Source of the DNA: a virus
Length of the DNA stretch: 45,786 bases
IMG/VR virus record: IMGVR_UViG_3300013118_000532
Location: 1-45,786 of that record
Reading direction: 5' to 3' (one strand)
Shown: one piece after another, positions 1 to 45,786 of the stretch
Layout: each line of letters starts with the position of its first letter
Position numbering within the stretch: the stretch's first letter is position 1
Made by a program: the position numbers and the translations under genes
The notes under the pieces: generated by a model
The model's input: the letters and a program-made list of their open reading frames with translations, nothing else
Databases searched by the model: none
Told to the model about the DNA's origin: nothing

Positions 1-1
1 G

Positions 2-187
2 GAGATGATGATCGGCTACAACGCCGATTACCTGCTGGGAGCCTTGCGGGGCCTGATGGACGCGGGGGCCGAGCGCATGAAGCTGGAGCTTCACGGGGAG
101 CTGATGCCCACAATGCTGAAGCCCGTAGGGCTGGACGATATCGGAGCCCACGATCTGCACGTGGTTATGCCGACGAGGTTGGATTGA
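2..187 (+). CDS. dnaN: DNA polymerase III beta sliding clamp, C-terminal end (partial)
   Basis: The 5' end is cut by the window, so only the last 61 residues are visible. They match the C-terminal part of bacterial-type beta clamps: a YNADYLLGAL helix (compare FNxxYLLDAL in the family), an alternating strand pattern (MKLELHGELMPTMLKPVG), and a C-terminal VVMPTRL that corresponds to the clamp ending VMPMRL. The clamp encircles DNA and tethers polymerase and partner proteins. A phage-encoded clamp suggests that a replication module lies just upstream. The stop (185-187) overlaps the ATG of the next gene. Identification rests on the terminal motifs only. Confidence 0.72.
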   Translation, partial: EMMIGYNADYLLGALRGLMDAGAERMKLELHGELMPTMLKPVGLDDIGAHDLHVVMPTRLD

Positions 188-342
188 TGATCACCTGGAC
201 CCGTCGTTCCCTCGGTCGCATTCTGATCCGTGCTGGAGCCCTGATCTTCTTGGCTGGGTACATCTTGCAGGGGTCGGACCATCGGAGAGTCAAAGCTGGC
301 CTGCGCTTGTTGCTGAAGGGGCCCCAAGGGGGGAAGGGATGA
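187..342 (+). CDS. Small single-pass membrane peptide (51 aa), hypothetical
   Basis: A 51-residue reading frame fills exactly the gap between dnaN and queE. Its ATG overlaps the dnaN stop (TGATG at 185-189) and its TGA overlaps the queE ATG (339-342), so all three are probably translationally coupled. The product has a basic N-terminus (TWTRRSLGR), one hydrophobic segment at about residues 13-27 (LIRAGALIFLAGYIL) and a basic C-terminal tail, as in a short membrane-anchored peptide. I do not recognise a family. Support comes from the tight fit and coupling, not from homology. Confidence 0.55.
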   Translation: MITWTRRSLGRILIRAGALIFLAGYILQGSDHRRVKAGLRLLLKGPQGGKG

Positions 343-995
343 ACCCGCTTCGGGTGGTTGAGATCTTCCGCAGCATCCAGGGAGAGGGCTCCCAGGCCGG
401 AACCCCCTCTGTTTTCGTGCGGCTTGCCGGCTGCAATATGTGGGACGGCAAGGACCGGGAAGCCGGAAGGGGGGAGTGCGCCGCTTGGTGCGATACCGAG
501 TTCAGGGACGGGATCAAGCTCGTCCCTACGCAAGTGGCGGATCGGGTTGATGATTTCTTGAGAAGGATGGCCGCGCCCCATGTCACCATCACAGGGGGGG
601 AGCCGTGCTTGCAGCTTCGCAGCCGTTCGGGGGAACAGCTTGTCCGCTCGTTGCTGTCGGACGGCGCGACCGTGGCCGTGGAAACCAACGGCACCATTCC
701 ATGCCGTGTTCTGGAATGGGCCGGCGTTCATGTCACCGTCAGCCCGAAGAAGCTGAAGGCGAGGGGCTCTCTGGACCATGTGGTGGTCCGCAGCGGGCAG
801 GATCTGAAGGTGGTCGTGCCAGGATGGTCGACAGGCCAGCTGCTGGAGATGAAAGGCTGGGATTTTGATAATTTCTGTTTTCAGCCCAAGGACGAGGGCG
901 ACCCTCTTCAGCACATCCAGCGCGCCATGACTTTGGCCTCCACCTTCGGGGGTCGCGTTAGCATGCAGCTGCACAAAATGATCGGAGTTCCGTAA
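339..995 (+). CDS. queE: 7-carboxy-7-deazaguanine synthase (radical SAM)
   Basis: QueE converts 6-carboxy-tetrahydropterin to 7-carboxy-7-deazaguanine, the third step of preQ0 synthesis. The N-terminus has the family signature (EIFRSIQGEG, then GTPSVFVRLAGCN), followed by the cluster-binding cysteines, ending in WCDTEF. TGGEPCLQ is the SAM-binding GGEP motif and VAVETNGT is also typical. At 218 aa it is full length. The cysteines are unusually spaced: 14 residues between the first and second, as in the Burkholderia-type QueE insertion, but 3 rather than 2 between the second and third (CAAWC). The start overlaps the upstream stop, and the stop overlaps the folE ATG (TAATG). Confidence 0.93.
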   Translation: MNPLRVVEIFRSIQGEGSQAGTPSVFVRLAGCNMWDGKDREAGRGECAAWCDTEFRDGIKLVPTQVADRVDDFLRRMAAPHVTITGGEPCLQLRSRSGEQLVRSLLSDGATVAVETNGTIPCRVLEWAGVHVTVSPKKLKARGSLDHVVVRSGQDLKVVVPGWSTGQLLEMKGWDFDNFCFQPKDEGDPLQHIQRAMTLASTFGGRVSMQLHKMIGVP

Positions 996-1585
996 TGGAC
1001 GAGCATAGAGCGAAACTGGCGGTATTCGACCTGCTGGACGCGCTGGGGGAAGACCCTGGACGCGAGGGCCTGCGGGGCACCCCGGGCCGAGTGGCACGCG
1101 CTTGGGGGGAAATGCTGGACGGTATGGGGAAGAGCGCGACCGATGTGCTGCTCACCAGCGAAGGGACCGCAGGGTTCACCCAGGTCGGTGGGTACGATCA
1201 GATGGTCGTCTTGACCGGCTATCCGTTCCACAGTGTCTGCGAGCACCACCTGCTGCCCTTCCAAGGGCTGGCGGATGTGGGATACGTGCCCTCCGATGGC
1301 GGCCCCATGGTCGGGCTGTCCAAACTGGGTCGGCTGGTCGATCTCTACGCTCGTCGGCTGCAGGTACAGGAACGCTTGACCCAGCAGGTGGCGGAATCGT
1401 TGGAACAGCACCTGCGGCCGCTCGGGGTGGGGGTTCGGATCAGAGCCGTCCATCAATGCATGGCTTGCCGCGGAGTTCGGAAGGGTTCGACCATGGCGAC
1501 CGAAGCCCTGCTGGGGGCGTTCCGCAAGCACGAGGTCAGAGCCGAGTTCTGGCACCTGTGCTCGGCCTTGGAGGTGCGGTCATGA
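995..1585 (+). CDS. folE: GTP cyclohydrolase I
   Basis: This enzyme converts GTP to dihydroneopterin triphosphate, the entry step to 7-deazaguanines (and to folate). At 196 aa it has the usual length. Visible signatures are GREGLRGTPGRVARAW near the N-terminus, SVCEHHLLPF with the zinc Cys and His, VGLSKLGRLVDLYARRLQVQERL, and QCMACRGVRKGSTM carrying the second zinc cysteine. It lies between queE and queD with 1-base and 4-base overlaps. A phage copy would supply precursor independently of host folate regulation; that role is inferred. Confidence 0.96.
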   Translation: MDEHRAKLAVFDLLDALGEDPGREGLRGTPGRVARAWGEMLDGMGKSATDVLLTSEGTAGFTQVGGYDQMVVLTGYPFHSVCEHHLLPFQGLADVGYVPSDGGPMVGLSKLGRLVDLYARRLQVQERLTQQVAESLEQHLRPLGVGVRIRAVHQCMACRGVRKGSTMATEALLGAFRKHEVRAEFWHLCSALEVRS

Positions 1586-2010
1586 TCAGCTGTACCCGCA
1601 GGCTGGAGTTCGACGCCGCCCACCGGTTGCTCGGTCATGAAAGCAAGTGCATCAACGTCCATGGTCATCGGTACGCGGTCGAGATCACCTGCTGGGCCGA
1701 AGAGCTTGACGGGGTGGGCCGCGTGGTGGATTTCTCCGTGATTAAGAAAGCGGTAGGGGGTTGGATAGATCGGGACCTGGACCACGTCTACATCTCGCAT
1801 CAGCACGATCCGATCCATACCTTGCTGCTGAAGGCCGGTTTACAGGTGTACCTGATGCCCCTGGGGGAAGAGCCGACCGCGGAGAACATGGCGAGAATGA
1901 TCGCCAAGAAGGCCCAGGAGCTGCTGGCCCCATGGAAGCTGCTGGTAGACCGGGTCAGATTGTACGAGACCCCCAACTGCTGGGCCGATTGGAGCGCAAG
2001 CGATGAGTGA
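1582..2010 (+). CDS. queD: 6-carboxy-5,6,7,8-tetrahydropterin synthase
   Basis: QueD turns dihydroneopterin triphosphate into 6-carboxytetrahydropterin, the substrate of QueE. The 142-aa product has the family pattern: RLEFDAAHRLLGHESKC with zinc His and catalytic Cys, NVHGHRYAVEI with the two further zinc His, RVVDFSVIK, a LDHVYIS segment, PTAENMA and a C-terminal VRLYETPNCWADW. The ATG at 1582 overlaps the folE stop by four bases and gives the expected length; reading open further upstream lies inside folE and is not coding in this frame. The stop overlaps the start of the next gene by eight bases. Confidence 0.95.
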   Translation: MISCTRRLEFDAAHRLLGHESKCINVHGHRYAVEITCWAEELDGVGRVVDFSVIKKAVGGWIDRDLDHVYISHQHDPIHTLLLKAGLQVYLMPLGEEPTAENMARMIAKKAQELLAPWKLLVDRVRLYETPNCWADWSASDE

Positions 2011-2947
2011 AAGGCCTATGGCTCCGCTGGCTAACGCGGTTTCAGGGGAGGTGGGCTTGTTGTTTTCGTTTCACTACATGGGTAGCCGTGATCTTGGCGA
2101 GTATTTGGATACGCTGGGGGTGCCTGTCGCTTCGTTCGTTGATTCGGGTGGCTTCTCCGCGTGGAGCCAAGGGGTAAGCATCGACCTGGATCGTTATGCA
2201 AGCTGGCTTCGGCGTTACGCCAGGGTGATCGATCATTATGCGAATCTGGATGTGATAGGCAGCTCGCGGGGCACTCTTTTGAATCAGATTCGCCTGGAGC
2301 GGTTGGGTTTAAGGCCCCTGCCGATCGTTCATTACGGCTCAAGCCAGGAGGAAATCCGGCGTTACCATTCCAGGGGTTACGAATATCAGTGCCTAGGGGG
2401 CATGGTTCCGCGTTTGGGAAGCATGTCTGCGGCTCTTCGTCGAGGACAGGAACACGACGGGCTGCGCTGGTTGAAGGATTCTCATGAAGCTGCCGCGGAG
2501 TTGGGTGTAAAACTCCATGGCTTCGGGGTTACGTCCTGGGGACTGGTGCAGGCTTTTCCCTGGCGTTCGGTGGATTCATCTTCTTGGGCGTCCGGGATTA
2601 GGTATGGGAGGCTTGTCGTATTCGATCATCGGCGCGGACGATGGCAAGGAGTCAGCTTGCGGGATCGGTCGTCCATCATGCCTGTGGCATCATTGATCCG
2701 AGAATACGGTGGCGACCCCATCGAGCTGATTCGGGATCTGGAGCACTCCAGACGATGGAATACAATCTGCGCGGTGCGCAGTTGGGTTGCTGCTAATCGA
2801 TGGCTGGCGAGCAAGGGGGACGATGTGAGGATTTACATTGTTACGCCTGGCATAGCGACCGAATCGGACACCCAGCTTCGTAACGCCGTCAGAGTGGCTG
2901 CGGGGGTAGAACACGACAACGGGATCGCCAAGATGGAGACCCGATAG
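2003..2947 (+). CDS. dpdA: DpdA-like DNA 7-deazaguanine transglycosylase, copy 1
   Basis: Members of this family, relatives of tRNA-guanine transglycosylase, exchange guanine in DNA for a 7-deazaguanine base. The 314-aa product shows DSGGFSAW (Asp47), comparable to the TGT DSGGFQ motif, then LDVIG (Asp83), VHYGS, LGGMVPR, HGFGVTS and SVDSSSW (Asp191, a plausible nucleophile position). It aligns throughout with the second copy at 4455-5309, which shares DSG-FSA, LDVIG, VHYGS, LGG-VP, HGFGV and VDS. It sits directly after queD, which is what assigns it to DNA modification. GC content is lower than its neighbours (31 of 60 bases at 2041-2100). The base it inserts cannot be read from sequence; preQ0 is simplest. 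Confidence 0.85.
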   Translation: MSERPMAPLANAVSGEVGLLFSFHYMGSRDLGEYLDTLGVPVASFVDSGGFSAWSQGVSIDLDRYASWLRRYARVIDHYANLDVIGSSRGTLLNQIRLERLGLRPLPIVHYGSSQEEIRRYHSRGYEYQCLGGMVPRLGSMSAALRRGQEHDGLRWLKDSHEAAAELGVKLHGFGVTSWGLVQAFPWRSVDSSSWASGIRYGRLVVFDHRRGRWQGVSLRDRSSIMPVASLIREYGGDPIELIRDLEHSRRWNTICAVRSWVAANRWLASKGDDVRIYIVTPGIATESDTQLRNAVRVAAGVEHDNGIAKMETR

Positions 2948-2962
2948 CTCGGAGGTGACGTT

Positions 2963-3718
2963 GTGGAGATCGAACATTTCGCCCTGGCCAGTTTGGTGCC
3001 GTTCACTGAAAACCCAAGAAAGGCCACCGACGACGCGCGGGCGAATCTGAAAGCATCTGTGGAAGCCTTCGGGCTATTCAAGCCCTTGCTGTACTGGCAG
3101 GGGGACGATCATCCGAATGGAGAACAAGGACCAATCGTAATAGGGGGAAATCAGCGACTTCATGTGCTGCGAGCCATGGAAGAAGCTGGGGAGTTGCCGG
3201 TAGAGGTGCAGCTGGCGCACGGTATGGTGATATTGAATTCACGCGAGGTTCCGACGGTTCGTTTTCCGGGTTCCTGGGCGCAAGCCAAGATCGTCGCCAT
3301 TCGGGACAACACGCAAGAAGGGGAATGGGATTGGGATTCGTTGCCAGATTATGTCGCTGCGCTGGAACAGGTTGCTGGCGACGTTGATTTTTCTTTGACC
3401 GGCTTTGATAAGCAGATGCTGGCTGACCTGGAGGCGCTGGGCTCGGATCCGCTTCTCGACGTTCAAGATGTGGCTTCATCTGAACCTGAGGAAGAGTCTT
3501 TGGAGCAGAATGCGGAGGGGTCCGACGATTCCAGGGGTACGTCATTCCTGACCAGGAAGGGCGCTCGGGTGGTGATCGGCAATATCCGCGGGAAGATTCC
3601 GGTAGCGACCTATGAGCGATGGGCGATCCTGGTGAAGCGTTATAGCGGGTCGCTGGATACCACGGAGCTGCCTGCCATTATGGACGCGATGGCGCAAGAC
3701 CTGGAGGATCGAGGATGA
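2963..3718 (+). CDS. ParB/Srx-like domain protein, copy 1
   Basis: A 251-aa protein starting at GTG 2963, six bases after GGAGGT. The N-terminal 110 residues resemble the ParB N-terminal/sulfiredoxin fold: LVPFTENPRKATDD, ASVEAFGLFKPLLY and the ParB box GGNQRLHVLRAM (about residues 61-72). An acidic linker (about residues 165-190) leads to a small C-terminal domain beginning ARVVIGNIRGKIP. ParB-like genes are commonly found beside phage dpdA genes, but their biochemical role there is not established; nuclease or CTPase-type activity should not be assumed. It is a paralogue in layout of 5306-5977. The stop overlaps queC by four bases. Confidence 0.8.
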   Translation: MEIEHFALASLVPFTENPRKATDDARANLKASVEAFGLFKPLLYWQGDDHPNGEQGPIVIGGNQRLHVLRAMEEAGELPVEVQLAHGMVILNSREVPTVRFPGSWAQAKIVAIRDNTQEGEWDWDSLPDYVAALEQVAGDVDFSLTGFDKQMLADLEALGSDPLLDVQDVASSEPEEESLEQNAEGSDDSRGTSFLTRKGARVVIGNIRGKIPVATYERWAILVKRYSGSLDTTELPAIMDAMAQDLEDRG

Positions 3719-4458
3719 GTGAACGAGGATTCGGCGAAGATGTGGTGGTCGTCCTGCTCTCCGGGGGTCAGGACAGCACGACCTGTTTGTATTGGACCTT
3801 GAACCAGGGGACGGTCCACCATGTGCTCGCTCTGTCGATCTGGTACGGCCAGCGGCATGAATGCGAGCTGCGGGCCGCGGGGGCCGTGGTGGATCTGGCC
3901 CGCAAGAGCTACCCCGAGGTGACCATAGAGCATGAGCAGCTGCGCTTGGGGGACATCCTGAAGGGACGCAGCCCGTTGCTGCCCGGAGGGGACGATCTTG
4001 GTCAGTACGGCGACGCAGAGGATCTGCCCGGAGGGGTGGAGCCCACTTTCGTCTATGGGCGCAACCTGCTTTTCCTGGTCCTGGCCGCCAATCGCCTGGC
4101 GGTGCTCATGGATCGGTTCCCGCACTCGGAGGGGAACATCGTCGCGGGGGTCTGCCAGGAAGACTATGGCGGCTACTTCGACTGTCGCCGGGAGTTCGTG
4201 GATTCGATGGAGCTGGCGATCGCCCAGGGACTGACAGGTGAAGATACCTGGGCCCCCGTGCTGACCCCCCTCATGTACCGGAGCAAGGCCGAGGCGGTAC
4301 TGCTCGCCCAGGCTTTGCCGGGGTGCATGGAAGCTTTGGCGGTCACCCATACCTGCTATGGCGGGAAGACCCCCCCTTGCGGAAAGTGCCATGCGTGCAT
4401 TCTGCGGGCTCGCGGGTTCGAGGAAGCCGGAGTGGCCGATCCGTTGGCAGGCGCATGA
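3715..4458 (+). CDS. queC: 7-cyano-7-deazaguanine (preQ0) synthase
   Basis: QueC is the ATP-dependent ligase that makes preQ0 from 7-carboxy-7-deazaguanine and ammonia. The 247-aa sequence has the PP-loop SGGQDS (residues 16-21), WYGQRH, a VYGRN segment, NIVAGVCQEDYGGYFDCR and the C-terminal zinc site CYGGKTPPCGKCHACILRARGF. Length and motifs are those of a standalone QueC; no glutamine-amidotransferase domain is fused to it, and no QueF-like reductase or arcaeosine-type amidotransferase was seen in the window. That favours preQ0 itself as the base supplied to DpdA, with the caveat that other genes lie outside the window. Confidence 0.95.
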   Translation: MSERGFGEDVVVVLLSGGQDSTTCLYWTLNQGTVHHVLALSIWYGQRHECELRAAGAVVDLARKSYPEVTIEHEQLRLGDILKGRSPLLPGGDDLGQYGDAEDLPGGVEPTFVYGRNLLFLVLAANRLAVLMDRFPHSEGNIVAGVCQEDYGGYFDCRREFVDSMELAIAQGLTGEDTWAPVLTPLMYRSKAEAVLLAQALPGCMEALAVTHTCYGGKTPPCGKCHACILRARGFEEAGVADPLAGA

Positions 4459-5309
4459 AGCACGGCCTGCTGATCTCGTACCACTACCTAGGTTGTCGGG
4501 CCGAAGAGCTGACCTGGCAGATCTGGAAAGAAGCGAAAGCCAGAGGGGTGGGGGTGGTTCTGGACAGCGGGGCGTTCAGCGCCTCCACCTTGGGGGCTCC
4601 GATCTCGGTTCTGGACTACGGCAAGTTCGTTTCCAGGTTTCATGGCAAATTCGACTGGGTGGCTTCCCTGGACGTGATCGGCGACCATGAGCGCACCTGG
4701 AAGAACTGGCAGGTTCTGCGCCAGTACCACGAAGAGATCGTGCCTTGCGTCCACTACGGCAGCCCCCCTGAGGAAGCGCTCCGGTATGTGAAGGCCGGTG
4801 CTACCAGGTTGGCGCTTGGGGGACTGGTGCCGCACCGGGCGTCTCTCAAGCGTTCGGACAGCGAGCCGAGCCGTTGGCTTGATCAGATATTCAGGTCGTT
4901 GAGCCAGCATGCACCATTGATTCCCGTTCATGGGTTCGGAGTGTCTGGACCGGACGTTTTGGGGCGTTATCGCTGGACCACTGTGGATTCAACCACGGCG
5001 ATCAATAATGCCATGTTCCGCAAGCTGCTGGTTTACAAGGATGGCTTGCTGAAGGCGTTGAAGCATGACGAGAAAAACCAAGACGCTCGGACCATGGCTG
5101 CTGTGGCGGATTCCTGGGAGGTGCGGAGGGGGTGCGATGCGAGTCCTACGAGAAAGGCGCGAATAAAGGCGGCTATGTACGCGATGCACGGTCTTGGTGA
5201 AGACTCGGGACTTCGAATCCTCTACCATGCGTCTGTCCCCAACAAGTGCGACGTGGGTGCGATTTTGGAAGAAGCCGCGCGGCTGAACGCGCTGAAGGCG
5301 AAGAGATGA
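4455..5309 (+). CDS. dpdA: DpdA-like DNA 7-deazaguanine transglycosylase, copy 2
   Basis: A 284-aa paralogue of 2003-2947. Shared motifs in the same order are LLISYHYLG, DSGAFSA (Asp37; Gly replaced by Ala relative to copy 1), LDVIG (Asp73), VHYGS, LGGLVPH, HGFGVSG and TVDSTTA (Asp178). The start is the ATG overlapping the queC stop (4455-4458); upstream codons in this frame lie inside queC. Divergence from copy 1 is considerable, so this is not a recent duplication. The two could differ in sequence specificity or base, or act as a heterodimer (TGT-family enzymes are often dimeric); none of these is shown by sequence. Confidence 0.85.
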   Translation: MKHGLLISYHYLGCRAEELTWQIWKEAKARGVGVVLDSGAFSASTLGAPISVLDYGKFVSRFHGKFDWVASLDVIGDHERTWKNWQVLRQYHEEIVPCVHYGSPPEEALRYVKAGATRLALGGLVPHRASLKRSDSEPSRWLDQIFRSLSQHAPLIPVHGFGVSGPDVLGRYRWTTVDSTTAINNAMFRKLLVYKDGLLKALKHDEKNQDARTMAAVADSWEVRRGCDASPTRKARIKAAMYAMHGLGEDSGLRILYHASVPNKCDVGAILEEAARLNALKAKR

Positions 5310-5977
5310 AGCAGAAAGCCCTGCAAACAACGCTGGTTCCAGTCGTCCAGCTCGTACCTGACCCCGAAAACCCGCGCTATCACGACAAGCGTAACGTGCA
5401 GACCATTCGGGCCAGCTTCGAAGCGCATGGCCAGGTGGAGCACCTGGTGGTTCAGAAAAGCTCCATGCGGGTGATCCATGGGAACGCACGGTTGCGGGTC
5501 CTTCAGGACCTTAAGTGGGACAAGGCGAACGCCATTGTCCTGGATGTCAGCGACGAGGAAGCTCGGGCGTTGAGCATCGCGCTGAACCGGAGCGGCGAGC
5601 TTGCCAGCTGGAACGAAGCCGTCTTGGTCAAGCACCTGCAACAGCTTCATCAGGACGAAAGTCGGTTCATTGCCAGCCTGGGGTTCAACGATCTGGAAGT
5701 GGAAGCCTTGACTGCGGCCTTCGCGGACGTGGAGATCCCGAATCCCGACGACGAGCCGGAGTTGCCGCCCGAAGCTGATTCATCCGAGGACGATCCCGAG
5801 GCGCCAGCGCCAGGCAAGGTGGCTACCGTCAGCATCTACCTGGACGCGGAGTCCTTGGAGCGGTTCAAGGCAGCGACCAGAAAGCTCGCTGCCAGCTGGG
5901 ACACGGACAACATTACGGACACGGTGTTCAGAGCCGTGCTGGATTTGGCCGGATCTCTTCCTGACCTGGATGAATGA
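5306..5977 (+). CDS. ParB/Srx-like domain protein, copy 2
   Basis: A 223-aa protein whose ATG overlaps the dpdA copy 2 stop by four bases. It has the ParB N-terminal pattern VPDPENPRYHDKRNVQTI, FEAHGQVEHLVVQ and HGNARLRVLQDL (ParB box with Gly-Asn-x-Arg), an acidic and proline-rich linker at about residues 145-172 (DDEPELPPEADSSEDDPE), and a short C-terminal domain (VATVSIYLDAESLERF). The N-to-C arrangement repeats that of 2963-3718, as does its position immediately after a dpdA gene. Role unknown; partnership with the DpdA encoded next to it is an inference from the repeated pairing. Confidence 0.8.
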   Translation: MKQKALQTTLVPVVQLVPDPENPRYHDKRNVQTIRASFEAHGQVEHLVVQKSSMRVIHGNARLRVLQDLKWDKANAIVLDVSDEEARALSIALNRSGELASWNEAVLVKHLQQLHQDESRFIASLGFNDLEVEALTAAFADVEIPNPDDEPELPPEADSSEDDPEAPAPGKVATVSIYLDAESLERFKAATRKLAASWDTDNITDTVFRAVLDLAGSLPDLDE

Positions 5978-6195
5978 TGGGCCGCAAGAGCAAGAAGCGC
6001 CGGGACAGGGCTCGCCGCAAGGAGCGCGAGTTCAGGCAGCGAATGCATGAGCGCCGCAAGCCGTTCGCTCGGATGCTGAAGGACTGCGCGGACGGCTTGG
6101 TCCCCACCTGGTGGGCGTACCTGAACGGTCAGGACCTGGACGGCTACCGCGATGGGGATCGGTCCTGGGAACAGGTGGAGGATCTGCGGCCATGA
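5974..6195 (+). CDS. Small basic protein (73 aa), hypothetical
   Basis: The ATG at 5974 overlaps the previous stop; an adjacent ATG at 5977 is equally possible. The first 35 residues are strongly basic (KSKKRRDRARRKEREFRQ), followed by a tryptophan-containing segment (PTWWAYLNGQDLDGY). Such a profile could bind nucleic acid, but I recognise no family. It is the first of a run of small genes between the modification operon and the portal gene. Confidence 0.6.
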   Translation: MMGRKSKKRRDRARRKEREFRQRMHERRKPFARMLKDCADGLVPTWWAYLNGQDLDGYRDGDRSWEQVEDLRP

Positions 6196-6284
6196 TCTGG
6201 GAGCGGGTCGCCCTGGTGGTCTTCTTGCTGGGCTGCGTCGGTGGCGTGGCGTTCATCTACCTGGGGCTGACCTATGCCCCTTGA
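6192..6284 (+). CDS. Very small membrane peptide (30 aa), hypothetical
   Basis: Thirty codons starting at an ATG that overlaps the preceding stop (ATGA at 6192-6195). The product is almost entirely one hydrophobic helix (VALVVFLLGCVGGVAFIYLGL). The frame ends just before an AAAGGAG Shine-Dalgarno for the next gene. Coupling and the clean membrane segment argue for translation; there is no homology evidence. Confidence 0.45.
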   Translation: MIWERVALVVFLLGCVGGVAFIYLGLTYAP

Positions 6285-6296
6285 AAGGAGCGAATG

Positions 6297-6470
6297 ATGG
6301 ATATGTCGAAGATGACCGAGGAACAGTTGAAAGAGCTATTGCTTGCCGTGCGGGCCGAACGGGCCGAACGCTATCGCAAAGACTCAGAACGCCTGCTGCG
6401 CGAAGCTCGCGTCCCCAAGCCCGAGGACTACCGGTCCCCGGATCGTAAGGAGGCCGGTGAAGCGTCCTGA
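6297..6470 (+). CDS. Small charged helical protein (57 aa), hypothetical
   Basis: Preceded by AAAGGAG (6284-6290) at good spacing to ATG 6297; ATG 6294 is in the same frame but closer than usual. The sequence (MTEEQLKELLLAVRAERAERYRKD) is a highly charged, probably helical segment, with a short PKPEDYRSPDRK tail. Family not recognised. Its 3' end contains a near-perfect Shine-Dalgarno (TAAGGAGG, 6446-6453) for the next gene. Confidence 0.55.
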   Translation: MDMSKMTEEQLKELLLAVRAERAERYRKDSERLLREARVPKPEDYRSPDRKEAGEAS

Positions 6471-6828
6471 CAGCTGGCAGGCAAGGGCGAACGGGTGCTG
6501 GGATCCCTGCTACCATGGGGGCCAGGAGCCCCGCGTGATCAGGAAGCCCCCCACCGTATCGACCGACGCCAGCGAGAACCTGCAGCTGCGAGATCTCGAT
6601 CTGTACTACCAAGATCTGGCCAATCGCAGGCAGGTGATCCAGGCGATCGTGGTCGCGCTGATCTCGGGGGGAGCGGGAGGCGTTGGGACATGGTTCGTCA
6701 CCAAGACCACGGAAACAGCCGAAGCGGTAGCGGAGACAGCCGTGGAAGCCGCGGAGGCCGGGGTTGACCTGGTTGGGGAAGATGAAGAGGAAGAGGAAGA
6801 CACCGGAGACGCCGACCCCGCCGAGTAG
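6457..6828 (+). CDS. Membrane protein with acidic tail (123 aa), hypothetical
   Basis: The frame is open from GTG 6457, three bases after TAAGGAGG, or from GTG 6535, six bases after AGGAG; the shorter version has 97 residues. One transmembrane helix (QVIQAIVVALISGGAGGVG) follows a polar segment (LQLRDLDLYYQDLANRR), and the C-terminus is alanine- and glutamate-rich (GEDEEEEEDTGDADPAE). The arrangement resembles the protein at 44356-44709 but without clear similarity. It lies immediately upstream of the portal gene. A membrane-anchored accessory or holin-like role is possible but not supported by motifs. Confidence 0.55.
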   Translation: MKRPDSWQARANGCWDPCYHGGQEPRVIRKPPTVSTDASENLQLRDLDLYYQDLANRRQVIQAIVVALISGGAGGVGTWFVTKTTETAEAVAETAVEAAEAGVDLVGEDEEEEEDTGDADPAE

Positions 6829-6838
6829 CTACCCCGCG

Positions 6839-6863
6839 TGCTATGCTCGGGGGGTCTACCCCC
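6839..6863 (+). promoter_or_regulatory. Extended -10 promoter and leader hairpin for the portal gene
   Basis: TGCTATGCT at 6839-6847 is an extended -10 (TG-n-TATGCT) with no recognisable -35. It is followed at once by a G-run/TCTA/C-run inverted repeat (6849-6863) and then the CGGAGG Shine-Dalgarno of the portal gene. The expected start site falls at the edge of the hairpin, so the transcript would begin with a stem. The same TGnTAnnnT motif recurs before other structural genes. Confidence 0.45.
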
Positions 6864-6876
6864 TTCGGAGGTCCCC

Positions 6877-9285
6877 GTGTCCGATACGCAGCTTGCCGCC
6901 CCGATCCGGGTCCTTGACGCCGTCCATGTTCGCTACCCCGACGATCACCTGCGAGAGCATGAGGTAGGGGGCTGGCTTGGGGATCACGCCGGCCATGGTC
7001 CGAGCGTTCGCGGTCGCAGGGCCATTCGCGTACTGGGCCAGCTCTACCCGACGGATCCGCATCATGCCTATCTCTGGCAGCGGTTCGATCGTGTGCTGAC
7101 CCCGGCGCAGGCTTGGCGGATCTATTGGACCACCCCGGACCTGCGGGCCTGCATCGATTCCATCGTGCGCCGGATCGCCACCTGGGACCACAGCATAGGG
7201 GTGGAGTTGGACAAGGAGGATCCGCGGTTCGATCGGGCTCTCGAAGCTGCGGAGCATGTGCGCCGGTTTCTGTCGGCCCCCACCAAGGATGGGATGACCT
7301 GGCAGGCATTCCTGACTGCGTTTCTGACGGACGTGCTCGTTCACGATGCTGGCGCAGCCGAGATGGTGAAGGACGGAAAAGAGCTGCTGGAGATTGTACC
7401 TTTCCGAGGCGGCTACCTGTTCCCAGAGACCGACGATCATGGGTTCCTGCTGGAATGGGTCCAGCAAGAGGAGGGGATCAGCCTGAAGGAGTCCGTGCGG
7501 TTCAAGCCCGAAGATGTCTGGTACATGAGCTTGTTCCCGAACACGGCCAGCCCCCTGGGCGTCCCCTTGGTTGAGACCCTCCTGAACGAGGTGATCACCA
7601 TGCTGGTTTCGGGGGAGCACACCATGTTGGCGATGGACGCGGATGAAATCCCTCCCGGCCTGCTGGTGCTTGGGGGCCTCGGAAAGACCGCGATCAGACG
7701 AGCCCGACAGGACCTGGAGAAGATGCGGGGCAAGGACCACAAGATCCGGGTCATCTCGGGAGGGGAAGGCACGAAGGCCGAATGGCTGGAGCTGCGCCAT
7801 ACTCCCAAGGACCTGGAGATGGCAGACGTGATCAAGGAAGTTCAGCGCCGGATCTGGCGCTGCTTCGGGGTGCTGCCCGTAGAGATGGGCCAGACGGACG
7901 GGATGCCCCGAGCTACCGCGCATGTCCAAGTTGACGTTTCCAGCTCGCACCTGATCACCCCGATCTTGGAAGCCGTCCAGCAGGCCATCAATACCAGGAT
8001 CGTCCCCCTGTTGGTGGACCCCGAACTGGTCGGGGCCGTCAGCTTCCAGTTCGACCGAGAAACCAGGTACGCCCCGAAGGAGCAGCTTGACCGCGCGAAG
8101 GCCATGGTAGAGCTGGTCTCGCAGGGGATCCTCACCCGGAACGAAGCGCGTCTGCAGGTGGCCGGCGCCGAGCCCATCGAAGGGGGCGACATCGCCACCG
8201 TGGAGATCGCTGGAATCCTGACCCCGGTGGCTTCGTTGGGAATGCCTCCCGACGAAGAGCCCCCGGAGGACACGGAGCCTGAAGGTGGAGATCAGGACCC
8301 CGGAGCCCCTGACCCAGAAGACGAAGCTCCGGGCGAGGTGGACGCCGAAGAAAGCGCGCATCCCCCTGGTTGCGGGTGCTCCGAGCACAGGGGCCTTGCG
8401 GAGATCGCGGACGAGCTGCCCAGCGAGTGGCAGCCCTCCAGCCGGTTTGCCGATTATCGCACCATAGACCTGCCCGCCTTGGGCGGCGTGGTCGCTTCCT
8501 ACCAGCGGGCCGTCCAGCCCCTCTATCGACAGGCTGCCCAAGCCGTGGTCGCGATCATCATGTCCGAGGGCAGGGACGGGATCGACATGATGGCCGAAGC
8601 TCGGATCCTGGAACGCGTGGACAAGGAACTGGCCAAGCTTCACCAGGACTGGGCCACGAGGACCGCCCCTCTCTACCGAAGGGCAGCGAAGATCGGCCGG
8701 GACAGCGCCGTGGAGTATTCGGGCCCTGTGCTGGCCGACTGGGAAGCCCGCGGCGAGGACTACGCGGAAAAGGCCATCGGGTATTTGGACGATCCGACCG
8801 GGCTTCTGACGAAGCTGCGGACCCTGACCATGGACGCGGTGAAGAGCGTTCAGGGCCGAAGCATTGAGATCAGGCAGGAAGACGATGAGGATATCCCAGC
8901 CGCGGAACAGGCCCCGAAGGCTGCTACGTTGGCGGCAGGGGGATGGGCCAACCAAGAGCACAGGATAGCGAATTATGGCGGGCGTCTCGTGGACTTGGCG
9001 AACGAGAACTTCCGGGATGGGATGGTGGAGGCCGCAATAGGTGAAAAGCCTATTACCTGGTACGGGATCTGGAACTCTGTAGGTGATAAGCGAACTTGCC
9101 CGGATTGCGAACATGAAGGAGCGCAGGGTCCACGTCCGTTATCGCAGTTTACCACTGTTCCAGCAGGTGCTGTTGCTTGCATGGCGCGTTGCAGGTGTAT
9201 TATCACAGCCTGGACCGAGAAGGAGGTTCAGGACGGAACAGCGGTGAATCTGTCAGGGAACGCGCCAGGGAACCAGCCGTTGTAA
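6877..9285 (+). CDS. Portal protein fused to a C-terminal MuF-like head morphogenesis domain
   Basis: An 802-aa protein. GTG 6877 is chosen because GGAGG lies five bases upstream and the earlier codons overlap the promoter region. Residues 1-450 look like a portal (YWTTPDLRACIDSIVRRI; EIPPGLLVLGG; RIWRCFGVLPVEMGQ), the dodecameric ring through which DNA enters the head. An acidic, proline-rich linker follows (about 456-506). The C-terminal 290 residues resemble MuF/SPP1 gp7-type domains, with a zinc-type cysteine set (TCPDCEHEG and CMARCRC, about residues 740-780). Portal-MuF fusions are known in other phages. It opens the head module; the terminase is not seen. Confidence 0.8.
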   Translation: MSDTQLAAPIRVLDAVHVRYPDDHLREHEVGGWLGDHAGHGPSVRGRRAIRVLGQLYPTDPHHAYLWQRFDRVLTPAQAWRIYWTTPDLRACIDSIVRRIATWDHSIGVELDKEDPRFDRALEAAEHVRRFLSAPTKDGMTWQAFLTAFLTDVLVHDAGAAEMVKDGKELLEIVPFRGGYLFPETDDHGFLLEWVQQEEGISLKESVRFKPEDVWYMSLFPNTASPLGVPLVETLLNEVITMLVSGEHTMLAMDADEIPPGLLVLGGLGKTAIRRARQDLEKMRGKDHKIRVISGGEGTKAEWLELRHTPKDLEMADVIKEVQRRIWRCFGVLPVEMGQTDGMPRATAHVQVDVSSSHLITPILEAVQQAINTRIVPLLVDPELVGAVSFQFDRETRYAPKEQLDRAKAMVELVSQGILTRNEARLQVAGAEPIEGGDIATVEIAGILTPVASLGMPPDEEPPEDTEPEGGDQDPGAPDPEDEAPGEVDAEESAHPPGCGCSEHRGLAEIADELPSEWQPSSRFADYRTIDLPALGGVVASYQRAVQPLYRQAAQAVVAIIMSEGRDGIDMMAEARILERVDKELAKLHQDWATRTAPLYRRAAKIGRDSAVEYSGPVLADWEARGEDYAEKAIGYLDDPTGLLTKLRTLTMDAVKSVQGRSIEIRQEDDEDIPAAEQAPKAATLAAGGWANQEHRIANYGGRLVDLANENFRDGMVEAAIGEKPITWYGIWNSVGDKRTCPDCEHEGAQGPRPLSQFTTVPAGAVACMARCRCIITAWTEKEVQDGTAVNLSGNAPGNQPL

Positions 9286-9308
9286 CGATCGTTCATGCTT
9301 GGGTTACA

Positions 9309-9337
9309 TTGACTGAAGCCAGTCGCACAGGTACGCT
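9309..9337 (+). promoter_or_regulatory. Sigma70-like promoter for the protease/scaffold-capsid unit
   Basis: TTGACT (9309-9314) and TACGCT (9332-9337) are separated by exactly 17 bases, the best -35/-10 pair I found in the window. The predicted start lies near 9344, upstream of the CGGAGG at 9354-9359 and ATG 9367. It would drive the protease-scaffold and major capsid genes, which need high expression. Confidence 0.55.
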
Positions 9338-9366
9338 GCGGGAAACTCCAGCCCGGAGGCTTCCCC

Positions 9367-10791
9367 ATGCCCCTCGATCCCGCAGCCCTGGCCGACGCCA
9401 TTCGCGTAGAGACCGCCACCCTTCTTCGCGAGCGAGAATCGGGAGGCGCTGAGTACCAGGCACGCTGTCGGGTGCCCTTCTTCTTCGATTCCGTGGGGCC
9501 CTTCGGGGCTCGCCAAACTGAAGCGGACGAGGAAGAGGCCGCGGAAGAAGCGGACCCCACGGAGGGGATCCTGGAAGGGATCGCCAGTTCCACCTCCGTA
9601 GATTGGTACGGGACCGAAATGACCCGGCAGGCACTGGAGGGCATGGCCGAGCAGATGCGAGCCGGGGCCGGGGTGTCCTACGTGCCCGCGCATCGCCGAG
9701 CCGAATGGGACGAGGAGATCGGACGCACGATCGATGCCACCGTGGAAGCTGTCGACGAGGTGGCCGAACCTGCGGAGGCTTCGGAACGCCAGTACGTGCT
9801 CCGCGCACTGGTCCAGCTGGACATGGAGGAAGAGCTGGCCCGGAAGCTCTGGCGCAAGGTCCGAGAGCAGCAGCGCAAGATCGGCCAGTCCATCGGGGGC
9901 TGGTTCACGGAGATGCGGTTCCTGACCGACGAGAAAGGCAACGTGGAGCGCGTGCTGATCGAAGGCGTGGAGCTGGACCACCTGGCCGCCACGCGCAGCC
10001 CAGCGAACCCCGACAGCTGGATCGACCTTCTGCGGAGCGCTCTTGCGGAAAGCTGTCCCCAGGTTCGAGATCGTAGCCTTGCCGTTCAAGAACCAGCGGA
10101 AGATCCTGGCGAGGAACCGCCCGAACTGGAGGGGCAACCCGTACCGGGTGATACCGAAATGGAGGCCGATCTGGCCGATACCGCACCTCCCGAGCCCGAT
10201 ACCACGCTTGACAGCGCCACTGCGGCGGGTCAACATGCGGAGGAAGAGGCCCCCGGCGATCGCTCGGTCGGCCATCCCGACAACCCTGAAGAGGAGAGCG
10301 ACATGGATCCCCAGGAGATCGCCCAGCTGCTCCGTGCTGAGCTGGAGCCTGTGACCCAGCGTCTGGAAGCGCTGGAGGCTCGCCAGGTCGAGCCAGAGCC
10401 GCAGCCCGCAGTCGCCGAGATCGACGACAGCGAACTGCGCGAGGCCCAGGCCGAGATCGAACGGCTCAAGGAGGCCAACACCAAGCTGCGCGCCAAGGAT
10501 GCCCGCCGAGGTGTCCGGTTCCGTGGCCTGATGGCCGGTGGCACCCGCGCCAAGCCCGCGATCAAGCAGCTGCGCCAGCGCGCTGCGAACGAGGGCAACG
10601 CCAGCAATATCATCGACCTGTTCGACGCCTGCGGCGAGGACGGACCCGAGGTGCTGCTGACCAACGACCCCATGGACTCCGGCGTCAGCGCTGGCGATCT
10701 GGTGGACGCGCTTCGCAGCGTGTGCATGGCCGCCGAGGACGATGGCCTGGTCCGCGATCCTTCCAACCCGCTCGCGGCCAACTGGGCCTAG
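9367..10791 (+). CDS. Prohead protease fused to scaffolding protein
   Basis: A 474-aa protein. The first 220 residues fit the HK97-type (S78-like) prohead protease: a beta start (ARCRVPFFF), TSVDWYGTEMTRQALEGM, YVPAHRRAEW with the likely catalytic His109, GQSIGGWF with the likely nucleophile Ser175, and the closing DHLAATRSPANPDSW. The rest is acidic and low complexity, then a coiled coil (about 325-375) as in delta/scaffold domains, ending in a more ordered C-terminus. The protease would mature the capsid after assembly. An internal in-frame start (see 10303) could make scaffold alone. It directly precedes the major capsid gene, the standard order. Confidence 0.8.
   Translation: MPLDPAALADAIRVETATLLRERESGGAEYQARCRVPFFFDSVGPFGARQTEADEEEAAEEADPTEGILEGIASSTSVDWYGTEMTRQALEGMAEQMRAGAGVSYVPAHRRAEWDEEIGRTIDATVEAVDEVAEPAEASERQYVLRALVQLDMEEELARKLWRKVREQQRKIGQSIGGWFTEMRFLTDEKGNVERVLIEGVELDHLAATRSPANPDSWIDLLRSALAESCPQVRDRSLAVQEPAEDPGEEPPELEGQPVPGDTEMEADLADTAPPEPDTTLDSATAAGQHAEEEAPGDRSVGHPDNPEEESDMDPQEIAQLLRAELEPVTQRLEALEARQVEPEPQPAVAEIDDSELREAQAEIERLKEANTKLRAKDARRGVRFRGLMAGGTRAKPAIKQLRQRAANEGNASNIIDLFDACGEDGPEVLLTNDPMDSGVSAGDLVDALRSVCMAAEDDGLVRDPSNPLAANWA
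10303..10791 (+). CDS. Internal start giving scaffold-only product (162 aa)
   Basis: ATG 10303 is in frame with the protease-scaffold gene and is preceded by GAGGAG (10291-10296) at six bases. Translation from here would give residues 313-474: the coiled-coil scaffold without the protease. Phage lambda uses the same plan for C and Nu3. The start falls at the boundary between the acidic linker and the coiled coil, as expected for a functional site. Inference from sequence only. Confidence 0.5.
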   Translation: MDPQEIAQLLRAELEPVTQRLEALEARQVEPEPQPAVAEIDDSELREAQAEIERLKEANTKLRAKDARRGVRFRGLMAGGTRAKPAIKQLRQRAANEGNASNIIDLFDACGEDGPEVLLTNDPMDSGVSAGDLVDALRSVCMAAEDDGLVRDPSNPLAANWA

Positions 10792-10800
10792 GAGGGAACG

Positions 10801-11784
10801 ATGCCTCTGTCCCCGATGCAGTCCTGGCAGGACACCCGGCACGACCGGAACGAGCGCCTGGAACGCGCGCTGAACATCAGCAACGCAGGAGACGTCCTGC
10901 TGCAGACGTACATCAACCGCGTGGTTCAGCAGATCTCGCTCCGTGAGCTGGGCATCCAGGCCACGCTTCCCCGCAAGCCTGGAACCGGCAACGCGGCGTA
11001 TATCAACCAGCGGACGCCCGGAACCACCGGTGGCGAGTGGGTGGCTGACACCGATGCCGCCTCCGAGGAGACCGGAACCTACGCGCAGACCTCCTTCACG
11101 TACCGAACCCTGGTCACCCGGGGCAAGGTGACGCGGAAGGTCCAGGCCACCGGCCGCAGCTACGGCGATGCCCTGGGTATCGAGCTGGCCGGCAAGTCCG
11201 AGGACTTCAGCAATCGCCTGGAGAACGGCTGCGCGGTTGGCGACAACGGCGCGGACGCGAACCAGATGAATGGTCTGCTGACGCTCGTGAATGCCAATCA
11301 GATCGTCGCGCAGGGCACGGTCACCTCCGGCAACGCCTTCACCCTGGCGAAGCTGGACAAGGCCATCAGCCTGGTCAAGGGTCGTGCGAACCGCGGCGAC
11401 CTGCGGATCTACTGCTCCAGCAACGGCTGGCAGCGCCTGAACGCTAGCCTGCAGGCCCAGCAGCGCTTCGACAAGGTGACCCAGATCGCGGCCGGCTTCG
11501 AGGTCCAGACGTACAATGGGATCCCGATCGTCGAGTCCACCGAGATCCCGGACACCCTGGACTGGTCCGGTTCGGCCTTCAGCGCCTTCAGCGGCGGCAC
11601 CACCACGGCGTTCATCATCGTGAACACCCGGTACTGCTGGCTCGAAGAGCTGACCCCCATGACCGTCATGCCGCTCGCCAAGGCTTCCAGCCAGTACGAC
11701 GAGTTCGACATTTTCTGGGACGGCGCTCTGGTCGTGGCGCAGCGCTACGGCATGTCCGTTCTCGGCGGTGTCACCCCGGAATAG
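10801..11784 (+). CDS. Major capsid protein
   Basis: A 327-aa protein nine bases after the protease-scaffold stop, with GGAGG upstream of ATG 10801. Features of HK97-fold capsids include an extended N-terminal segment, the central SYGDALGIELAGKSEDFSNR helix with FTLAKLDKAISLVKGRANRG, and a C-terminal strand set ending FDIFWDGALVVAQRYG. Position after protease/scaffold and before the connector supports it. Codon use is the most GC-biased in the window (many CTG, GCC, AAC, AAG), consistent with strong expression. It would be a candidate acceptor if the downstream enzymes glycosylate virions; that is inference. Confidence 0.85.
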   Translation: MPLSPMQSWQDTRHDRNERLERALNISNAGDVLLQTYINRVVQQISLRELGIQATLPRKPGTGNAAYINQRTPGTTGGEWVADTDAASEETGTYAQTSFTYRTLVTRGKVTRKVQATGRSYGDALGIELAGKSEDFSNRLENGCAVGDNGADANQMNGLLTLVNANQIVAQGTVTSGNAFTLAKLDKAISLVKGRANRGDLRIYCSSNGWQRLNASLQAQQRFDKVTQIAAGFEVQTYNGIPIVESTEIPDTLDWSGSAFSAFSGGTTTAFIIVNTRYCWLEELTPMTVMPLAKASSQYDEFDIFWDGALVVAQRYGMSVLGGVTPE

Positions 11785-11811
11785 CCTGACGGCTGAAATT
11801 CCCCCGCAGGT

Positions 11812-11825
11812 GCCGCTCCGGCGGC
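11812..11825. other. Short GC hairpin after the capsid gene
   Basis: GCCGC-TCCG-GCGGC forms a compact five-pair hairpin 28 bases after the capsid stop. There is no following T-run, so it is not a convincing intrinsic terminator; it may limit readthrough or stabilise the capsid mRNA 3' end. The rest of the 182-base gap (11785-11966) holds a promoter-like motif and the leader of the next gene. Confidence 0.3.
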
Positions 11826-11896
11826 GCTCGCTCCAAGGCGCAGGCTGTCCTCTTCCCCCGGAGGGCGGTCTGCGTCGCTGCTTAGAGGGCTGTTTC

Positions 11897-11926
11897 TTGT
11901 GGCTGTAGTCCCGATCGTGCTACCCT
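11897..11926 (+). promoter_or_regulatory. Promoter-like extended -10 before the post-capsid genes
   Basis: TTGTGG (11897-11902) and TGCTACCCT (11918-11926; -10 hexamer TACCCT) are separated by 18 bases. The start would lie around 11933, ahead of CGGAGGT and ATG 11967. It shares the TGnTAnnnT form seen at 6839, 25427, 32246 and 32966. Confidence 0.4.
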
Positions 11927-11966
11927 GTTCGCGGAGCGAGTGGAGAATCCATACTGCGGAGGTCGC

Positions 11967-12512
11967 ATGGGCGGCACATTGACGCATCCCCCCCCCGAAG
12001 GTCAGTTCGTCTATGTCCTGCGTCGGCACGACAAAGACCCATCCCTGGCTTGGCACGAACATACCTACGAAGAGAGCCTGGTCTCTCGGGATATTGCGAT
12101 CGACGGCGTGCGAGCGCCTACCCTTTTCGTCCGTTCGGTCAATTCGTACAAGCGGCTTTGCAAGCTGGGATGGCTGGACGAGACGGTCCGATGGCGGGAT
12201 CGCGCTTGGTGGACGGACGGCTGGCTGGAAGAGTTGATCTTCCCCAGTGTGTCCGTGGACGACCTGGCAGTGCTGACCGCTCTGCTGCAGGCGTACCGAT
12301 TCGGGCGCCGCAGCGTGCTGGGGGTTCGGCAGGTGGCCGACGGTGCGGGCCTGGAGATGGACCGGACCCGAGCGGCCTTGAAGCGCCTGATCAAGCGAGG
12401 GCTGACAGCCAACGTGGGGGGCTCTGCCAGCTCCGCACGATTCGCGGCCACGGCGATCGCTCTGGACGCGATCGGCGAGGGGGACGAGAACAAAAAGCGT
12501 GCCAGCGCGTAG
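11967..12512 (+). CDS. Hypothetical protein with winged-helix-like C-terminus (181 aa)
   Basis: ATG 11967 follows GGAGG by a few bases; the frame is open further back but without a ribosome site. The N-terminal part (FVYVLRRHDKDPSLAWHEHTY, FVRSVNSYKRLCKLGWL) is unrecognised. Residues about 105-150 look like a winged helix-turn-helix (VRQVADGAGLEMDRTRAALK followed by RLIKRGLTANV), with a C-terminal alanine-rich helix. It sits between the capsid gene and the head-tail connector, where decoration or completion proteins often lie, but the helix-turn-helix pattern suggests regulation instead. Function unknown. Confidence 0.65.
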   Translation: MGGTLTHPPPEGQFVYVLRRHDKDPSLAWHEHTYEESLVSRDIAIDGVRAPTLFVRSVNSYKRLCKLGWLDETVRWRDRAWWTDGWLEELIFPSVSVDDLAVLTALLQAYRFGRRSVLGVRQVADGAGLEMDRTRAALKRLIKRGLTANVGGSASSARFAATAIALDAIGEGDENKKRASA

Positions 12513-12524
12513 ATCGGAGGTCTG

Positions 12525-13079
12525 ATGTCCGTACTGCTCACCCTTTCGGACGCTCGGGCGGTTTGCGGGATTCCAGCCACGATCACCCAGCACGACACGG
12601 TCTTGGAGCTGATCCTGGACGGCATGGACGCGAAGTTCATGTCCAAGATGGACCTGCCGGGCTTGACCCAGCAGACCTATGACGAGTCGTTCGATATCGA
12701 CTGGGCCGGGGTTTCGGAACTGCTGCTGAAGGCCTACCCGGTGATCTCGGTGGCAGCTATGACCGACGATGGCACCCTGGTGGAGTCCGATGATTACGTG
12801 GTGGACAACGATACCGGCCGGATCGAGCTGACCGAGACCGGGGCGTATTTCACCGTCGGAAAGCAGACGATCGATGTCCAATGGGACGCTGGTTTCCTGG
12901 ACGAAGCTCTGAACGAGCTGAAGTCTGCCGCCATGTTCCAGGTGGCCCACGAGTTCCGAACGCTACGCAGCGCGGGGCACCTGGAGCAGTCCGTGGGCCG
13001 CAGCAGGTCCAAAGCCAGCCAGGCCGAGCTCGACCCGCGCGCCGAAGCCATCCTGAACCGCTACCGAAAGGTGTTCTGA
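12525..13079 (+). CDS. Head-tail connector (adaptor) protein
   Basis: A 184-aa protein with the all-helical adaptor pattern of HK97 gp6/SPP1 gp15-like proteins: a start of type LLTLSDARAVCGI, HDTVLELILDGMDAKFMSKM, a central strand region (YPVISVAAMTDDGTLVESDD, TIDVQWDAGF) and a C-terminal helix (LNELKSAAMFQVAHEF). Adaptors form a ring beneath the portal. GGAGG precedes ATG 12525. The downstream gene begins one base after its stop, tying the connector to the first glycosyltransferase gene. Confidence 0.75.
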   Translation: MSVLLTLSDARAVCGIPATITQHDTVLELILDGMDAKFMSKMDLPGLTQQTYDESFDIDWAGVSELLLKAYPVISVAAMTDDGTLVESDDYVVDNDTGRIELTETGAYFTVGKQTIDVQWDAGFLDEALNELKSAAMFQVAHEFRTLRSAGHLEQSVGRSRSKASQAELDPRAEAILNRYRKVF

Positions 13080-13080
13080 C

Positions 13081-14322
13081 ATGCCCTGGGATCTCGTTCG
13101 TCCGTTCAAGCCCGGTGACAACCGGTCCGTCCTTTCTTGCATCCATACCTATGACGAGGTGGTCAGGCCTCGCCTGGACGGTGGCCGATGGCTGGCTACC
13201 GTGCGAACCCTGGGAGCCAAGGACGTGATGGTGCGCCAGCATGGGTTCGAGGTGATCCGCGAGCCGATCCTGGGTGGGGACCCTCCAGCCGCTCTTCGCA
13301 AAGCGAGGGCGCTTGCGCCCCCAGCGCCCCCAGCGCCGCCTGTGGAGGTGAAGCCGGAACCGGAGCCCGAGCCCGAGCCCCAGCGAACCGAAGCTAGCGA
13401 TTGGCCTGCGACCGGCGCGGGCAGCTGGCCCGTGGGGTGCTGGCTGAACCATCGCCACGCGGAGTTCGCCCCGCTTCCGACCCTGCGTCTGCCCGCTCGG
13501 GGCGTCGTTCCGAAGGGCGCCGAGCACCCTGGCAGCTACGAGGACAGTCCCGATCCCATCGGTCAGGACGGCGTGGCGATCGTCATGACCGCCTCTCTGT
13601 GGAGCGCGGACGTGGAGGCCGCGGTGGTCCGAGCCCTGGAAGCCTGTCGATCTTTGGGCCCCCCTTCCGGGGTGGTGCTGGTTCAGAACGGGAACGCAGA
13701 AGCCGCGGCAGCCACGAAGGCCTGGAAGCCCCCGGGCTGGGGGCGCCGGTTCCTGCGCAAGCGGTACAGCTTGAACAGCGGGTTTGCAGCCGCCTGCAAC
13801 CTGGGTGTAGCGGGGGCTCGCAAAGAACCGGACTGGATCCTGTTCACGCAGCCGGACGCAAAGTGGTCTGTGGATGATCTGGGGTCCGCAGCGCAGATCG
13901 CCCATGCCTGCCGGAAGGGGATGGCCCCTGCCGTAGTCGGCCCCAGCGGGGGCCACGTGCTGAACTACGAGAAGGGCGATATCCGCGAGTGGGGCCGAAA
14001 CATCGGCATGGTCGGAGCGGAGCGCCTCGTTCAGTCGGTCGATTTCGTGGGCGGCTATTGGCTGCTTGCTCATCGCTGGGTGGTGGAAGAGCTGAAGGGC
14101 TGGGACCCTGGATACTTCCTGTACTACGAGGACGTGGATTTCTGCCTGGCCGCAGCTGCCAAGGTGGGTGCCATGTCCATCGTCTGGACCGGCCTGAAGG
14201 TGGACCACGAACGGGGTGCCACGATTCGGCACAAGCTGTTCCACCGGAGGGTCTACGAACAGATCCGCAAAGACAGTCGAGAACGGTTCGTAGCTCGCTG
14301 GCAGAGGGGTAGAACGGGATAG
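13081..14322 (+). CDS. GT2-family glycosyltransferase with an N-terminal extra domain
   Basis: A 413-aa protein. Residues 1-80 (LVRPFKPGDNRSVLSCIHTY, VRTLGAKDVMVRQHGFEVI) form a small domain of unknown function. A hinge rich in Pro and Glu follows (about 80-102, PPAPPAPPVEVKPEPEPEPE). From about residue 160 the sequence is a GT-A rhamnosyltransferase-like GT2: GVVLVQNGNAEA, NSGFAAACNLGVAGA, FTQPDAKWS in the DxD position, FVGGYWLLAHRWVVEEL and GYFLYYEDVDFCLAA. It starts one base after the connector gene. A structural-type domain tethered to a transferase would suit modification of a virion protein; this is inference. Confidence 0.8.
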   Translation: MPWDLVRPFKPGDNRSVLSCIHTYDEVVRPRLDGGRWLATVRTLGAKDVMVRQHGFEVIREPILGGDPPAALRKARALAPPAPPAPPVEVKPEPEPEPEPQRTEASDWPATGAGSWPVGCWLNHRHAEFAPLPTLRLPARGVVPKGAEHPGSYEDSPDPIGQDGVAIVMTASLWSADVEAAVVRALEACRSLGPPSGVVLVQNGNAEAAAATKAWKPPGWGRRFLRKRYSLNSGFAAACNLGVAGARKEPDWILFTQPDAKWSVDDLGSAAQIAHACRKGMAPAVVGPSGGHVLNYEKGDIREWGRNIGMVGAERLVQSVDFVGGYWLLAHRWVVEELKGWDPGYFLYYEDVDFCLAAAAKVGAMSIVWTGLKVDHERGATIRHKLFHRRVYEQIRKDSRERFVARWQRGRTG

Positions 14323-14344
14323 CACCCTTTTCCGGGAGGACCCC

Positions 14345-15184
14345 ATGCACGTCCTGATGATCGGAGGCCATGGCGCCCTTGGCAAGGCCATGGTCAGAGA
14401 TCGCGACTGGCCGAGCCCGATCGAAGTGATCACCCCCAGCCGTCGCAGGTATTGCGATGCGACGAAGCTCTACCAGGTGCAACGAGCGATTCGAAAGCAC
14501 GACGCTCAGGCGGTCGTGAACCTGGCCGCCTGGACCGATGTGAACGGCTGCCAGGATGACCCGGAACGAGCGGTCAACGAGAACGCCCTGACGGCCTGCA
14601 ACTGCGCGATCGCCGCGCAGGAAGCGGGGATTCCGTGCGTCCAGGTTTCCACGGATTACGCGATCCCTGTTTGGAAGCATTCGCCAGTTCCCAACCGCGG
14701 AGCCGTACTGAACAGCAGGCTGCAGCTCCAAGAGCTGGGGGTCTACGGGGCTACCAAGCTGATGGGGGAACGCATGGCTTTGGGGGCCGGGGCCATCGTG
14801 GTCCGCGTGGCGCACTTGGACCCCAACAAGGCCAAGCGCTACGAGTGGGTGAACGGCTACGCCCTGGCGAACAGGGAATGGACCGAACGGTGCGCCATGC
14901 GCCTGCTGGCTTTCTTGGGAGAGCTGTTGGATGTTTCGGAGCATGAACGCGAGGTGGCATGCAGGCGCGGGATCTTCCACCTGGGTCCTGAACGAGCTTC
15001 GACCGTCGCCAGCCTGATAGCCGAGCGATGGCCCGACCACCCTGCGTTGGACGTGGTGATCGGCAAGCCCGAGGACATCCCCGGATGGGCCCCCAGGCCG
15101 GACACCCGTTTTGGGAACCTCTGGAAGCCGGGGGATCTGAAGGCGCCCGAGCGAGTCATGCCAGGAGGATGTCATGGGGCGTAG
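14345..15184 (+). CDS. RmlD-like NDP-sugar reductase
   Basis: A 279-aa short-chain dehydrogenase/reductase of the dTDP-4-dehydrorhamnose reductase type. It has the nucleotide loop MIGGHGALGKAM, VVNLAAWTDVNGCQDDPERA (RmlD-type AAYTxVDxAE region), VSTDYAI near residue 103 and the catalytic YGATK at about 134-138. It would reduce the 4-keto group of a dTDP-4-keto-6-deoxyhexose. GGAGG precedes ATG 14345. The stop overlaps the RmlB-like gene by 11 bases. No RmlC epimerase is seen, so the product need not be rhamnose. Confidence 0.8.
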   Translation: MHVLMIGGHGALGKAMVRDRDWPSPIEVITPSRRRYCDATKLYQVQRAIRKHDAQAVVNLAAWTDVNGCQDDPERAVNENALTACNCAIAAQEAGIPCVQVSTDYAIPVWKHSPVPNRGAVLNSRLQLQELGVYGATKLMGERMALGAGAIVVRVAHLDPNKAKRYEWVNGYALANREWTERCAMRLLAFLGELLDVSEHEREVACRRGIFHLGPERASTVASLIAERWPDHPALDVVIGKPEDIPGWAPRPDTRFGNLWKPGDLKAPERVMPGGCHGA

Positions 15185-16238
15185 GGCCATAGTGACCGGG
15201 GCTTGCGGCTTCGTGGGGTCCCATCTGACGGAATTGCTCCTGAACAGGGACTGGGAAGTGGCGGCTGTGGACAACAAGGCTCGCGGGGCGGTCAACTGGG
15301 ATCTGGTAGAGGGCTGGCTCAAGGGGTCGCTCATCAGGGGGACCATTGGGCCATCGAACGATGAAGGTCGGGCAGGAGGGGCTACGAACCTGAGCATAGC
15401 TGCTCAAGAGTTTGAAGGCGGCAAGATACCTGATGTGGTCTTCCACCTGGCCGCGGAGTCCCATGTGGACGCATCCCTGGACGATCCTACGGGGGCGTTC
15501 CGCACGAACGCGGAAGGGACCATGATCGTGGCGCGCTGGTGCGCCCTGAACAAGGTGCCCCTGCTCTACTGCTCCACGGACGAGGTCTATGGGGACTGCC
15601 ACGATCAGGACTCGTCCGAAGAGTCCGATCCGCTGTTGCCCTCTTCCCCCTACTCGGCCGGCAAGGCAGCTGGAGAGATGGCCGTCATGGCGGCAGCTCG
15701 GTCCTTCGGTCTTCGCGCGGTGATCACCAGGGGGACCAACGCTTTCGGGCCCAGGCAGCTGGACGAGAAGCTGATCCCCATCGCCTGCAAGCTGTTGCAA
15801 GCGGGCAAGCAGGTTCCCCTCCACGGTGGGGGCCATGCGATCCGGCAATGGATTCAGGTGGAAGAGTTCGCGCTGGGAATGCTGATGGCAGCGGAGTGGA
15901 TGCTGGACGAGTGGATCCCCTCCCTTTCCGAGGGAGACAACCGGCTGCCTTTGGCCTTCAATTTGGGAGGACCAGATCGCTTCTCGGTTCGCTACTTGGT
16001 GAACGTGCTGGGAGGTTACCTGCGCAAGGCGCATGGGATCGCGGCTCCTGATCCGGCTGGCAGAGACGTGGCCGAACGACCTGGCCAGGATCGCGAATAC
16101 TGGGTCAACAGCCGGCTTGCTCGAACCTGCTTCGGCTGGCAGGCGGACAGAAAGCTGATGAACGACCTGGAGTTGGAGCGATTGCTGGCCGCCTACCCCC
16201 CAGGAGAGGTGAAACTAGCCAGCTTCGTGGAGGAATGA
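15174..16238 (+). CDS. RmlB-like NDP-glucose 4,6-dehydratase
   Basis: A 354-aa extended SDR enzyme: ACGFVGSHLTELLL Rossmann loop, HLAAESHVDASLDDP, CSTDEVYGD containing the Thr-Asp-Glu triad of 4,6-dehydratases, YSAGKAAGE with catalytic Tyr160 and Lys164, and TNAFGPRQ. These fit dTDP-glucose 4,6-dehydratase, which makes dTDP-4-keto-6-deoxyglucose. Two insertions relative to the usual enzyme (about residues 45-75 and 235-250) are visible. No nucleotidyltransferase (RmlA) is in the window, so dTDP-glucose would come from the host or another phage region. Confidence 0.85.
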   Translation: MGRRAIVTGACGFVGSHLTELLLNRDWEVAAVDNKARGAVNWDLVEGWLKGSLIRGTIGPSNDEGRAGGATNLSIAAQEFEGGKIPDVVFHLAAESHVDASLDDPTGAFRTNAEGTMIVARWCALNKVPLLYCSTDEVYGDCHDQDSSEESDPLLPSSPYSAGKAAGEMAVMAAARSFGLRAVITRGTNAFGPRQLDEKLIPIACKLLQAGKQVPLHGGGHAIRQWIQVEEFALGMLMAAEWMLDEWIPSLSEGDNRLPLAFNLGGPDRFSVRYLVNVLGGYLRKAHGIAAPDPAGRDVAERPGQDREYWVNSRLARTCFGWQADRKLMNDLELERLLAAYPPGEVKLASFVEE

Positions 16239-17645
16239 ATGGGGGTTCCCGTCGTCCTGATTTCACCTCCGAATCCCGTACTTCGGGAGCCCAGGGTGGC
16301 CCCTCCTTTGGGGCTGCTCTACCTGCTGGGATATGCGCGGGCTCAAGGGGAGGATGTCAGCGACTGGCACGTCGCGGATCTCAACATGGAGTGCTACCAG
16401 CCGGACGCTCCTGTGGGTCACTGGACTCATGATTTCAGCCTGGAGCGCTGCATGCGCGAGATCCCAGGGGGGGCCGATGTCTACGGGATCGGGTTCAGCT
16501 CGTTGCAGGTGCCGCACGCTCGGGCGATCTGTCGGGAGCTTAGAGAACGAGAACCGAAGGCAGTCCTGGTGGCTGGGGGTCCCCATCCATCTGCATTGCC
16601 GGACGAGTGTCTAAATGAGTCCGAAAGCAATGCTGACGACGGGTTCGATGTGGTGCTGCGTGGGGAGGGTGAGTCCAGATTCTTGGAGTTGATACGCGGA
16701 AGCAGAACCGGAGCATGGCCTGTCGGGGTTTGGGAAAGACCTCCACCCATGGCGATGGATCAGCTTCCTATTCCCGCAAGGGACGTGATCGACCTGTCCC
16801 GCTACGTGCGCCGGATCGATGGGATGCCTGCTACGAACATAATCACCAGCCGGGGCTGCCCCGGTCGGTGCTCGTTCTGTCAGCAAGAGTCTCTCTGGGG
16901 TCGAGGCTTGCGCCTGCACAGTCCCCAGCGCGTGCTGGAAGAGGTGGACACGATCCGGGAATGCAATGGGATCAAGAACCTGCTGTTCTTGGACGATTCG
17001 CTCACCTGCCGGAAGCCCGGAGACATGGCTGCGATAGCCCAGGGGTTGGGCCTGCGGGGCGCGCTCTGGCGAGGTTGGACCCGAGCGGATCTCTGCGTGC
17101 GTCCTGGGGACGCCCAAATGCTGCGGACCATGGAGGCCAACGGCTGCCGAGCCCTCTGCCTGGGGGTGGAAGCAGGGACCGACAAGGTGCTGCGCGCCAT
17201 GGGCAAGCGGACCACGATGGCGAAAATAGACAAGGCGATCCGAGCTGTGGTTGATGCCGGCCTGGACTGCCGGGTCTCGTTCATGGTGGGCTCTCCGCAG
17301 GAAACCTGGGAGGACGTGGAAGCTCTGGTTCGGTTCATCGAGGGGCACAGGGATCGGATCTCGGACTGGATCCTGTCCATGTTCAACCCGCTGCCCGGAT
17401 CTCCCTGCTGGGAGAATCCCGATCTGTATGGGATGGTCATCGACAGGGAGCGAGCTCGCAAGGACGGGTATCGGGGCAGCTTCGTGGTTGGGGGCGAAGA
17501 GGTGGCCGGAGGGGGCTACCATCGCTATCGCGGAGGGCCTGACCAGGAAGAGCTGGCGGCAAGGCATGCTTATGTCCAAGAAGCTCTCCTGCGGCTCTGC
17601 CCGCGGGATCGGATCGGGGTGACCATCGGGCGAAAAAATGCATAG
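16239..17645 (+). CDS. B12-binding-type radical SAM enzyme
   Basis: A 468-aa protein of the BchE/P-methylase-like class. The N-terminus (PPNPVLREPRVAPPLGLLYL, a DVYGIGFSSLQVPHA strand-helix and LVAGGPHPSALPDE) is a cobalamin-binding-like domain. The radical SAM core starts at TSRGCPGRCSFC (Cys207, Cys211, Cys214), followed by LFLDDSLTC, GCRALCLGVEAGTDKVLRAM and SFMVGSPQETWED. Such enzymes methylate unreactive carbons or rearrange substrates. Substrate unknown; in this setting sugar C-methylation or a deoxygenation is plausible, but this is inference from neighbours. Confidence 0.8.
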   Translation: MGVPVVLISPPNPVLREPRVAPPLGLLYLLGYARAQGEDVSDWHVADLNMECYQPDAPVGHWTHDFSLERCMREIPGGADVYGIGFSSLQVPHARAICRELREREPKAVLVAGGPHPSALPDECLNESESNADDGFDVVLRGEGESRFLELIRGSRTGAWPVGVWERPPPMAMDQLPIPARDVIDLSRYVRRIDGMPATNIITSRGCPGRCSFCQQESLWGRGLRLHSPQRVLEEVDTIRECNGIKNLLFLDDSLTCRKPGDMAAIAQGLGLRGALWRGWTRADLCVRPGDAQMLRTMEANGCRALCLGVEAGTDKVLRAMGKRTTMAKIDKAIRAVVDAGLDCRVSFMVGSPQETWEDVEALVRFIEGHRDRISDWILSMFNPLPGSPCWENPDLYGMVIDRERARKDGYRGSFVVGGEEVAGGGYHRYRGGPDQEELAARHAYVQEALLRLCPRDRIGVTIGRKNA

Positions 17646-20121
17646 TGAAAGGGTGTTTCTCGTCGTTGTAGATACCCTTCGGTATGCTGAGGCGGTCAAC
17701 TGGCTTTCTCTTTTGAGGCGCCCGCATCGTTGGTATGGAAACGCTTGGGCTGTCGCTCCTTTCACTCTGCCAGCCATGGCCAGCATGGTATCCGGGCTTC
17801 TTCCCGAAGAGCATCGTCTTTGGGAAAATTGGACCGCTGCGAGCGTCTGCAGAAAGCAATCCCGAGTCAAGACGACCATCGCGCATGATTTCGATGGGGA
17901 TGCCGCAGCTGTTTCGGGTGGGGGTTTCGCCATTGGTACGAACTTTGGCTATGGGCAGGGCTTTAGGAAGTGGATGGGGATCGGGCCGCAGGTCGAATTC
18001 CGCAGGTGGGCATCAACAACGAAAGATCGCTTTCTGCTCATGCATAGCTTCGAACTGCACAACTATTTCCAAGAACGAGTCGATACGTTCAACGGCAAGC
18101 CGCTGTTTTCCGAAGGGGCGGCGCACCCGACAGACATCATGGTAGCGAGACGGCAGCGGCTGAATGCGGTCGAGAAGCGCCTATGCGTTCTTCTGGACGA
18201 AAATCCAGGAGCAAGAATTTTCATTACAGCGGATCATGCTGAAGGGTTTTCGCCCAACCACTGCCTTGGGCACGGGTCGGGGCACAACCCATCTGCCGAG
18301 CTGCTGCACATCCCTTTGATCGAATTTGGCCCCCACCTGAAGAAAATCAAGATCGATACGCGACTGGTGCCCCAGCACCGCTTGCGTCAGCTTCTGACCA
18401 CTGGCAACGTGGATCAAAGCCCGGTGACCGTCAGATGGCCGTGGGGAAGACGTGGCGAACGTTCCGAGATGGCGATTTTCCATTTGTGCGATACCGGAAT
18501 CGCAGTGGAGTGGTCAGCAGGAGGAAAGATGAAGTCCAAATGGTGGGAAGCAGATACGAGACGATACATCAGGAGAAACCACCCGAATGCAACAGCTATG
18601 GGTGGCGTCATGCAGCAAAACAAAGATGTGGTGAGCCCAGCGTGGCGCACCTATCTGGACGCTGCCTTCTCCGATGCGCGTCCTGATGGGTTTCTCATGG
18701 AGTTCGGGGTTCACAAAGGTCGGTCCATTCGATGGCTGTCCGAACGCGCCCCGGCTGGGGGGCTGGTTCATGGCTTCGATTCATTCAGGGGCCTTCCAGA
18801 AGACTGGGAAGATCAGAATTCAGGCGGGACTGTCAGAGCCGGTCAGTTCAATTTGGACGGCAAGCCGCCCGAGGTGCCAGAGAACGTCAAGTTGCATGTG
18901 GGTCTGTTCGAAGAATCAGTGGACGCCTTTCTTCTCAATCATCCTGGACCCGTCAGGTTCGCTCACATCGATTGCGACCTGTATTCGTCCACGATGGACG
19001 TGTTGACCGCCTTGGGGGATGCGAACAGGATCGTTTCCGGGACCGTGCTGGCTTTCGATGAGTTCTGGAACTTCTCGGCCTGGCGCAAGCATGAATGGCT
19101 GGCGTTCACCGAATGCGCGGAGCGCTACGGCTGGCGCTGGCATGTGACTCGTTACCTGAAGCACGGATATCAAGCTGCCGTCCGAATCGAGGAGGTGGTT
19201 CCTCGTGCGGTTGTCATCGATGAGGAGCGCGGCATGGCTACGGAAGACAGAATACGCCTTCTGAAAGAAGAGATCGCCATCTGGTCGGAGGACCAGTTCA
19301 AGGGGGATGCGCAGGTGCGCCGGAAAGCTCACCAGGATCGATGGGAGCGCCTGCATCGAGATTTGAAGATGGAACGCGGATCGCTGAAGCTGCCCCCAGG
19401 CCCGATCTGCGTGGTGGGTTGCGGGCATGGCTGGGTGGAGCTGGAAGTCGCGGAGGACTACCAGGACCGAACCGTGATCGCTACGGACCTGTTCATCCCG
19501 GATCGCGAGCCCCCGGAGTGGGGGGCCGTCAAGATCGGGTCCGCTGACAGGGTTCGATACTGCCCCGGAATCGATGCCCAGCGCCATCTGCCGTTCGTCC
19601 AGCCTCCCGGCTATGCCCTGATCGTAGCGGTTTCCGTGCTTCATCATTTCCCAGACCTGGAAGCAGCTGCGGACACCTTCCTGCGCTCTTTGGCCCCTGG
19701 GGGCCTTGTCCTGGTCCAGGAGTACGCAGGGGGCAACCGCCTGTGTGCGGACGAGCGCCGATATCGGGTTGCGGAACGGATCTGGCAGGCCCTTCCAAAG
19801 AGCTACCGGCTGCGAGACGATGGGACCGAACAAGAGCGAATCTTCAAGCCCGACCCCGATCGGGTGGGCTGCGGCTTCGAATCCATCCGATCCCAGGACG
19901 TGCGACCCGTGTTCTCCGGGGCCTTCGAAGTGGTGGCCGAGCATAGCGCCAGGCCGATCTCCGGTTACCGCGCCATCGTCTGGGGCGAGCATGGAACCCG
20001 CAGGCTGGACCCCGGCGTGGATCGAATGCTTGACGCCTTCGAGGCGATCATGATGGAGGAAGGATGGCTCTCAGGAGAGGACTGGACCGCGTTGCTGCGC
20101 AAGCCCGGCGCTGGCGACTGA
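17638..20121 (+). CDS. Three-domain fusion: sulfatase-like hydrolase, TylF-type methyltransferase, class I methyltransferase
   Basis: An 827-aa protein with three enzyme domains. Residues 1-290 are alkaline-phosphatase/sulfatase-like: VVVDTLR metal site, APFTLPAMASMVSGLLP with a Thr where sulfatases have Cys or Ser, and ITADHAEGFS with HGSGH. Residues about 328-520 are TylF/macrocin O-methyltransferase-like: MEFGVHKGRSIRWL, GFDSFRGLPEDW, HIDCDLYSSTMDVL, FDEFWN. Residues about 585-827 are a class I methyltransferase: ICVVGCGHGWVELE, VSVLHHFPDLEAA, LAPGGLVLVQE. In-frame ATGs with good ribosome sites stand before the second (18529) and third (19234) domains. The first domain has lower GC (31 of 60 at 18001-18060), suggesting a separate origin. 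TylF enzymes methylate sugar hydroxyls; the natural substrate here is unknown. Confidence 0.8.
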   Translation: MHSERVFLVVVDTLRYAEAVNWLSLLRRPHRWYGNAWAVAPFTLPAMASMVSGLLPEEHRLWENWTAASVCRKQSRVKTTIAHDFDGDAAAVSGGGFAIGTNFGYGQGFRKWMGIGPQVEFRRWASTTKDRFLLMHSFELHNYFQERVDTFNGKPLFSEGAAHPTDIMVARRQRLNAVEKRLCVLLDENPGARIFITADHAEGFSPNHCLGHGSGHNPSAELLHIPLIEFGPHLKKIKIDTRLVPQHRLRQLLTTGNVDQSPVTVRWPWGRRGERSEMAIFHLCDTGIAVEWSAGGKMKSKWWEADTRRYIRRNHPNATAMGGVMQQNKDVVSPAWRTYLDAAFSDARPDGFLMEFGVHKGRSIRWLSERAPAGGLVHGFDSFRGLPEDWEDQNSGGTVRAGQFNLDGKPPEVPENVKLHVGLFEESVDAFLLNHPGPVRFAHIDCDLYSSTMDVLTALGDANRIVSGTVLAFDEFWNFSAWRKHEWLAFTECAERYGWRWHVTRYLKHGYQAAVRIEEVVPRAVVIDEERGMATEDRIRLLKEEIAIWSEDQFKGDAQVRRKAHQDRWERLHRDLKMERGSLKLPPGPICVVGCGHGWVELEVAEDYQDRTVIATDLFIPDREPPEWGAVKIGSADRVRYCPGIDAQRHLPFVQPPGYALIVAVSVLHHFPDLEAAADTFLRSLAPGGLVLVQEYAGGNRLCADERRYRVAERIWQALPKSYRLRDDGTEQERIFKPDPDRVGCGFESIRSQDVRPVFSGAFEVVAEHSARPISGYRAIVWGEHGTRRLDPGVDRMLDAFEAIMMEEGWLSGEDWTALLRKPGAGD
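18519..18531 (+). promoter_or_regulatory. Internal ribosome binding site and in-frame ATG before the TylF-like domain
   Basis: A perfect AGGAGG (18519-18524) lies four bases before ATG 18529, which is in frame with the 17638 gene (codon 298). Initiation here would yield a 530-aa two-domain methyltransferase without the hydrolase domain. The start coincides with the inter-domain boundary. Confidence 0.5.
19222..19236 (+). promoter_or_regulatory. Internal ribosome binding site and in-frame ATG before the third domain
   Basis: GAGGAG (19222-19227) lies six bases before ATG 19234, in frame with the 17638 gene (codon 533). A product from here would be 295 aa and contain only the C-terminal methyltransferase, with a helical lead-in (MATEDRIRLLKEEIAIW). 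Confidence 0.4.
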
Positions 20122-20474
20122 ACGGGACCACGTACCCATCCGATCGGGCTCCTGAAGGAGCTGAACGGTTGCGCGAACGTCTACCCAGGGTTCGGGAGCT
20201 GCTGGCCGGCTTGCTGGTTCCCTGGAGCGCTCAGCTGTTGAACCCCAAGAAGGGAGACGTGCTGGTGGTTCGGGGTCAGATCCGATCTGTGCGCTTGGCC
20301 GATCTTCAGCGCCGATGGCGGTCCGCTGGGGGCTCCACGATCGTGCTGTTGCCCCGCAGCTGCCGGGTCCACATGGAACCCCGCGCGGCGTTTCGCGAGG
20401 ACAAGGGGTATGAAGGGGAGGAGAGCGGCAGTCGTCTTTTCTCCGGGCTGCCCGAGGAGGGTTGCCGCAGATGA
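20064..20474 (+). CDS. Hypothetical protein in the glycan island (up to 136 aa)
   Basis: The reading frame begins at ATG 20064 inside the end of the preceding gene (58-base overlap, GGAGGA close upstream). A shorter version from TTG 20169 (101 aa), preceded by GAAGGAG, is also plausible. The C-terminal half has a strand-rich pattern (KKGDVLVVRGQIRSVRLADL, then GGSTIVLLPRSCRVHM) and a tail rich in charged residues. I recognise no family. Its stop overlaps the start of the next methyltransferase gene. Confidence 0.55.
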   Translation: MALRRGLDRVAAQARRWRLNGTTYPSDRAPEGAERLRERLPRVRELLAGLLVPWSAQLLNPKKGDVLVVRGQIRSVRLADLQRRWRSAGGSTIVLLPRSCRVHMEPRAAFREDKGYEGEESGSRLFSGLPEEGCRR

Positions 20475-21247
20475 CCCAGGAAGCTCTGGTCAGCCTCGCG
20501 AAGGTCTATCATCTGGACATGGGCAAGCGGTCCGCGGATCTGGGGCTCTGGGCTTCCTTGATTGCGGACGAAGCCGAGTGCTTGGGGCGGCCGATCTACG
20601 TGGTGGAAGTGGGCTGCGGGGACGGGCGAGTTCCTGATGGGCTGATGGTTCGGGCTCTGAACGAACATGTCGTTCGCTGGGTCGGCATTGACAGTGACCC
20701 AGAGATGGTCAGAGCGTTTCGCAAGCGTTGCGGTTCGTGGTGTCATGCGATTGAGGGGAATGCCACCAACAGGCACGCTTGGCTTGAAATGCGTAAGCAC
20801 ATCATGGGTTTGGCAGATGTGGTTTTGATTCCATACGCCACACTGTTCCTAGTTCCTCATGTCGATCAAGGTCGGCTTTTGCGCATGGCCGCGCTTGCTT
20901 GCCGACCTGGAGGCTTGATCGCCGCAGAGGTATTCGAGCCCCGATGGACCGAGACTGGAATCCGTGAGGCCGAAGCTCCGTGCGGCCCCAAGCACAACGG
21001 GCAGACCATGGTTCGGCACACTGTTTATCGCGTGGATGGGGACGCCAGGACGACCAGAGCGACCCGCAGGTATGGAATTGTCCGGGGTGAATGTCAGTAT
21101 CGGGTGGAAGAGATCATCTACTGGCAGCAGTTGGCAGATCTGCGCTTGATGGCGATGCGGGTCGGCTTGAACGCGGTACGGACGATCTGCAGCGAACAGA
21201 ATTCGCTGGTCCCCGAAGGGTACGATCTGCTGCTGGGGCGAGCATGA
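20471..21247 (+). CDS. Class I SAM-dependent methyltransferase
   Basis: A 258-aa protein starting at ATG 20471, ten bases after GAGGAGG and overlapping the previous stop. Motif I is VVEVGCGDGRVPDGL, motif II the WVGIDSDPEMVRAF acidic strand, and the post-motif segment MAALACRPGGLIAAEVFEP is typical of small-molecule methyltransferases. The middle (20700-21200) has lower GC than its neighbours. Target unknown; a sugar hydroxyl or carboxyl is likely from context. Confidence 0.75.
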   Translation: MTQEALVSLAKVYHLDMGKRSADLGLWASLIADEAECLGRPIYVVEVGCGDGRVPDGLMVRALNEHVVRWVGIDSDPEMVRAFRKRCGSWCHAIEGNATNRHAWLEMRKHIMGLADVVLIPYATLFLVPHVDQGRLLRMAALACRPGGLIAAEVFEPRWTETGIREAEAPCGPKHNGQTMVRHTVYRVDGDARTTRATRRYGIVRGECQYRVEEIIYWQQLADLRLMAMRVGLNAVRTICSEQNSLVPEGYDLLLGRA

Positions 21248-22242
21248 AGGCGCTGTTCATCTGTTCGTTGCCGTTCCATCGGTGGATCATGGGTCCGCTG
21301 ACAGCGGAACTGTGGCGCCGAGGTCATACGGTGCGATGGTTCACCCATTGGCCCAAGGATCACCACGACTGGCTGCATCGGTCCGCATGGGCGATCTCCA
21401 GCTTGAGGGGGGTCGCTGATACCTGCCAGCCCGATCTGGTGGTGGCAGCCGAATACCCCTATGGGGTCATCCGACGAGCTTGCCGAGCCCCGGTCCTGGC
21501 GCTGCGCCACAGCTTGGCCAGCCGTCGGAACACATGGGCTCCCGAGCAGGCGCAGGCCGACTGGATCTGCACCTGGTCCGTCTGGGACGGCGGGGTGTTC
21601 GCTACGCGGGGGTTCGGCCCTCGAAAGCGGTTCCTGCAAGCTGGCTGCCCTTGGGTGGACCCCCTGTTGGAGCCGTACCCCGAACCAGGCCCGCAAGCCC
21701 CGGTCCTGTGGGCTCCCAGCCTGAACAAGGATCTGGCCTGTCGAGACCAGGTAACCGCGGAGCTTCGCCAAGTGGTGGCAGCCGGAGTTCCGGTGACCGT
21801 CCGGCCTCATGCGGCCACCCTTTGGCGCGAGCCCGAGTGGGTGCGATCCCTGCAGGGCGCGGGGTTCCAGGTTGCAGTCTCGTCCGAGATGGACGGTCCT
21901 TGGGGCGCGCTGAACCAGGCTGCCGCGCTGGTGACCGATGTATCGGGGATCGGGTTGCTCGCGCTTCATGCCAGAGATGGCCGATTGCCGGTCATTCAGG
22001 TGGACCCTGCCATGGGGGCCCGTCATAGGTGGTACGACCCCAATGGGCCCGAATGGACCTTCCGGGATGAAATGGGCCCCCGTTTGGCTCTTGGTGAAGG
22101 GCTGGCTGGCGTGGCGATAGAGACGGTGCGACAGCAATCGGATCCATATCTGGAATGGCGCCGCACGGTAGCTCGGTGCATGGTTGAGGAGGGCAGAGCA
22201 TGTCCAAGACTCGTAGAGATGTTGGAGAGCGAACTGGCGTAG
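21244..22242 (+). CDS. GT-B-type transferase resembling CDP-glycerol glycerophosphotransferases
   Basis: A 332-aa protein from ATG 21244 (four-base overlap with the upstream stop). The N-terminal lobe starts MKALFICSLPFHRWIMGPL and LVVAAEYPYGVI. The C-terminal lobe has VLWAPSLNKD, VTVRPHAATLW and LVTDVSGIGLLALHARD, the arrangement seen in the TagF/TagB CDP-glycerol transferase family and related GT-B enzymes (RPH plus TDVSS-like motifs). The acidic-helix membrane-binding region of TagF is not evident. It may transfer a glycosyl or glycerol-phosphate unit; the family assignment is moderate. Confidence 0.65.
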   Translation: MKALFICSLPFHRWIMGPLTAELWRRGHTVRWFTHWPKDHHDWLHRSAWAISSLRGVADTCQPDLVVAAEYPYGVIRRACRAPVLALRHSLASRRNTWAPEQAQADWICTWSVWDGGVFATRGFGPRKRFLQAGCPWVDPLLEPYPEPGPQAPVLWAPSLNKDLACRDQVTAELRQVVAAGVPVTVRPHAATLWREPEWVRSLQGAGFQVAVSSEMDGPWGALNQAAALVTDVSGIGLLALHARDGRLPVIQVDPAMGARHRWYDPNGPEWTFRDEMGPRLALGEGLAGVAIETVRQQSDPYLEWRRTVARCMVEEGRACPRLVEMLESELA

Positions 22243-23081
22243 ATTCCGCAACTTGGTGGGACGAGCGAGCACAAGGGTATGACTGGCTGAAGTGGGTACA
22301 CAACCCGAACTTGTTGAGGTGGTGCTCTTCGGTTCTTCGGGGGGTCGCTACGCGCCTGCATGCTGAATCCAACAAGCGGCCAGACACGGTGGAAGTGGGT
22401 TGCGGGACCGGAGCCTTGACGGAATATCTGGCCACCATGCTGCTTCGCGATGGATGCTTGGGATCCCTGATCGCCTATGACGTATCTCCGGCCATGCTGA
22501 AGAGGTGTCGCGAGCGTCTGTGGTGGGGTTCAACAGCGCAGCTGCCGGTGCAGCTGATCGAGGGAGATGATCTTATTCCCCCTGATGAAGCGAAGACCGC
22601 CGATCTGATCGTCTCCCGGATGGTCCTGCACCATGCCCCCGACGGCTTGAAGAGCGCGATCCGCAGGTGGGTGGGCAGGTTGAACCGGCCTGGGGCCGTA
22701 GTGGTCTGCGAGGGCCCCCCGGTCGTATCTGATCCGGGTCATCCGGCCTGGCGGCTCTATCAGCTCGCCATGGAGATCAAGGAACCCGGCAGGCTCATCT
22801 TCAGCGCTGCGGAAGTAGCGGAAGCCATGTTCGCCGCGGGGTGCTCGGAGGTGGTGATCCACGAACGGTTCAGCGAAGGGAACTCCCTTCGGGGCTGGCT
22901 GGACAATGGGTCTGCCGGACTGAAGCCCCACCAGCGAGCGGAGATCGAGCGCATGCACTGGGAGGGGCATGACAGCGCAAGGTGCCGAGAGGCGTACCAG
23001 ATGGAAAAGACCGACGACGGAGACCTGTTAATGCGCTGGCGCCATTGCGTAGTCGTCGGGTTCGTGCGGGGTGAGCGATGA
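22200..23081 (+). CDS. Class I SAM-dependent methyltransferase (UbiE-like)
   Basis: A 293-aa protein. ATG 22200 lies seven bases after GAGGAGG, which places the start inside the end of the previous gene (43-base overlap). The start WWDERAQGYDWLKWV is typical of UbiE/COQ5-like methyltransferases. Motif I is TVEVGCGTGALTEYL, then IAYDVSPAMLKRC, LIVSRMVLHHAPDGL and LNRPGAVVVCEGPP. The C-terminus has an EAMFAAGCSEVVIHERFS strand-helix. One of five methyltransferase domains in the island; substrate unknown. Confidence 0.78.
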   Translation: MSKTRRDVGERTGVDSATWWDERAQGYDWLKWVHNPNLLRWCSSVLRGVATRLHAESNKRPDTVEVGCGTGALTEYLATMLLRDGCLGSLIAYDVSPAMLKRCRERLWWGSTAQLPVQLIEGDDLIPPDEAKTADLIVSRMVLHHAPDGLKSAIRRWVGRLNRPGAVVVCEGPPVVSDPGHPAWRLYQLAMEIKEPGRLIFSAAEVAEAMFAAGCSEVVIHERFSEGNSLRGWLDNGSAGLKPHQRAEIERMHWEGHDSARCREAYQMEKTDDGDLLMRWRHCVVVGFVRGER

Positions 23082-23707
23082 TCTGCGGAACCGTGCTTTG
23101 CTTGGGCGACTCCCTGACGGACGGGGCTCGGGCTCCTTCCGGGCTGGGCTACCCCGAGGTCTTGGTAGACCTGCTGAACGAACGTAGCCATGCTACCCAA
23201 TGGGCCTGTCTGAATCGCGGGATCAGCGGGCAGGTCACCTGGGAGATCCTGCGAAGGACACCAGGAGCGGTGCGCGAGCTGGCAGGGCTGTTCGGGGCGA
23301 AGGCTTGCGTAATCCTGACAGGCACGAATGACAGCAAAGGGGGCGGCGATGGGGAGAAGGGGCTGGTCCGTTGGGAGAAGCTCTATCGGCAGATCGTCCA
23401 CTGGCCTCTGCGGTATGGAATCCCCACCTGGCTCTGCACGTTCCCGGCGGTGAGTCGCGAAATGCCCGAGTTCACGGAAGCGTCCGAGGCCTGGCTGTCC
23501 GCTGCGTCTATGGCGGTGCGAAAGGTGCGAAACGATTTCGACGGAACAGCCGGCCCTGACGGTCGACCTGTCGGGGTGGGACTCGTGGAACTGAACGGAG
23601 TGATCGGGCTGAAGAATCTTGTGGATGGGGTCCACCTGACAGCGACCGGCTACGAGCTGCTTGCTTGCGCCGTCGCCAGAGAGATGATCCCATGGACGAA
23701 GCCATGA
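23078..23707 (+). CDS. SGNH/GDSL-family hydrolase or acyltransferase
   Basis: A 209-aa protein with the four SGNH blocks: CLGDSLTDG (Ser12), NRGISGQVTWE (Gly), ILTGTNDSKGG (Asn) and DGVHLTATGYELLA (Asp183, His186). The start overlaps the preceding stop by four bases. There is no signal peptide, so it acts in the host cytoplasm or is packaged. Members remove or transfer acyl groups on glycans, which suits acetylation editing of the putative glycan. Confidence 0.85.
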   Translation: MICGTVLCLGDSLTDGARAPSGLGYPEVLVDLLNERSHATQWACLNRGISGQVTWEILRRTPGAVRELAGLFGAKACVILTGTNDSKGGGDGEKGLVRWEKLYRQIVHWPLRYGIPTWLCTFPAVSREMPEFTEASEAWLSAASMAVRKVRNDFDGTAGPDGRPVGVGLVELNGVIGLKNLVDGVHLTATGYELLACAVAREMIPWTKP

Positions 23708-24468
23708 GAGATCCGTTTCCCATGGAAGCCCCGGCATGGGCTCTTACCAGGCGCAGTCGAGGGGACGGCTTTTGGACCGTCTTGCCCATGATCAGAGACG
23801 AAGGCTCGACCGTGATCGAGGCTGGAGCCCGGATCGGGGATCTGGCTCGCAGGGTCGCCGAAGAGCGAGGGGAGCCCGTGGTTCCATGGGCTGCAATGGA
23901 GAGCAATGCGATCCTCTACCGAGTGATCCAGCGGTTCCTGCCGGAAGGGGCTTGGCCGATTCTGGGGCCTGCGGATACTGCCATGGCCTGGAGCTTCGCG
24001 CGGCAGGCGATCGGAGGGGCAGCCTCCCTGGTCACATTCCTGGGTTCGTCCATCTACGAGCTGCCCCACGATCGGCAGGTGGCCGCGTTGCAGCTGGCCG
24101 GAGCTTCCCTGCGCCCTGGGGGTCGGCTGATCTTGCGAGCGTTCGTGCCTGCACCATGGTCCGAGACCAGCGGCAGGATGGAGCGATTCCAGGAACCGAC
24201 GAAAATGCCGGAACCGTTCAACTGGATGGGGTGGGGCTGCCGCACGATCTACGATATCGACAGGGCTGGCAGGCAGACGACGGCTTACCGAACCTTCGGA
24301 CCTGCTGGAGAAGGGGAAGCCTTGATTCGGGAGATGGAGCACCGCGTGGAATACATCCACTGGCGGCGCCCTGCAGAGTTCCCGACCATGATCGATCGCG
24401 CGGGGCTCGTCCTGGACGGCATGGCGAACGATGGGAGCTGGCTTACCCTGACAGCATCTGCTCCGTAG
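23704..24468 (+). CDS. SAM-dependent methyltransferase-like protein
   Basis: 254 aa from ATG 23704, whose ATGA overlap with the SGNH gene matches its neighbours; ATG 23692 in the same frame is an alternative. The fold pattern is a class I methyltransferase: STVIEAGARIGDLARRV (motif I, weak), SLVTFLGSSIYELPHDRQVAAL, GASLRPGGRLILRAFVP. The C-terminal half has RQTTAYRTFGPAGEGEA and HWRRPAEFPTMI. Motif I departs from the usual GxGxG, so activity is less certain than for the other methyltransferases. Its 3' end overlaps a convergent small gene by 26 bases. Confidence 0.65.
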   Translation: MRDPFPMEAPAWALTRRSRGDGFWTVLPMIRDEGSTVIEAGARIGDLARRVAEERGEPVVPWAAMESNAILYRVIQRFLPEGAWPILGPADTAMAWSFARQAIGGAASLVTFLGSSIYELPHDRQVAALQLAGASLRPGGRLILRAFVPAPWSETSGRMERFQEPTKMPEPFNWMGWGCRTIYDIDRAGRQTTAYRTFGPAGEGEALIREMEHRVEYIHWRRPAEFPTMIDRAGLVLDGMANDGSWLTLTASAP

Positions 24469-24592
24469 CTTCCAACGGCTCTCCTGGATGCCCGCATTTC
24501 GGGCAGTTGATCCCACCGTGGTAGATGTGGCCGCAATTGAGGCAGCAGCGCTTGCGCTCATTTCTTTGTAATTCTGCCAGAGCGCGCGCCAC
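24443..24592 (-). CDS. Tiny zinc-ribbon protein (49 aa)
   Basis: Begins at GTG (24592-24590) nine bases after the stop of the upstream minus-strand gene and in the same frame as it. The product contains a clean double CxxC zinc ribbon: RCCLNCGHIYHGGINCPKCG, with HPGEPLEATEQ following. No convincing Shine-Dalgarno is visible, so it may be translated by coupling, or by readthrough of the single TGA that separates it from the upstream frame. It ends inside the convergent methyltransferase gene. The Cys pattern makes chance unlikely; function unknown. Confidence 0.55.
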   Translation of the reverse strand: MARALAELQRNERKRCCLNCGHIYHGGINCPKCGHPGEPLEATEQMLSG

Positions 24593-24601
24593 GGTGTATT
24601 T

Positions 24602-24814
24602 TCAGGCTCCAAAATTCGTAGTGAAGAGGCCGCCCAGTTCCTTCAGGTCAGCCGAGTCCCGCACGATCCTCTTGCTGTGCGCGCCGCAGTTTCGGCACTT
24701 CCAGCTTGCGGCCCAGTCGTGCTGCCATCCCATGTCGCTCTTTTCGTGGACAGCACTGGCGCTGCACTTGCAGGGGGCGACCTTCGCGTTTCCATTTTCG
24801 AGGTAGCGGGCCAT
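24602..24814 (-). CDS. Small putative zinc-binding protein (70 aa)
   Basis: Starts at ATG 24814 after GGAAGGAG; an in-frame ATG at 24835 would add seven residues. The sequence has CKC and, 26 residues on, CRNC, with WQHDWAASWKCRNCGAHSKR between and after, a zinc-ribbon-like pattern. It is one of three minus-strand genes in the window and is transcribed against the surrounding operon. Its promoter repeat (24830-24871) is shared with the gene at 31340-31663. A regulatory or moron-type role is possible; function unknown. Confidence 0.65.
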   Translation of the reverse strand: MARYLENGNAKVAPCKCSASAVHEKSDMGWQHDWAASWKCRNCGAHSKRIVRDSADLKELGGLFTTNFGA

Positions 24815-24829
24815 GGTCTTTCTCCTTCC

Positions 24830-24871
24830 TTCCATACTTAGAATATAAACCCGTATGGGTTAGAAAGCAGG
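24830..24871 (-). promoter_or_regulatory. Shared promoter/operator repeat, copy 1
   Basis: Read on the minus strand, a TATATT -10 (24847-24842) is preceded immediately by the inverted repeat AACCC-ATAC-GGGTT (24861-24848) and a weak -35 at 17 bases. The 42-base stretch matches 31690-31731 at 35 positions, including the palindrome core ACCC-4-GGGT and its exact position relative to the -10. A palindrome between -35 and -10 is a classic repressor site. It precedes the zinc-ribbon gene. Confidence 0.6.
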
Positions 24872-24938
24872 AAAAAAGGGGGAAGGAATACACTTTTTTT
24901 CTGATCTGTTCAGGGGTACAACAAGGCAGAGGTGCCCC

Positions 24939-25421
24939 ATGCCGATCGATGTCCTGGTTTCCTGGCAGGAGATGGAACAGCTAAAACAGGACATGGATGC
25001 CCTGCAGCGAGCGGTCAAGCAATCGTTCCCAGACAAGGACCCGGATCAGCAATCCGAAGCCTGGATCCGGCTGGCCCTCTGGAAAGCCGGTCGCGGCTGG
25101 TCTCCCATGGAATGCCTGTTGGCCGAGCGCGTTGGGGTGGAGCTTCCCAGCCTGAAGTCCGTCGCTCTGGGGGAAGAGGTGGCGCACGTTCCGCAGTTGA
25201 TGCCGAAGCTGCGTGAGACCAGTAAATCGCAAGCGATAGCGACCACCATGCAGGATGCCGCGGATTCGATGGACAATTTCAAAAGCGCAGCTGAGTCCTT
25301 GTCGGAAAGGCTTGGGGATTTCGGCTTAAGTGTCAATGATGTCAAGGGTCTGATGGACCGGCTGAGCAACGGCTCGCATGATCGGCCCCCGGGTGGCCCC
25401 ACCGGATGGACCCGCCGCTGA
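24939..25421 (+). CDS. Hypothetical helical protein (160 aa)
   Basis: ATG 24939 follows AGAGGT at six bases. The product is mostly helical and polar: SWQEMEQLKQDMDALQRAVK, a middle with KAGRGWSPMECLLAERVG, then a serine- and alanine-rich coiled-coil-like C-terminal half (QDAADSMDNFKSAAESLSER), ending in a proline- and glycine-rich tail. No recognised domain. It starts the second half of the island, divergent from the zinc-ribbon genes across a 124-base gap. Confidence 0.6.
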   Translation: MPIDVLVSWQEMEQLKQDMDALQRAVKQSFPDKDPDQQSEAWIRLALWKAGRGWSPMECLLAERVGVELPSLKSVALGEEVAHVPQLMPKLRETSKSQAIATTMQDAADSMDNFKSAAESLSERLGDFGLSVNDVKGLMDRLSNGSHDRPPGGPTGWTRR

Positions 25422-25435
25422 TACCGTGGTAGGAT
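25407..25435 (+). promoter_or_regulatory. Extended -10 promoter before 25483
   Basis: TGGACC (25407-25412), 17 bases, then TAGGAT (25430-25435) with TGG in front, giving TGGTAGGAT. The same TGGACC/17/TAnnAT arrangement is present before the tail tube gene (32946-32974). It would drive 25483 and the phosphodiesterase-like gene. Confidence 0.45.
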
Positions 25436-25482
25436 TACCCGTGCTGGGCGAACAGCTAACCCAGCCAGGGTAAGGAGCGAGC

Positions 25483-25710
25483 ATGGCAAAGGCGATACCG
25501 GACGACGGGGATCAGCGGGGCGTCCGTGTCGTGCTGAACTTCGACATCCGCCACATGGTGGACGGGGATCGCATGATGGTCTGTCCCGAGGTGGCCGCTC
25601 TCTGGGTCTCCAAATTCCAGGAAACCCTGCGCACCCTGGAGCGCCGCAAGAAGGTCCTGCATAGCTACGGTCCGAAGGAAAAAGGGGAGGCAGATGACGG
25701 GAGCGCATGA
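25483..25710 (+). CDS. Small hypothetical protein (75 aa)
   Basis: ATG 25483 follows AAGGAG. The sequence (VRVVLNFDIRHMVDGDRMMV, then VAALWVSKFQETLRTLERRK) suggests a beta-hairpin followed by a helix. No family recognised. The end overlaps the next gene by 17 bases, indicating co-translation with the phosphodiesterase-like protein. Confidence 0.6.
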   Translation: MAKAIPDDGDQRGVRVVLNFDIRHMVDGDRMMVCPEVAALWVSKFQETLRTLERRKKVLHSYGPKEKGEADDGSA

Positions 25711-26752
25711 GCACAAGCCCAGGCATCGGATCGCGGTGATCGTGCTGGACGGCCTGGACTGGGAGTGGACGAACGCCCACATGGACGAGACCGCTCCGCT
25801 CTGGCGGCTGGCCGAGCTGGGATGCCATGCGCCCTTGCTGGCTCCTGCCCCACCGTTGACCCCGACCAGCGTTGCCGCCCTTCTCTGCGGTCGGCACCCG
25901 GAGGGGTTCGGCTGGACCCGTGGGTCAAATACGGCCATGTTCGCCACGTCCCAGGATCTGATCCGCAGCCGGCCCTGGACGAAGGCAGCTGCCAGGAACG
26001 GGATCCGAACGGGGCTCTGCAATGTGCCGATCACCTGGCCGGGGTTCAGCCCCGGTAAGTGGTGCTGGCTGGTGTCCGGTTACCCCATGAGCGCCTGGCG
26101 CCGTCGGGACAATCGGACGCGCCCCTGGTTCTCGCCTCCGGGCCTGGGGCCCAGCCTCAGCTCGTTCGGCTATCCGATCGGGACCATCGCGAACGATTCA
26201 GGTCCAGGAGGAACGAAGGACGCGATCGGGCTGGCTCGGGCGGAAGCTCGCGTGGCGACCTGGGCTGCCGAGAAGGCCCCCCCGGTGGACGTGCTCTTTC
26301 TGTGGCTGCGGGCCACGGATAACGCGGGGCATCATCATTGGGGCACGGATCGCTATGCGGAGGTGGTGAAGCTGGCCTGCGATACCGCGGAGCGCGCGGC
26401 CAGCTTCGCGGAAACCGCCATCGTGATCAGCGATCATGGGTTCGACGCCTTGGACGACCCGAGGTGCGAATCCTATCGGGCCAGCGAGCACGGTCCGTTC
26501 GCAGCTGCGGCCAAGCTGCCTGGGGGCCATGCGGAAGAGGGGGTTCTGTTCGCCGCGGGTCAGCACATACACGCTCGGGGCCTGCTGCCCGAGCAGAAGC
26601 TGGTAGAGGTGGCCGGTGGCCTGTTCGACCTGCTGCAGGAAGCGCCGCCCCCTGGGGTGGTCGCTGCCGGGCCGGACTGGTCCGCCCCGGTTTCGAACCA
26701 GGAAGCCGACGTGGTGCGCGAACGCCTGCGGGCGTTGGGGTATGTCAAATGA
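25694..26752 (+). CDS. Alkaline-phosphatase-superfamily protein, type I phosphodiesterase-like
   Basis: A 352-aa protein with the metal- and nucleophile-site pattern of type I phosphodiesterase/nucleotide pyrophosphatases: AVIVLDGLDW (metal Asp), PPLTPTSVAALLCGRHP (Thr nucleophile region), LFLWLRATDNAGHHHWG (metal Asp/His) and IVISDHGFDAL (metal Asp-His), with a further SEHGPF. No signal peptide or membrane segment, unlike extracellular relatives. It could cleave or transfer phosphodiester-linked groups such as phosphoglycerol on a glycan, or hydrolyse sugar nucleotides. GGAGG lies shortly upstream of ATG 25694. Confidence 0.78.
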   Translation: MTGAHEHKPRHRIAVIVLDGLDWEWTNAHMDETAPLWRLAELGCHAPLLAPAPPLTPTSVAALLCGRHPEGFGWTRGSNTAMFATSQDLIRSRPWTKAAARNGIRTGLCNVPITWPGFSPGKWCWLVSGYPMSAWRRRDNRTRPWFSPPGLGPSLSSFGYPIGTIANDSGPGGTKDAIGLARAEARVATWAAEKAPPVDVLFLWLRATDNAGHHHWGTDRYAEVVKLACDTAERAASFAETAIVISDHGFDALDDPRCESYRASEHGPFAAAAKLPGGHAEEGVLFAAGQHIHARGLLPEQKLVEVAGGLFDLLQEAPPPGVVAAGPDWSAPVSNQEADVVRERLRALGYVK

Positions 26753-27747
26753 GGCTAATCGAGCAACGCAGGTTCCCTCGCATCGGACATCCATGGGAAC
26801 TGGGCAAGCCCTCTACCAGCGGGGGCTATCAGCGCCCCAGACGGCCTCAAACCGTTCTGCGTTCATGGACGAATCGGAGGTGCGAACCAAGCGCCCCCCT
26901 GGTGACCGTGATCGGAACCGTCCGCAACGAGCGCCGAGCCTGGGAGCGATCCTGGAAGGTCTGGGAAGCGCAGCACCTGCCCGCTTGGCTGACCGTGGAG
27001 TATCTGGTTCTGGACGAAGGCAGCAGCGACGGGATCGGGGATGTGATCGCCAAGCTGGCCGACGCCGGACGGTCCATCAGGCATGTGTTGATGAGACCGG
27101 CCGGGGATCCGGGAGAGCGCACCTGCACGCTCGCGTTCAACGCGGCCCTGAGGCAGCTGGTCCGATCCCCTCTGGTCATGTTCCAGTGGTGGGATCGGAT
27201 CCCCGGCAGCTTCGAACACCTGGAGCGCCTGGTCAGCCCGCACGTATTCGGGGCTCGCAGCCGGTTGGGAGGGTTCGCCACATCCGCGGTCAGCCGTCAT
27301 GTCGGGGGCCGTTCCAGCATGGAAGCGATGAGCCCCGCGCAGCTGGAAGCCGAGTTGGCCCGCGTGGACTGGGAACGAGACCCCAGGGAACTGGCGAAGC
27401 TCGCTGGCAAGATCGGAGCGCACTGCAAGCCCGGCAGGTCTTCGGAGTCGTCCGGCTTGGTGATCCCGACCGCGGAGCTGATCGCCCTGGGCGGCTGGGA
27501 CGAGCGCTATACGAACCGGGCCAGCTTCGTCAATGTGGAGCTGTTCCGGCGCCTGTTTCAGGCTGGCCTGTCCGTACTGTTCGTGCCCGAGCCCCATGGG
27601 GCGAACTATCATCAGTCGCACCCGTGCCCGACCGGCAGGGTTCGAGATTTCGGGTTCCTGCGGGAGCCCGAGATCAAGCGCAACCCGCACGGGTGGGGCG
27701 AGACGCCTATACTGGATGTCTACCCGCCCCCGGAGGTGCTCCCATGA
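26749..27747 (+). CDS. GT2-family glycosyltransferase
   Basis: 332 aa from ATG 26749 (four-base overlap with the upstream stop). A basic N-terminal tail of about 50 residues precedes a GT-A domain: LVTVIGTVRNERRAWERSW, VEYLVLDEGSSDGIGDVI (the GT2 'D-x-S-x-D-x-T' strand), FNAALRQLVRSPLVMFQWWD in the place of the DxD strand, LIALGGWDERYTNRASFVNV and a His-rich end (ANYHQSHPC). The DxD motif is not canonical. The stop overlaps the head-closure gene start, physically coupling a transferase to a structural gene. Confidence 0.78.
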   Translation: MRLIEQRRFPRIGHPWELGKPSTSGGYQRPRRPQTVLRSWTNRRCEPSAPLVTVIGTVRNERRAWERSWKVWEAQHLPAWLTVEYLVLDEGSSDGIGDVIAKLADAGRSIRHVLMRPAGDPGERTCTLAFNAALRQLVRSPLVMFQWWDRIPGSFEHLERLVSPHVFGARSRLGGFATSAVSRHVGGRSSMEAMSPAQLEAELARVDWERDPRELAKLAGKIGAHCKPGRSSESSGLVIPTAELIALGGWDERYTNRASFVNVELFRRLFQAGLSVLFVPEPHGANYHQSHPCPTGRVRDFGFLREPEIKRNPHGWGETPILDVYPPPEVLP

Positions 27748-28334
27748 TGCCCCCTCTTTTCGATCGTCAGGTCGCCATCAATCGTTCTACCGCTCTGATC
27801 GTGGACCGCGTGGCAGCAGCTGCCAGCGTAGCTATTGACCGGCAGCCCGTCCGAGCCAGCAAGGTTCAGGTGGAGGTGTTCGACCTTTCCGGGTCCGGCA
27901 CGGTGACCGTGGGGGGCACTCGCGAGGACGGCAGTACCGGCAGCGAGGATCTGGACTACACCGCATCGGACGTGCTGGAAACGGACTACGCCTATACGGC
28001 GCTGGACGCGCTGACCACCTCCGGGCTTTCTGGAACCGAGCTGCTGGCTACGGCCATCGGAAGGGACGGTTCCCCGCAGCTGGAAGAGTACGAGGTGGCT
28101 GCCAGTCAGCCCGCGGCTCTCGTAGCGGATGGCGGGTCCTGGCCTACGGGGGTTCCCGGGTCCCACGAGATCCAGCGCGGAACCTGGCTGCTGATGTGGA
28201 GCGCCATCTACACGCCCCGATCCGGGGACGTGCTTACTTTCAGCGGGCAGCGATGGCGGGTGGAGCGCCTCCATACGCTGCCCGATCCGAGCCAGCCAAG
28301 CCACTGGGAGCTGACCTGCCGCCTGATCGGGTAG
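27744..28334 (+). CDS. Head-closure (stopper) protein
   Basis: 196 aa from ATG 27744, eight bases after CGGAGG. The N-terminal half is polar and beta-rich (VQVEVFDLSGSGTVTVGG). The C-terminal part, YTPRSGDVLTFSGQRWRVERL followed by SHWELTCRLIG, is the beta-barrel pattern of head-tail joining/closure proteins (GDVI...G..YRV...). It lies between two glycosyltransferase genes, separated from the connector gene by about 14.7 kb, whereas these genes are normally adjacent. That separation defines the island. Assignment is moderate because only the C-terminal half is diagnostic. Confidence 0.6.
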   Translation: MMPPLFDRQVAINRSTALIVDRVAAAASVAIDRQPVRASKVQVEVFDLSGSGTVTVGGTREDGSTGSEDLDYTASDVLETDYAYTALDALTTSGLSGTELLATAIGRDGSPQLEEYEVAASQPAALVADGGSWPTGVPGSHEIQRGTWLLMWSAIYTPRSGDVLTFSGQRWRVERLHTLPDPSQPSHWELTCRLIG

Positions 28335-28369
28335 AGCTGGGAGCTGCCGCACCTGCAGGGGAAAACCTT

Positions 28370-31291
28370 ATGGAAAACGAAGCTTCGGAGCATGCTTGCG
28401 CTCCGTACGACTATGCCGTGATAGTGCCTACCGTAGCGGACCGGGACACGCTCCTGCCCTTCCTGCGGAACTTGGGCCCCAGCATGGCTGGGGACGATGT
28501 ACGGGTCTACCTAGTGATCAACCCCGTGGGGGATGGGGCTTGCACCAGGGAAGAGCGAGCTACGGTGGTCCGCAGGGCTATGGGCGACATGCCCCCCGAG
28601 ATGGCCGCTACGGTCACCTGGTTGGAGGTGGACGCGGCCAAAGAGCTTGGGGGCCCCTCTCGACCCGTGGGCTTCGCGAAGGCTTGCAACCTGGGGCTGC
28701 AGAAGGCCCTGGCCGATGGGGAGCCCTATGTGGGCGCCATCCTGATCAACGACGACGCGGTGCCTGCGGCCGGTTGGCTGGACGGTCTGCGGGAAGCGTT
28801 CGAGCCCGAGCATGTGCGTCTGTGGGGCGGGGACCAAGAGGACGGCAAGCCGGTTCCGGTTCCTACGGACGAGCTGGGGCCCGTCGGGATCGTGGGGCCG
28901 GTCACCAATCGCTGCGCCGGCATCCAGCAGGTGAAGCTGGGGCCGGAAGACCAGCAACGAGCGGCCCAGGATTCGCACGGGTTCGCGGGCTCCTGGCGAG
29001 CTTCCAATCCGGGGGCCCATACCCTCGCGGATTTCATCTCCGGGTTCTGCATGGCGATCTCTACGGACTGCCTGCGCGATTTGGGGCAACCTTCGTCAAG
29101 CACGGACGGTCGATTCAAGCTGCTGGACGAGGGCTTCGGGATCGGGGGCTACGAGGACAACGAGCTGTGCGCCCGAGCGGCTGAAGCCGGCTGGCGATGC
29201 GTGGTGGCCGGGGACACCTTCGTCTATCATCGCGGGCACCGCACCTTGGACCGCCACTTCCCAGGCCAGAACCGTGGGCTGGCGAACCTGCCGAAGTACC
29301 TGAAGCCGGTCCATCAGAAGAAGAGTTTGGTCGCGTGCTACCGCTGGCGCCCCCAGTACCTCAACGATTTTCACATGATGCGGGGGTCATTGTTCAGGAC
29401 CGCGGAGGTGGCAGACGGGATCGCGATCCTGGTGACCGCCAACCCGCTGGAGATGACGAAAGCCTACGATGTGCAGGCGGTTCATCGGACCCTGGCCCCG
29501 GAAGACCAGCGGCTGCTTCAAGCCTGCAGCAATGCCAGCCCCAAGAAGGTGGCGAAGGCGGTCAAGCGTTGGGTCGGAGAAACCCTGGCCAGGGTGAAGG
29601 ACAGCCGAGAGCCCGAGGTGCGGGTGCGCGTTTGGGATTGTCAGCATCAAGAACGGGACGAACGGAACGCCGCTTTGGCTCTTGCCGAGGGGATGGGACC
29701 GGACTGGATTCTGGTAGTCGAGCCCTGCGAGGCGCTGGAGCCCCGTGTGGACCGGCCCCTTCTGGACCAGCTGATGGCCCACCCGGATCCGCTCGTGCAG
29801 GCTTACGATCTGTCGGTCCTAATCATGTGGAGCCAGGATATGTGGAGGGCCGATCCGCCTTGGACCGGCCCTGGGTATACGGGGGCTCCCGGAGGGGTGC
29901 GGTTGTTCAAGGTTCATGGGGAAACGCCCAACCAGCGTAGGATCATTGAACAGCGCCGGATCATGGACGGGGACCCGCAGACCGGGGACGGCTGCAGCTG
30001 CGCCCCTCACTTCGGGCCCATGGCGGTCCGCGTGGCGAACGTGCGCCTGTTTGATTTCGGGCTGGTCCGCAAGCCCGATCGGGAGATCGAGTTTCAGCGC
30101 ACCGGGGGCGCTCACCTGACCCGCGAAGAGTGCGCCACCCTGTCCCCGATCGTGGCCCAGAACGGGATCGGGTTTACCATGCTGGTCCATGGGGGCGAGC
30201 GGCCCGAGGATGTTGGGCGCTGGCTCGACAACGTGCACGGGCTGACGGACGCGGCGGTCCTGGTCTGGACCGACCCCTGGGACGAAGATCGCCAGGGAAG
30301 CGGGCCGTCTGCGGACCTGCAACGGATCGCCAGCTGCTACGGGGCTCTCTGGGTTCGGAAGGAGCTGCAAGAGTGCCGATCGTTCGCCGAGTGCCGGAAC
30401 GCCGGGCTGGAGGCCCTTCGGTTCGTGGGTCGCCCCATCGGGTTGACCGGGCCTGCCGCAGCTGCTGACGACGGACGCCCCCTGGGCTGGGCGTTCGTTG
30501 CCGACCCGGACGAGTGGTTCGGGTCCCCTTGGGCCGAAGCCTGTGCGCTGCGCCGGATGGCCGACTGCTCGGATAGCTATGGGTTCATGTTCAGGTTCTG
30601 GAATCATCGGCCTGACGGTGGCCTCCCGAATGTCAGCGAGACGATCCGGTTCATTCGTTTGGACCCGGATGGAGTCATGCGGTACGAGGGCCGCGTGCAT
30701 GAGACCTTCGATGTGGCTTTGGCCGAAGTTCGGGATCGCTTGAACTGGCACCCCACGATCCGGGCCGCTCCCTTCCAGCTGCACAACAGGGGGACCGCAC
30801 TACCTGACACCGAGGCGGAAGCGAAGCTGCGATTCTACGATACCCTGCTGCTGGACGAGCTTCGGGACCGACCCACGAACAGTGGAGCCTGGGTCTCGCT
30901 GGCTTTGAGCTACGAGAACGAAGGCCGGGATCAGGACGCCCTAATCTGCCTGGAGCGCGGGTTCGCCGTGGCTGGGAAGGACAGCTACCTGGCAGTTCGA
31001 GAGTTGGCCTGGTGGCACCTTCGCAGAGCCCGGATCCTGATGAGTGAGGCCAGCAAGCGGGTCAGCCCCGGGCATCCCTTTCAGCGGTTCATCGAAGAGG
31101 CGTACAAGTGGCTTTCCGAGAACGCTGCGGACGTGCCTCGGATCGGCTTGGCCCGAACCGGAGATCCCCAGCCGGACGCTTGCCCCGACCTTCCCCCCTT
31201 CGACCATCTGATGGTCCAGGACGAGAGCGAAGTGCCCGCGAGCGTGGACGACAACGGGAGGGCCCTGCTGCAGTTCGGTAGCGAAGAGTAG
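28370..31291 (+). CDS. Multi-domain GT-A glycosyltransferase (973 aa)
   Basis: Starts at ATG 28370 after AGGGGA. Residues 14-290 are a complete rhamnosyltransferase-like GT2: YAVIVPTVADRD, GFAKACNLGLQKAL, AILINDDAVPAAGWL, SGFCMAISTDCL, GIGGYEDNELCARAAEAGW, VYHRGHRT. Residues about 350-560 contain a second, partial GT-A pattern (RDERNAALALAEGMGPDWIL). Residues about 600-830 hold a third (IGFTMLVHGGERPEDVGRWL, FAECRNAGLEAL, WAFVADPDEWF with DPDE as metal site, YEGRVHETFD). A TPR-like helical tail follows (GAWVSLALSYENEGRDQDAL). It resembles TPR-linked transferases that build glycans on proteins. A strong terminator follows the stop. Confidence 0.78.
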   Translation: MENEASEHACAPYDYAVIVPTVADRDTLLPFLRNLGPSMAGDDVRVYLVINPVGDGACTREERATVVRRAMGDMPPEMAATVTWLEVDAAKELGGPSRPVGFAKACNLGLQKALADGEPYVGAILINDDAVPAAGWLDGLREAFEPEHVRLWGGDQEDGKPVPVPTDELGPVGIVGPVTNRCAGIQQVKLGPEDQQRAAQDSHGFAGSWRASNPGAHTLADFISGFCMAISTDCLRDLGQPSSSTDGRFKLLDEGFGIGGYEDNELCARAAEAGWRCVVAGDTFVYHRGHRTLDRHFPGQNRGLANLPKYLKPVHQKKSLVACYRWRPQYLNDFHMMRGSLFRTAEVADGIAILVTANPLEMTKAYDVQAVHRTLAPEDQRLLQACSNASPKKVAKAVKRWVGETLARVKDSREPEVRVRVWDCQHQERDERNAALALAEGMGPDWILVVEPCEALEPRVDRPLLDQLMAHPDPLVQAYDLSVLIMWSQDMWRADPPWTGPGYTGAPGGVRLFKVHGETPNQRRIIEQRRIMDGDPQTGDGCSCAPHFGPMAVRVANVRLFDFGLVRKPDREIEFQRTGGAHLTREECATLSPIVAQNGIGFTMLVHGGERPEDVGRWLDNVHGLTDAAVLVWTDPWDEDRQGSGPSADLQRIASCYGALWVRKELQECRSFAECRNAGLEALRFVGRPIGLTGPAAAADDGRPLGWAFVADPDEWFGSPWAEACALRRMADCSDSYGFMFRFWNHRPDGGLPNVSETIRFIRLDPDGVMRYEGRVHETFDVALAEVRDRLNWHPTIRAAPFQLHNRGTALPDTEAEAKLRFYDTLLLDELRDRPTNSGAWVSLALSYENEGRDQDALICLERGFAVAGKDSYLAVRELAWWHLRRARILMSEASKRVSPGHPFQRFIEEAYKWLSENAADVPRIGLARTGDPQPDACPDLPPFDHLMVQDESEVPASVDDNGRALLQFGSEE

Positions 31292-31297
31292 AACGAG

Positions 31298-31325
31298 AAA
31301 AGCCCCCTGTGGAGGGGGCGTTTTT
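31298..31325. terminator. Bidirectional intrinsic terminator between convergent genes
   Basis: A seven-pair GC stem (GCCCCCT-GTGG-AGGGGGC, 31302-31319) is flanked by AAAA on the left and TTTTT on the right. It ends the plus-strand island transcript after 31291 and, read in reverse, the minus-strand transcript of 31340-31663. This is the clearest intrinsic terminator in the window. Confidence 0.85.
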
Positions 31326-31339
31326 ATAGTCTGATCTTG

Positions 31340-31663
31340 TTAGCGGATGTTCGGGTCGTAGTATCCGACGAAGCCCGGAGTTTTGCAGTGGCGTTCGACT
31401 TCGGCAACCAATGTCATCTGAACGACCTTGTTAGGACCGCCGTACATGGTGCAGGAATAGGCGGCAGCTTCTGCTTCTGCCTTCGTAGCGAAGGCGCCAA
31501 TGGTCATGCGTACGCAGTTGGCGAGACAGGGTTCGCCGTCTGCCATGACGGGCACCCAGCACTTGGCCAGAACGGGCTCTGTTTGCCAGGGAGGCAGAGC
31601 AGCTTGCGCCGCGCAGATGGCCTTGATCTCGGAAGTCGCGGTGGAGGGGGTCGGGCTGTTCAT
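31340..31663 (-). CDS. Small cysteine-containing protein (107 aa), antisense to the tail operon
   Basis: Starts at ATG 31663, seven bases after AAGGAG, and ends at the bidirectional terminator. The product has a Ser/Thr/Pro-rich N-terminus (MNSPTPSTATSE), an AICAAQAALPPW helix, five further cysteines (AKCW, PCLANC, SCTMYG, RHCKT) and an alanine-rich helix (AFATKAEAEAAAYSC). No family recognised. It is convergent with the glycosyltransferase gene and divergent from the tail genes, and shares its promoter repeat with the minus-strand zinc-ribbon gene. Confidence 0.65.
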   Translation of the reverse strand: MNSPTPSTATSEIKAICAAQAALPPWQTEPVLAKCWVPVMADGEPCLANCVRMTIGAFATKAEAEAAAYSCTMYGGPNKVVQMTLVAEVERHCKTPGFVGYYDPNIR

Positions 31664-31689
31664 TTTCTGGCTCCTTGGTGGTTGTTCCT

Positions 31690-31731
31690 TTCCATGTTTA
31701 TAATATACACCCGTAAGGGTTAGGAAGCAAG
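31690..31731 (-). promoter_or_regulatory. Shared promoter/operator repeat, copy 2
   Basis: On the minus strand: TTGCTT -35, 17 bases, TATATT -10 (31707-31702), with the inverted repeat ACCC-TTAC-GGGT lying against the -10. The 42 bases match 24830-24871 at 35 positions, and the spacing of palindrome to -10 is identical. It precedes the gene at 31663-31340. Confidence 0.6.
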
Positions 31732-31772
31732 GAAAGAATGCATGCAAGGCGAAAAAAAGCTACCTTGGTTCC

Positions 31773-32300
31773 ATGATTCGCGTAGATGTCGGCTCTTTCA
31801 GCGCTGCCGCCGTCGCTTTGAAAAAAGCGGGGGTGAACATCCAGGCGGCCATGACGAAGGCTCTCGAAGCCGCGGGCGAAGAGCTGCACCGCGAGATCCG
31901 GGCGACATTCAGCTATACCTGCCATACGCTGGCCGATCTGGCAGCTCTCGATCACCCCTACGCCAGGCGCCATGGGTCCATCCAGATCCACAAGGATCGG
32001 CCCTACATCGTGCACACCCAGTCGGGAGATCTGCTGAAGGCCCTGAAGGCCATGTTGCATACAGACGGCAAGCGCTACTCGGTCTGGTTCGACGTTTCAG
32101 CCGCGCCGCACGCCCGCTACGTGGTGGAGGGGACGAAGAAGATGCTGGAGAGGGACGCCCTCTGGGAGACGGCCCTGGATGAACGGGTGCGCAAGCAGAT
32201 GATGCGCGCCATGGTCCGAGTCATGGGCAAGGAGATGCGAACCGGTGCTATGATGCGGTTCGCGCCCACTACCAGAGTGACCCGCCCCACGGAGGTATAG
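31773..32300 (+). CDS. HK97 gp10-like neck/tail-completion protein
   Basis: 175 aa with the gp10-family profile: VDVGSFSAAAVALKKAGVNI, AALEAAGEELHREI-type helix, HTQSGDLLKALKAML (family motif 'TG.L..S'), YVVEGTKKMLERDALWE in the 'fvEfGT....arPf' position and a C-terminal helix. It resumes the head-tail gene order after the island. No Shine-Dalgarno precedes ATG 31773; instead TACCTT (31761-31766) lies at -10 distance from the ATG itself, suggesting a possible leaderless mRNA. Confidence 0.75.
   Translation: MIRVDVGSFSAAAVALKKAGVNIQAAMTKALEAAGEELHREIRATFSYTCHTLADLAALDHPYARRHGSIQIHKDRPYIVHTQSGDLLKALKAMLHTDGKRYSVWFDVSAAPHARYVVEGTKKMLERDALWETALDERVRKQMMRAMVRVMGKEMRTGAMMRFAPTTRVTRPTEV
32246..32254 (+). 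promoter_or_regulatory. Extended -10 motif inside the gp10-like gene
   Basis: TGCTATGAT (TG-C-TATGAT) lies 47 bases upstream of ATG 32301 within the end of the preceding coding region, with no -35. It matches the recurring TGnTAnnnT motif and could add transcription of the tail terminator gene onward. Confidence 0.35.
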
Positions 32301-32717
32301 ATGCCCGGCAGCCAACGCGAAGCCCTACAGGTGTTCCGCGATGGGATTGTGGGCACGGCTGCGGTTCGCGCTCTGATCAAGGGCCGGATCTACAATCAGC
32401 ACCCCAGGCCCGCGGATGTGGGCGCGGCCGATGCGTTCCCCCTGGCGGTCATCGCTCCGATCTCGGGGCATCTCGGATACGAGGCCGCTCTGCAGGAGCT
32501 GTCCGTAGAGGTGAGGGTCTACAGCCGGACCAGCTCGGATCATGCGCTGACCATCTATGAGGCGATCCAGGACGCTGCGCATGGGCAGCGCCTGACGACC
32601 ACGGGTCTCGATCCCGCGGTGGTCGGTTACGAGCAGACTCGTCCCGCGGCAGCCTGGGAAGAGGCCTATGGCGCGTGGCTGGTTCGGACCCGCTGGGTGG
32701 TCCGCACCCCAGGATAG
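32301..32717 (+). CDS. Tail terminator protein
   Basis: 138 aa; ATG 32301 follows the preceding stop directly, with GGAGG six bases upstream. The order beta-strand (FPLAVIAPISGHLGYE), LSVEVRVYSRTSSDHALTIYEAI and a C-terminal strand (WLVRTRWVVRTPG) fits the DUF3168/tail-terminator fold that caps the tail tube and joins it to the head. Position between gp10-like and tail-tube genes is canonical. Confidence 0.72.
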   Translation: MPGSQREALQVFRDGIVGTAAVRALIKGRIYNQHPRPADVGAADAFPLAVIAPISGHLGYEAALQELSVEVRVYSRTSSDHALTIYEAIQDAAHGQRLTTTGLDPAVVGYEQTRPAAAWEEAYGAWLVRTRWVVRTPG

Positions 32718-32726
32718 GAGAAAGTC

Positions 32727-32921
32727 ATGCGACGGAATATGAACGGTCGTGGAACCGACGACAAGCCCGCGATCCTCTGGTGCGCCTGCGGGGGCCAGCT
32801 TGGCAGCCTGCAGCCTGGGGAGTCGGTAGTTCCCGCGAGCTTCCGGGGCGCGGAGCAGCGAACGCTGGCCTGCCCGAAGTGCTCCAAGCAGGTCCATCTG
32901 TATATCCGCCGCGCCGCCTGA
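32727..32921 (+). CDS. Small zinc-ribbon protein (64 aa)
   Basis: AGGAG precedes ATG 32727. Two CxC/CxxC pairs (WCACGGQLG and ACPKCSKQVHLY) separated by about 34 residues make a zinc-ribbon likely. Found between the tail terminator and tail tube; function unknown. It is the third small zinc-ribbon-type protein in the window. Confidence 0.65.
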   Translation: MRRNMNGRGTDDKPAILWCACGGQLGSLQPGESVVPASFRGAEQRTLACPKCSKQVHLYIRRAA

Positions 32922-32945
32922 TCGGGCCCGAGCGCTCGCTGCCTG

Positions 32946-32974
32946 TGGACCGCTCGCGGTCCCTGTGCTACCAT
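32946..32974 (+). promoter_or_regulatory. Extended -10 promoter for the tail tube gene
   Basis: TGGACC (32946-32951), 17 bases, TACCAT (32969-32974) preceded by TGC. The start would be near 32981, ahead of CGGAGGT and ATG 33018. A dedicated promoter suits the highly expressed tail tube protein. The 96-base gap holds nothing else. Confidence 0.5.
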
Positions 32975-33017
32975 TCGCGCAGGTTTCCGCGCGGTTCCCA
33001 CTTCGGAGGTCAGCCAG

Positions 33018-33575
33018 ATGAGCAACAACCGCCCAACGATCAATACCAACGAAATCTCCATGGGCCCGGCTGTGGTCTTCCTGGGGCCTGCAGGTGCCAC
33101 CCCGAGCGTGGATGTGGGCGCAGTCGCCGAGGACGCGTCGGTCACCTTCGAGTTCGCGGACGAGAAGGTGGAGCTGCGCCAGGGCAACCCGGCCCTGCTG
33201 GAGCTGATGGCCAGCTCGAAGCAGGATTTCCGGGTCAGGGTCACGTCCCATCAATGGGATATGGACCTGTTCAACAAGGCCCTTGGGACCGCCACCACCA
33301 GCGCGGATGGGGATGACAGCATTCTGGAATACGGCGGCAAGGCCACCGTGGCGTCCCAGGCCATGCATATCCGTCACTACATGGCCCAGCCCGGCCACAC
33401 GGTGGATCTGTACGTCTGGGAGGTCTACCCGGAGAGCGGGTTCAACCAGCAGTTCACCCAGGAGTTCCATTCTCGGGAAATGGTGTTCCTGGCCAAGCGG
33501 TCTTCCCAGAACTGGGCCGGCAGCAGCCTCGCCAACGGCAAGGAGCTGCTGAAGATGGTCATCGACAAGTCGTAG
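33018..33575 (+). CDS. Major tail tube protein
   Basis: 185 aa. Beta-rich with the tail-tube pattern: MGPAVVFLGPAG, VTFEFADEKVELRQGNPALL, DFRVRVTSHQWDMDLFNKAL, TVDLYVWEVYPES and a C-terminal MVFLAKRSSQNWAGS. Next to the tail chaperones and tape measure, as in other siphoviruses. Codon use is strongly biased like the capsid gene. No sheath gene is adjacent, which is the main reason for calling a non-contractile tail. Confidence 0.78.
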   Translation: MSNNRPTINTNEISMGPAVVFLGPAGATPSVDVGAVAEDASVTFEFADEKVELRQGNPALLELMASSKQDFRVRVTSHQWDMDLFNKALGTATTSADGDDSILEYGGKATVASQAMHIRHYMAQPGHTVDLYVWEVYPESGFNQQFTQEFHSREMVFLAKRSSQNWAGSSLANGKELLKMVIDKS

Positions 33576-33631
33576 CGGCCGGGGCACGGGCCTGCGGGGG
33601 CCCCTCGGGCGCATAGCCGAAGGAGCGAGCG

Positions 33632-34117
33632 ATGAGCGAAGAACAAGCCGCAGCTGCGGTGCCGATGTTCAACCGGGGGGACATGGACGCGATCCTGGGG
33701 GTGCTGGACGTGCTGGTTCCCCCTCCGGGGGGAGAGATCGAAGACGTGGAGGGCAACCGTTACCAGATACCTCGGTCTCTGTCCGCGCGAAGCATGGTGG
33801 CCCTGTTGCGCGATACGGATGAGCTGGTCGGCAACCTGCGAGACACGATCGTCGGAGGCGGCGGCGCTGCCGGCATGCTCGGTCGCGCGTTGGCGCTCCT
33901 GGGAGATGACGCGACCGTGAAATGGCTGGACCAGGCGTTCGCTTCGGCGCTCCCCGATGTCTACGAGCAAGCCTGCGAGAAGTTGGGCCCCCAGGCGCCT
34001 ACCGAGCTGTTCGCCCTTGAGGAGATCGGAGCCGGTCTGCTCCCTTTCTTCGGGCGGATGATCCAGCGGCTTCTGGGGTCGGCCCAGGAGATGGCGGAAG
34101 AGATCACCAACCACTGA
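33632..34117 (+). CDS. Tail assembly chaperone (G-type)
   Basis: 161 aa, acidic at the start (MSEEQAAAAVPMFNRGDMDA), with a central MVALLRDTDELVGNL segment and helical C-terminus (LLPFFGRMIQRLLG). Position just before the tape measure and the overlapping -1 frame behind it identify it as the first tail chaperone. It would coat the tape measure during assembly. AAGGAG precedes ATG 33632. Confidence 0.72.
   Translation: MSEEQAAAAVPMFNRGDMDAILGVLDVLVPPPGGEIEDVEGNRYQIPRSLSARSMVALLRDTDELVGNLRDTIVGGGGAAGMLGRALALLGDDATVKWLDQAFASALPDVYEQACEKLGPQAPTELFALEEIGAGLLPFFGRMIQRLLGSAQEMAEEITNH
34042..34048 (+). other. Candidate -1 ribosomal frameshift site (CCCTTTC)
   Basis: In the chaperone frame the codons read C-CCT-TTC, an X-XXY-YYZ heptamer that allows both tRNAs to re-pair after a -1 slip (Pro138, Phe139). 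The -1 frame is open from here through 34386 and has no good start codon of its own. Nearby stretches offer no better heptamer. Confidence 0.5.
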
Positions 34118-34386
34118 CCCCCCAGCGGATCGAGCGGGGCCTTGGGGCTCTGCTGTCCTGCGGGTGGACCTTGGACCAGGTGCTGGACCTGACCTTGCCC
34201 CAGCTGGCGTTCTGCTTGCGCGCTGTATTGAGCTACCGGGTAGCTGCGCTGGAGGCCGTGCTGGGTCCGGTCAGCAAGGGGCTCGGGAACAAGAAGCCCC
34301 GAGGCCGCGGGATTCGAGAGGTCCCGAAAGCGCAGACCGCGGAGGACCTGCAGCGGTTCTTCGGGGGGGCCGGGGTGCGGGTCTGA
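34048..34386 (+). CDS. Tail assembly chaperone extension (T-type), expressed by -1 frameshift
   Basis: This is the -1-frame continuation of 33632-34117, giving a fusion of about 251 residues. The segment TPQRIERGLGALLSCGWTLD followed by LPQLAFCLRAVLSYRVAALE resembles the T-part of G/GT chaperone pairs. Independent initiation would need TTG 34171 with no ribosome site, so frameshifting is favoured. A basic region (NKKPRGRGIREVPK) and RFFGGAGVRV end the product. Confidence 0.6.
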   Translation, partial: LRADDPAASGVGPGDGGRDHQPLTPQRIERGLGALLSCGWTLDQVLDLTLPQLAFCLRAVLSYRVAALEAVLGPVSKGLGNKKPRGRGIREVPKAQTAEDLQRFFGGAGVRV

Positions 34387-34400
34387 TACGCAGTAGCTAG

Positions 34401-34415
34401 CGCCTGCGCTATGAT
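34401..34415 (+). promoter_or_regulatory. Possible -10 motif before the tape measure gene
   Basis: GCGCTATGAT ends at 34415, 30 bases before ATG 34445 and ahead of a CGGAGGTC ribosome site. It resembles the recurring motif but lacks the TG dinucleotide at the right spacing and any -35. Confidence 0.3.
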
Positions 34416-34444
34416 AGGGATGCCCAGCAGCCCGGAGGTCCGCA

Positions 34445-37400
34445 ATGCCCGCAGGTTCCAAGGTCGGCAGCCTGTTTGTAGAGCTGCTGCTAGAGGACTC
34501 CCAGTTCACGGACAAGCTGGGAGACGCTGAAGGAAAGCTGAAGGGAGCAGGTCAGGCGCTTGATAGATTCGCCACCACGATCACGACCACGGTAGTCCGA
34601 GCGTTTCAGGCCGGGGCCGCAGCTGCCGCGGCGTTCGCCGCTGCCGCCACGGTGGTCGGATCGAGCTTCGAACAGCAGATGGCGAAGGTGGCAGCCATCT
34701 CGGGGATCACCGCGGATCGCACCTCGGAATCGTTCGCCGCGCTGGAAGACAAGGCCAGGGCTCTCGGACGAACCACCTTGTTCACGGCCACCGAAGCGGC
34801 CGAAGGCTTGGAGGCCATGGCCCGAGCGGGTCTGCAGGTGGAGGAAAGCATCGCAGCTGCGGACGCCGCTCTGTTGCTGGCGGGGTCCAGCAGCGCAGGG
34901 ATCGCAGAAAGCACGTCCCTGATCGTGGCCACCATGAAGCAGTTCAACCTGACCGCGGAGGAGTCCACCCGGATCAGCGACGTGTTCAGCAAGGCCATGA
35001 GGACCAGTTTGCTGGATTTCGAGAGCTTGCGCGAGGCCATGAAGTTTGCCGGTACTGCCGGTGCAGCCTTCGGGATGACCCTGGAAGAAACTGTGGCCGC
35101 GGTAGCCCAGTTCCGGGATCTGGGCTTGGAAGGCTCCCTGGCTGGTACGAACCTGCGCATGGCCTTGACCCTGGCGGCGAAGGGCGGAGACACCGCAGAG
35201 GCTGCGCTCAAGAAATACGGGCTGACCCTCGCGGACGTGAACCCCGAGGTCAACAGCTTCGCTGACATCATGGAGCAGCTGGCCCGGGTGAACATCTCGG
35301 CCACGGATTCCATTCAGGTGTTCGGTTCCAGGGCCGGGGCGAACATCGCGCAGATTTCCAATGCGGTACGCGAAGGCAGTACGGATATCCGAGCGTTCAC
35401 TGCTGACTTGGTGGCCTCGGTCGGGGAAACCGGGGACATCTACGCCACGATGACAGACACGGTTCAGGCCAAAGGCAAGATCGTGATCTCCGCTCTGCAG
35501 GACGTGCTGATCCAGGCGTTCGAGACCTTCGCGGGGCCGTTGACGGACATCCTGGAAGGGATCCCGAAGCTGCTGGCCATGATCGGATCGGAAGTGCGCC
35601 GCCGGTCCGGCGAGATCGAAGCTGTCATAGGCGGCACGTTCGGAAGCCTGGAAGACTGGCTGGACGCGAACGGCAGGCGCCTGGCTACGGCCTTCGGGGA
35701 CGCTCTGGTCTGGATCCTGCGGGTCGGGGACGCGGTAGCCAAGCTGATCCCCTTGATGGACAAGCTGGCGATCGTGGTCGCTTCGGCGTTCGTCGCAGCG
35801 AAGGTGGCCCAGTTCACCAGAGCGATAGAAGGTGCGATTCCCATCGTGCAGGCGTTGACCGCCAAGATCGCGGCGTTGCGGGCTGGGACATTGACTCTGA
35901 CCGGGTCCATCGCCGGACCGGTGGGTCTGGCCGCGGGGCTGGCGGCTCTAATCGGCGGGTTCACCGCCTACGCCTATCGGGCCGAACTGGCGAAGCAGGC
36001 CGCTGAAAAGCTGGCTGACGCGCAAGACAAGCTGGCTGATGAATCTGTGGCAGCGAGCTTTCGCATGATTGATGCGATCGCTCCTGTTCTGCAGGCTCAG
36101 CAAGAAGAAGCCCGAGGAATGATGGAGGAAATGGCAGCGCGAGGGGAACTGACTCATCAGCTACAGACGGAGATTGAGAGCCTGCTGGAATTGGATGCTG
36201 CATCTGCCGCACTGAAGGTCACCAAAGGGGAACTGGTCCTGGCGACGGATGAGTATGGTACACGCCTGCGCACCGTGGCCGGGCTGGTGGAGGACATGCA
36301 GCTGGAGCAGGTGAACGATGCGATCGCCACCCAGGGACGGCGCGTGTCCGATCTGAGTTCGAAATATCAGGATGTCGAGGACGCGATCAAGAACTATACG
36401 GACGCGGCCCAGGGTAGCGAAAAAGTGGCTCTTCATGCCCTAGAAGTCATCGGGGCCGGTAGCATTGAGGCTGCCCAAGAGATGTCCCAAGCGTATTCCG
36501 ATCAGCTAAAAGATGCGCAGAAAGCGCTTGATCGGCTTCGCAATGAATCGACGCGAGCAAAAGCCGCCATGTTCCAACGAGAGGCGCAGGCAGCAGATGC
36601 CGCCATGGGCAAACTGACCCAGTTCGCCAACTTGAGTGAAGCCGAACTGAACAAGCTGACCAAGACCATGCAGGAGCAGGAGAAGGAGTTGGCGATCCTG
36701 CTGGCCATGTGGGACCAGATGGGCAAGCCTGGAAACGTGGGCGCCATCGAAGACATGGCGGATCAGTTGTTCGAAACTTTGGAGCTGTTGCGCGGTGCGG
36801 AAATCCAGCGACTCGGGGATCTGGGCTTGGGGGATGCGGACGATCTGATCGACCCCGAGACCATCGCGCGACTGCGAGATCTCTCCGCAGAGGTTGGGCG
36901 CCTGGTGCCCCAGGAACCCCTTACCCGTGTTCAGAAACTGGAAAACCTGCTGGCTCTGCTGAACGAGGAAGCTGCGCGCAGCCCCGAAGCGGCCGAAGCT
37001 ATCGGAGAGATGGCGGCCCAAGTAAACGAAGAAATCGAGGATCTTCCTGAAGACGAAGAGGGCGGTCTGCCGGAATGGGCCGAGAACTCCATCATAGCGA
37101 TAGGGAAGGTGCGAGACACGGTGCAACGGCTGGGGCAAGCCCTGAAGGACGCAGCAAGCAAGGGCCTGGACCTGTTCGAGACCCTGACAGGCATCTCCCT
37201 GGACATCGGCTCGTTCATCGGTATGGCCGGCGAAGCTGGAACCAAGGAGGAAGCGGGGGCCGCAGCGCAGGAGATGGTGGACAACGCCCTGGCGTTCGTT
37301 CAGGCCGTGGCCGAAAACCTCCCGGTGATCATCGACAAGCTGGTAGCCGCTCTGCCGGAGCTATTCGACGCGGTAATTGAGGCCATTCCTGTAATTTTTC

Positions 37401-38341
37401 AGAGTTTGGTCAGCGCGCTTCCCACAATTCTGGACGGCCTGTTGGAGATGCTGCCCGTACTGCTCCAGGCCATCCTGGACGCCATCCCGACCATGATCCA
37501 GGAGTTGGCGCGCACTTTGCCGACCCTGATCATGACCCTCGTGGAGTACATCCCTCAGATCATTGCGGCGATCATTCGAGAGCTTCCGAACCTGATTGGG
37601 TCCATCGTGGACGCGCTGCCCGATATCATCGATGAGCTGGCAGCCCAGATTCCCAACCTGCTGGACGCCATCTTCGAAGCCATCCCTCAGATCATCCTGC
37701 GGATCATTCAAGCGCTCCCCGAGATCGTAAGTTCGATCATCGGGTTGCTGGACGAGATCGCCATAGGGCTGGTGGAAGCCATAGTCACCGAGCTGATCCC
37801 CATGATCCCCACGCTTGTGGTTGAGCTGGTCAAGGCTCTGGCCATGATGATCTCGGAAGTGGCGCAGGCTTTCTGGGACGCGCTCAAGGGCGCATGGGAG
37901 TCCATCAAGCAGTTTTTCCGGGACGTATGGCGCGAGATCGTGACCCTGGGGGCAGAGGAAACCAAGAGTTTCGGGGATACCCCCCATCCGATCCTTGCGG
38001 GCCCGCAGGGCTTGCTGGCTCGGTTCGCCCCCGGCGATATCGTGGTGGCAGCCCAAAATATGGAGGGGTTGCTCTCCCAGCTGGGGTCCATCCCCTCCGC
38101 AGCCGCTTCGCAGGTGGCTGGGGCGATCGCTGGAGCCCCGGCTTTCGCTGGCGCGGGAGCCGGCGGGGAGACCGTGCTGGTTGCCCAGGTGGACGTGAAT
38201 GCGGAGGGCCGCCTGCTGGAGTCCATCTTGCTGACCGCAGGGCGCCGCGGGCGAGCGCCAGCGATTCAAAAGGCCGTCAAGGCGTCCAAGGGGGTACGCA
38301 CCGGGATTGACAGCGGCCGATTCAAGCGATGGGGTAGCTGA
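34445..38341 (+). CDS. Tape measure protein
   Basis: 1298 aa, the longest gene. Residues about 75-330 fit the TP901 tape-measure core (SFEQQMAKVAAISGITADR, LFTATEAAEGLEAMARAGL, STSLIVATMKQFNLTAEEST, LADVNPEVNSFADIMEQL). Alanine-rich and hydrophobic segments follow (residues 15-75 and about 480-520), then long coiled-coil stretches (about 520-760). A proline-phased helical repeat occupies about 960-1135. At roughly 1.5 angstrom per residue, a general rule for these proteins, the tail would be near 195 nm. The stretch 36000-36700 has lower GC (31 of 60 at 36481-36540), suggesting recombination inside the gene. Confidence 0.9.
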   Translation: MPAGSKVGSLFVELLLEDSQFTDKLGDAEGKLKGAGQALDRFATTITTTVVRAFQAGAAAAAAFAAAATVVGSSFEQQMAKVAAISGITADRTSESFAALEDKARALGRTTLFTATEAAEGLEAMARAGLQVEESIAAADAALLLAGSSSAGIAESTSLIVATMKQFNLTAEESTRISDVFSKAMRTSLLDFESLREAMKFAGTAGAAFGMTLEETVAAVAQFRDLGLEGSLAGTNLRMALTLAAKGGDTAEAALKKYGLTLADVNPEVNSFADIMEQLARVNISATDSIQVFGSRAGANIAQISNAVREGSTDIRAFTADLVASVGETGDIYATMTDTVQAKGKIVISALQDVLIQAFETFAGPLTDILEGIPKLLAMIGSEVRRRSGEIEAVIGGTFGSLEDWLDANGRRLATAFGDALVWILRVGDAVAKLIPLMDKLAIVVASAFVAAKVAQFTRAIEGAIPIVQALTAKIAALRAGTLTLTGSIAGPVGLAAGLAALIGGFTAYAYRAELAKQAAEKLADAQDKLADESVAASFRMIDAIAPVLQAQQEEARGMMEEMAARGELTHQLQTEIESLLELDAASAALKVTKGELVLATDEYGTRLRTVAGLVEDMQLEQVNDAIATQGRRVSDLSSKYQDVEDAIKNYTDAAQGSEKVALHALEVIGAGSIEAAQEMSQAYSDQLKDAQKALDRLRNESTRAKAAMFQREAQAADAAMGKLTQFANLSEAELNKLTKTMQEQEKELAILLAMWDQMGKPGNVGAIEDMADQLFETLELLRGAEIQRLGDLGLGDADDLIDPETIARLRDLSAEVGRLVPQEPLTRVQKLENLLALLNEEAARSPEAAEAIGEMAAQVNEEIEDLPEDEEGGLPEWAENSIIAIGKVRDTVQRLGQALKDAASKGLDLFETLTGISLDIGSFIGMAGEAGTKEEAGAAAQEMVDNALAFVQAVAENLPVIIDKLVAALPELFDAVIEAIPVIFQSLVSALPTILDGLLEMLPVLLQAILDAIPTMIQELARTLPTLIMTLVEYIPQIIAAIIRELPNLIGSIVDALPDIIDELAAQIPNLLDAIFEAIPQIILRIIQALPEIVSSIIGLLDEIAIGLVEAIVTELIPMIPTLVVELVKALAMMISEVAQAFWDALKGAWESIKQFFRDVWREIVTLGAEETKSFGDTPHPILAGPQGLLARFAPGDIVVAAQNMEGLLSQLGSIPSAAASQVAGAIAGAPAFAGAGAGGETVLVAQVDVNAEGRLLESILLTAGRRGRAPAIQKAVKASKGVRTGIDSGRFKRWGS
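37320..37850 (+). repeat. Degenerate 11-residue helical repeat in the tape measure protein
   Basis: The encoded stretch repeats a pattern of an Ile/Leu-rich helix followed by a proline about every 11 residues, with recurring words such as ALPTILDGL, AIPTMIQEL, TLPTLIMTL, YIPQIIAAI, ELPNLIGSI, ALPDIIDEL, QIPNLLDAI, AIPQIILRI and ALPEIVSSI. Proline-phased repeats of this type are common in tape measures. Copy number would be expected to track tail length. Confidence 0.75.
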
Positions 38342-41300
38342 TGACCAGCGGACCGATTCAATTTTTCCTCCCCAAGGACCCTGCGATGGTTCGCAGTGCG
38401 GTCACCACCTCCAGCACCTTGGGGTCCAGCAGCTACGCGGGCCCCGCGGTGCCTCGCGAGGCCAACGAGGGCAGCCTGGTTCCCTACATGGGGGGCACCC
38501 CCACGGAGGAAACGGGCCAGGTGATCCGGTTTTTGCGCGCTGGAGGCCTGTACGAAAACGCGGAGTGGGGCTGGCGACGCAACGGGGACGCCGTGGACCA
38601 GTACCGAGGCCAGAACGACTATCGCAGGATCCACAGCCCGAACGATCCGTTTGATGGCGGCTATGGTTACGGCGTGGCTACTTTGGCGTCCAAAGCCCTC
38701 TCACGAGTGCTGCTCTATCGCTATAGCACCGGATCCAACTATACGATTCAATACCGCAATTTCTCTGCCGACTATACGGACGCCTGGACTGTGGATTCGG
38801 TCAGTTTCGAGCGCGCTCGCAGCGGAGGCATGGCTCTGATCGCGCCGGTGGAACTGAAGGACGGCATGCTGGGGATGCTGGTTTCCACAGGTAGCACCAC
38901 GGTCGCCGACTTAGACGCCTACATATCCAGCGACGGGCTCAACTGGACTCGCGTCGCGAAAGATATCCTGGAGACGTGGCACGGTGGCAATTTGGCAATC
39001 TACCGACTGCGTGCGGATCGTTCGGGGGACTACATACGCGTGATGATCGTGGACGGCACTACTGGCAAGCTGCACACCCTGGTTTCGTCAGACCGCATGG
39101 CCAGCTGGACCAGTCTGGATGAGTCAGCGGTGTTCGGTGTCGGCGAGAGCTGCAGGAACAATGGGGACGCGAACGATTTCTATCAAGCCGATATCGTGGG
39201 TCTGGACGACGCTGAAGGGACGTTCATGCTGGCGGCGGTGGAGAACGCCACAGCAGGAACGATCCGTTGGTATTTCGCGTCTGGGGCCGACAACTGGACC
39301 CTGAACACCGCGTGGCAAATGGGGACGACCAACCTGGAGCGTTTGACATTCTGCCGAACCGGACCAGACATCTGGTTGCTAGAAACGGTGGATAACGGGG
39401 CGGCAGCTGCGTACTGGCGAGGCTACCGGATCAGCCGACGAGACCCGACGGACGTGGCCAATCGGGTTCAGGTTGGCACCGCGATCGGAAACTATGGCGG
39501 TTGCCAGCGGTATTCTCCAGGATGGATTTCGGCAGTCGAGGCCGGCAACACGATTCTGATCCTGCACGCCTTGCTTGATCCGGATCACGTCACCCCAGGG
39601 ACTGCGGTGAATCAAACGGCCATCCAGTACTTGACTGGATGGAGCCGACAGCCGATGCATCGAGACGAGCCCAAAGGGGTGGCATCGGCAAAGCTGTGGG
39701 ATGTGTACTGGAATTCGGCGTGCGGGGCTCCTGTCGGATCTTTTAGCTCCCCAGATACGCCCCTGACCAGCGAGAACAACGCCGCCACCACCAGTTGGGC
39801 CACTGATCACCAGACCCTGGAGGACAGCACGCCAGCCGGCTATCAGCGCTACATCTACGATACCGGGGCCGCCCCTGCGACCAACTGGGCTGATGCCAGT
39901 GTGCAGTGCTGGACCGCCAGAGTGATGAAGGGTGGGGGAACCACCGCGGACAAGATCGGTGTTCGCATCGTTGCCATGGCGGCAGCTGGCACCCAGACCG
40001 ATACCTCGGTCCGTATGATGCAGGGCGGCGTTGCCGTCTATGACAATATCGCTTCTTCTCTGCTTTACGACGCCGTGGTGACTGTGAGCCAGTACGTGGA
40101 ATGGCGCTGGGTCCAGCAGCTCATTGGGAGCGATTACAAGGGTGAACTGTCATACGCGCAGCTGGGCGACTACGAATGGACCAGTACTGGAGGGCTCACC
40201 TTGACCACGGGCCCCAGCGGGCTCACCACCCACCAAGCCGTCAAATGGGGGCACCTTGTGGGGCTGGCTGCCGGCCAGACCAGCGAGTGGCGTGACTGGG
40301 GGATCGTCGAGGACGACACGTATAGCCAGATGGGCTTCCAGAATCCCACGGATCTGCGTGGGCATCTGGCGTCGACTCATGAGACCTACATCGCGGACGG
40401 CATGAGCGCTTGGTTTGCCGGGGGCGGCGCGTACATCGGGGACCTGTTCGATGTGGACCCGCTGTTCGGCCATGGCCTGGACGCCATGTTCATGGATAGC
40501 CCCAGCATGGACTGGCGATCGCCGGACGACGAAGAGCATACGATCACATTCGACGCGTTTTCGGGGGGGCAGCGCTCCATGTTCGACCACGACGCCGGCC
40601 AGATCCATGGGGTGGCGGATTCCCAGGTGGTGGTCCAGTACAACACTTCGGACGCTTGGGGCAGCCCCGCGGCGGTCGAGACCCTGTCTTCCGTGGCGCA
40701 CGTCGGGGTCACCTTGGACCAGGTCAGCGCCGGAGGGGCCCGGATTCACAACGGCGCGGACGACTATGCGGACGGCGAGCTTGCCGGCTTGTTCATGCGG
40801 CTGGACAGCTCCAGCGCCACCGTGAAGCTGGCTGGGCACCGTCGAGCCTGGGTGGACGCGGACGGGGTGAACGACCTTGGGGCTCTGGGTTTCGCAATCG
40901 GCTCGACGGTGACCTTGTTCCGGTCGGTGGCAGCTGCCACGTACTCCTCTGCGAACCGCTATCGCTGGATGCGGATCCTCTTCCCGGCCAGCACCACCTC
41001 CACGGAGGACCATCGAATCGGCAGCATGGTGTTCGGTCGCAAGCGCGAGTTCGATGTGCCCCTGTCTTGGAGCTGGACGGACAGCTCGCAGCCGAACGTG
41101 GATCTCCATACGACCGCGTCTCGCCTGCGCACCGCGTACAAGCAAGGGGACCCCGTGCGGTCCATCTCGGCTTCCTTGACCGGGGACGCTTCCAGGTGGC
41201 GAGAGAGCTTCCGAGCGATTGTCGACAAGATGGTCGGCTACTCGGAGAACGTCATGGGTCTGTGCCTGGACGACGCGCACCCGGCCGACTCGTCCTTGCT

Positions 41301-41409
41301 GGTCCGCTACACGGGGTCGGACGAGCATAAGAACGTGATCTGGGACGACAGCTCCGGCACCTGGCGCCAAGCGGGAACCATGGAACTGCTGTTCGAGCAG
41401 GAGGTGTAG
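38341..41409 (+). CDS. Tail-tip/fibre protein with Asp-box-like repeats
   Basis: 1022 aa; its ATG shares one base with the tape measure stop. Residues about 130-480 contain BNR/Asp-box-like turns: SSDGLNW (about 196), SSDRMASW (about 248) and SGADNW (about 310), the spacing expected of a beta-propeller like sialidases. The middle is lectin/jelly-roll-like in composition (WRWVQQLIGSDYKGELSYAQ). The C-terminal 250 residues (FDVPLSWSWTDSSQPNVDLH, FRAIVDKMVGYSENV) look like a distal-tail-type domain. Likely the distal tail plus receptor-binding element. Catalytic sialidase residues cannot be assigned, so enzymatic activity should not be assumed. Confidence 0.65.
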   Translation: MTSGPIQFFLPKDPAMVRSAVTTSSTLGSSSYAGPAVPREANEGSLVPYMGGTPTEETGQVIRFLRAGGLYENAEWGWRRNGDAVDQYRGQNDYRRIHSPNDPFDGGYGYGVATLASKALSRVLLYRYSTGSNYTIQYRNFSADYTDAWTVDSVSFERARSGGMALIAPVELKDGMLGMLVSTGSTTVADLDAYISSDGLNWTRVAKDILETWHGGNLAIYRLRADRSGDYIRVMIVDGTTGKLHTLVSSDRMASWTSLDESAVFGVGESCRNNGDANDFYQADIVGLDDAEGTFMLAAVENATAGTIRWYFASGADNWTLNTAWQMGTTNLERLTFCRTGPDIWLLETVDNGAAAAYWRGYRISRRDPTDVANRVQVGTAIGNYGGCQRYSPGWISAVEAGNTILILHALLDPDHVTPGTAVNQTAIQYLTGWSRQPMHRDEPKGVASAKLWDVYWNSACGAPVGSFSSPDTPLTSENNAATTSWATDHQTLEDSTPAGYQRYIYDTGAAPATNWADASVQCWTARVMKGGGTTADKIGVRIVAMAAAGTQTDTSVRMMQGGVAVYDNIASSLLYDAVVTVSQYVEWRWVQQLIGSDYKGELSYAQLGDYEWTSTGGLTLTTGPSGLTTHQAVKWGHLVGLAAGQTSEWRDWGIVEDDTYSQMGFQNPTDLRGHLASTHETYIADGMSAWFAGGGAYIGDLFDVDPLFGHGLDAMFMDSPSMDWRSPDDEEHTITFDAFSGGQRSMFDHDAGQIHGVADSQVVVQYNTSDAWGSPAAVETLSSVAHVGVTLDQVSAGGARIHNGADDYADGELAGLFMRLDSSSATVKLAGHRRAWVDADGVNDLGALGFAIGSTVTLFRSVAAATYSSANRYRWMRILFPASTTSTEDHRIGSMVFGRKREFDVPLSWSWTDSSQPNVDLHTTASRLRTAYKQGDPVRSISASLTGDASRWRESFRAIVDKMVGYSENVMGLCLDDAHPADSSLLVRYTGSDEHKNVIWDDSSGTWRQAGTMELLFEQEV

Positions 41410-43071
41410 ATGCCCGACCCTTCGGCCATCACAGCAGCTCTGACCGCTTGGACCCGCTGGGACTACGGGATCGCCGGTCGGCTGAATGATTATTGGACTG
41501 CCGAGATCGAGAAGGATCCGCAGCTGAAGAACCTGATCATGACGGTGGACCTGCTGTTCGGGTCGGATCGTCATGTTCGGACAGCCTCCCAGGCGTTGAC
41601 CAGCACCTCCGGCAAGGACGATGCAATCTATCGATACGATGGAGCTCTAGGCGCCGATTATGAGGTGGACCACACGATGAGCCTGGGGGAGCCTTCCAGT
41701 TCCGCCCGATCCATCTCCGTGTCCATCCCTGCGGACCTGTTGGACCCTGCGGAGCTGGTGGCTCAAGGTCGGCACCTCGCAGGCTACGGCGAGGTTTCCC
41801 TGCAGGTGGACGGTGGGGACTGGGATCAGCGCTTGGTGATTCTGCGCGGAGATATGGACGACGGGGTGAGCTTCGGAGCCCCCGGGGAGTCCTTGGACGT
41901 ATCGGTGACCGATCCCAAGGAAAGCGCGGATCTGAACTTCCCGCCCTGGCTGATCGATGACAACACCTGGCCGAACCACCATGCGGACGCAGCCGGCTAC
42001 CGCTACCCGGTGGTCATGAACGAATACGTGGAAGTGCCGGCGCTGCCTGTCAACACGGGGAGCGCCCAGTGGCTGGTCTGTTGGGGACACGGTTGGACGA
42101 TCGATATCGTGCAGGTGGACGGCGAGAACTACGGGTCCGGGGATGCGGTCTATGGTTGGAGTCAGACCGAAACGGTGGACGGTCGGGGCGTTTCTGTCAC
42201 CCTGATCGAGTTCACGGGAACCTATGTGTTCGACTGGACCGAATCGGTGAACGTCAGCGTTTCGGGGGCGCCCCGAGGTATGGATACCTTGATTGATCAG
42301 ATCGAGATGATCGCCAGTCGATTCACCACCCTGGGGACGGCAGGAATCGCCAGGGACCTGTTTTCCGTGGCTGAAGCCCGATTGGGGCCCTTGAAGGCCG
42401 CAGTGTTGGCGAACGCCTCCAGCGCGGACAGCGCGGTACGCGCCTTGGAGTTCATTGAGGGATCCCTGTTGAGCAGCTTTCCCATGGTTTCAATGGTTTG
42501 GGACCGAGGCGGCTATGGCCCGGTGGTGACCGATCGGGACGATCAACGCAAGGTGGCCGATCTCGAAGTGGGCGTCTTCCCTCTGATAGACCGCTACAGC
42601 TCGGTCCAGGAAACCCCCAAGAACCAGATCTTCAACAGCTTCGGCCTGAGGTACGATTTCCAGCCGACCAGCAACGATTACCAAGGGATCGTGACTCGGG
42701 ACGGTAGCACCTCGGACCTATGCGCGATGAGCGTCCAGGTGCTTGGTGAACGGCATGCGGACCCCATCGATGCTCCGTTTATCACCGATTCATCCGTGGC
42801 TGAATACGTGATCGACTGGCTGGTGCGCCACAAGACGCTGCCCAGCTATTACGTCGAATACGAGGCGTATCCCTGGATTTTCTTCTACCTGCGCCGTGGG
42901 GACAACCTGTCGATCACGGATTCGGATTTCGGGTGGACCCAGGAGGATGCCACCGTGGAACGCATGCTATACCGGCGGGGCCGCTGCATCGTGGGATTCC
43001 GAGTCTGGCAGACCTATTTCAAGATCGGCGGCGCTTCGTCCGCTGGCAGCGCAGCTTCCGGGGGTGACTGA
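41410..43071 (+). CDS. Tail hub-like protein
   Basis: 553 aa starting directly after the previous stop, with GAGGTG upstream. Beta-rich throughout (LIMTVDLLFGSDRHVRTASQ; YGEVSLQVDGGDWDQRLVIL; SLDVSVTDPKESADLNFPPW) with a helical segment about 295-360 and a C-terminal strand region (ATVERMLYRRGRCIVGFRVW). The order distal tail, hub, fibre after the tape measure and the domain pattern fit a tail-hub or baseplate protein. Specific family not recognised. Confidence 0.6.
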   Translation: MPDPSAITAALTAWTRWDYGIAGRLNDYWTAEIEKDPQLKNLIMTVDLLFGSDRHVRTASQALTSTSGKDDAIYRYDGALGADYEVDHTMSLGEPSSSARSISVSIPADLLDPAELVAQGRHLAGYGEVSLQVDGGDWDQRLVILRGDMDDGVSFGAPGESLDVSVTDPKESADLNFPPWLIDDNTWPNHHADAAGYRYPVVMNEYVEVPALPVNTGSAQWLVCWGHGWTIDIVQVDGENYGSGDAVYGWSQTETVDGRGVSVTLIEFTGTYVFDWTESVNVSVSGAPRGMDTLIDQIEMIASRFTTLGTAGIARDLFSVAEARLGPLKAAVLANASSADSAVRALEFIEGSLLSSFPMVSMVWDRGGYGPVVTDRDDQRKVADLEVGVFPLIDRYSSVQETPKNQIFNSFGLRYDFQPTSNDYQGIVTRDGSTSDLCAMSVQVLGERHADPIDAPFITDSSVAEYVIDWLVRHKTLPSYYVEYEAYPWIFFYLRRGDNLSITDSDFGWTQEDATVERMLYRRGRCIVGFRVWQTYFKIGGASSAGSAASGGD

Positions 43072-44345
43072 TGGGTAGGCGGTTTCGCAAGAAAGACGGG
43101 AACCTGATTCGCAATCCCTTGGTGTTGCCTTCGACCCCCACGGACAGCGAAGACGAAAAGGTCCTGGCTTGGGACAAGGACGCAGGCGCATTCGAGTATG
43201 TGGCCCAAGGAGGTGGGGGCGGCGTGGACGCCGGTCGGTGTGCCATAGTCACCCCAAGCGGGATCACCCCGGTCAGCGCCTACGAGATCCATACCGCCGA
43301 CAAGTATGGCGGCAAGTTCCTACGGCTTGCCAGACGTATGAATTTTCCGATCGCCCGCAACGTGGCTCTGGCGTCCCCGGAATACGGCTGGCTATGGAAC
43401 AACATGGCCGCCCTGGACAGCGCGAACGAGAACTCGACCACCGCGAACGCGCTATACCTGGATCACGGGAACACCGCTACGTATTGGCATAGCAGCACCC
43501 AGTCCGCGCCGTTTCGACATAAAGTCTACACTCGCACCCCAGGCGATCATCAGGTATTCATCGCTAGGATCAACAGCGACGGGGATGCCAACCGCGAGAT
43601 GGTGCAGCTGATGGTCTGCGCTAACGACAACCCTGGAAACTATATCAGAATCGGACCCGGGTACGACGGCGGGATCAAGTGCATTACGCACTTCAACAGC
43701 TCCAAGGTGCGTACCGCGATCACCCAGGCCCAGCGAGACGATGGAATCTGGGTGATGATCGCCGTTCATGGGCGATCCGCATATGCGCTTTACAATCTGA
43801 CGAACCAAGCTACGCCACCGACTTCCGGCTGGGTCATGACCCGCTATGTGGCCACGAACTTCACGACCAGCACCGGCCGTGTCCAGCTTCGAGCCGGGAT
43901 CGTGGCGGTGACCGAAAACACGAACGACAGCTTGACCGGCAACTGCCTGTATTACGACGATGAGCTGGCTTATGCCCGAGCGGTGCCCATGGGCGTAGAG
44001 GTGGTGAACCCTCGTTGGGGAGCCACCCAGTTCGATCAGAACAACACCACCCAGCAGATCCTGACGGACTACGACATGGGGTCTGATGTGGCCCCGGAGA
44101 TCGGGGTCTTGCGGAACATCCTGACGGACATCCAGAACCAGCTGCGAGGAGACGGAGGAACGTGGCAGTTCAGCTTCATACGCGATGCCGGAACAGGGGT
44201 GGGCGTTGGGTCTTGGTACGCAGCGAACGCGATCGTAGATGCCGGATCCGGCAAATACTGGAATCTGTGGGCCCGCTGCGCGCCGGCTGGAGCAGACGAC
44301 GGCGGGTCCCTTCAGCTCCCCTTCCTGATCCCTGTAGCAGCATGA
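43071..44345 (+). CDS. Tail protein, probable receptor-binding or fibre component
   Basis: 424 aa; ATGs overlap the preceding TGA at 43069-43071. A basic N-terminus (MGRRFRKKDGNLIRNP), a glycine run (QGGGGGVD) and then a beta-sandwich-like body (FLRLARRMNFPIARNVALAS, HQVFIARINSDGDANREM, YIRIGPGYDGGIK) resembling concanavalin-type carbohydrate-binding folds. The C-terminus (ILTDIQNQLRGDGGTWQFS) may trimerise. Function is inferred from location at the end of the tail module. Confidence 0.55.
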   Translation: MGRRFRKKDGNLIRNPLVLPSTPTDSEDEKVLAWDKDAGAFEYVAQGGGGGVDAGRCAIVTPSGITPVSAYEIHTADKYGGKFLRLARRMNFPIARNVALASPEYGWLWNNMAALDSANENSTTANALYLDHGNTATYWHSSTQSAPFRHKVYTRTPGDHQVFIARINSDGDANREMVQLMVCANDNPGNYIRIGPGYDGGIKCITHFNSSKVRTAITQAQRDDGIWVMIAVHGRSAYALYNLTNQATPPTSGWVMTRYVATNFTTSTGRVQLRAGIVAVTENTNDSLTGNCLYYDDELAYARAVPMGVEVVNPRWGATQFDQNNTTQQILTDYDMGSDVAPEIGVLRNILTDIQNQLRGDGGTWQFSFIRDAGTGVGVGSWYAANAIVDAGSGKYWNLWARCAPAGADDGGSLQLPFLIPVAA

Positions 44346-44355
44346 GGAGGTAGCA

Positions 44356-44709
44356 GTGATAGAGCCAGAACACGATCTTGACGAACCTTCCCCGACGGAC
44401 ATCCGCAAGCGGGAAGCCCCTGGGAACGCCCCATCAGCGATCCGGCTTTCGACCTTGAGCGCTCTGTTGGCCAGCGCCCTTGCCATTGGCGCCGCTCTCG
44501 CAACCACCGGCGGCTGGGTCTGGTCCAGCTCCACGAGGGCCGCCACCACAAAAATCAACGCGGAAGCAACCATGAAAAACGAAGCCGCGATCAAGGAACT
44601 GAAGGCAGAGTCCAAGGCGGTCGCTATCGAGATGGCAGAGATCAAGGTGGTGCTCAAGATGCACGGTCAGCAGCTCGAACGAATCGAAACGGCGGTAACC
44701 GCCAACTAG
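44356..44709 (+). CDS. Membrane-anchored coiled-coil protein, possible holin or lysis accessory
   Basis: 117 aa from GTG 44356, five bases after GAGGAGG. A charged N-terminus of about 30 residues leads to one transmembrane segment (LLASALAIGAALATTGGWVW) and a C-terminal coiled coil (KNEAAIKELKAESKAVAIEM). Directly upstream of the endolysin gene, which suggests a holin or lysis-related role. Single-span holins with such a tail exist, but no family motif is decisive. Confidence 0.5.
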   Translation: MIEPEHDLDEPSPTDIRKREAPGNAPSAIRLSTLSALLASALAIGAALATTGGWVWSSSTRAATTKINAEATMKNEAAIKELKAESKAVAIEMAEIKVVLKMHGQQLERIETAVTAN

Positions 44710-44720
44710 AGGAGACCTGA

Positions 44721-45653
44721 ATGAACAAGATCAAGATCCTGCGACCTGCGAACGGGCTGCCCGCTTTCAAGGGCGCCAGTACGGGATCGGGAAGAGCGGG
44801 GAAAGCCTACCCGGGCAAGCCCTACGACCTGGTTCGGGAGGAGACCGACGATCAGGGCATGCTCTGGTTCGAGCTGGCCGGCTTGGGCTGGGTGATCGCC
44901 AAGGAAGGCGGGCGTCTGTGGGCCGCTCGGGATGTGGAGGCCGCAGCGCCGGTCGTAGCTTCCGCGGGGTCGGTCATGACCACCCCCGGACCTTGGGCCA
45001 GCTCGCTGTCCCCGGTGCAGCTGGCTTCGGACTGGGTGGCCGACCACCAGCGCCAAGCTCTCCAGTGCATCCCAGCCGGGGTGAGCCCCGAGCAGGACGC
45101 AGCTTGCCGGTTCTTCATCGGCCTGTTCGGCATGCCCGAGGACAAGGGATCGAACCGCGGGGACGCCCTGGACCACTTCGTCATGGAGTACAGGGAGCAC
45201 TGGCAGATCGATTCGACGAACCTGGCTTGGTGCGCCCTGATCGCGCAGATCGCGCAATTCGTGGGCTTAGGGCTCGGGAACTGGCGCGAACCTGCCGACT
45301 GGAAGAAACACCCGCTCGGCGACTGGATCGGCGCCAGCTCCTACCAGGAGAAGGCGGCCGTAGAGCAGGGCCTCTGGGTGCCCGTCTCCGAGGTCCTGGC
45401 CGGCAAGTTGACCAGCGCCTCGGCCTGCGCGGCCCTGGCCATCCGCCATCGCCGCGGCTCCGGGAGCGACGTGCCGCCCTCGAGGCCCGATGCGCCGGTG
45501 GACTACTACCCGGGTCATACGGACCTTGTTCTGTCGTTCGAGGGCGGGACGGGGCGGATGCACGTGTGCTCGGGCAATGTGAGCGACACCGCCAAGTGCA
45601 GGCTGGTGAAGACCAGCGAATACCGTGGACTCGTTCCGCTGATCGGAGGCTGA
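44721..45653 (+). CDS. Endolysin-like protein: SH3-like and CHAP/NlpC-P60-like domains
   Basis: 310 aa; AGGAGA precedes ATG 44721. Residues 1-70 (IKILRPANGLPAFKGA, LWFELAGLGWVIAKEGGR) are an SH3-like fold. Residues about 125-310 resemble TIGR02594-type peptidases: NLAWCALIAQIAQFVGL with probable nucleophile Cys171, GIGASSYQEKAA-like middle, PGHTDLVLSFEGG with His266. Such enzymes cut peptidoglycan peptides or amide bonds and release progeny. Neighbouring membrane protein supports a lysis role. The catalytic assignment rests on the WC and GH motifs. Confidence 0.65.
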   Translation: MNKIKILRPANGLPAFKGASTGSGRAGKAYPGKPYDLVREETDDQGMLWFELAGLGWVIAKEGGRLWAARDVEAAAPVVASAGSVMTTPGPWASSLSPVQLASDWVADHQRQALQCIPAGVSPEQDAACRFFIGLFGMPEDKGSNRGDALDHFVMEYREHWQIDSTNLAWCALIAQIAQFVGLGLGNWREPADWKKHPLGDWIGASSYQEKAAVEQGLWVPVSEVLAGKLTSASACAALAIRHRRGSGSDVPPSRPDAPVDYYPGHTDLVLSFEGGTGRMHVCSGNVSDTAKCRLVKTSEYRGLVPLIGG

Positions 45654-45654
45654 C

Positions 45655-45786
45655 ATGCTGACCCCATACGAGATCGCCAAGCTCTACGACGAGGCCAAGG
45701 ACATCTGCCAGGACCTGCGCGAGGCCCGCGACGCCTCCAGCGATGGCGGCGAGACCATCACCAGGAAGGAGCGCCGCCGCATCGTG
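45655..45786 (+). CDS. Hypothetical protein, N-terminal part (truncated by window end)
   Basis: ATG 45655 follows CGGAGG at six bases and the frame is still open at the window end (44 codons). The visible part is charged and helical (LTPYEIAKLYDEAKDICQDL). No family recognised. Confidence 0.6.
   Translation, partial: MLTPYEIAKLYDEAKDICQDLREARDASSDGGETITRKERRRIV

Follow-up and report, generated by a model that had tools for sequence, protein, structure and literature searches.

A probable virion-protein glycosylation module in the head-tail region of uncultured tailed phages

Introduction

Why should a tailed phage keep genes for making, transferring and methylating sugars in the midst of its head and tail genes? 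The question is raised by a linear IMG/VR virus record, 45,786 bases long (63% GC), analysed here over its whole length and referred to as the window. Few cases of phage virion glycosylation are known, and they tend to be regarded as add-ons. The original prediction for the window was that an island of enzymes builds an O-methylated oligosaccharide on a virion protein, perhaps the capsid or the tail tube. Our analysis makes it likely that the island is a module for glycosylating a virion protein, which is fixed in the head-tail region of uncultured tailed phages and enlarged in this one. This reading builds on the genes present, their homologues and order, the domains predicted for their products and the loss of a motif.

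Results

The island and its structural flanks

From left to right the window carries preQ0/7-deazaguanine genes, a portal gene, a scaffold-like gene, the major capsid protein gene, a head-tail adaptor, the island, the tail tube and the tape measure. The structural genes that matter here are the following (GT, glycosyltransferase; the slot is the interval between adaptor and head closure).

10801–11784: major capsid protein (MCP)
12525–13079, plus strand: head-tail adaptor, bounding the slot on the left (phrog_442, E 6e-17; homologue in 8 of 8 MCP relatives)
27744–28334, plus strand: head-closure-like gene, bounding the slot on the right (7 of 8 MCP relatives and 43 of 45 GT loci have a homologue in this position)
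31773–32300, plus strand: gp10-like tail completion/Neck1 gene, next after the large GT (phrog_5, 3.8e-5)
33018–33575: tail tube, assigned by position, length and the order common to relatives
34445–38341: tape measure, assigned on the same grounds

The island lying between the adaptor and the gp10-like gene is real: its flanks match phrog_442 and the Neck1/gp10-like family, its genes carry coding signal, and their coordinates and order had been given correctly. The head-closure gene had been placed inside the island, and rightly so; 27744–28334 has no match in PHROG, and its homologues in relatives occupy the head-closure position. The island comprises the following genes.

13081–14322, plus strand: slot-first protein (N-terminal ~100 aa and a Pro/Glu linker) fused to a GT2 domain
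14345–15184, plus strand: RmlD-like NDP-4-keto-sugar reductase (PF04321 3.6e-24; 1vl0 1e-9)
15174–16238, plus strand: dTDP-glucose 4,6-dehydratase-like SDR (PF01370 2.5e-47; 1bxk 1.2e-36; TIGR01181 below its cutoff)
16239–17645, plus strand: B12-binding radical SAM enzyme (PF04055 6.8e-22; PF02310 2.9e-13)
17638–20121, plus strand: 827-aa fusion of a possible sulfatase/phosphatase-like N-terminus (weak), a TylF/Methyltransf_24 domain and a Methyltransf_23 domain
20471–21247, plus strand: SAM methyltransferase (PF13649 2.4e-7; start set by the coding model)
21244–22242, plus strand: GT-B-like glycosyltransferase, weak (PF13439 E 0.0037, below cutoff)
22200–23081, plus strand: SAM methyltransferase (PF08242 4e-12)
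23078–23707, plus strand: SGNH hydrolase/esterase (PF13472 5e-13)
23692–24468, plus strand: fifth methyltransferase-like gene (homologous to 20471–21247, E 9e-14)
25694–26752, plus strand: alkaline-phosphatase-superfamily phosphodiesterase-like enzyme (PF01663 2e-13)
26749–27747, plus strand: GT2-like by eye only (PF10111 E 0.11)
28370–31291, plus strand: large GT of 973 aa, with three GT-A domains (~15–320, ~320–600, ~600–810) and a TPR tail

Most of the enzymes named in the original prediction were recovered. Pfam identifies both expected sugar-nucleotide enzymes, the radical SAM enzyme and the SGNH hydrolase. Five methyltransferase domains had been counted; four have Pfam support (two in 17638–20121, one each in 20471–21247 and 22200–23081), and the fifth, at 23692–24468, has no Pfam match and stands by its homology to 20471–21247. 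One of the two proposed phosphatase-superfamily domains, at 25694–26752, held up; for the other, the sulfatase-like N-terminus of 17638–20121, there are marginal matches only. Of the GT domains, three lie in 28370–31291, and there are weaker candidates at 13081 and 21244–22242. The GT2 domain of 13081–14322 scores below the Pfam cutoff (PF00535 E 0.0096) and can be aligned to the first domain of the large GT (hhalign E 9e-5). The candidate GT at 26749–27747 was not confirmed, profile comparison lending no support to its weak PF10111 match. The presence of dTDP-sugar enzymes beside methyltransferases fits an O-methylated glycan, as far as gene content can suggest one.

Several features of the surrounding sequence are recorded here. 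The ~480 bases that separate the large GT from the gp10-like gene (31292–31772) lack a clear plus-strand gene; the best candidate within them is a 107-aa minus-strand ORF at 31340–31663. In relatives these two genes almost touch, unlike in the window. A minus-strand 70-aa ORF with a CxxC...CxxC zinc-ribbon-like pattern lies at 24602–24814, amid an otherwise plus-strand operon, and the adjoining 24815–24938 shows little coding signal. At the left end, 339–5977 holds QueE-, FolE-, QueD- and QueC-like genes, ParB-like genes and two paralogues (2003–2947 and 4455–5309), which are 32% identical, receive no name from Pfam or NCBIfam, and look DpdA-like by context. This region probably encodes 7-deazaguanine DNA modification.

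One gene order in 45 viral contigs

By MCP, the window has eight relatives: seven contigs at 52–66% identity and one near-identical contig (99.98% identical). The adaptor is present in all of them, and the head-closure-like gene in all that reach far enough. Over most of its length 28370–31291 is homologous to a ~950-aa gene that follows head closure in these relatives. IMG/VR viral contigs were then scanned with a four-sequence GT alignment, gene context not being used for finding loci, and 45 distinct loci were obtained, whose 40 cleanly called GT proteins fall into 28 clusters at 90% identity. Gene order at these loci was read by profile searches on six-frame translations.

The order is almost invariant: MCP, adaptor, slot (mostly with an SDR), head closure, GT, gp10-like gene, a second tail-completion-like gene and tail tube. 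The gp10-like gene directly follows the GT at 42 of the 42 loci that have downstream sequence. Head closure precedes the GT at 43 of 45, the exceptions being L073, which starts near the contig end, and L036, where no match was detectable; a few loci have additional genes between the two. Since the GT-bearing contigs span a GC content of 0.33–0.72, the arrangement is not a recent insertion common to close strains. Its constancy suggests, from gene order, that the whole phage group may glycosylate its own particles. In one contig a portal homologue (L010:3070–4503) lies on the strand opposite to MCP and adaptor, which is unusual in a head operon.

Isolates yielded no counterpart. Queries by tblastn with three different members of the GT family found no match in 50,697 phage records, a collection that may lack some of the known glycosylated phages, and megablast of window positions 12–34 kb against phages found none either. 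By tblastn, portal and MCP reached only distant isolates. A scan of genome contigs with the GT returned partial matches only, mostly to the first GT2 domain.

The enzymes might instead alter the host surface polysaccharide, so as to exclude superinfection or convert serotype, with timing as the sole reason for their place in the late operon. Surface-modifying GTs are known in phages, and O-antigen clusters commonly contain methyltransferases and enzymes of the RmlB/RmlD type. The fixed position speaks against such a role: the GT keeps throughout to the stretch from head closure to the gp10-like gene, and exclusion genes would sit oddly in a late lytic operon. Nor do the hallmarks of a Wzx/Wzy pathway appear. 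As originally noted, no flippase, polymerase or other membrane-embedded surface-polysaccharide protein was recognised in the island, which encodes no multi-span membrane protein, and the flippase family PF13440 and the initiating polyprenyl-phosphate transferase family PF02397 are each found in 0 of 31 records including the window, some of which are fragments. We therefore regard a host-surface function as improbable.

A slot with variable contents

The slot differs in size between these phages. Among 27 distinct relatives, adaptor and head closure lie a median of 2,680 b and at most 6,350 b apart; the window's slot measures ~14.7 kb. In the MCP relatives this gap (2.6–6.4 kb) holds an NAD-dependent sugar-nucleotide SDR, and most slots at GT loci have an SDR as well, some together with SGNH, methyltransferase, sulfotransferase or aminotransferase genes. 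Additional genes were seen in the slots of L003 (a TylF-type and a second methyltransferase), L008 (a methyltransferase) and L030 (a second SDR and a DegT aminotransferase). Among 77 proteins from the slots and head-closure-to-GT gaps of 19 relatives, SDR models matched 17, methyltransferase models five, GDSL models two and sulfotransferase models two; by these family counts, decoration genes vary around a stable core. In three groups of GT-bearing relatives (L062/L063/L070; L065/L068/L077; L076) the slot lacks an SDR, a point against the virion-glycan reading. At L069 the SDR is placed after head closure.

A sulfotransferase-like slot gene (L038:6674–7297) has homologues in L039, L047, L055 and L059, and a sulfated virion glycan is a possible consequence. 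Since the slots also contain a dUTPase (L031:5335–5760) and an MT-A70 gene (L030:17833–18378), slot genes need not all belong to the glycan.

The conserved frame is still visible in the window. The N-terminus of 13081–14322 matches the small protein encoded first in the slots of other phages (slot-first family, E 1.9e-6), the SDR at 15174–16238 is the slot gene common to most relatives, and the SGNH hydrolase at 23078–23707 is matched by an L060 slot protein (E 2e-5) and has homologues in relatives' slots. Because relatives keep a compact slot and the GT in the same order, the island is best read as an expanded version of a compact, conserved head-tail glycan module. The synteny search traced the core GT to the same place in 45 contigs; among the window's extra genes, the 827-aa fusion (17638–20121) had the near-identical contig as its sole relative. 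The part of these extra genes in the same glycan is accordingly judged from their position, a further point against the virion-glycan reading.

A three-domain glycosyltransferase with a TPR tail

The protein encoded at 28370–31291 had been taken for a double GT. It now reads as three GT-A domains followed by a helical TPR tail, with approximate boundaries, a reading drawn from the repeated strand-helix order, conserved motifs and a predicted structure. With four sequences the AlphaFold model reached a pLDDT of 45; with a 27-sequence alignment it became confident (pLDDT 83.9, pTM 0.85). The DD pair of domain 1 and the D-x-D-E of domain 3 are each kept in 27 of 27 aligned sequences. Domain 2 carries the motif S-[IV]-D-x-D-E in 26 of 27; the exception is the window protein, which reads VVEPCE and has also lost the neighbouring LHCGN motif. 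Owing to these two losses the middle domain is probably inactive, in the window phage only.

The GT-A fold alone says nothing about the acceptor, the fold being common to GTs with other acceptors. Over domain 3 the GT profile matches GmaR (E 7e-5), and at positions 802–860 it matches TPR proteins; both matches are modest. The top Foldseek match of the model is K4 chondroitin polymerase (K4CP, E 4e-12), and the peptide GTs SunS/ThuS are also among the matches. In VIA-align, polypeptide GalNAc-transferases, WrtF and RmlT score at Z about 17, mainly over model residues 10–623, so that the fold comparison covers domain 3 and the TPR tail incompletely. The model shows no antirepressor domain and no long C-terminal helical domain past the TPR region. 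Within open-licence papers we found no description of a family with three GT-A domains and TPRs.

Two further readings of the large protein have to be weighed. The first is that it has lost catalysis and serves the head-tail joint structurally or as a chaperone, with the nearby enzymes as unrelated cargo. Its invariant place between head closure and the gp10-like gene would suit such a part, and the loss of the middle DxD in the window indicates that the catalysis of one domain is dispensable. The retention of DxD-type motifs in domains 1 and 3 throughout the alignment, and in domain 2 in all sequences but one, argues for catalysis, as do the linked SDR and decoration genes, and we consider a purely structural role very improbable.

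The second is that the GT glycosylates phage DNA. The window phage has preQ0 genes (339–4458), and phage GTs that act on DNA do exist (PMC13216743). Against this, the TPR tail and the nearest matches favour protein or peptide acceptors, and QueC occurs in only 4 of 32 related records, many of them fragments. The thymidylate-synthase family is the usual source of hydroxymethyl pyrimidines; PF00303, its family model, was found in 0 of 31 records, a count that includes fragments and is no proof of absence. DNA as the acceptor is the least probable of the readings considered.

Discussion

In favour of a virion glycan stand the invariant context of the GT, its likeness to protein and peptide GTs, the kept metal-binding-type motifs and the association with SDR and decoration genes. 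The fixed synteny, the similarity to protein GTs and the absence of flippase and lipid transferase matches from 31 records thus back the general idea of a glycan on a virion protein. The more specific proposal of the capsid or tail tube as acceptor found no support: Ser/Thr-rich acceptor tails were looked for at the ends of MCP and tail tube and found on neither protein.

From the gene complement we infer the following course, including acceptor, sugar identity, reaction order and benefit (for example shielding or stability). The SDR pair, together with host precursors, would supply an activated 6-deoxyhexose. The TPR tail of the 973-aa GT would hold a virion protein while the GT-A domains attach the first sugar and then extend it, in the cytosol and without a lipid carrier. 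Slot enzymes may then decorate the glycan: methyltransferases, the B12-radical SAM enzyme and the SGNH hydrolase here, a sulfotransferase or aminotransferase in relatives. Such accessory enzymes may be exchanged between phages. In the window phage the extra slot GTs may take over the step of the DxD-less middle domain, and the predicted product would be a virion protein bearing a methylated 6-deoxyhexose glycan. A bolder version makes glycosylation of the virion an indispensable, core part of head-tail assembly in a large uncultured lineage, performed by an undescribed protein-GT family with three GT-A domains and a TPR arm for the acceptor and diversified by cassette exchange in a single slot; we put it forward tentatively, rating its prospects somewhat below even.

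Since 45 contigs have the core GT at one and the same position, sugar coating may be built into the body plan of phages that have no cultured member in the searched collection. The conserved SDR suggests a class of sugar, and a single polypeptide with three transferase domains and a TPR arm is a concrete enzyme for study. One slot with turnover of methyl, sulfate and amino decoration genes amounts to a natural experiment on the purpose of virion sugars.

Comparison with known systems

The nearest isolates by MCP, PaMx28 and RcRudolph (27–30% identity), share the order of MCP, adaptor and connector with the window; in both, however, the adaptor adjoins the next closure/connector gene, leaving no slot, and there is no GT.

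Parallels to the large GT are found in other settings. Listeria GmaR, which transfers GlcNAc to flagellin, a filament protein, and carries TPRs (PMC9638930), likewise has a GT2 domain followed by TPRs and matches over domain 3, but it combines one GT domain with an antirepressor domain, in contrast to three GT-A domains and no visible antirepressor domain in the window protein. K4CP from E. coli K4 also places tandem GT-A domains on a single chain; it has two of them and no TPR, its long-range superposition is poor (rmsd 14.7), and the domain folds alone are common. PBCV-1 A064R, a three-domain viral transferase, extends and O-methylates a 6-deoxyhexose-containing capsid glycan (PMC9614988). 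It resembles the large GT in being virus-encoded and three-domained, a likeness so far of general layout only; it belongs to a eukaryotic virus and is built as GT, GT and methyltransferase, whereas the window has three GT domains and a TPR tail, with methyltransferases as separate genes.

Among phages, the structural cluster of mycobacteriophage Corndog (cluster O) includes an O-methyltransferase gene and three transferase genes, suspected of modifying the capsid (PMC4351075). The window similarly combines O-methyltransferase-type and GT genes within the virion structural cluster, yet Corndog has four small genes between portal and protease in place of a three-GT-domain TPR protein and an SDR around head closure. 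In mycobacteriophages, glycans on the C-termini of capsid and tail-tube proteins have been reported by Freeman 2023, as far as its citation in PMC12619734 relates. GT genes inside the structural cluster, typical of such phages, are found at nearly all our loci; the capsid and tube of the window differ from what that citation conveys in having no comparable tails. By analogy, the window system appears to be like the Corndog, mycobacteriophage and A064R cases, and to be set apart from them by a different GT family, one without an isolate, and by its fixed slot.
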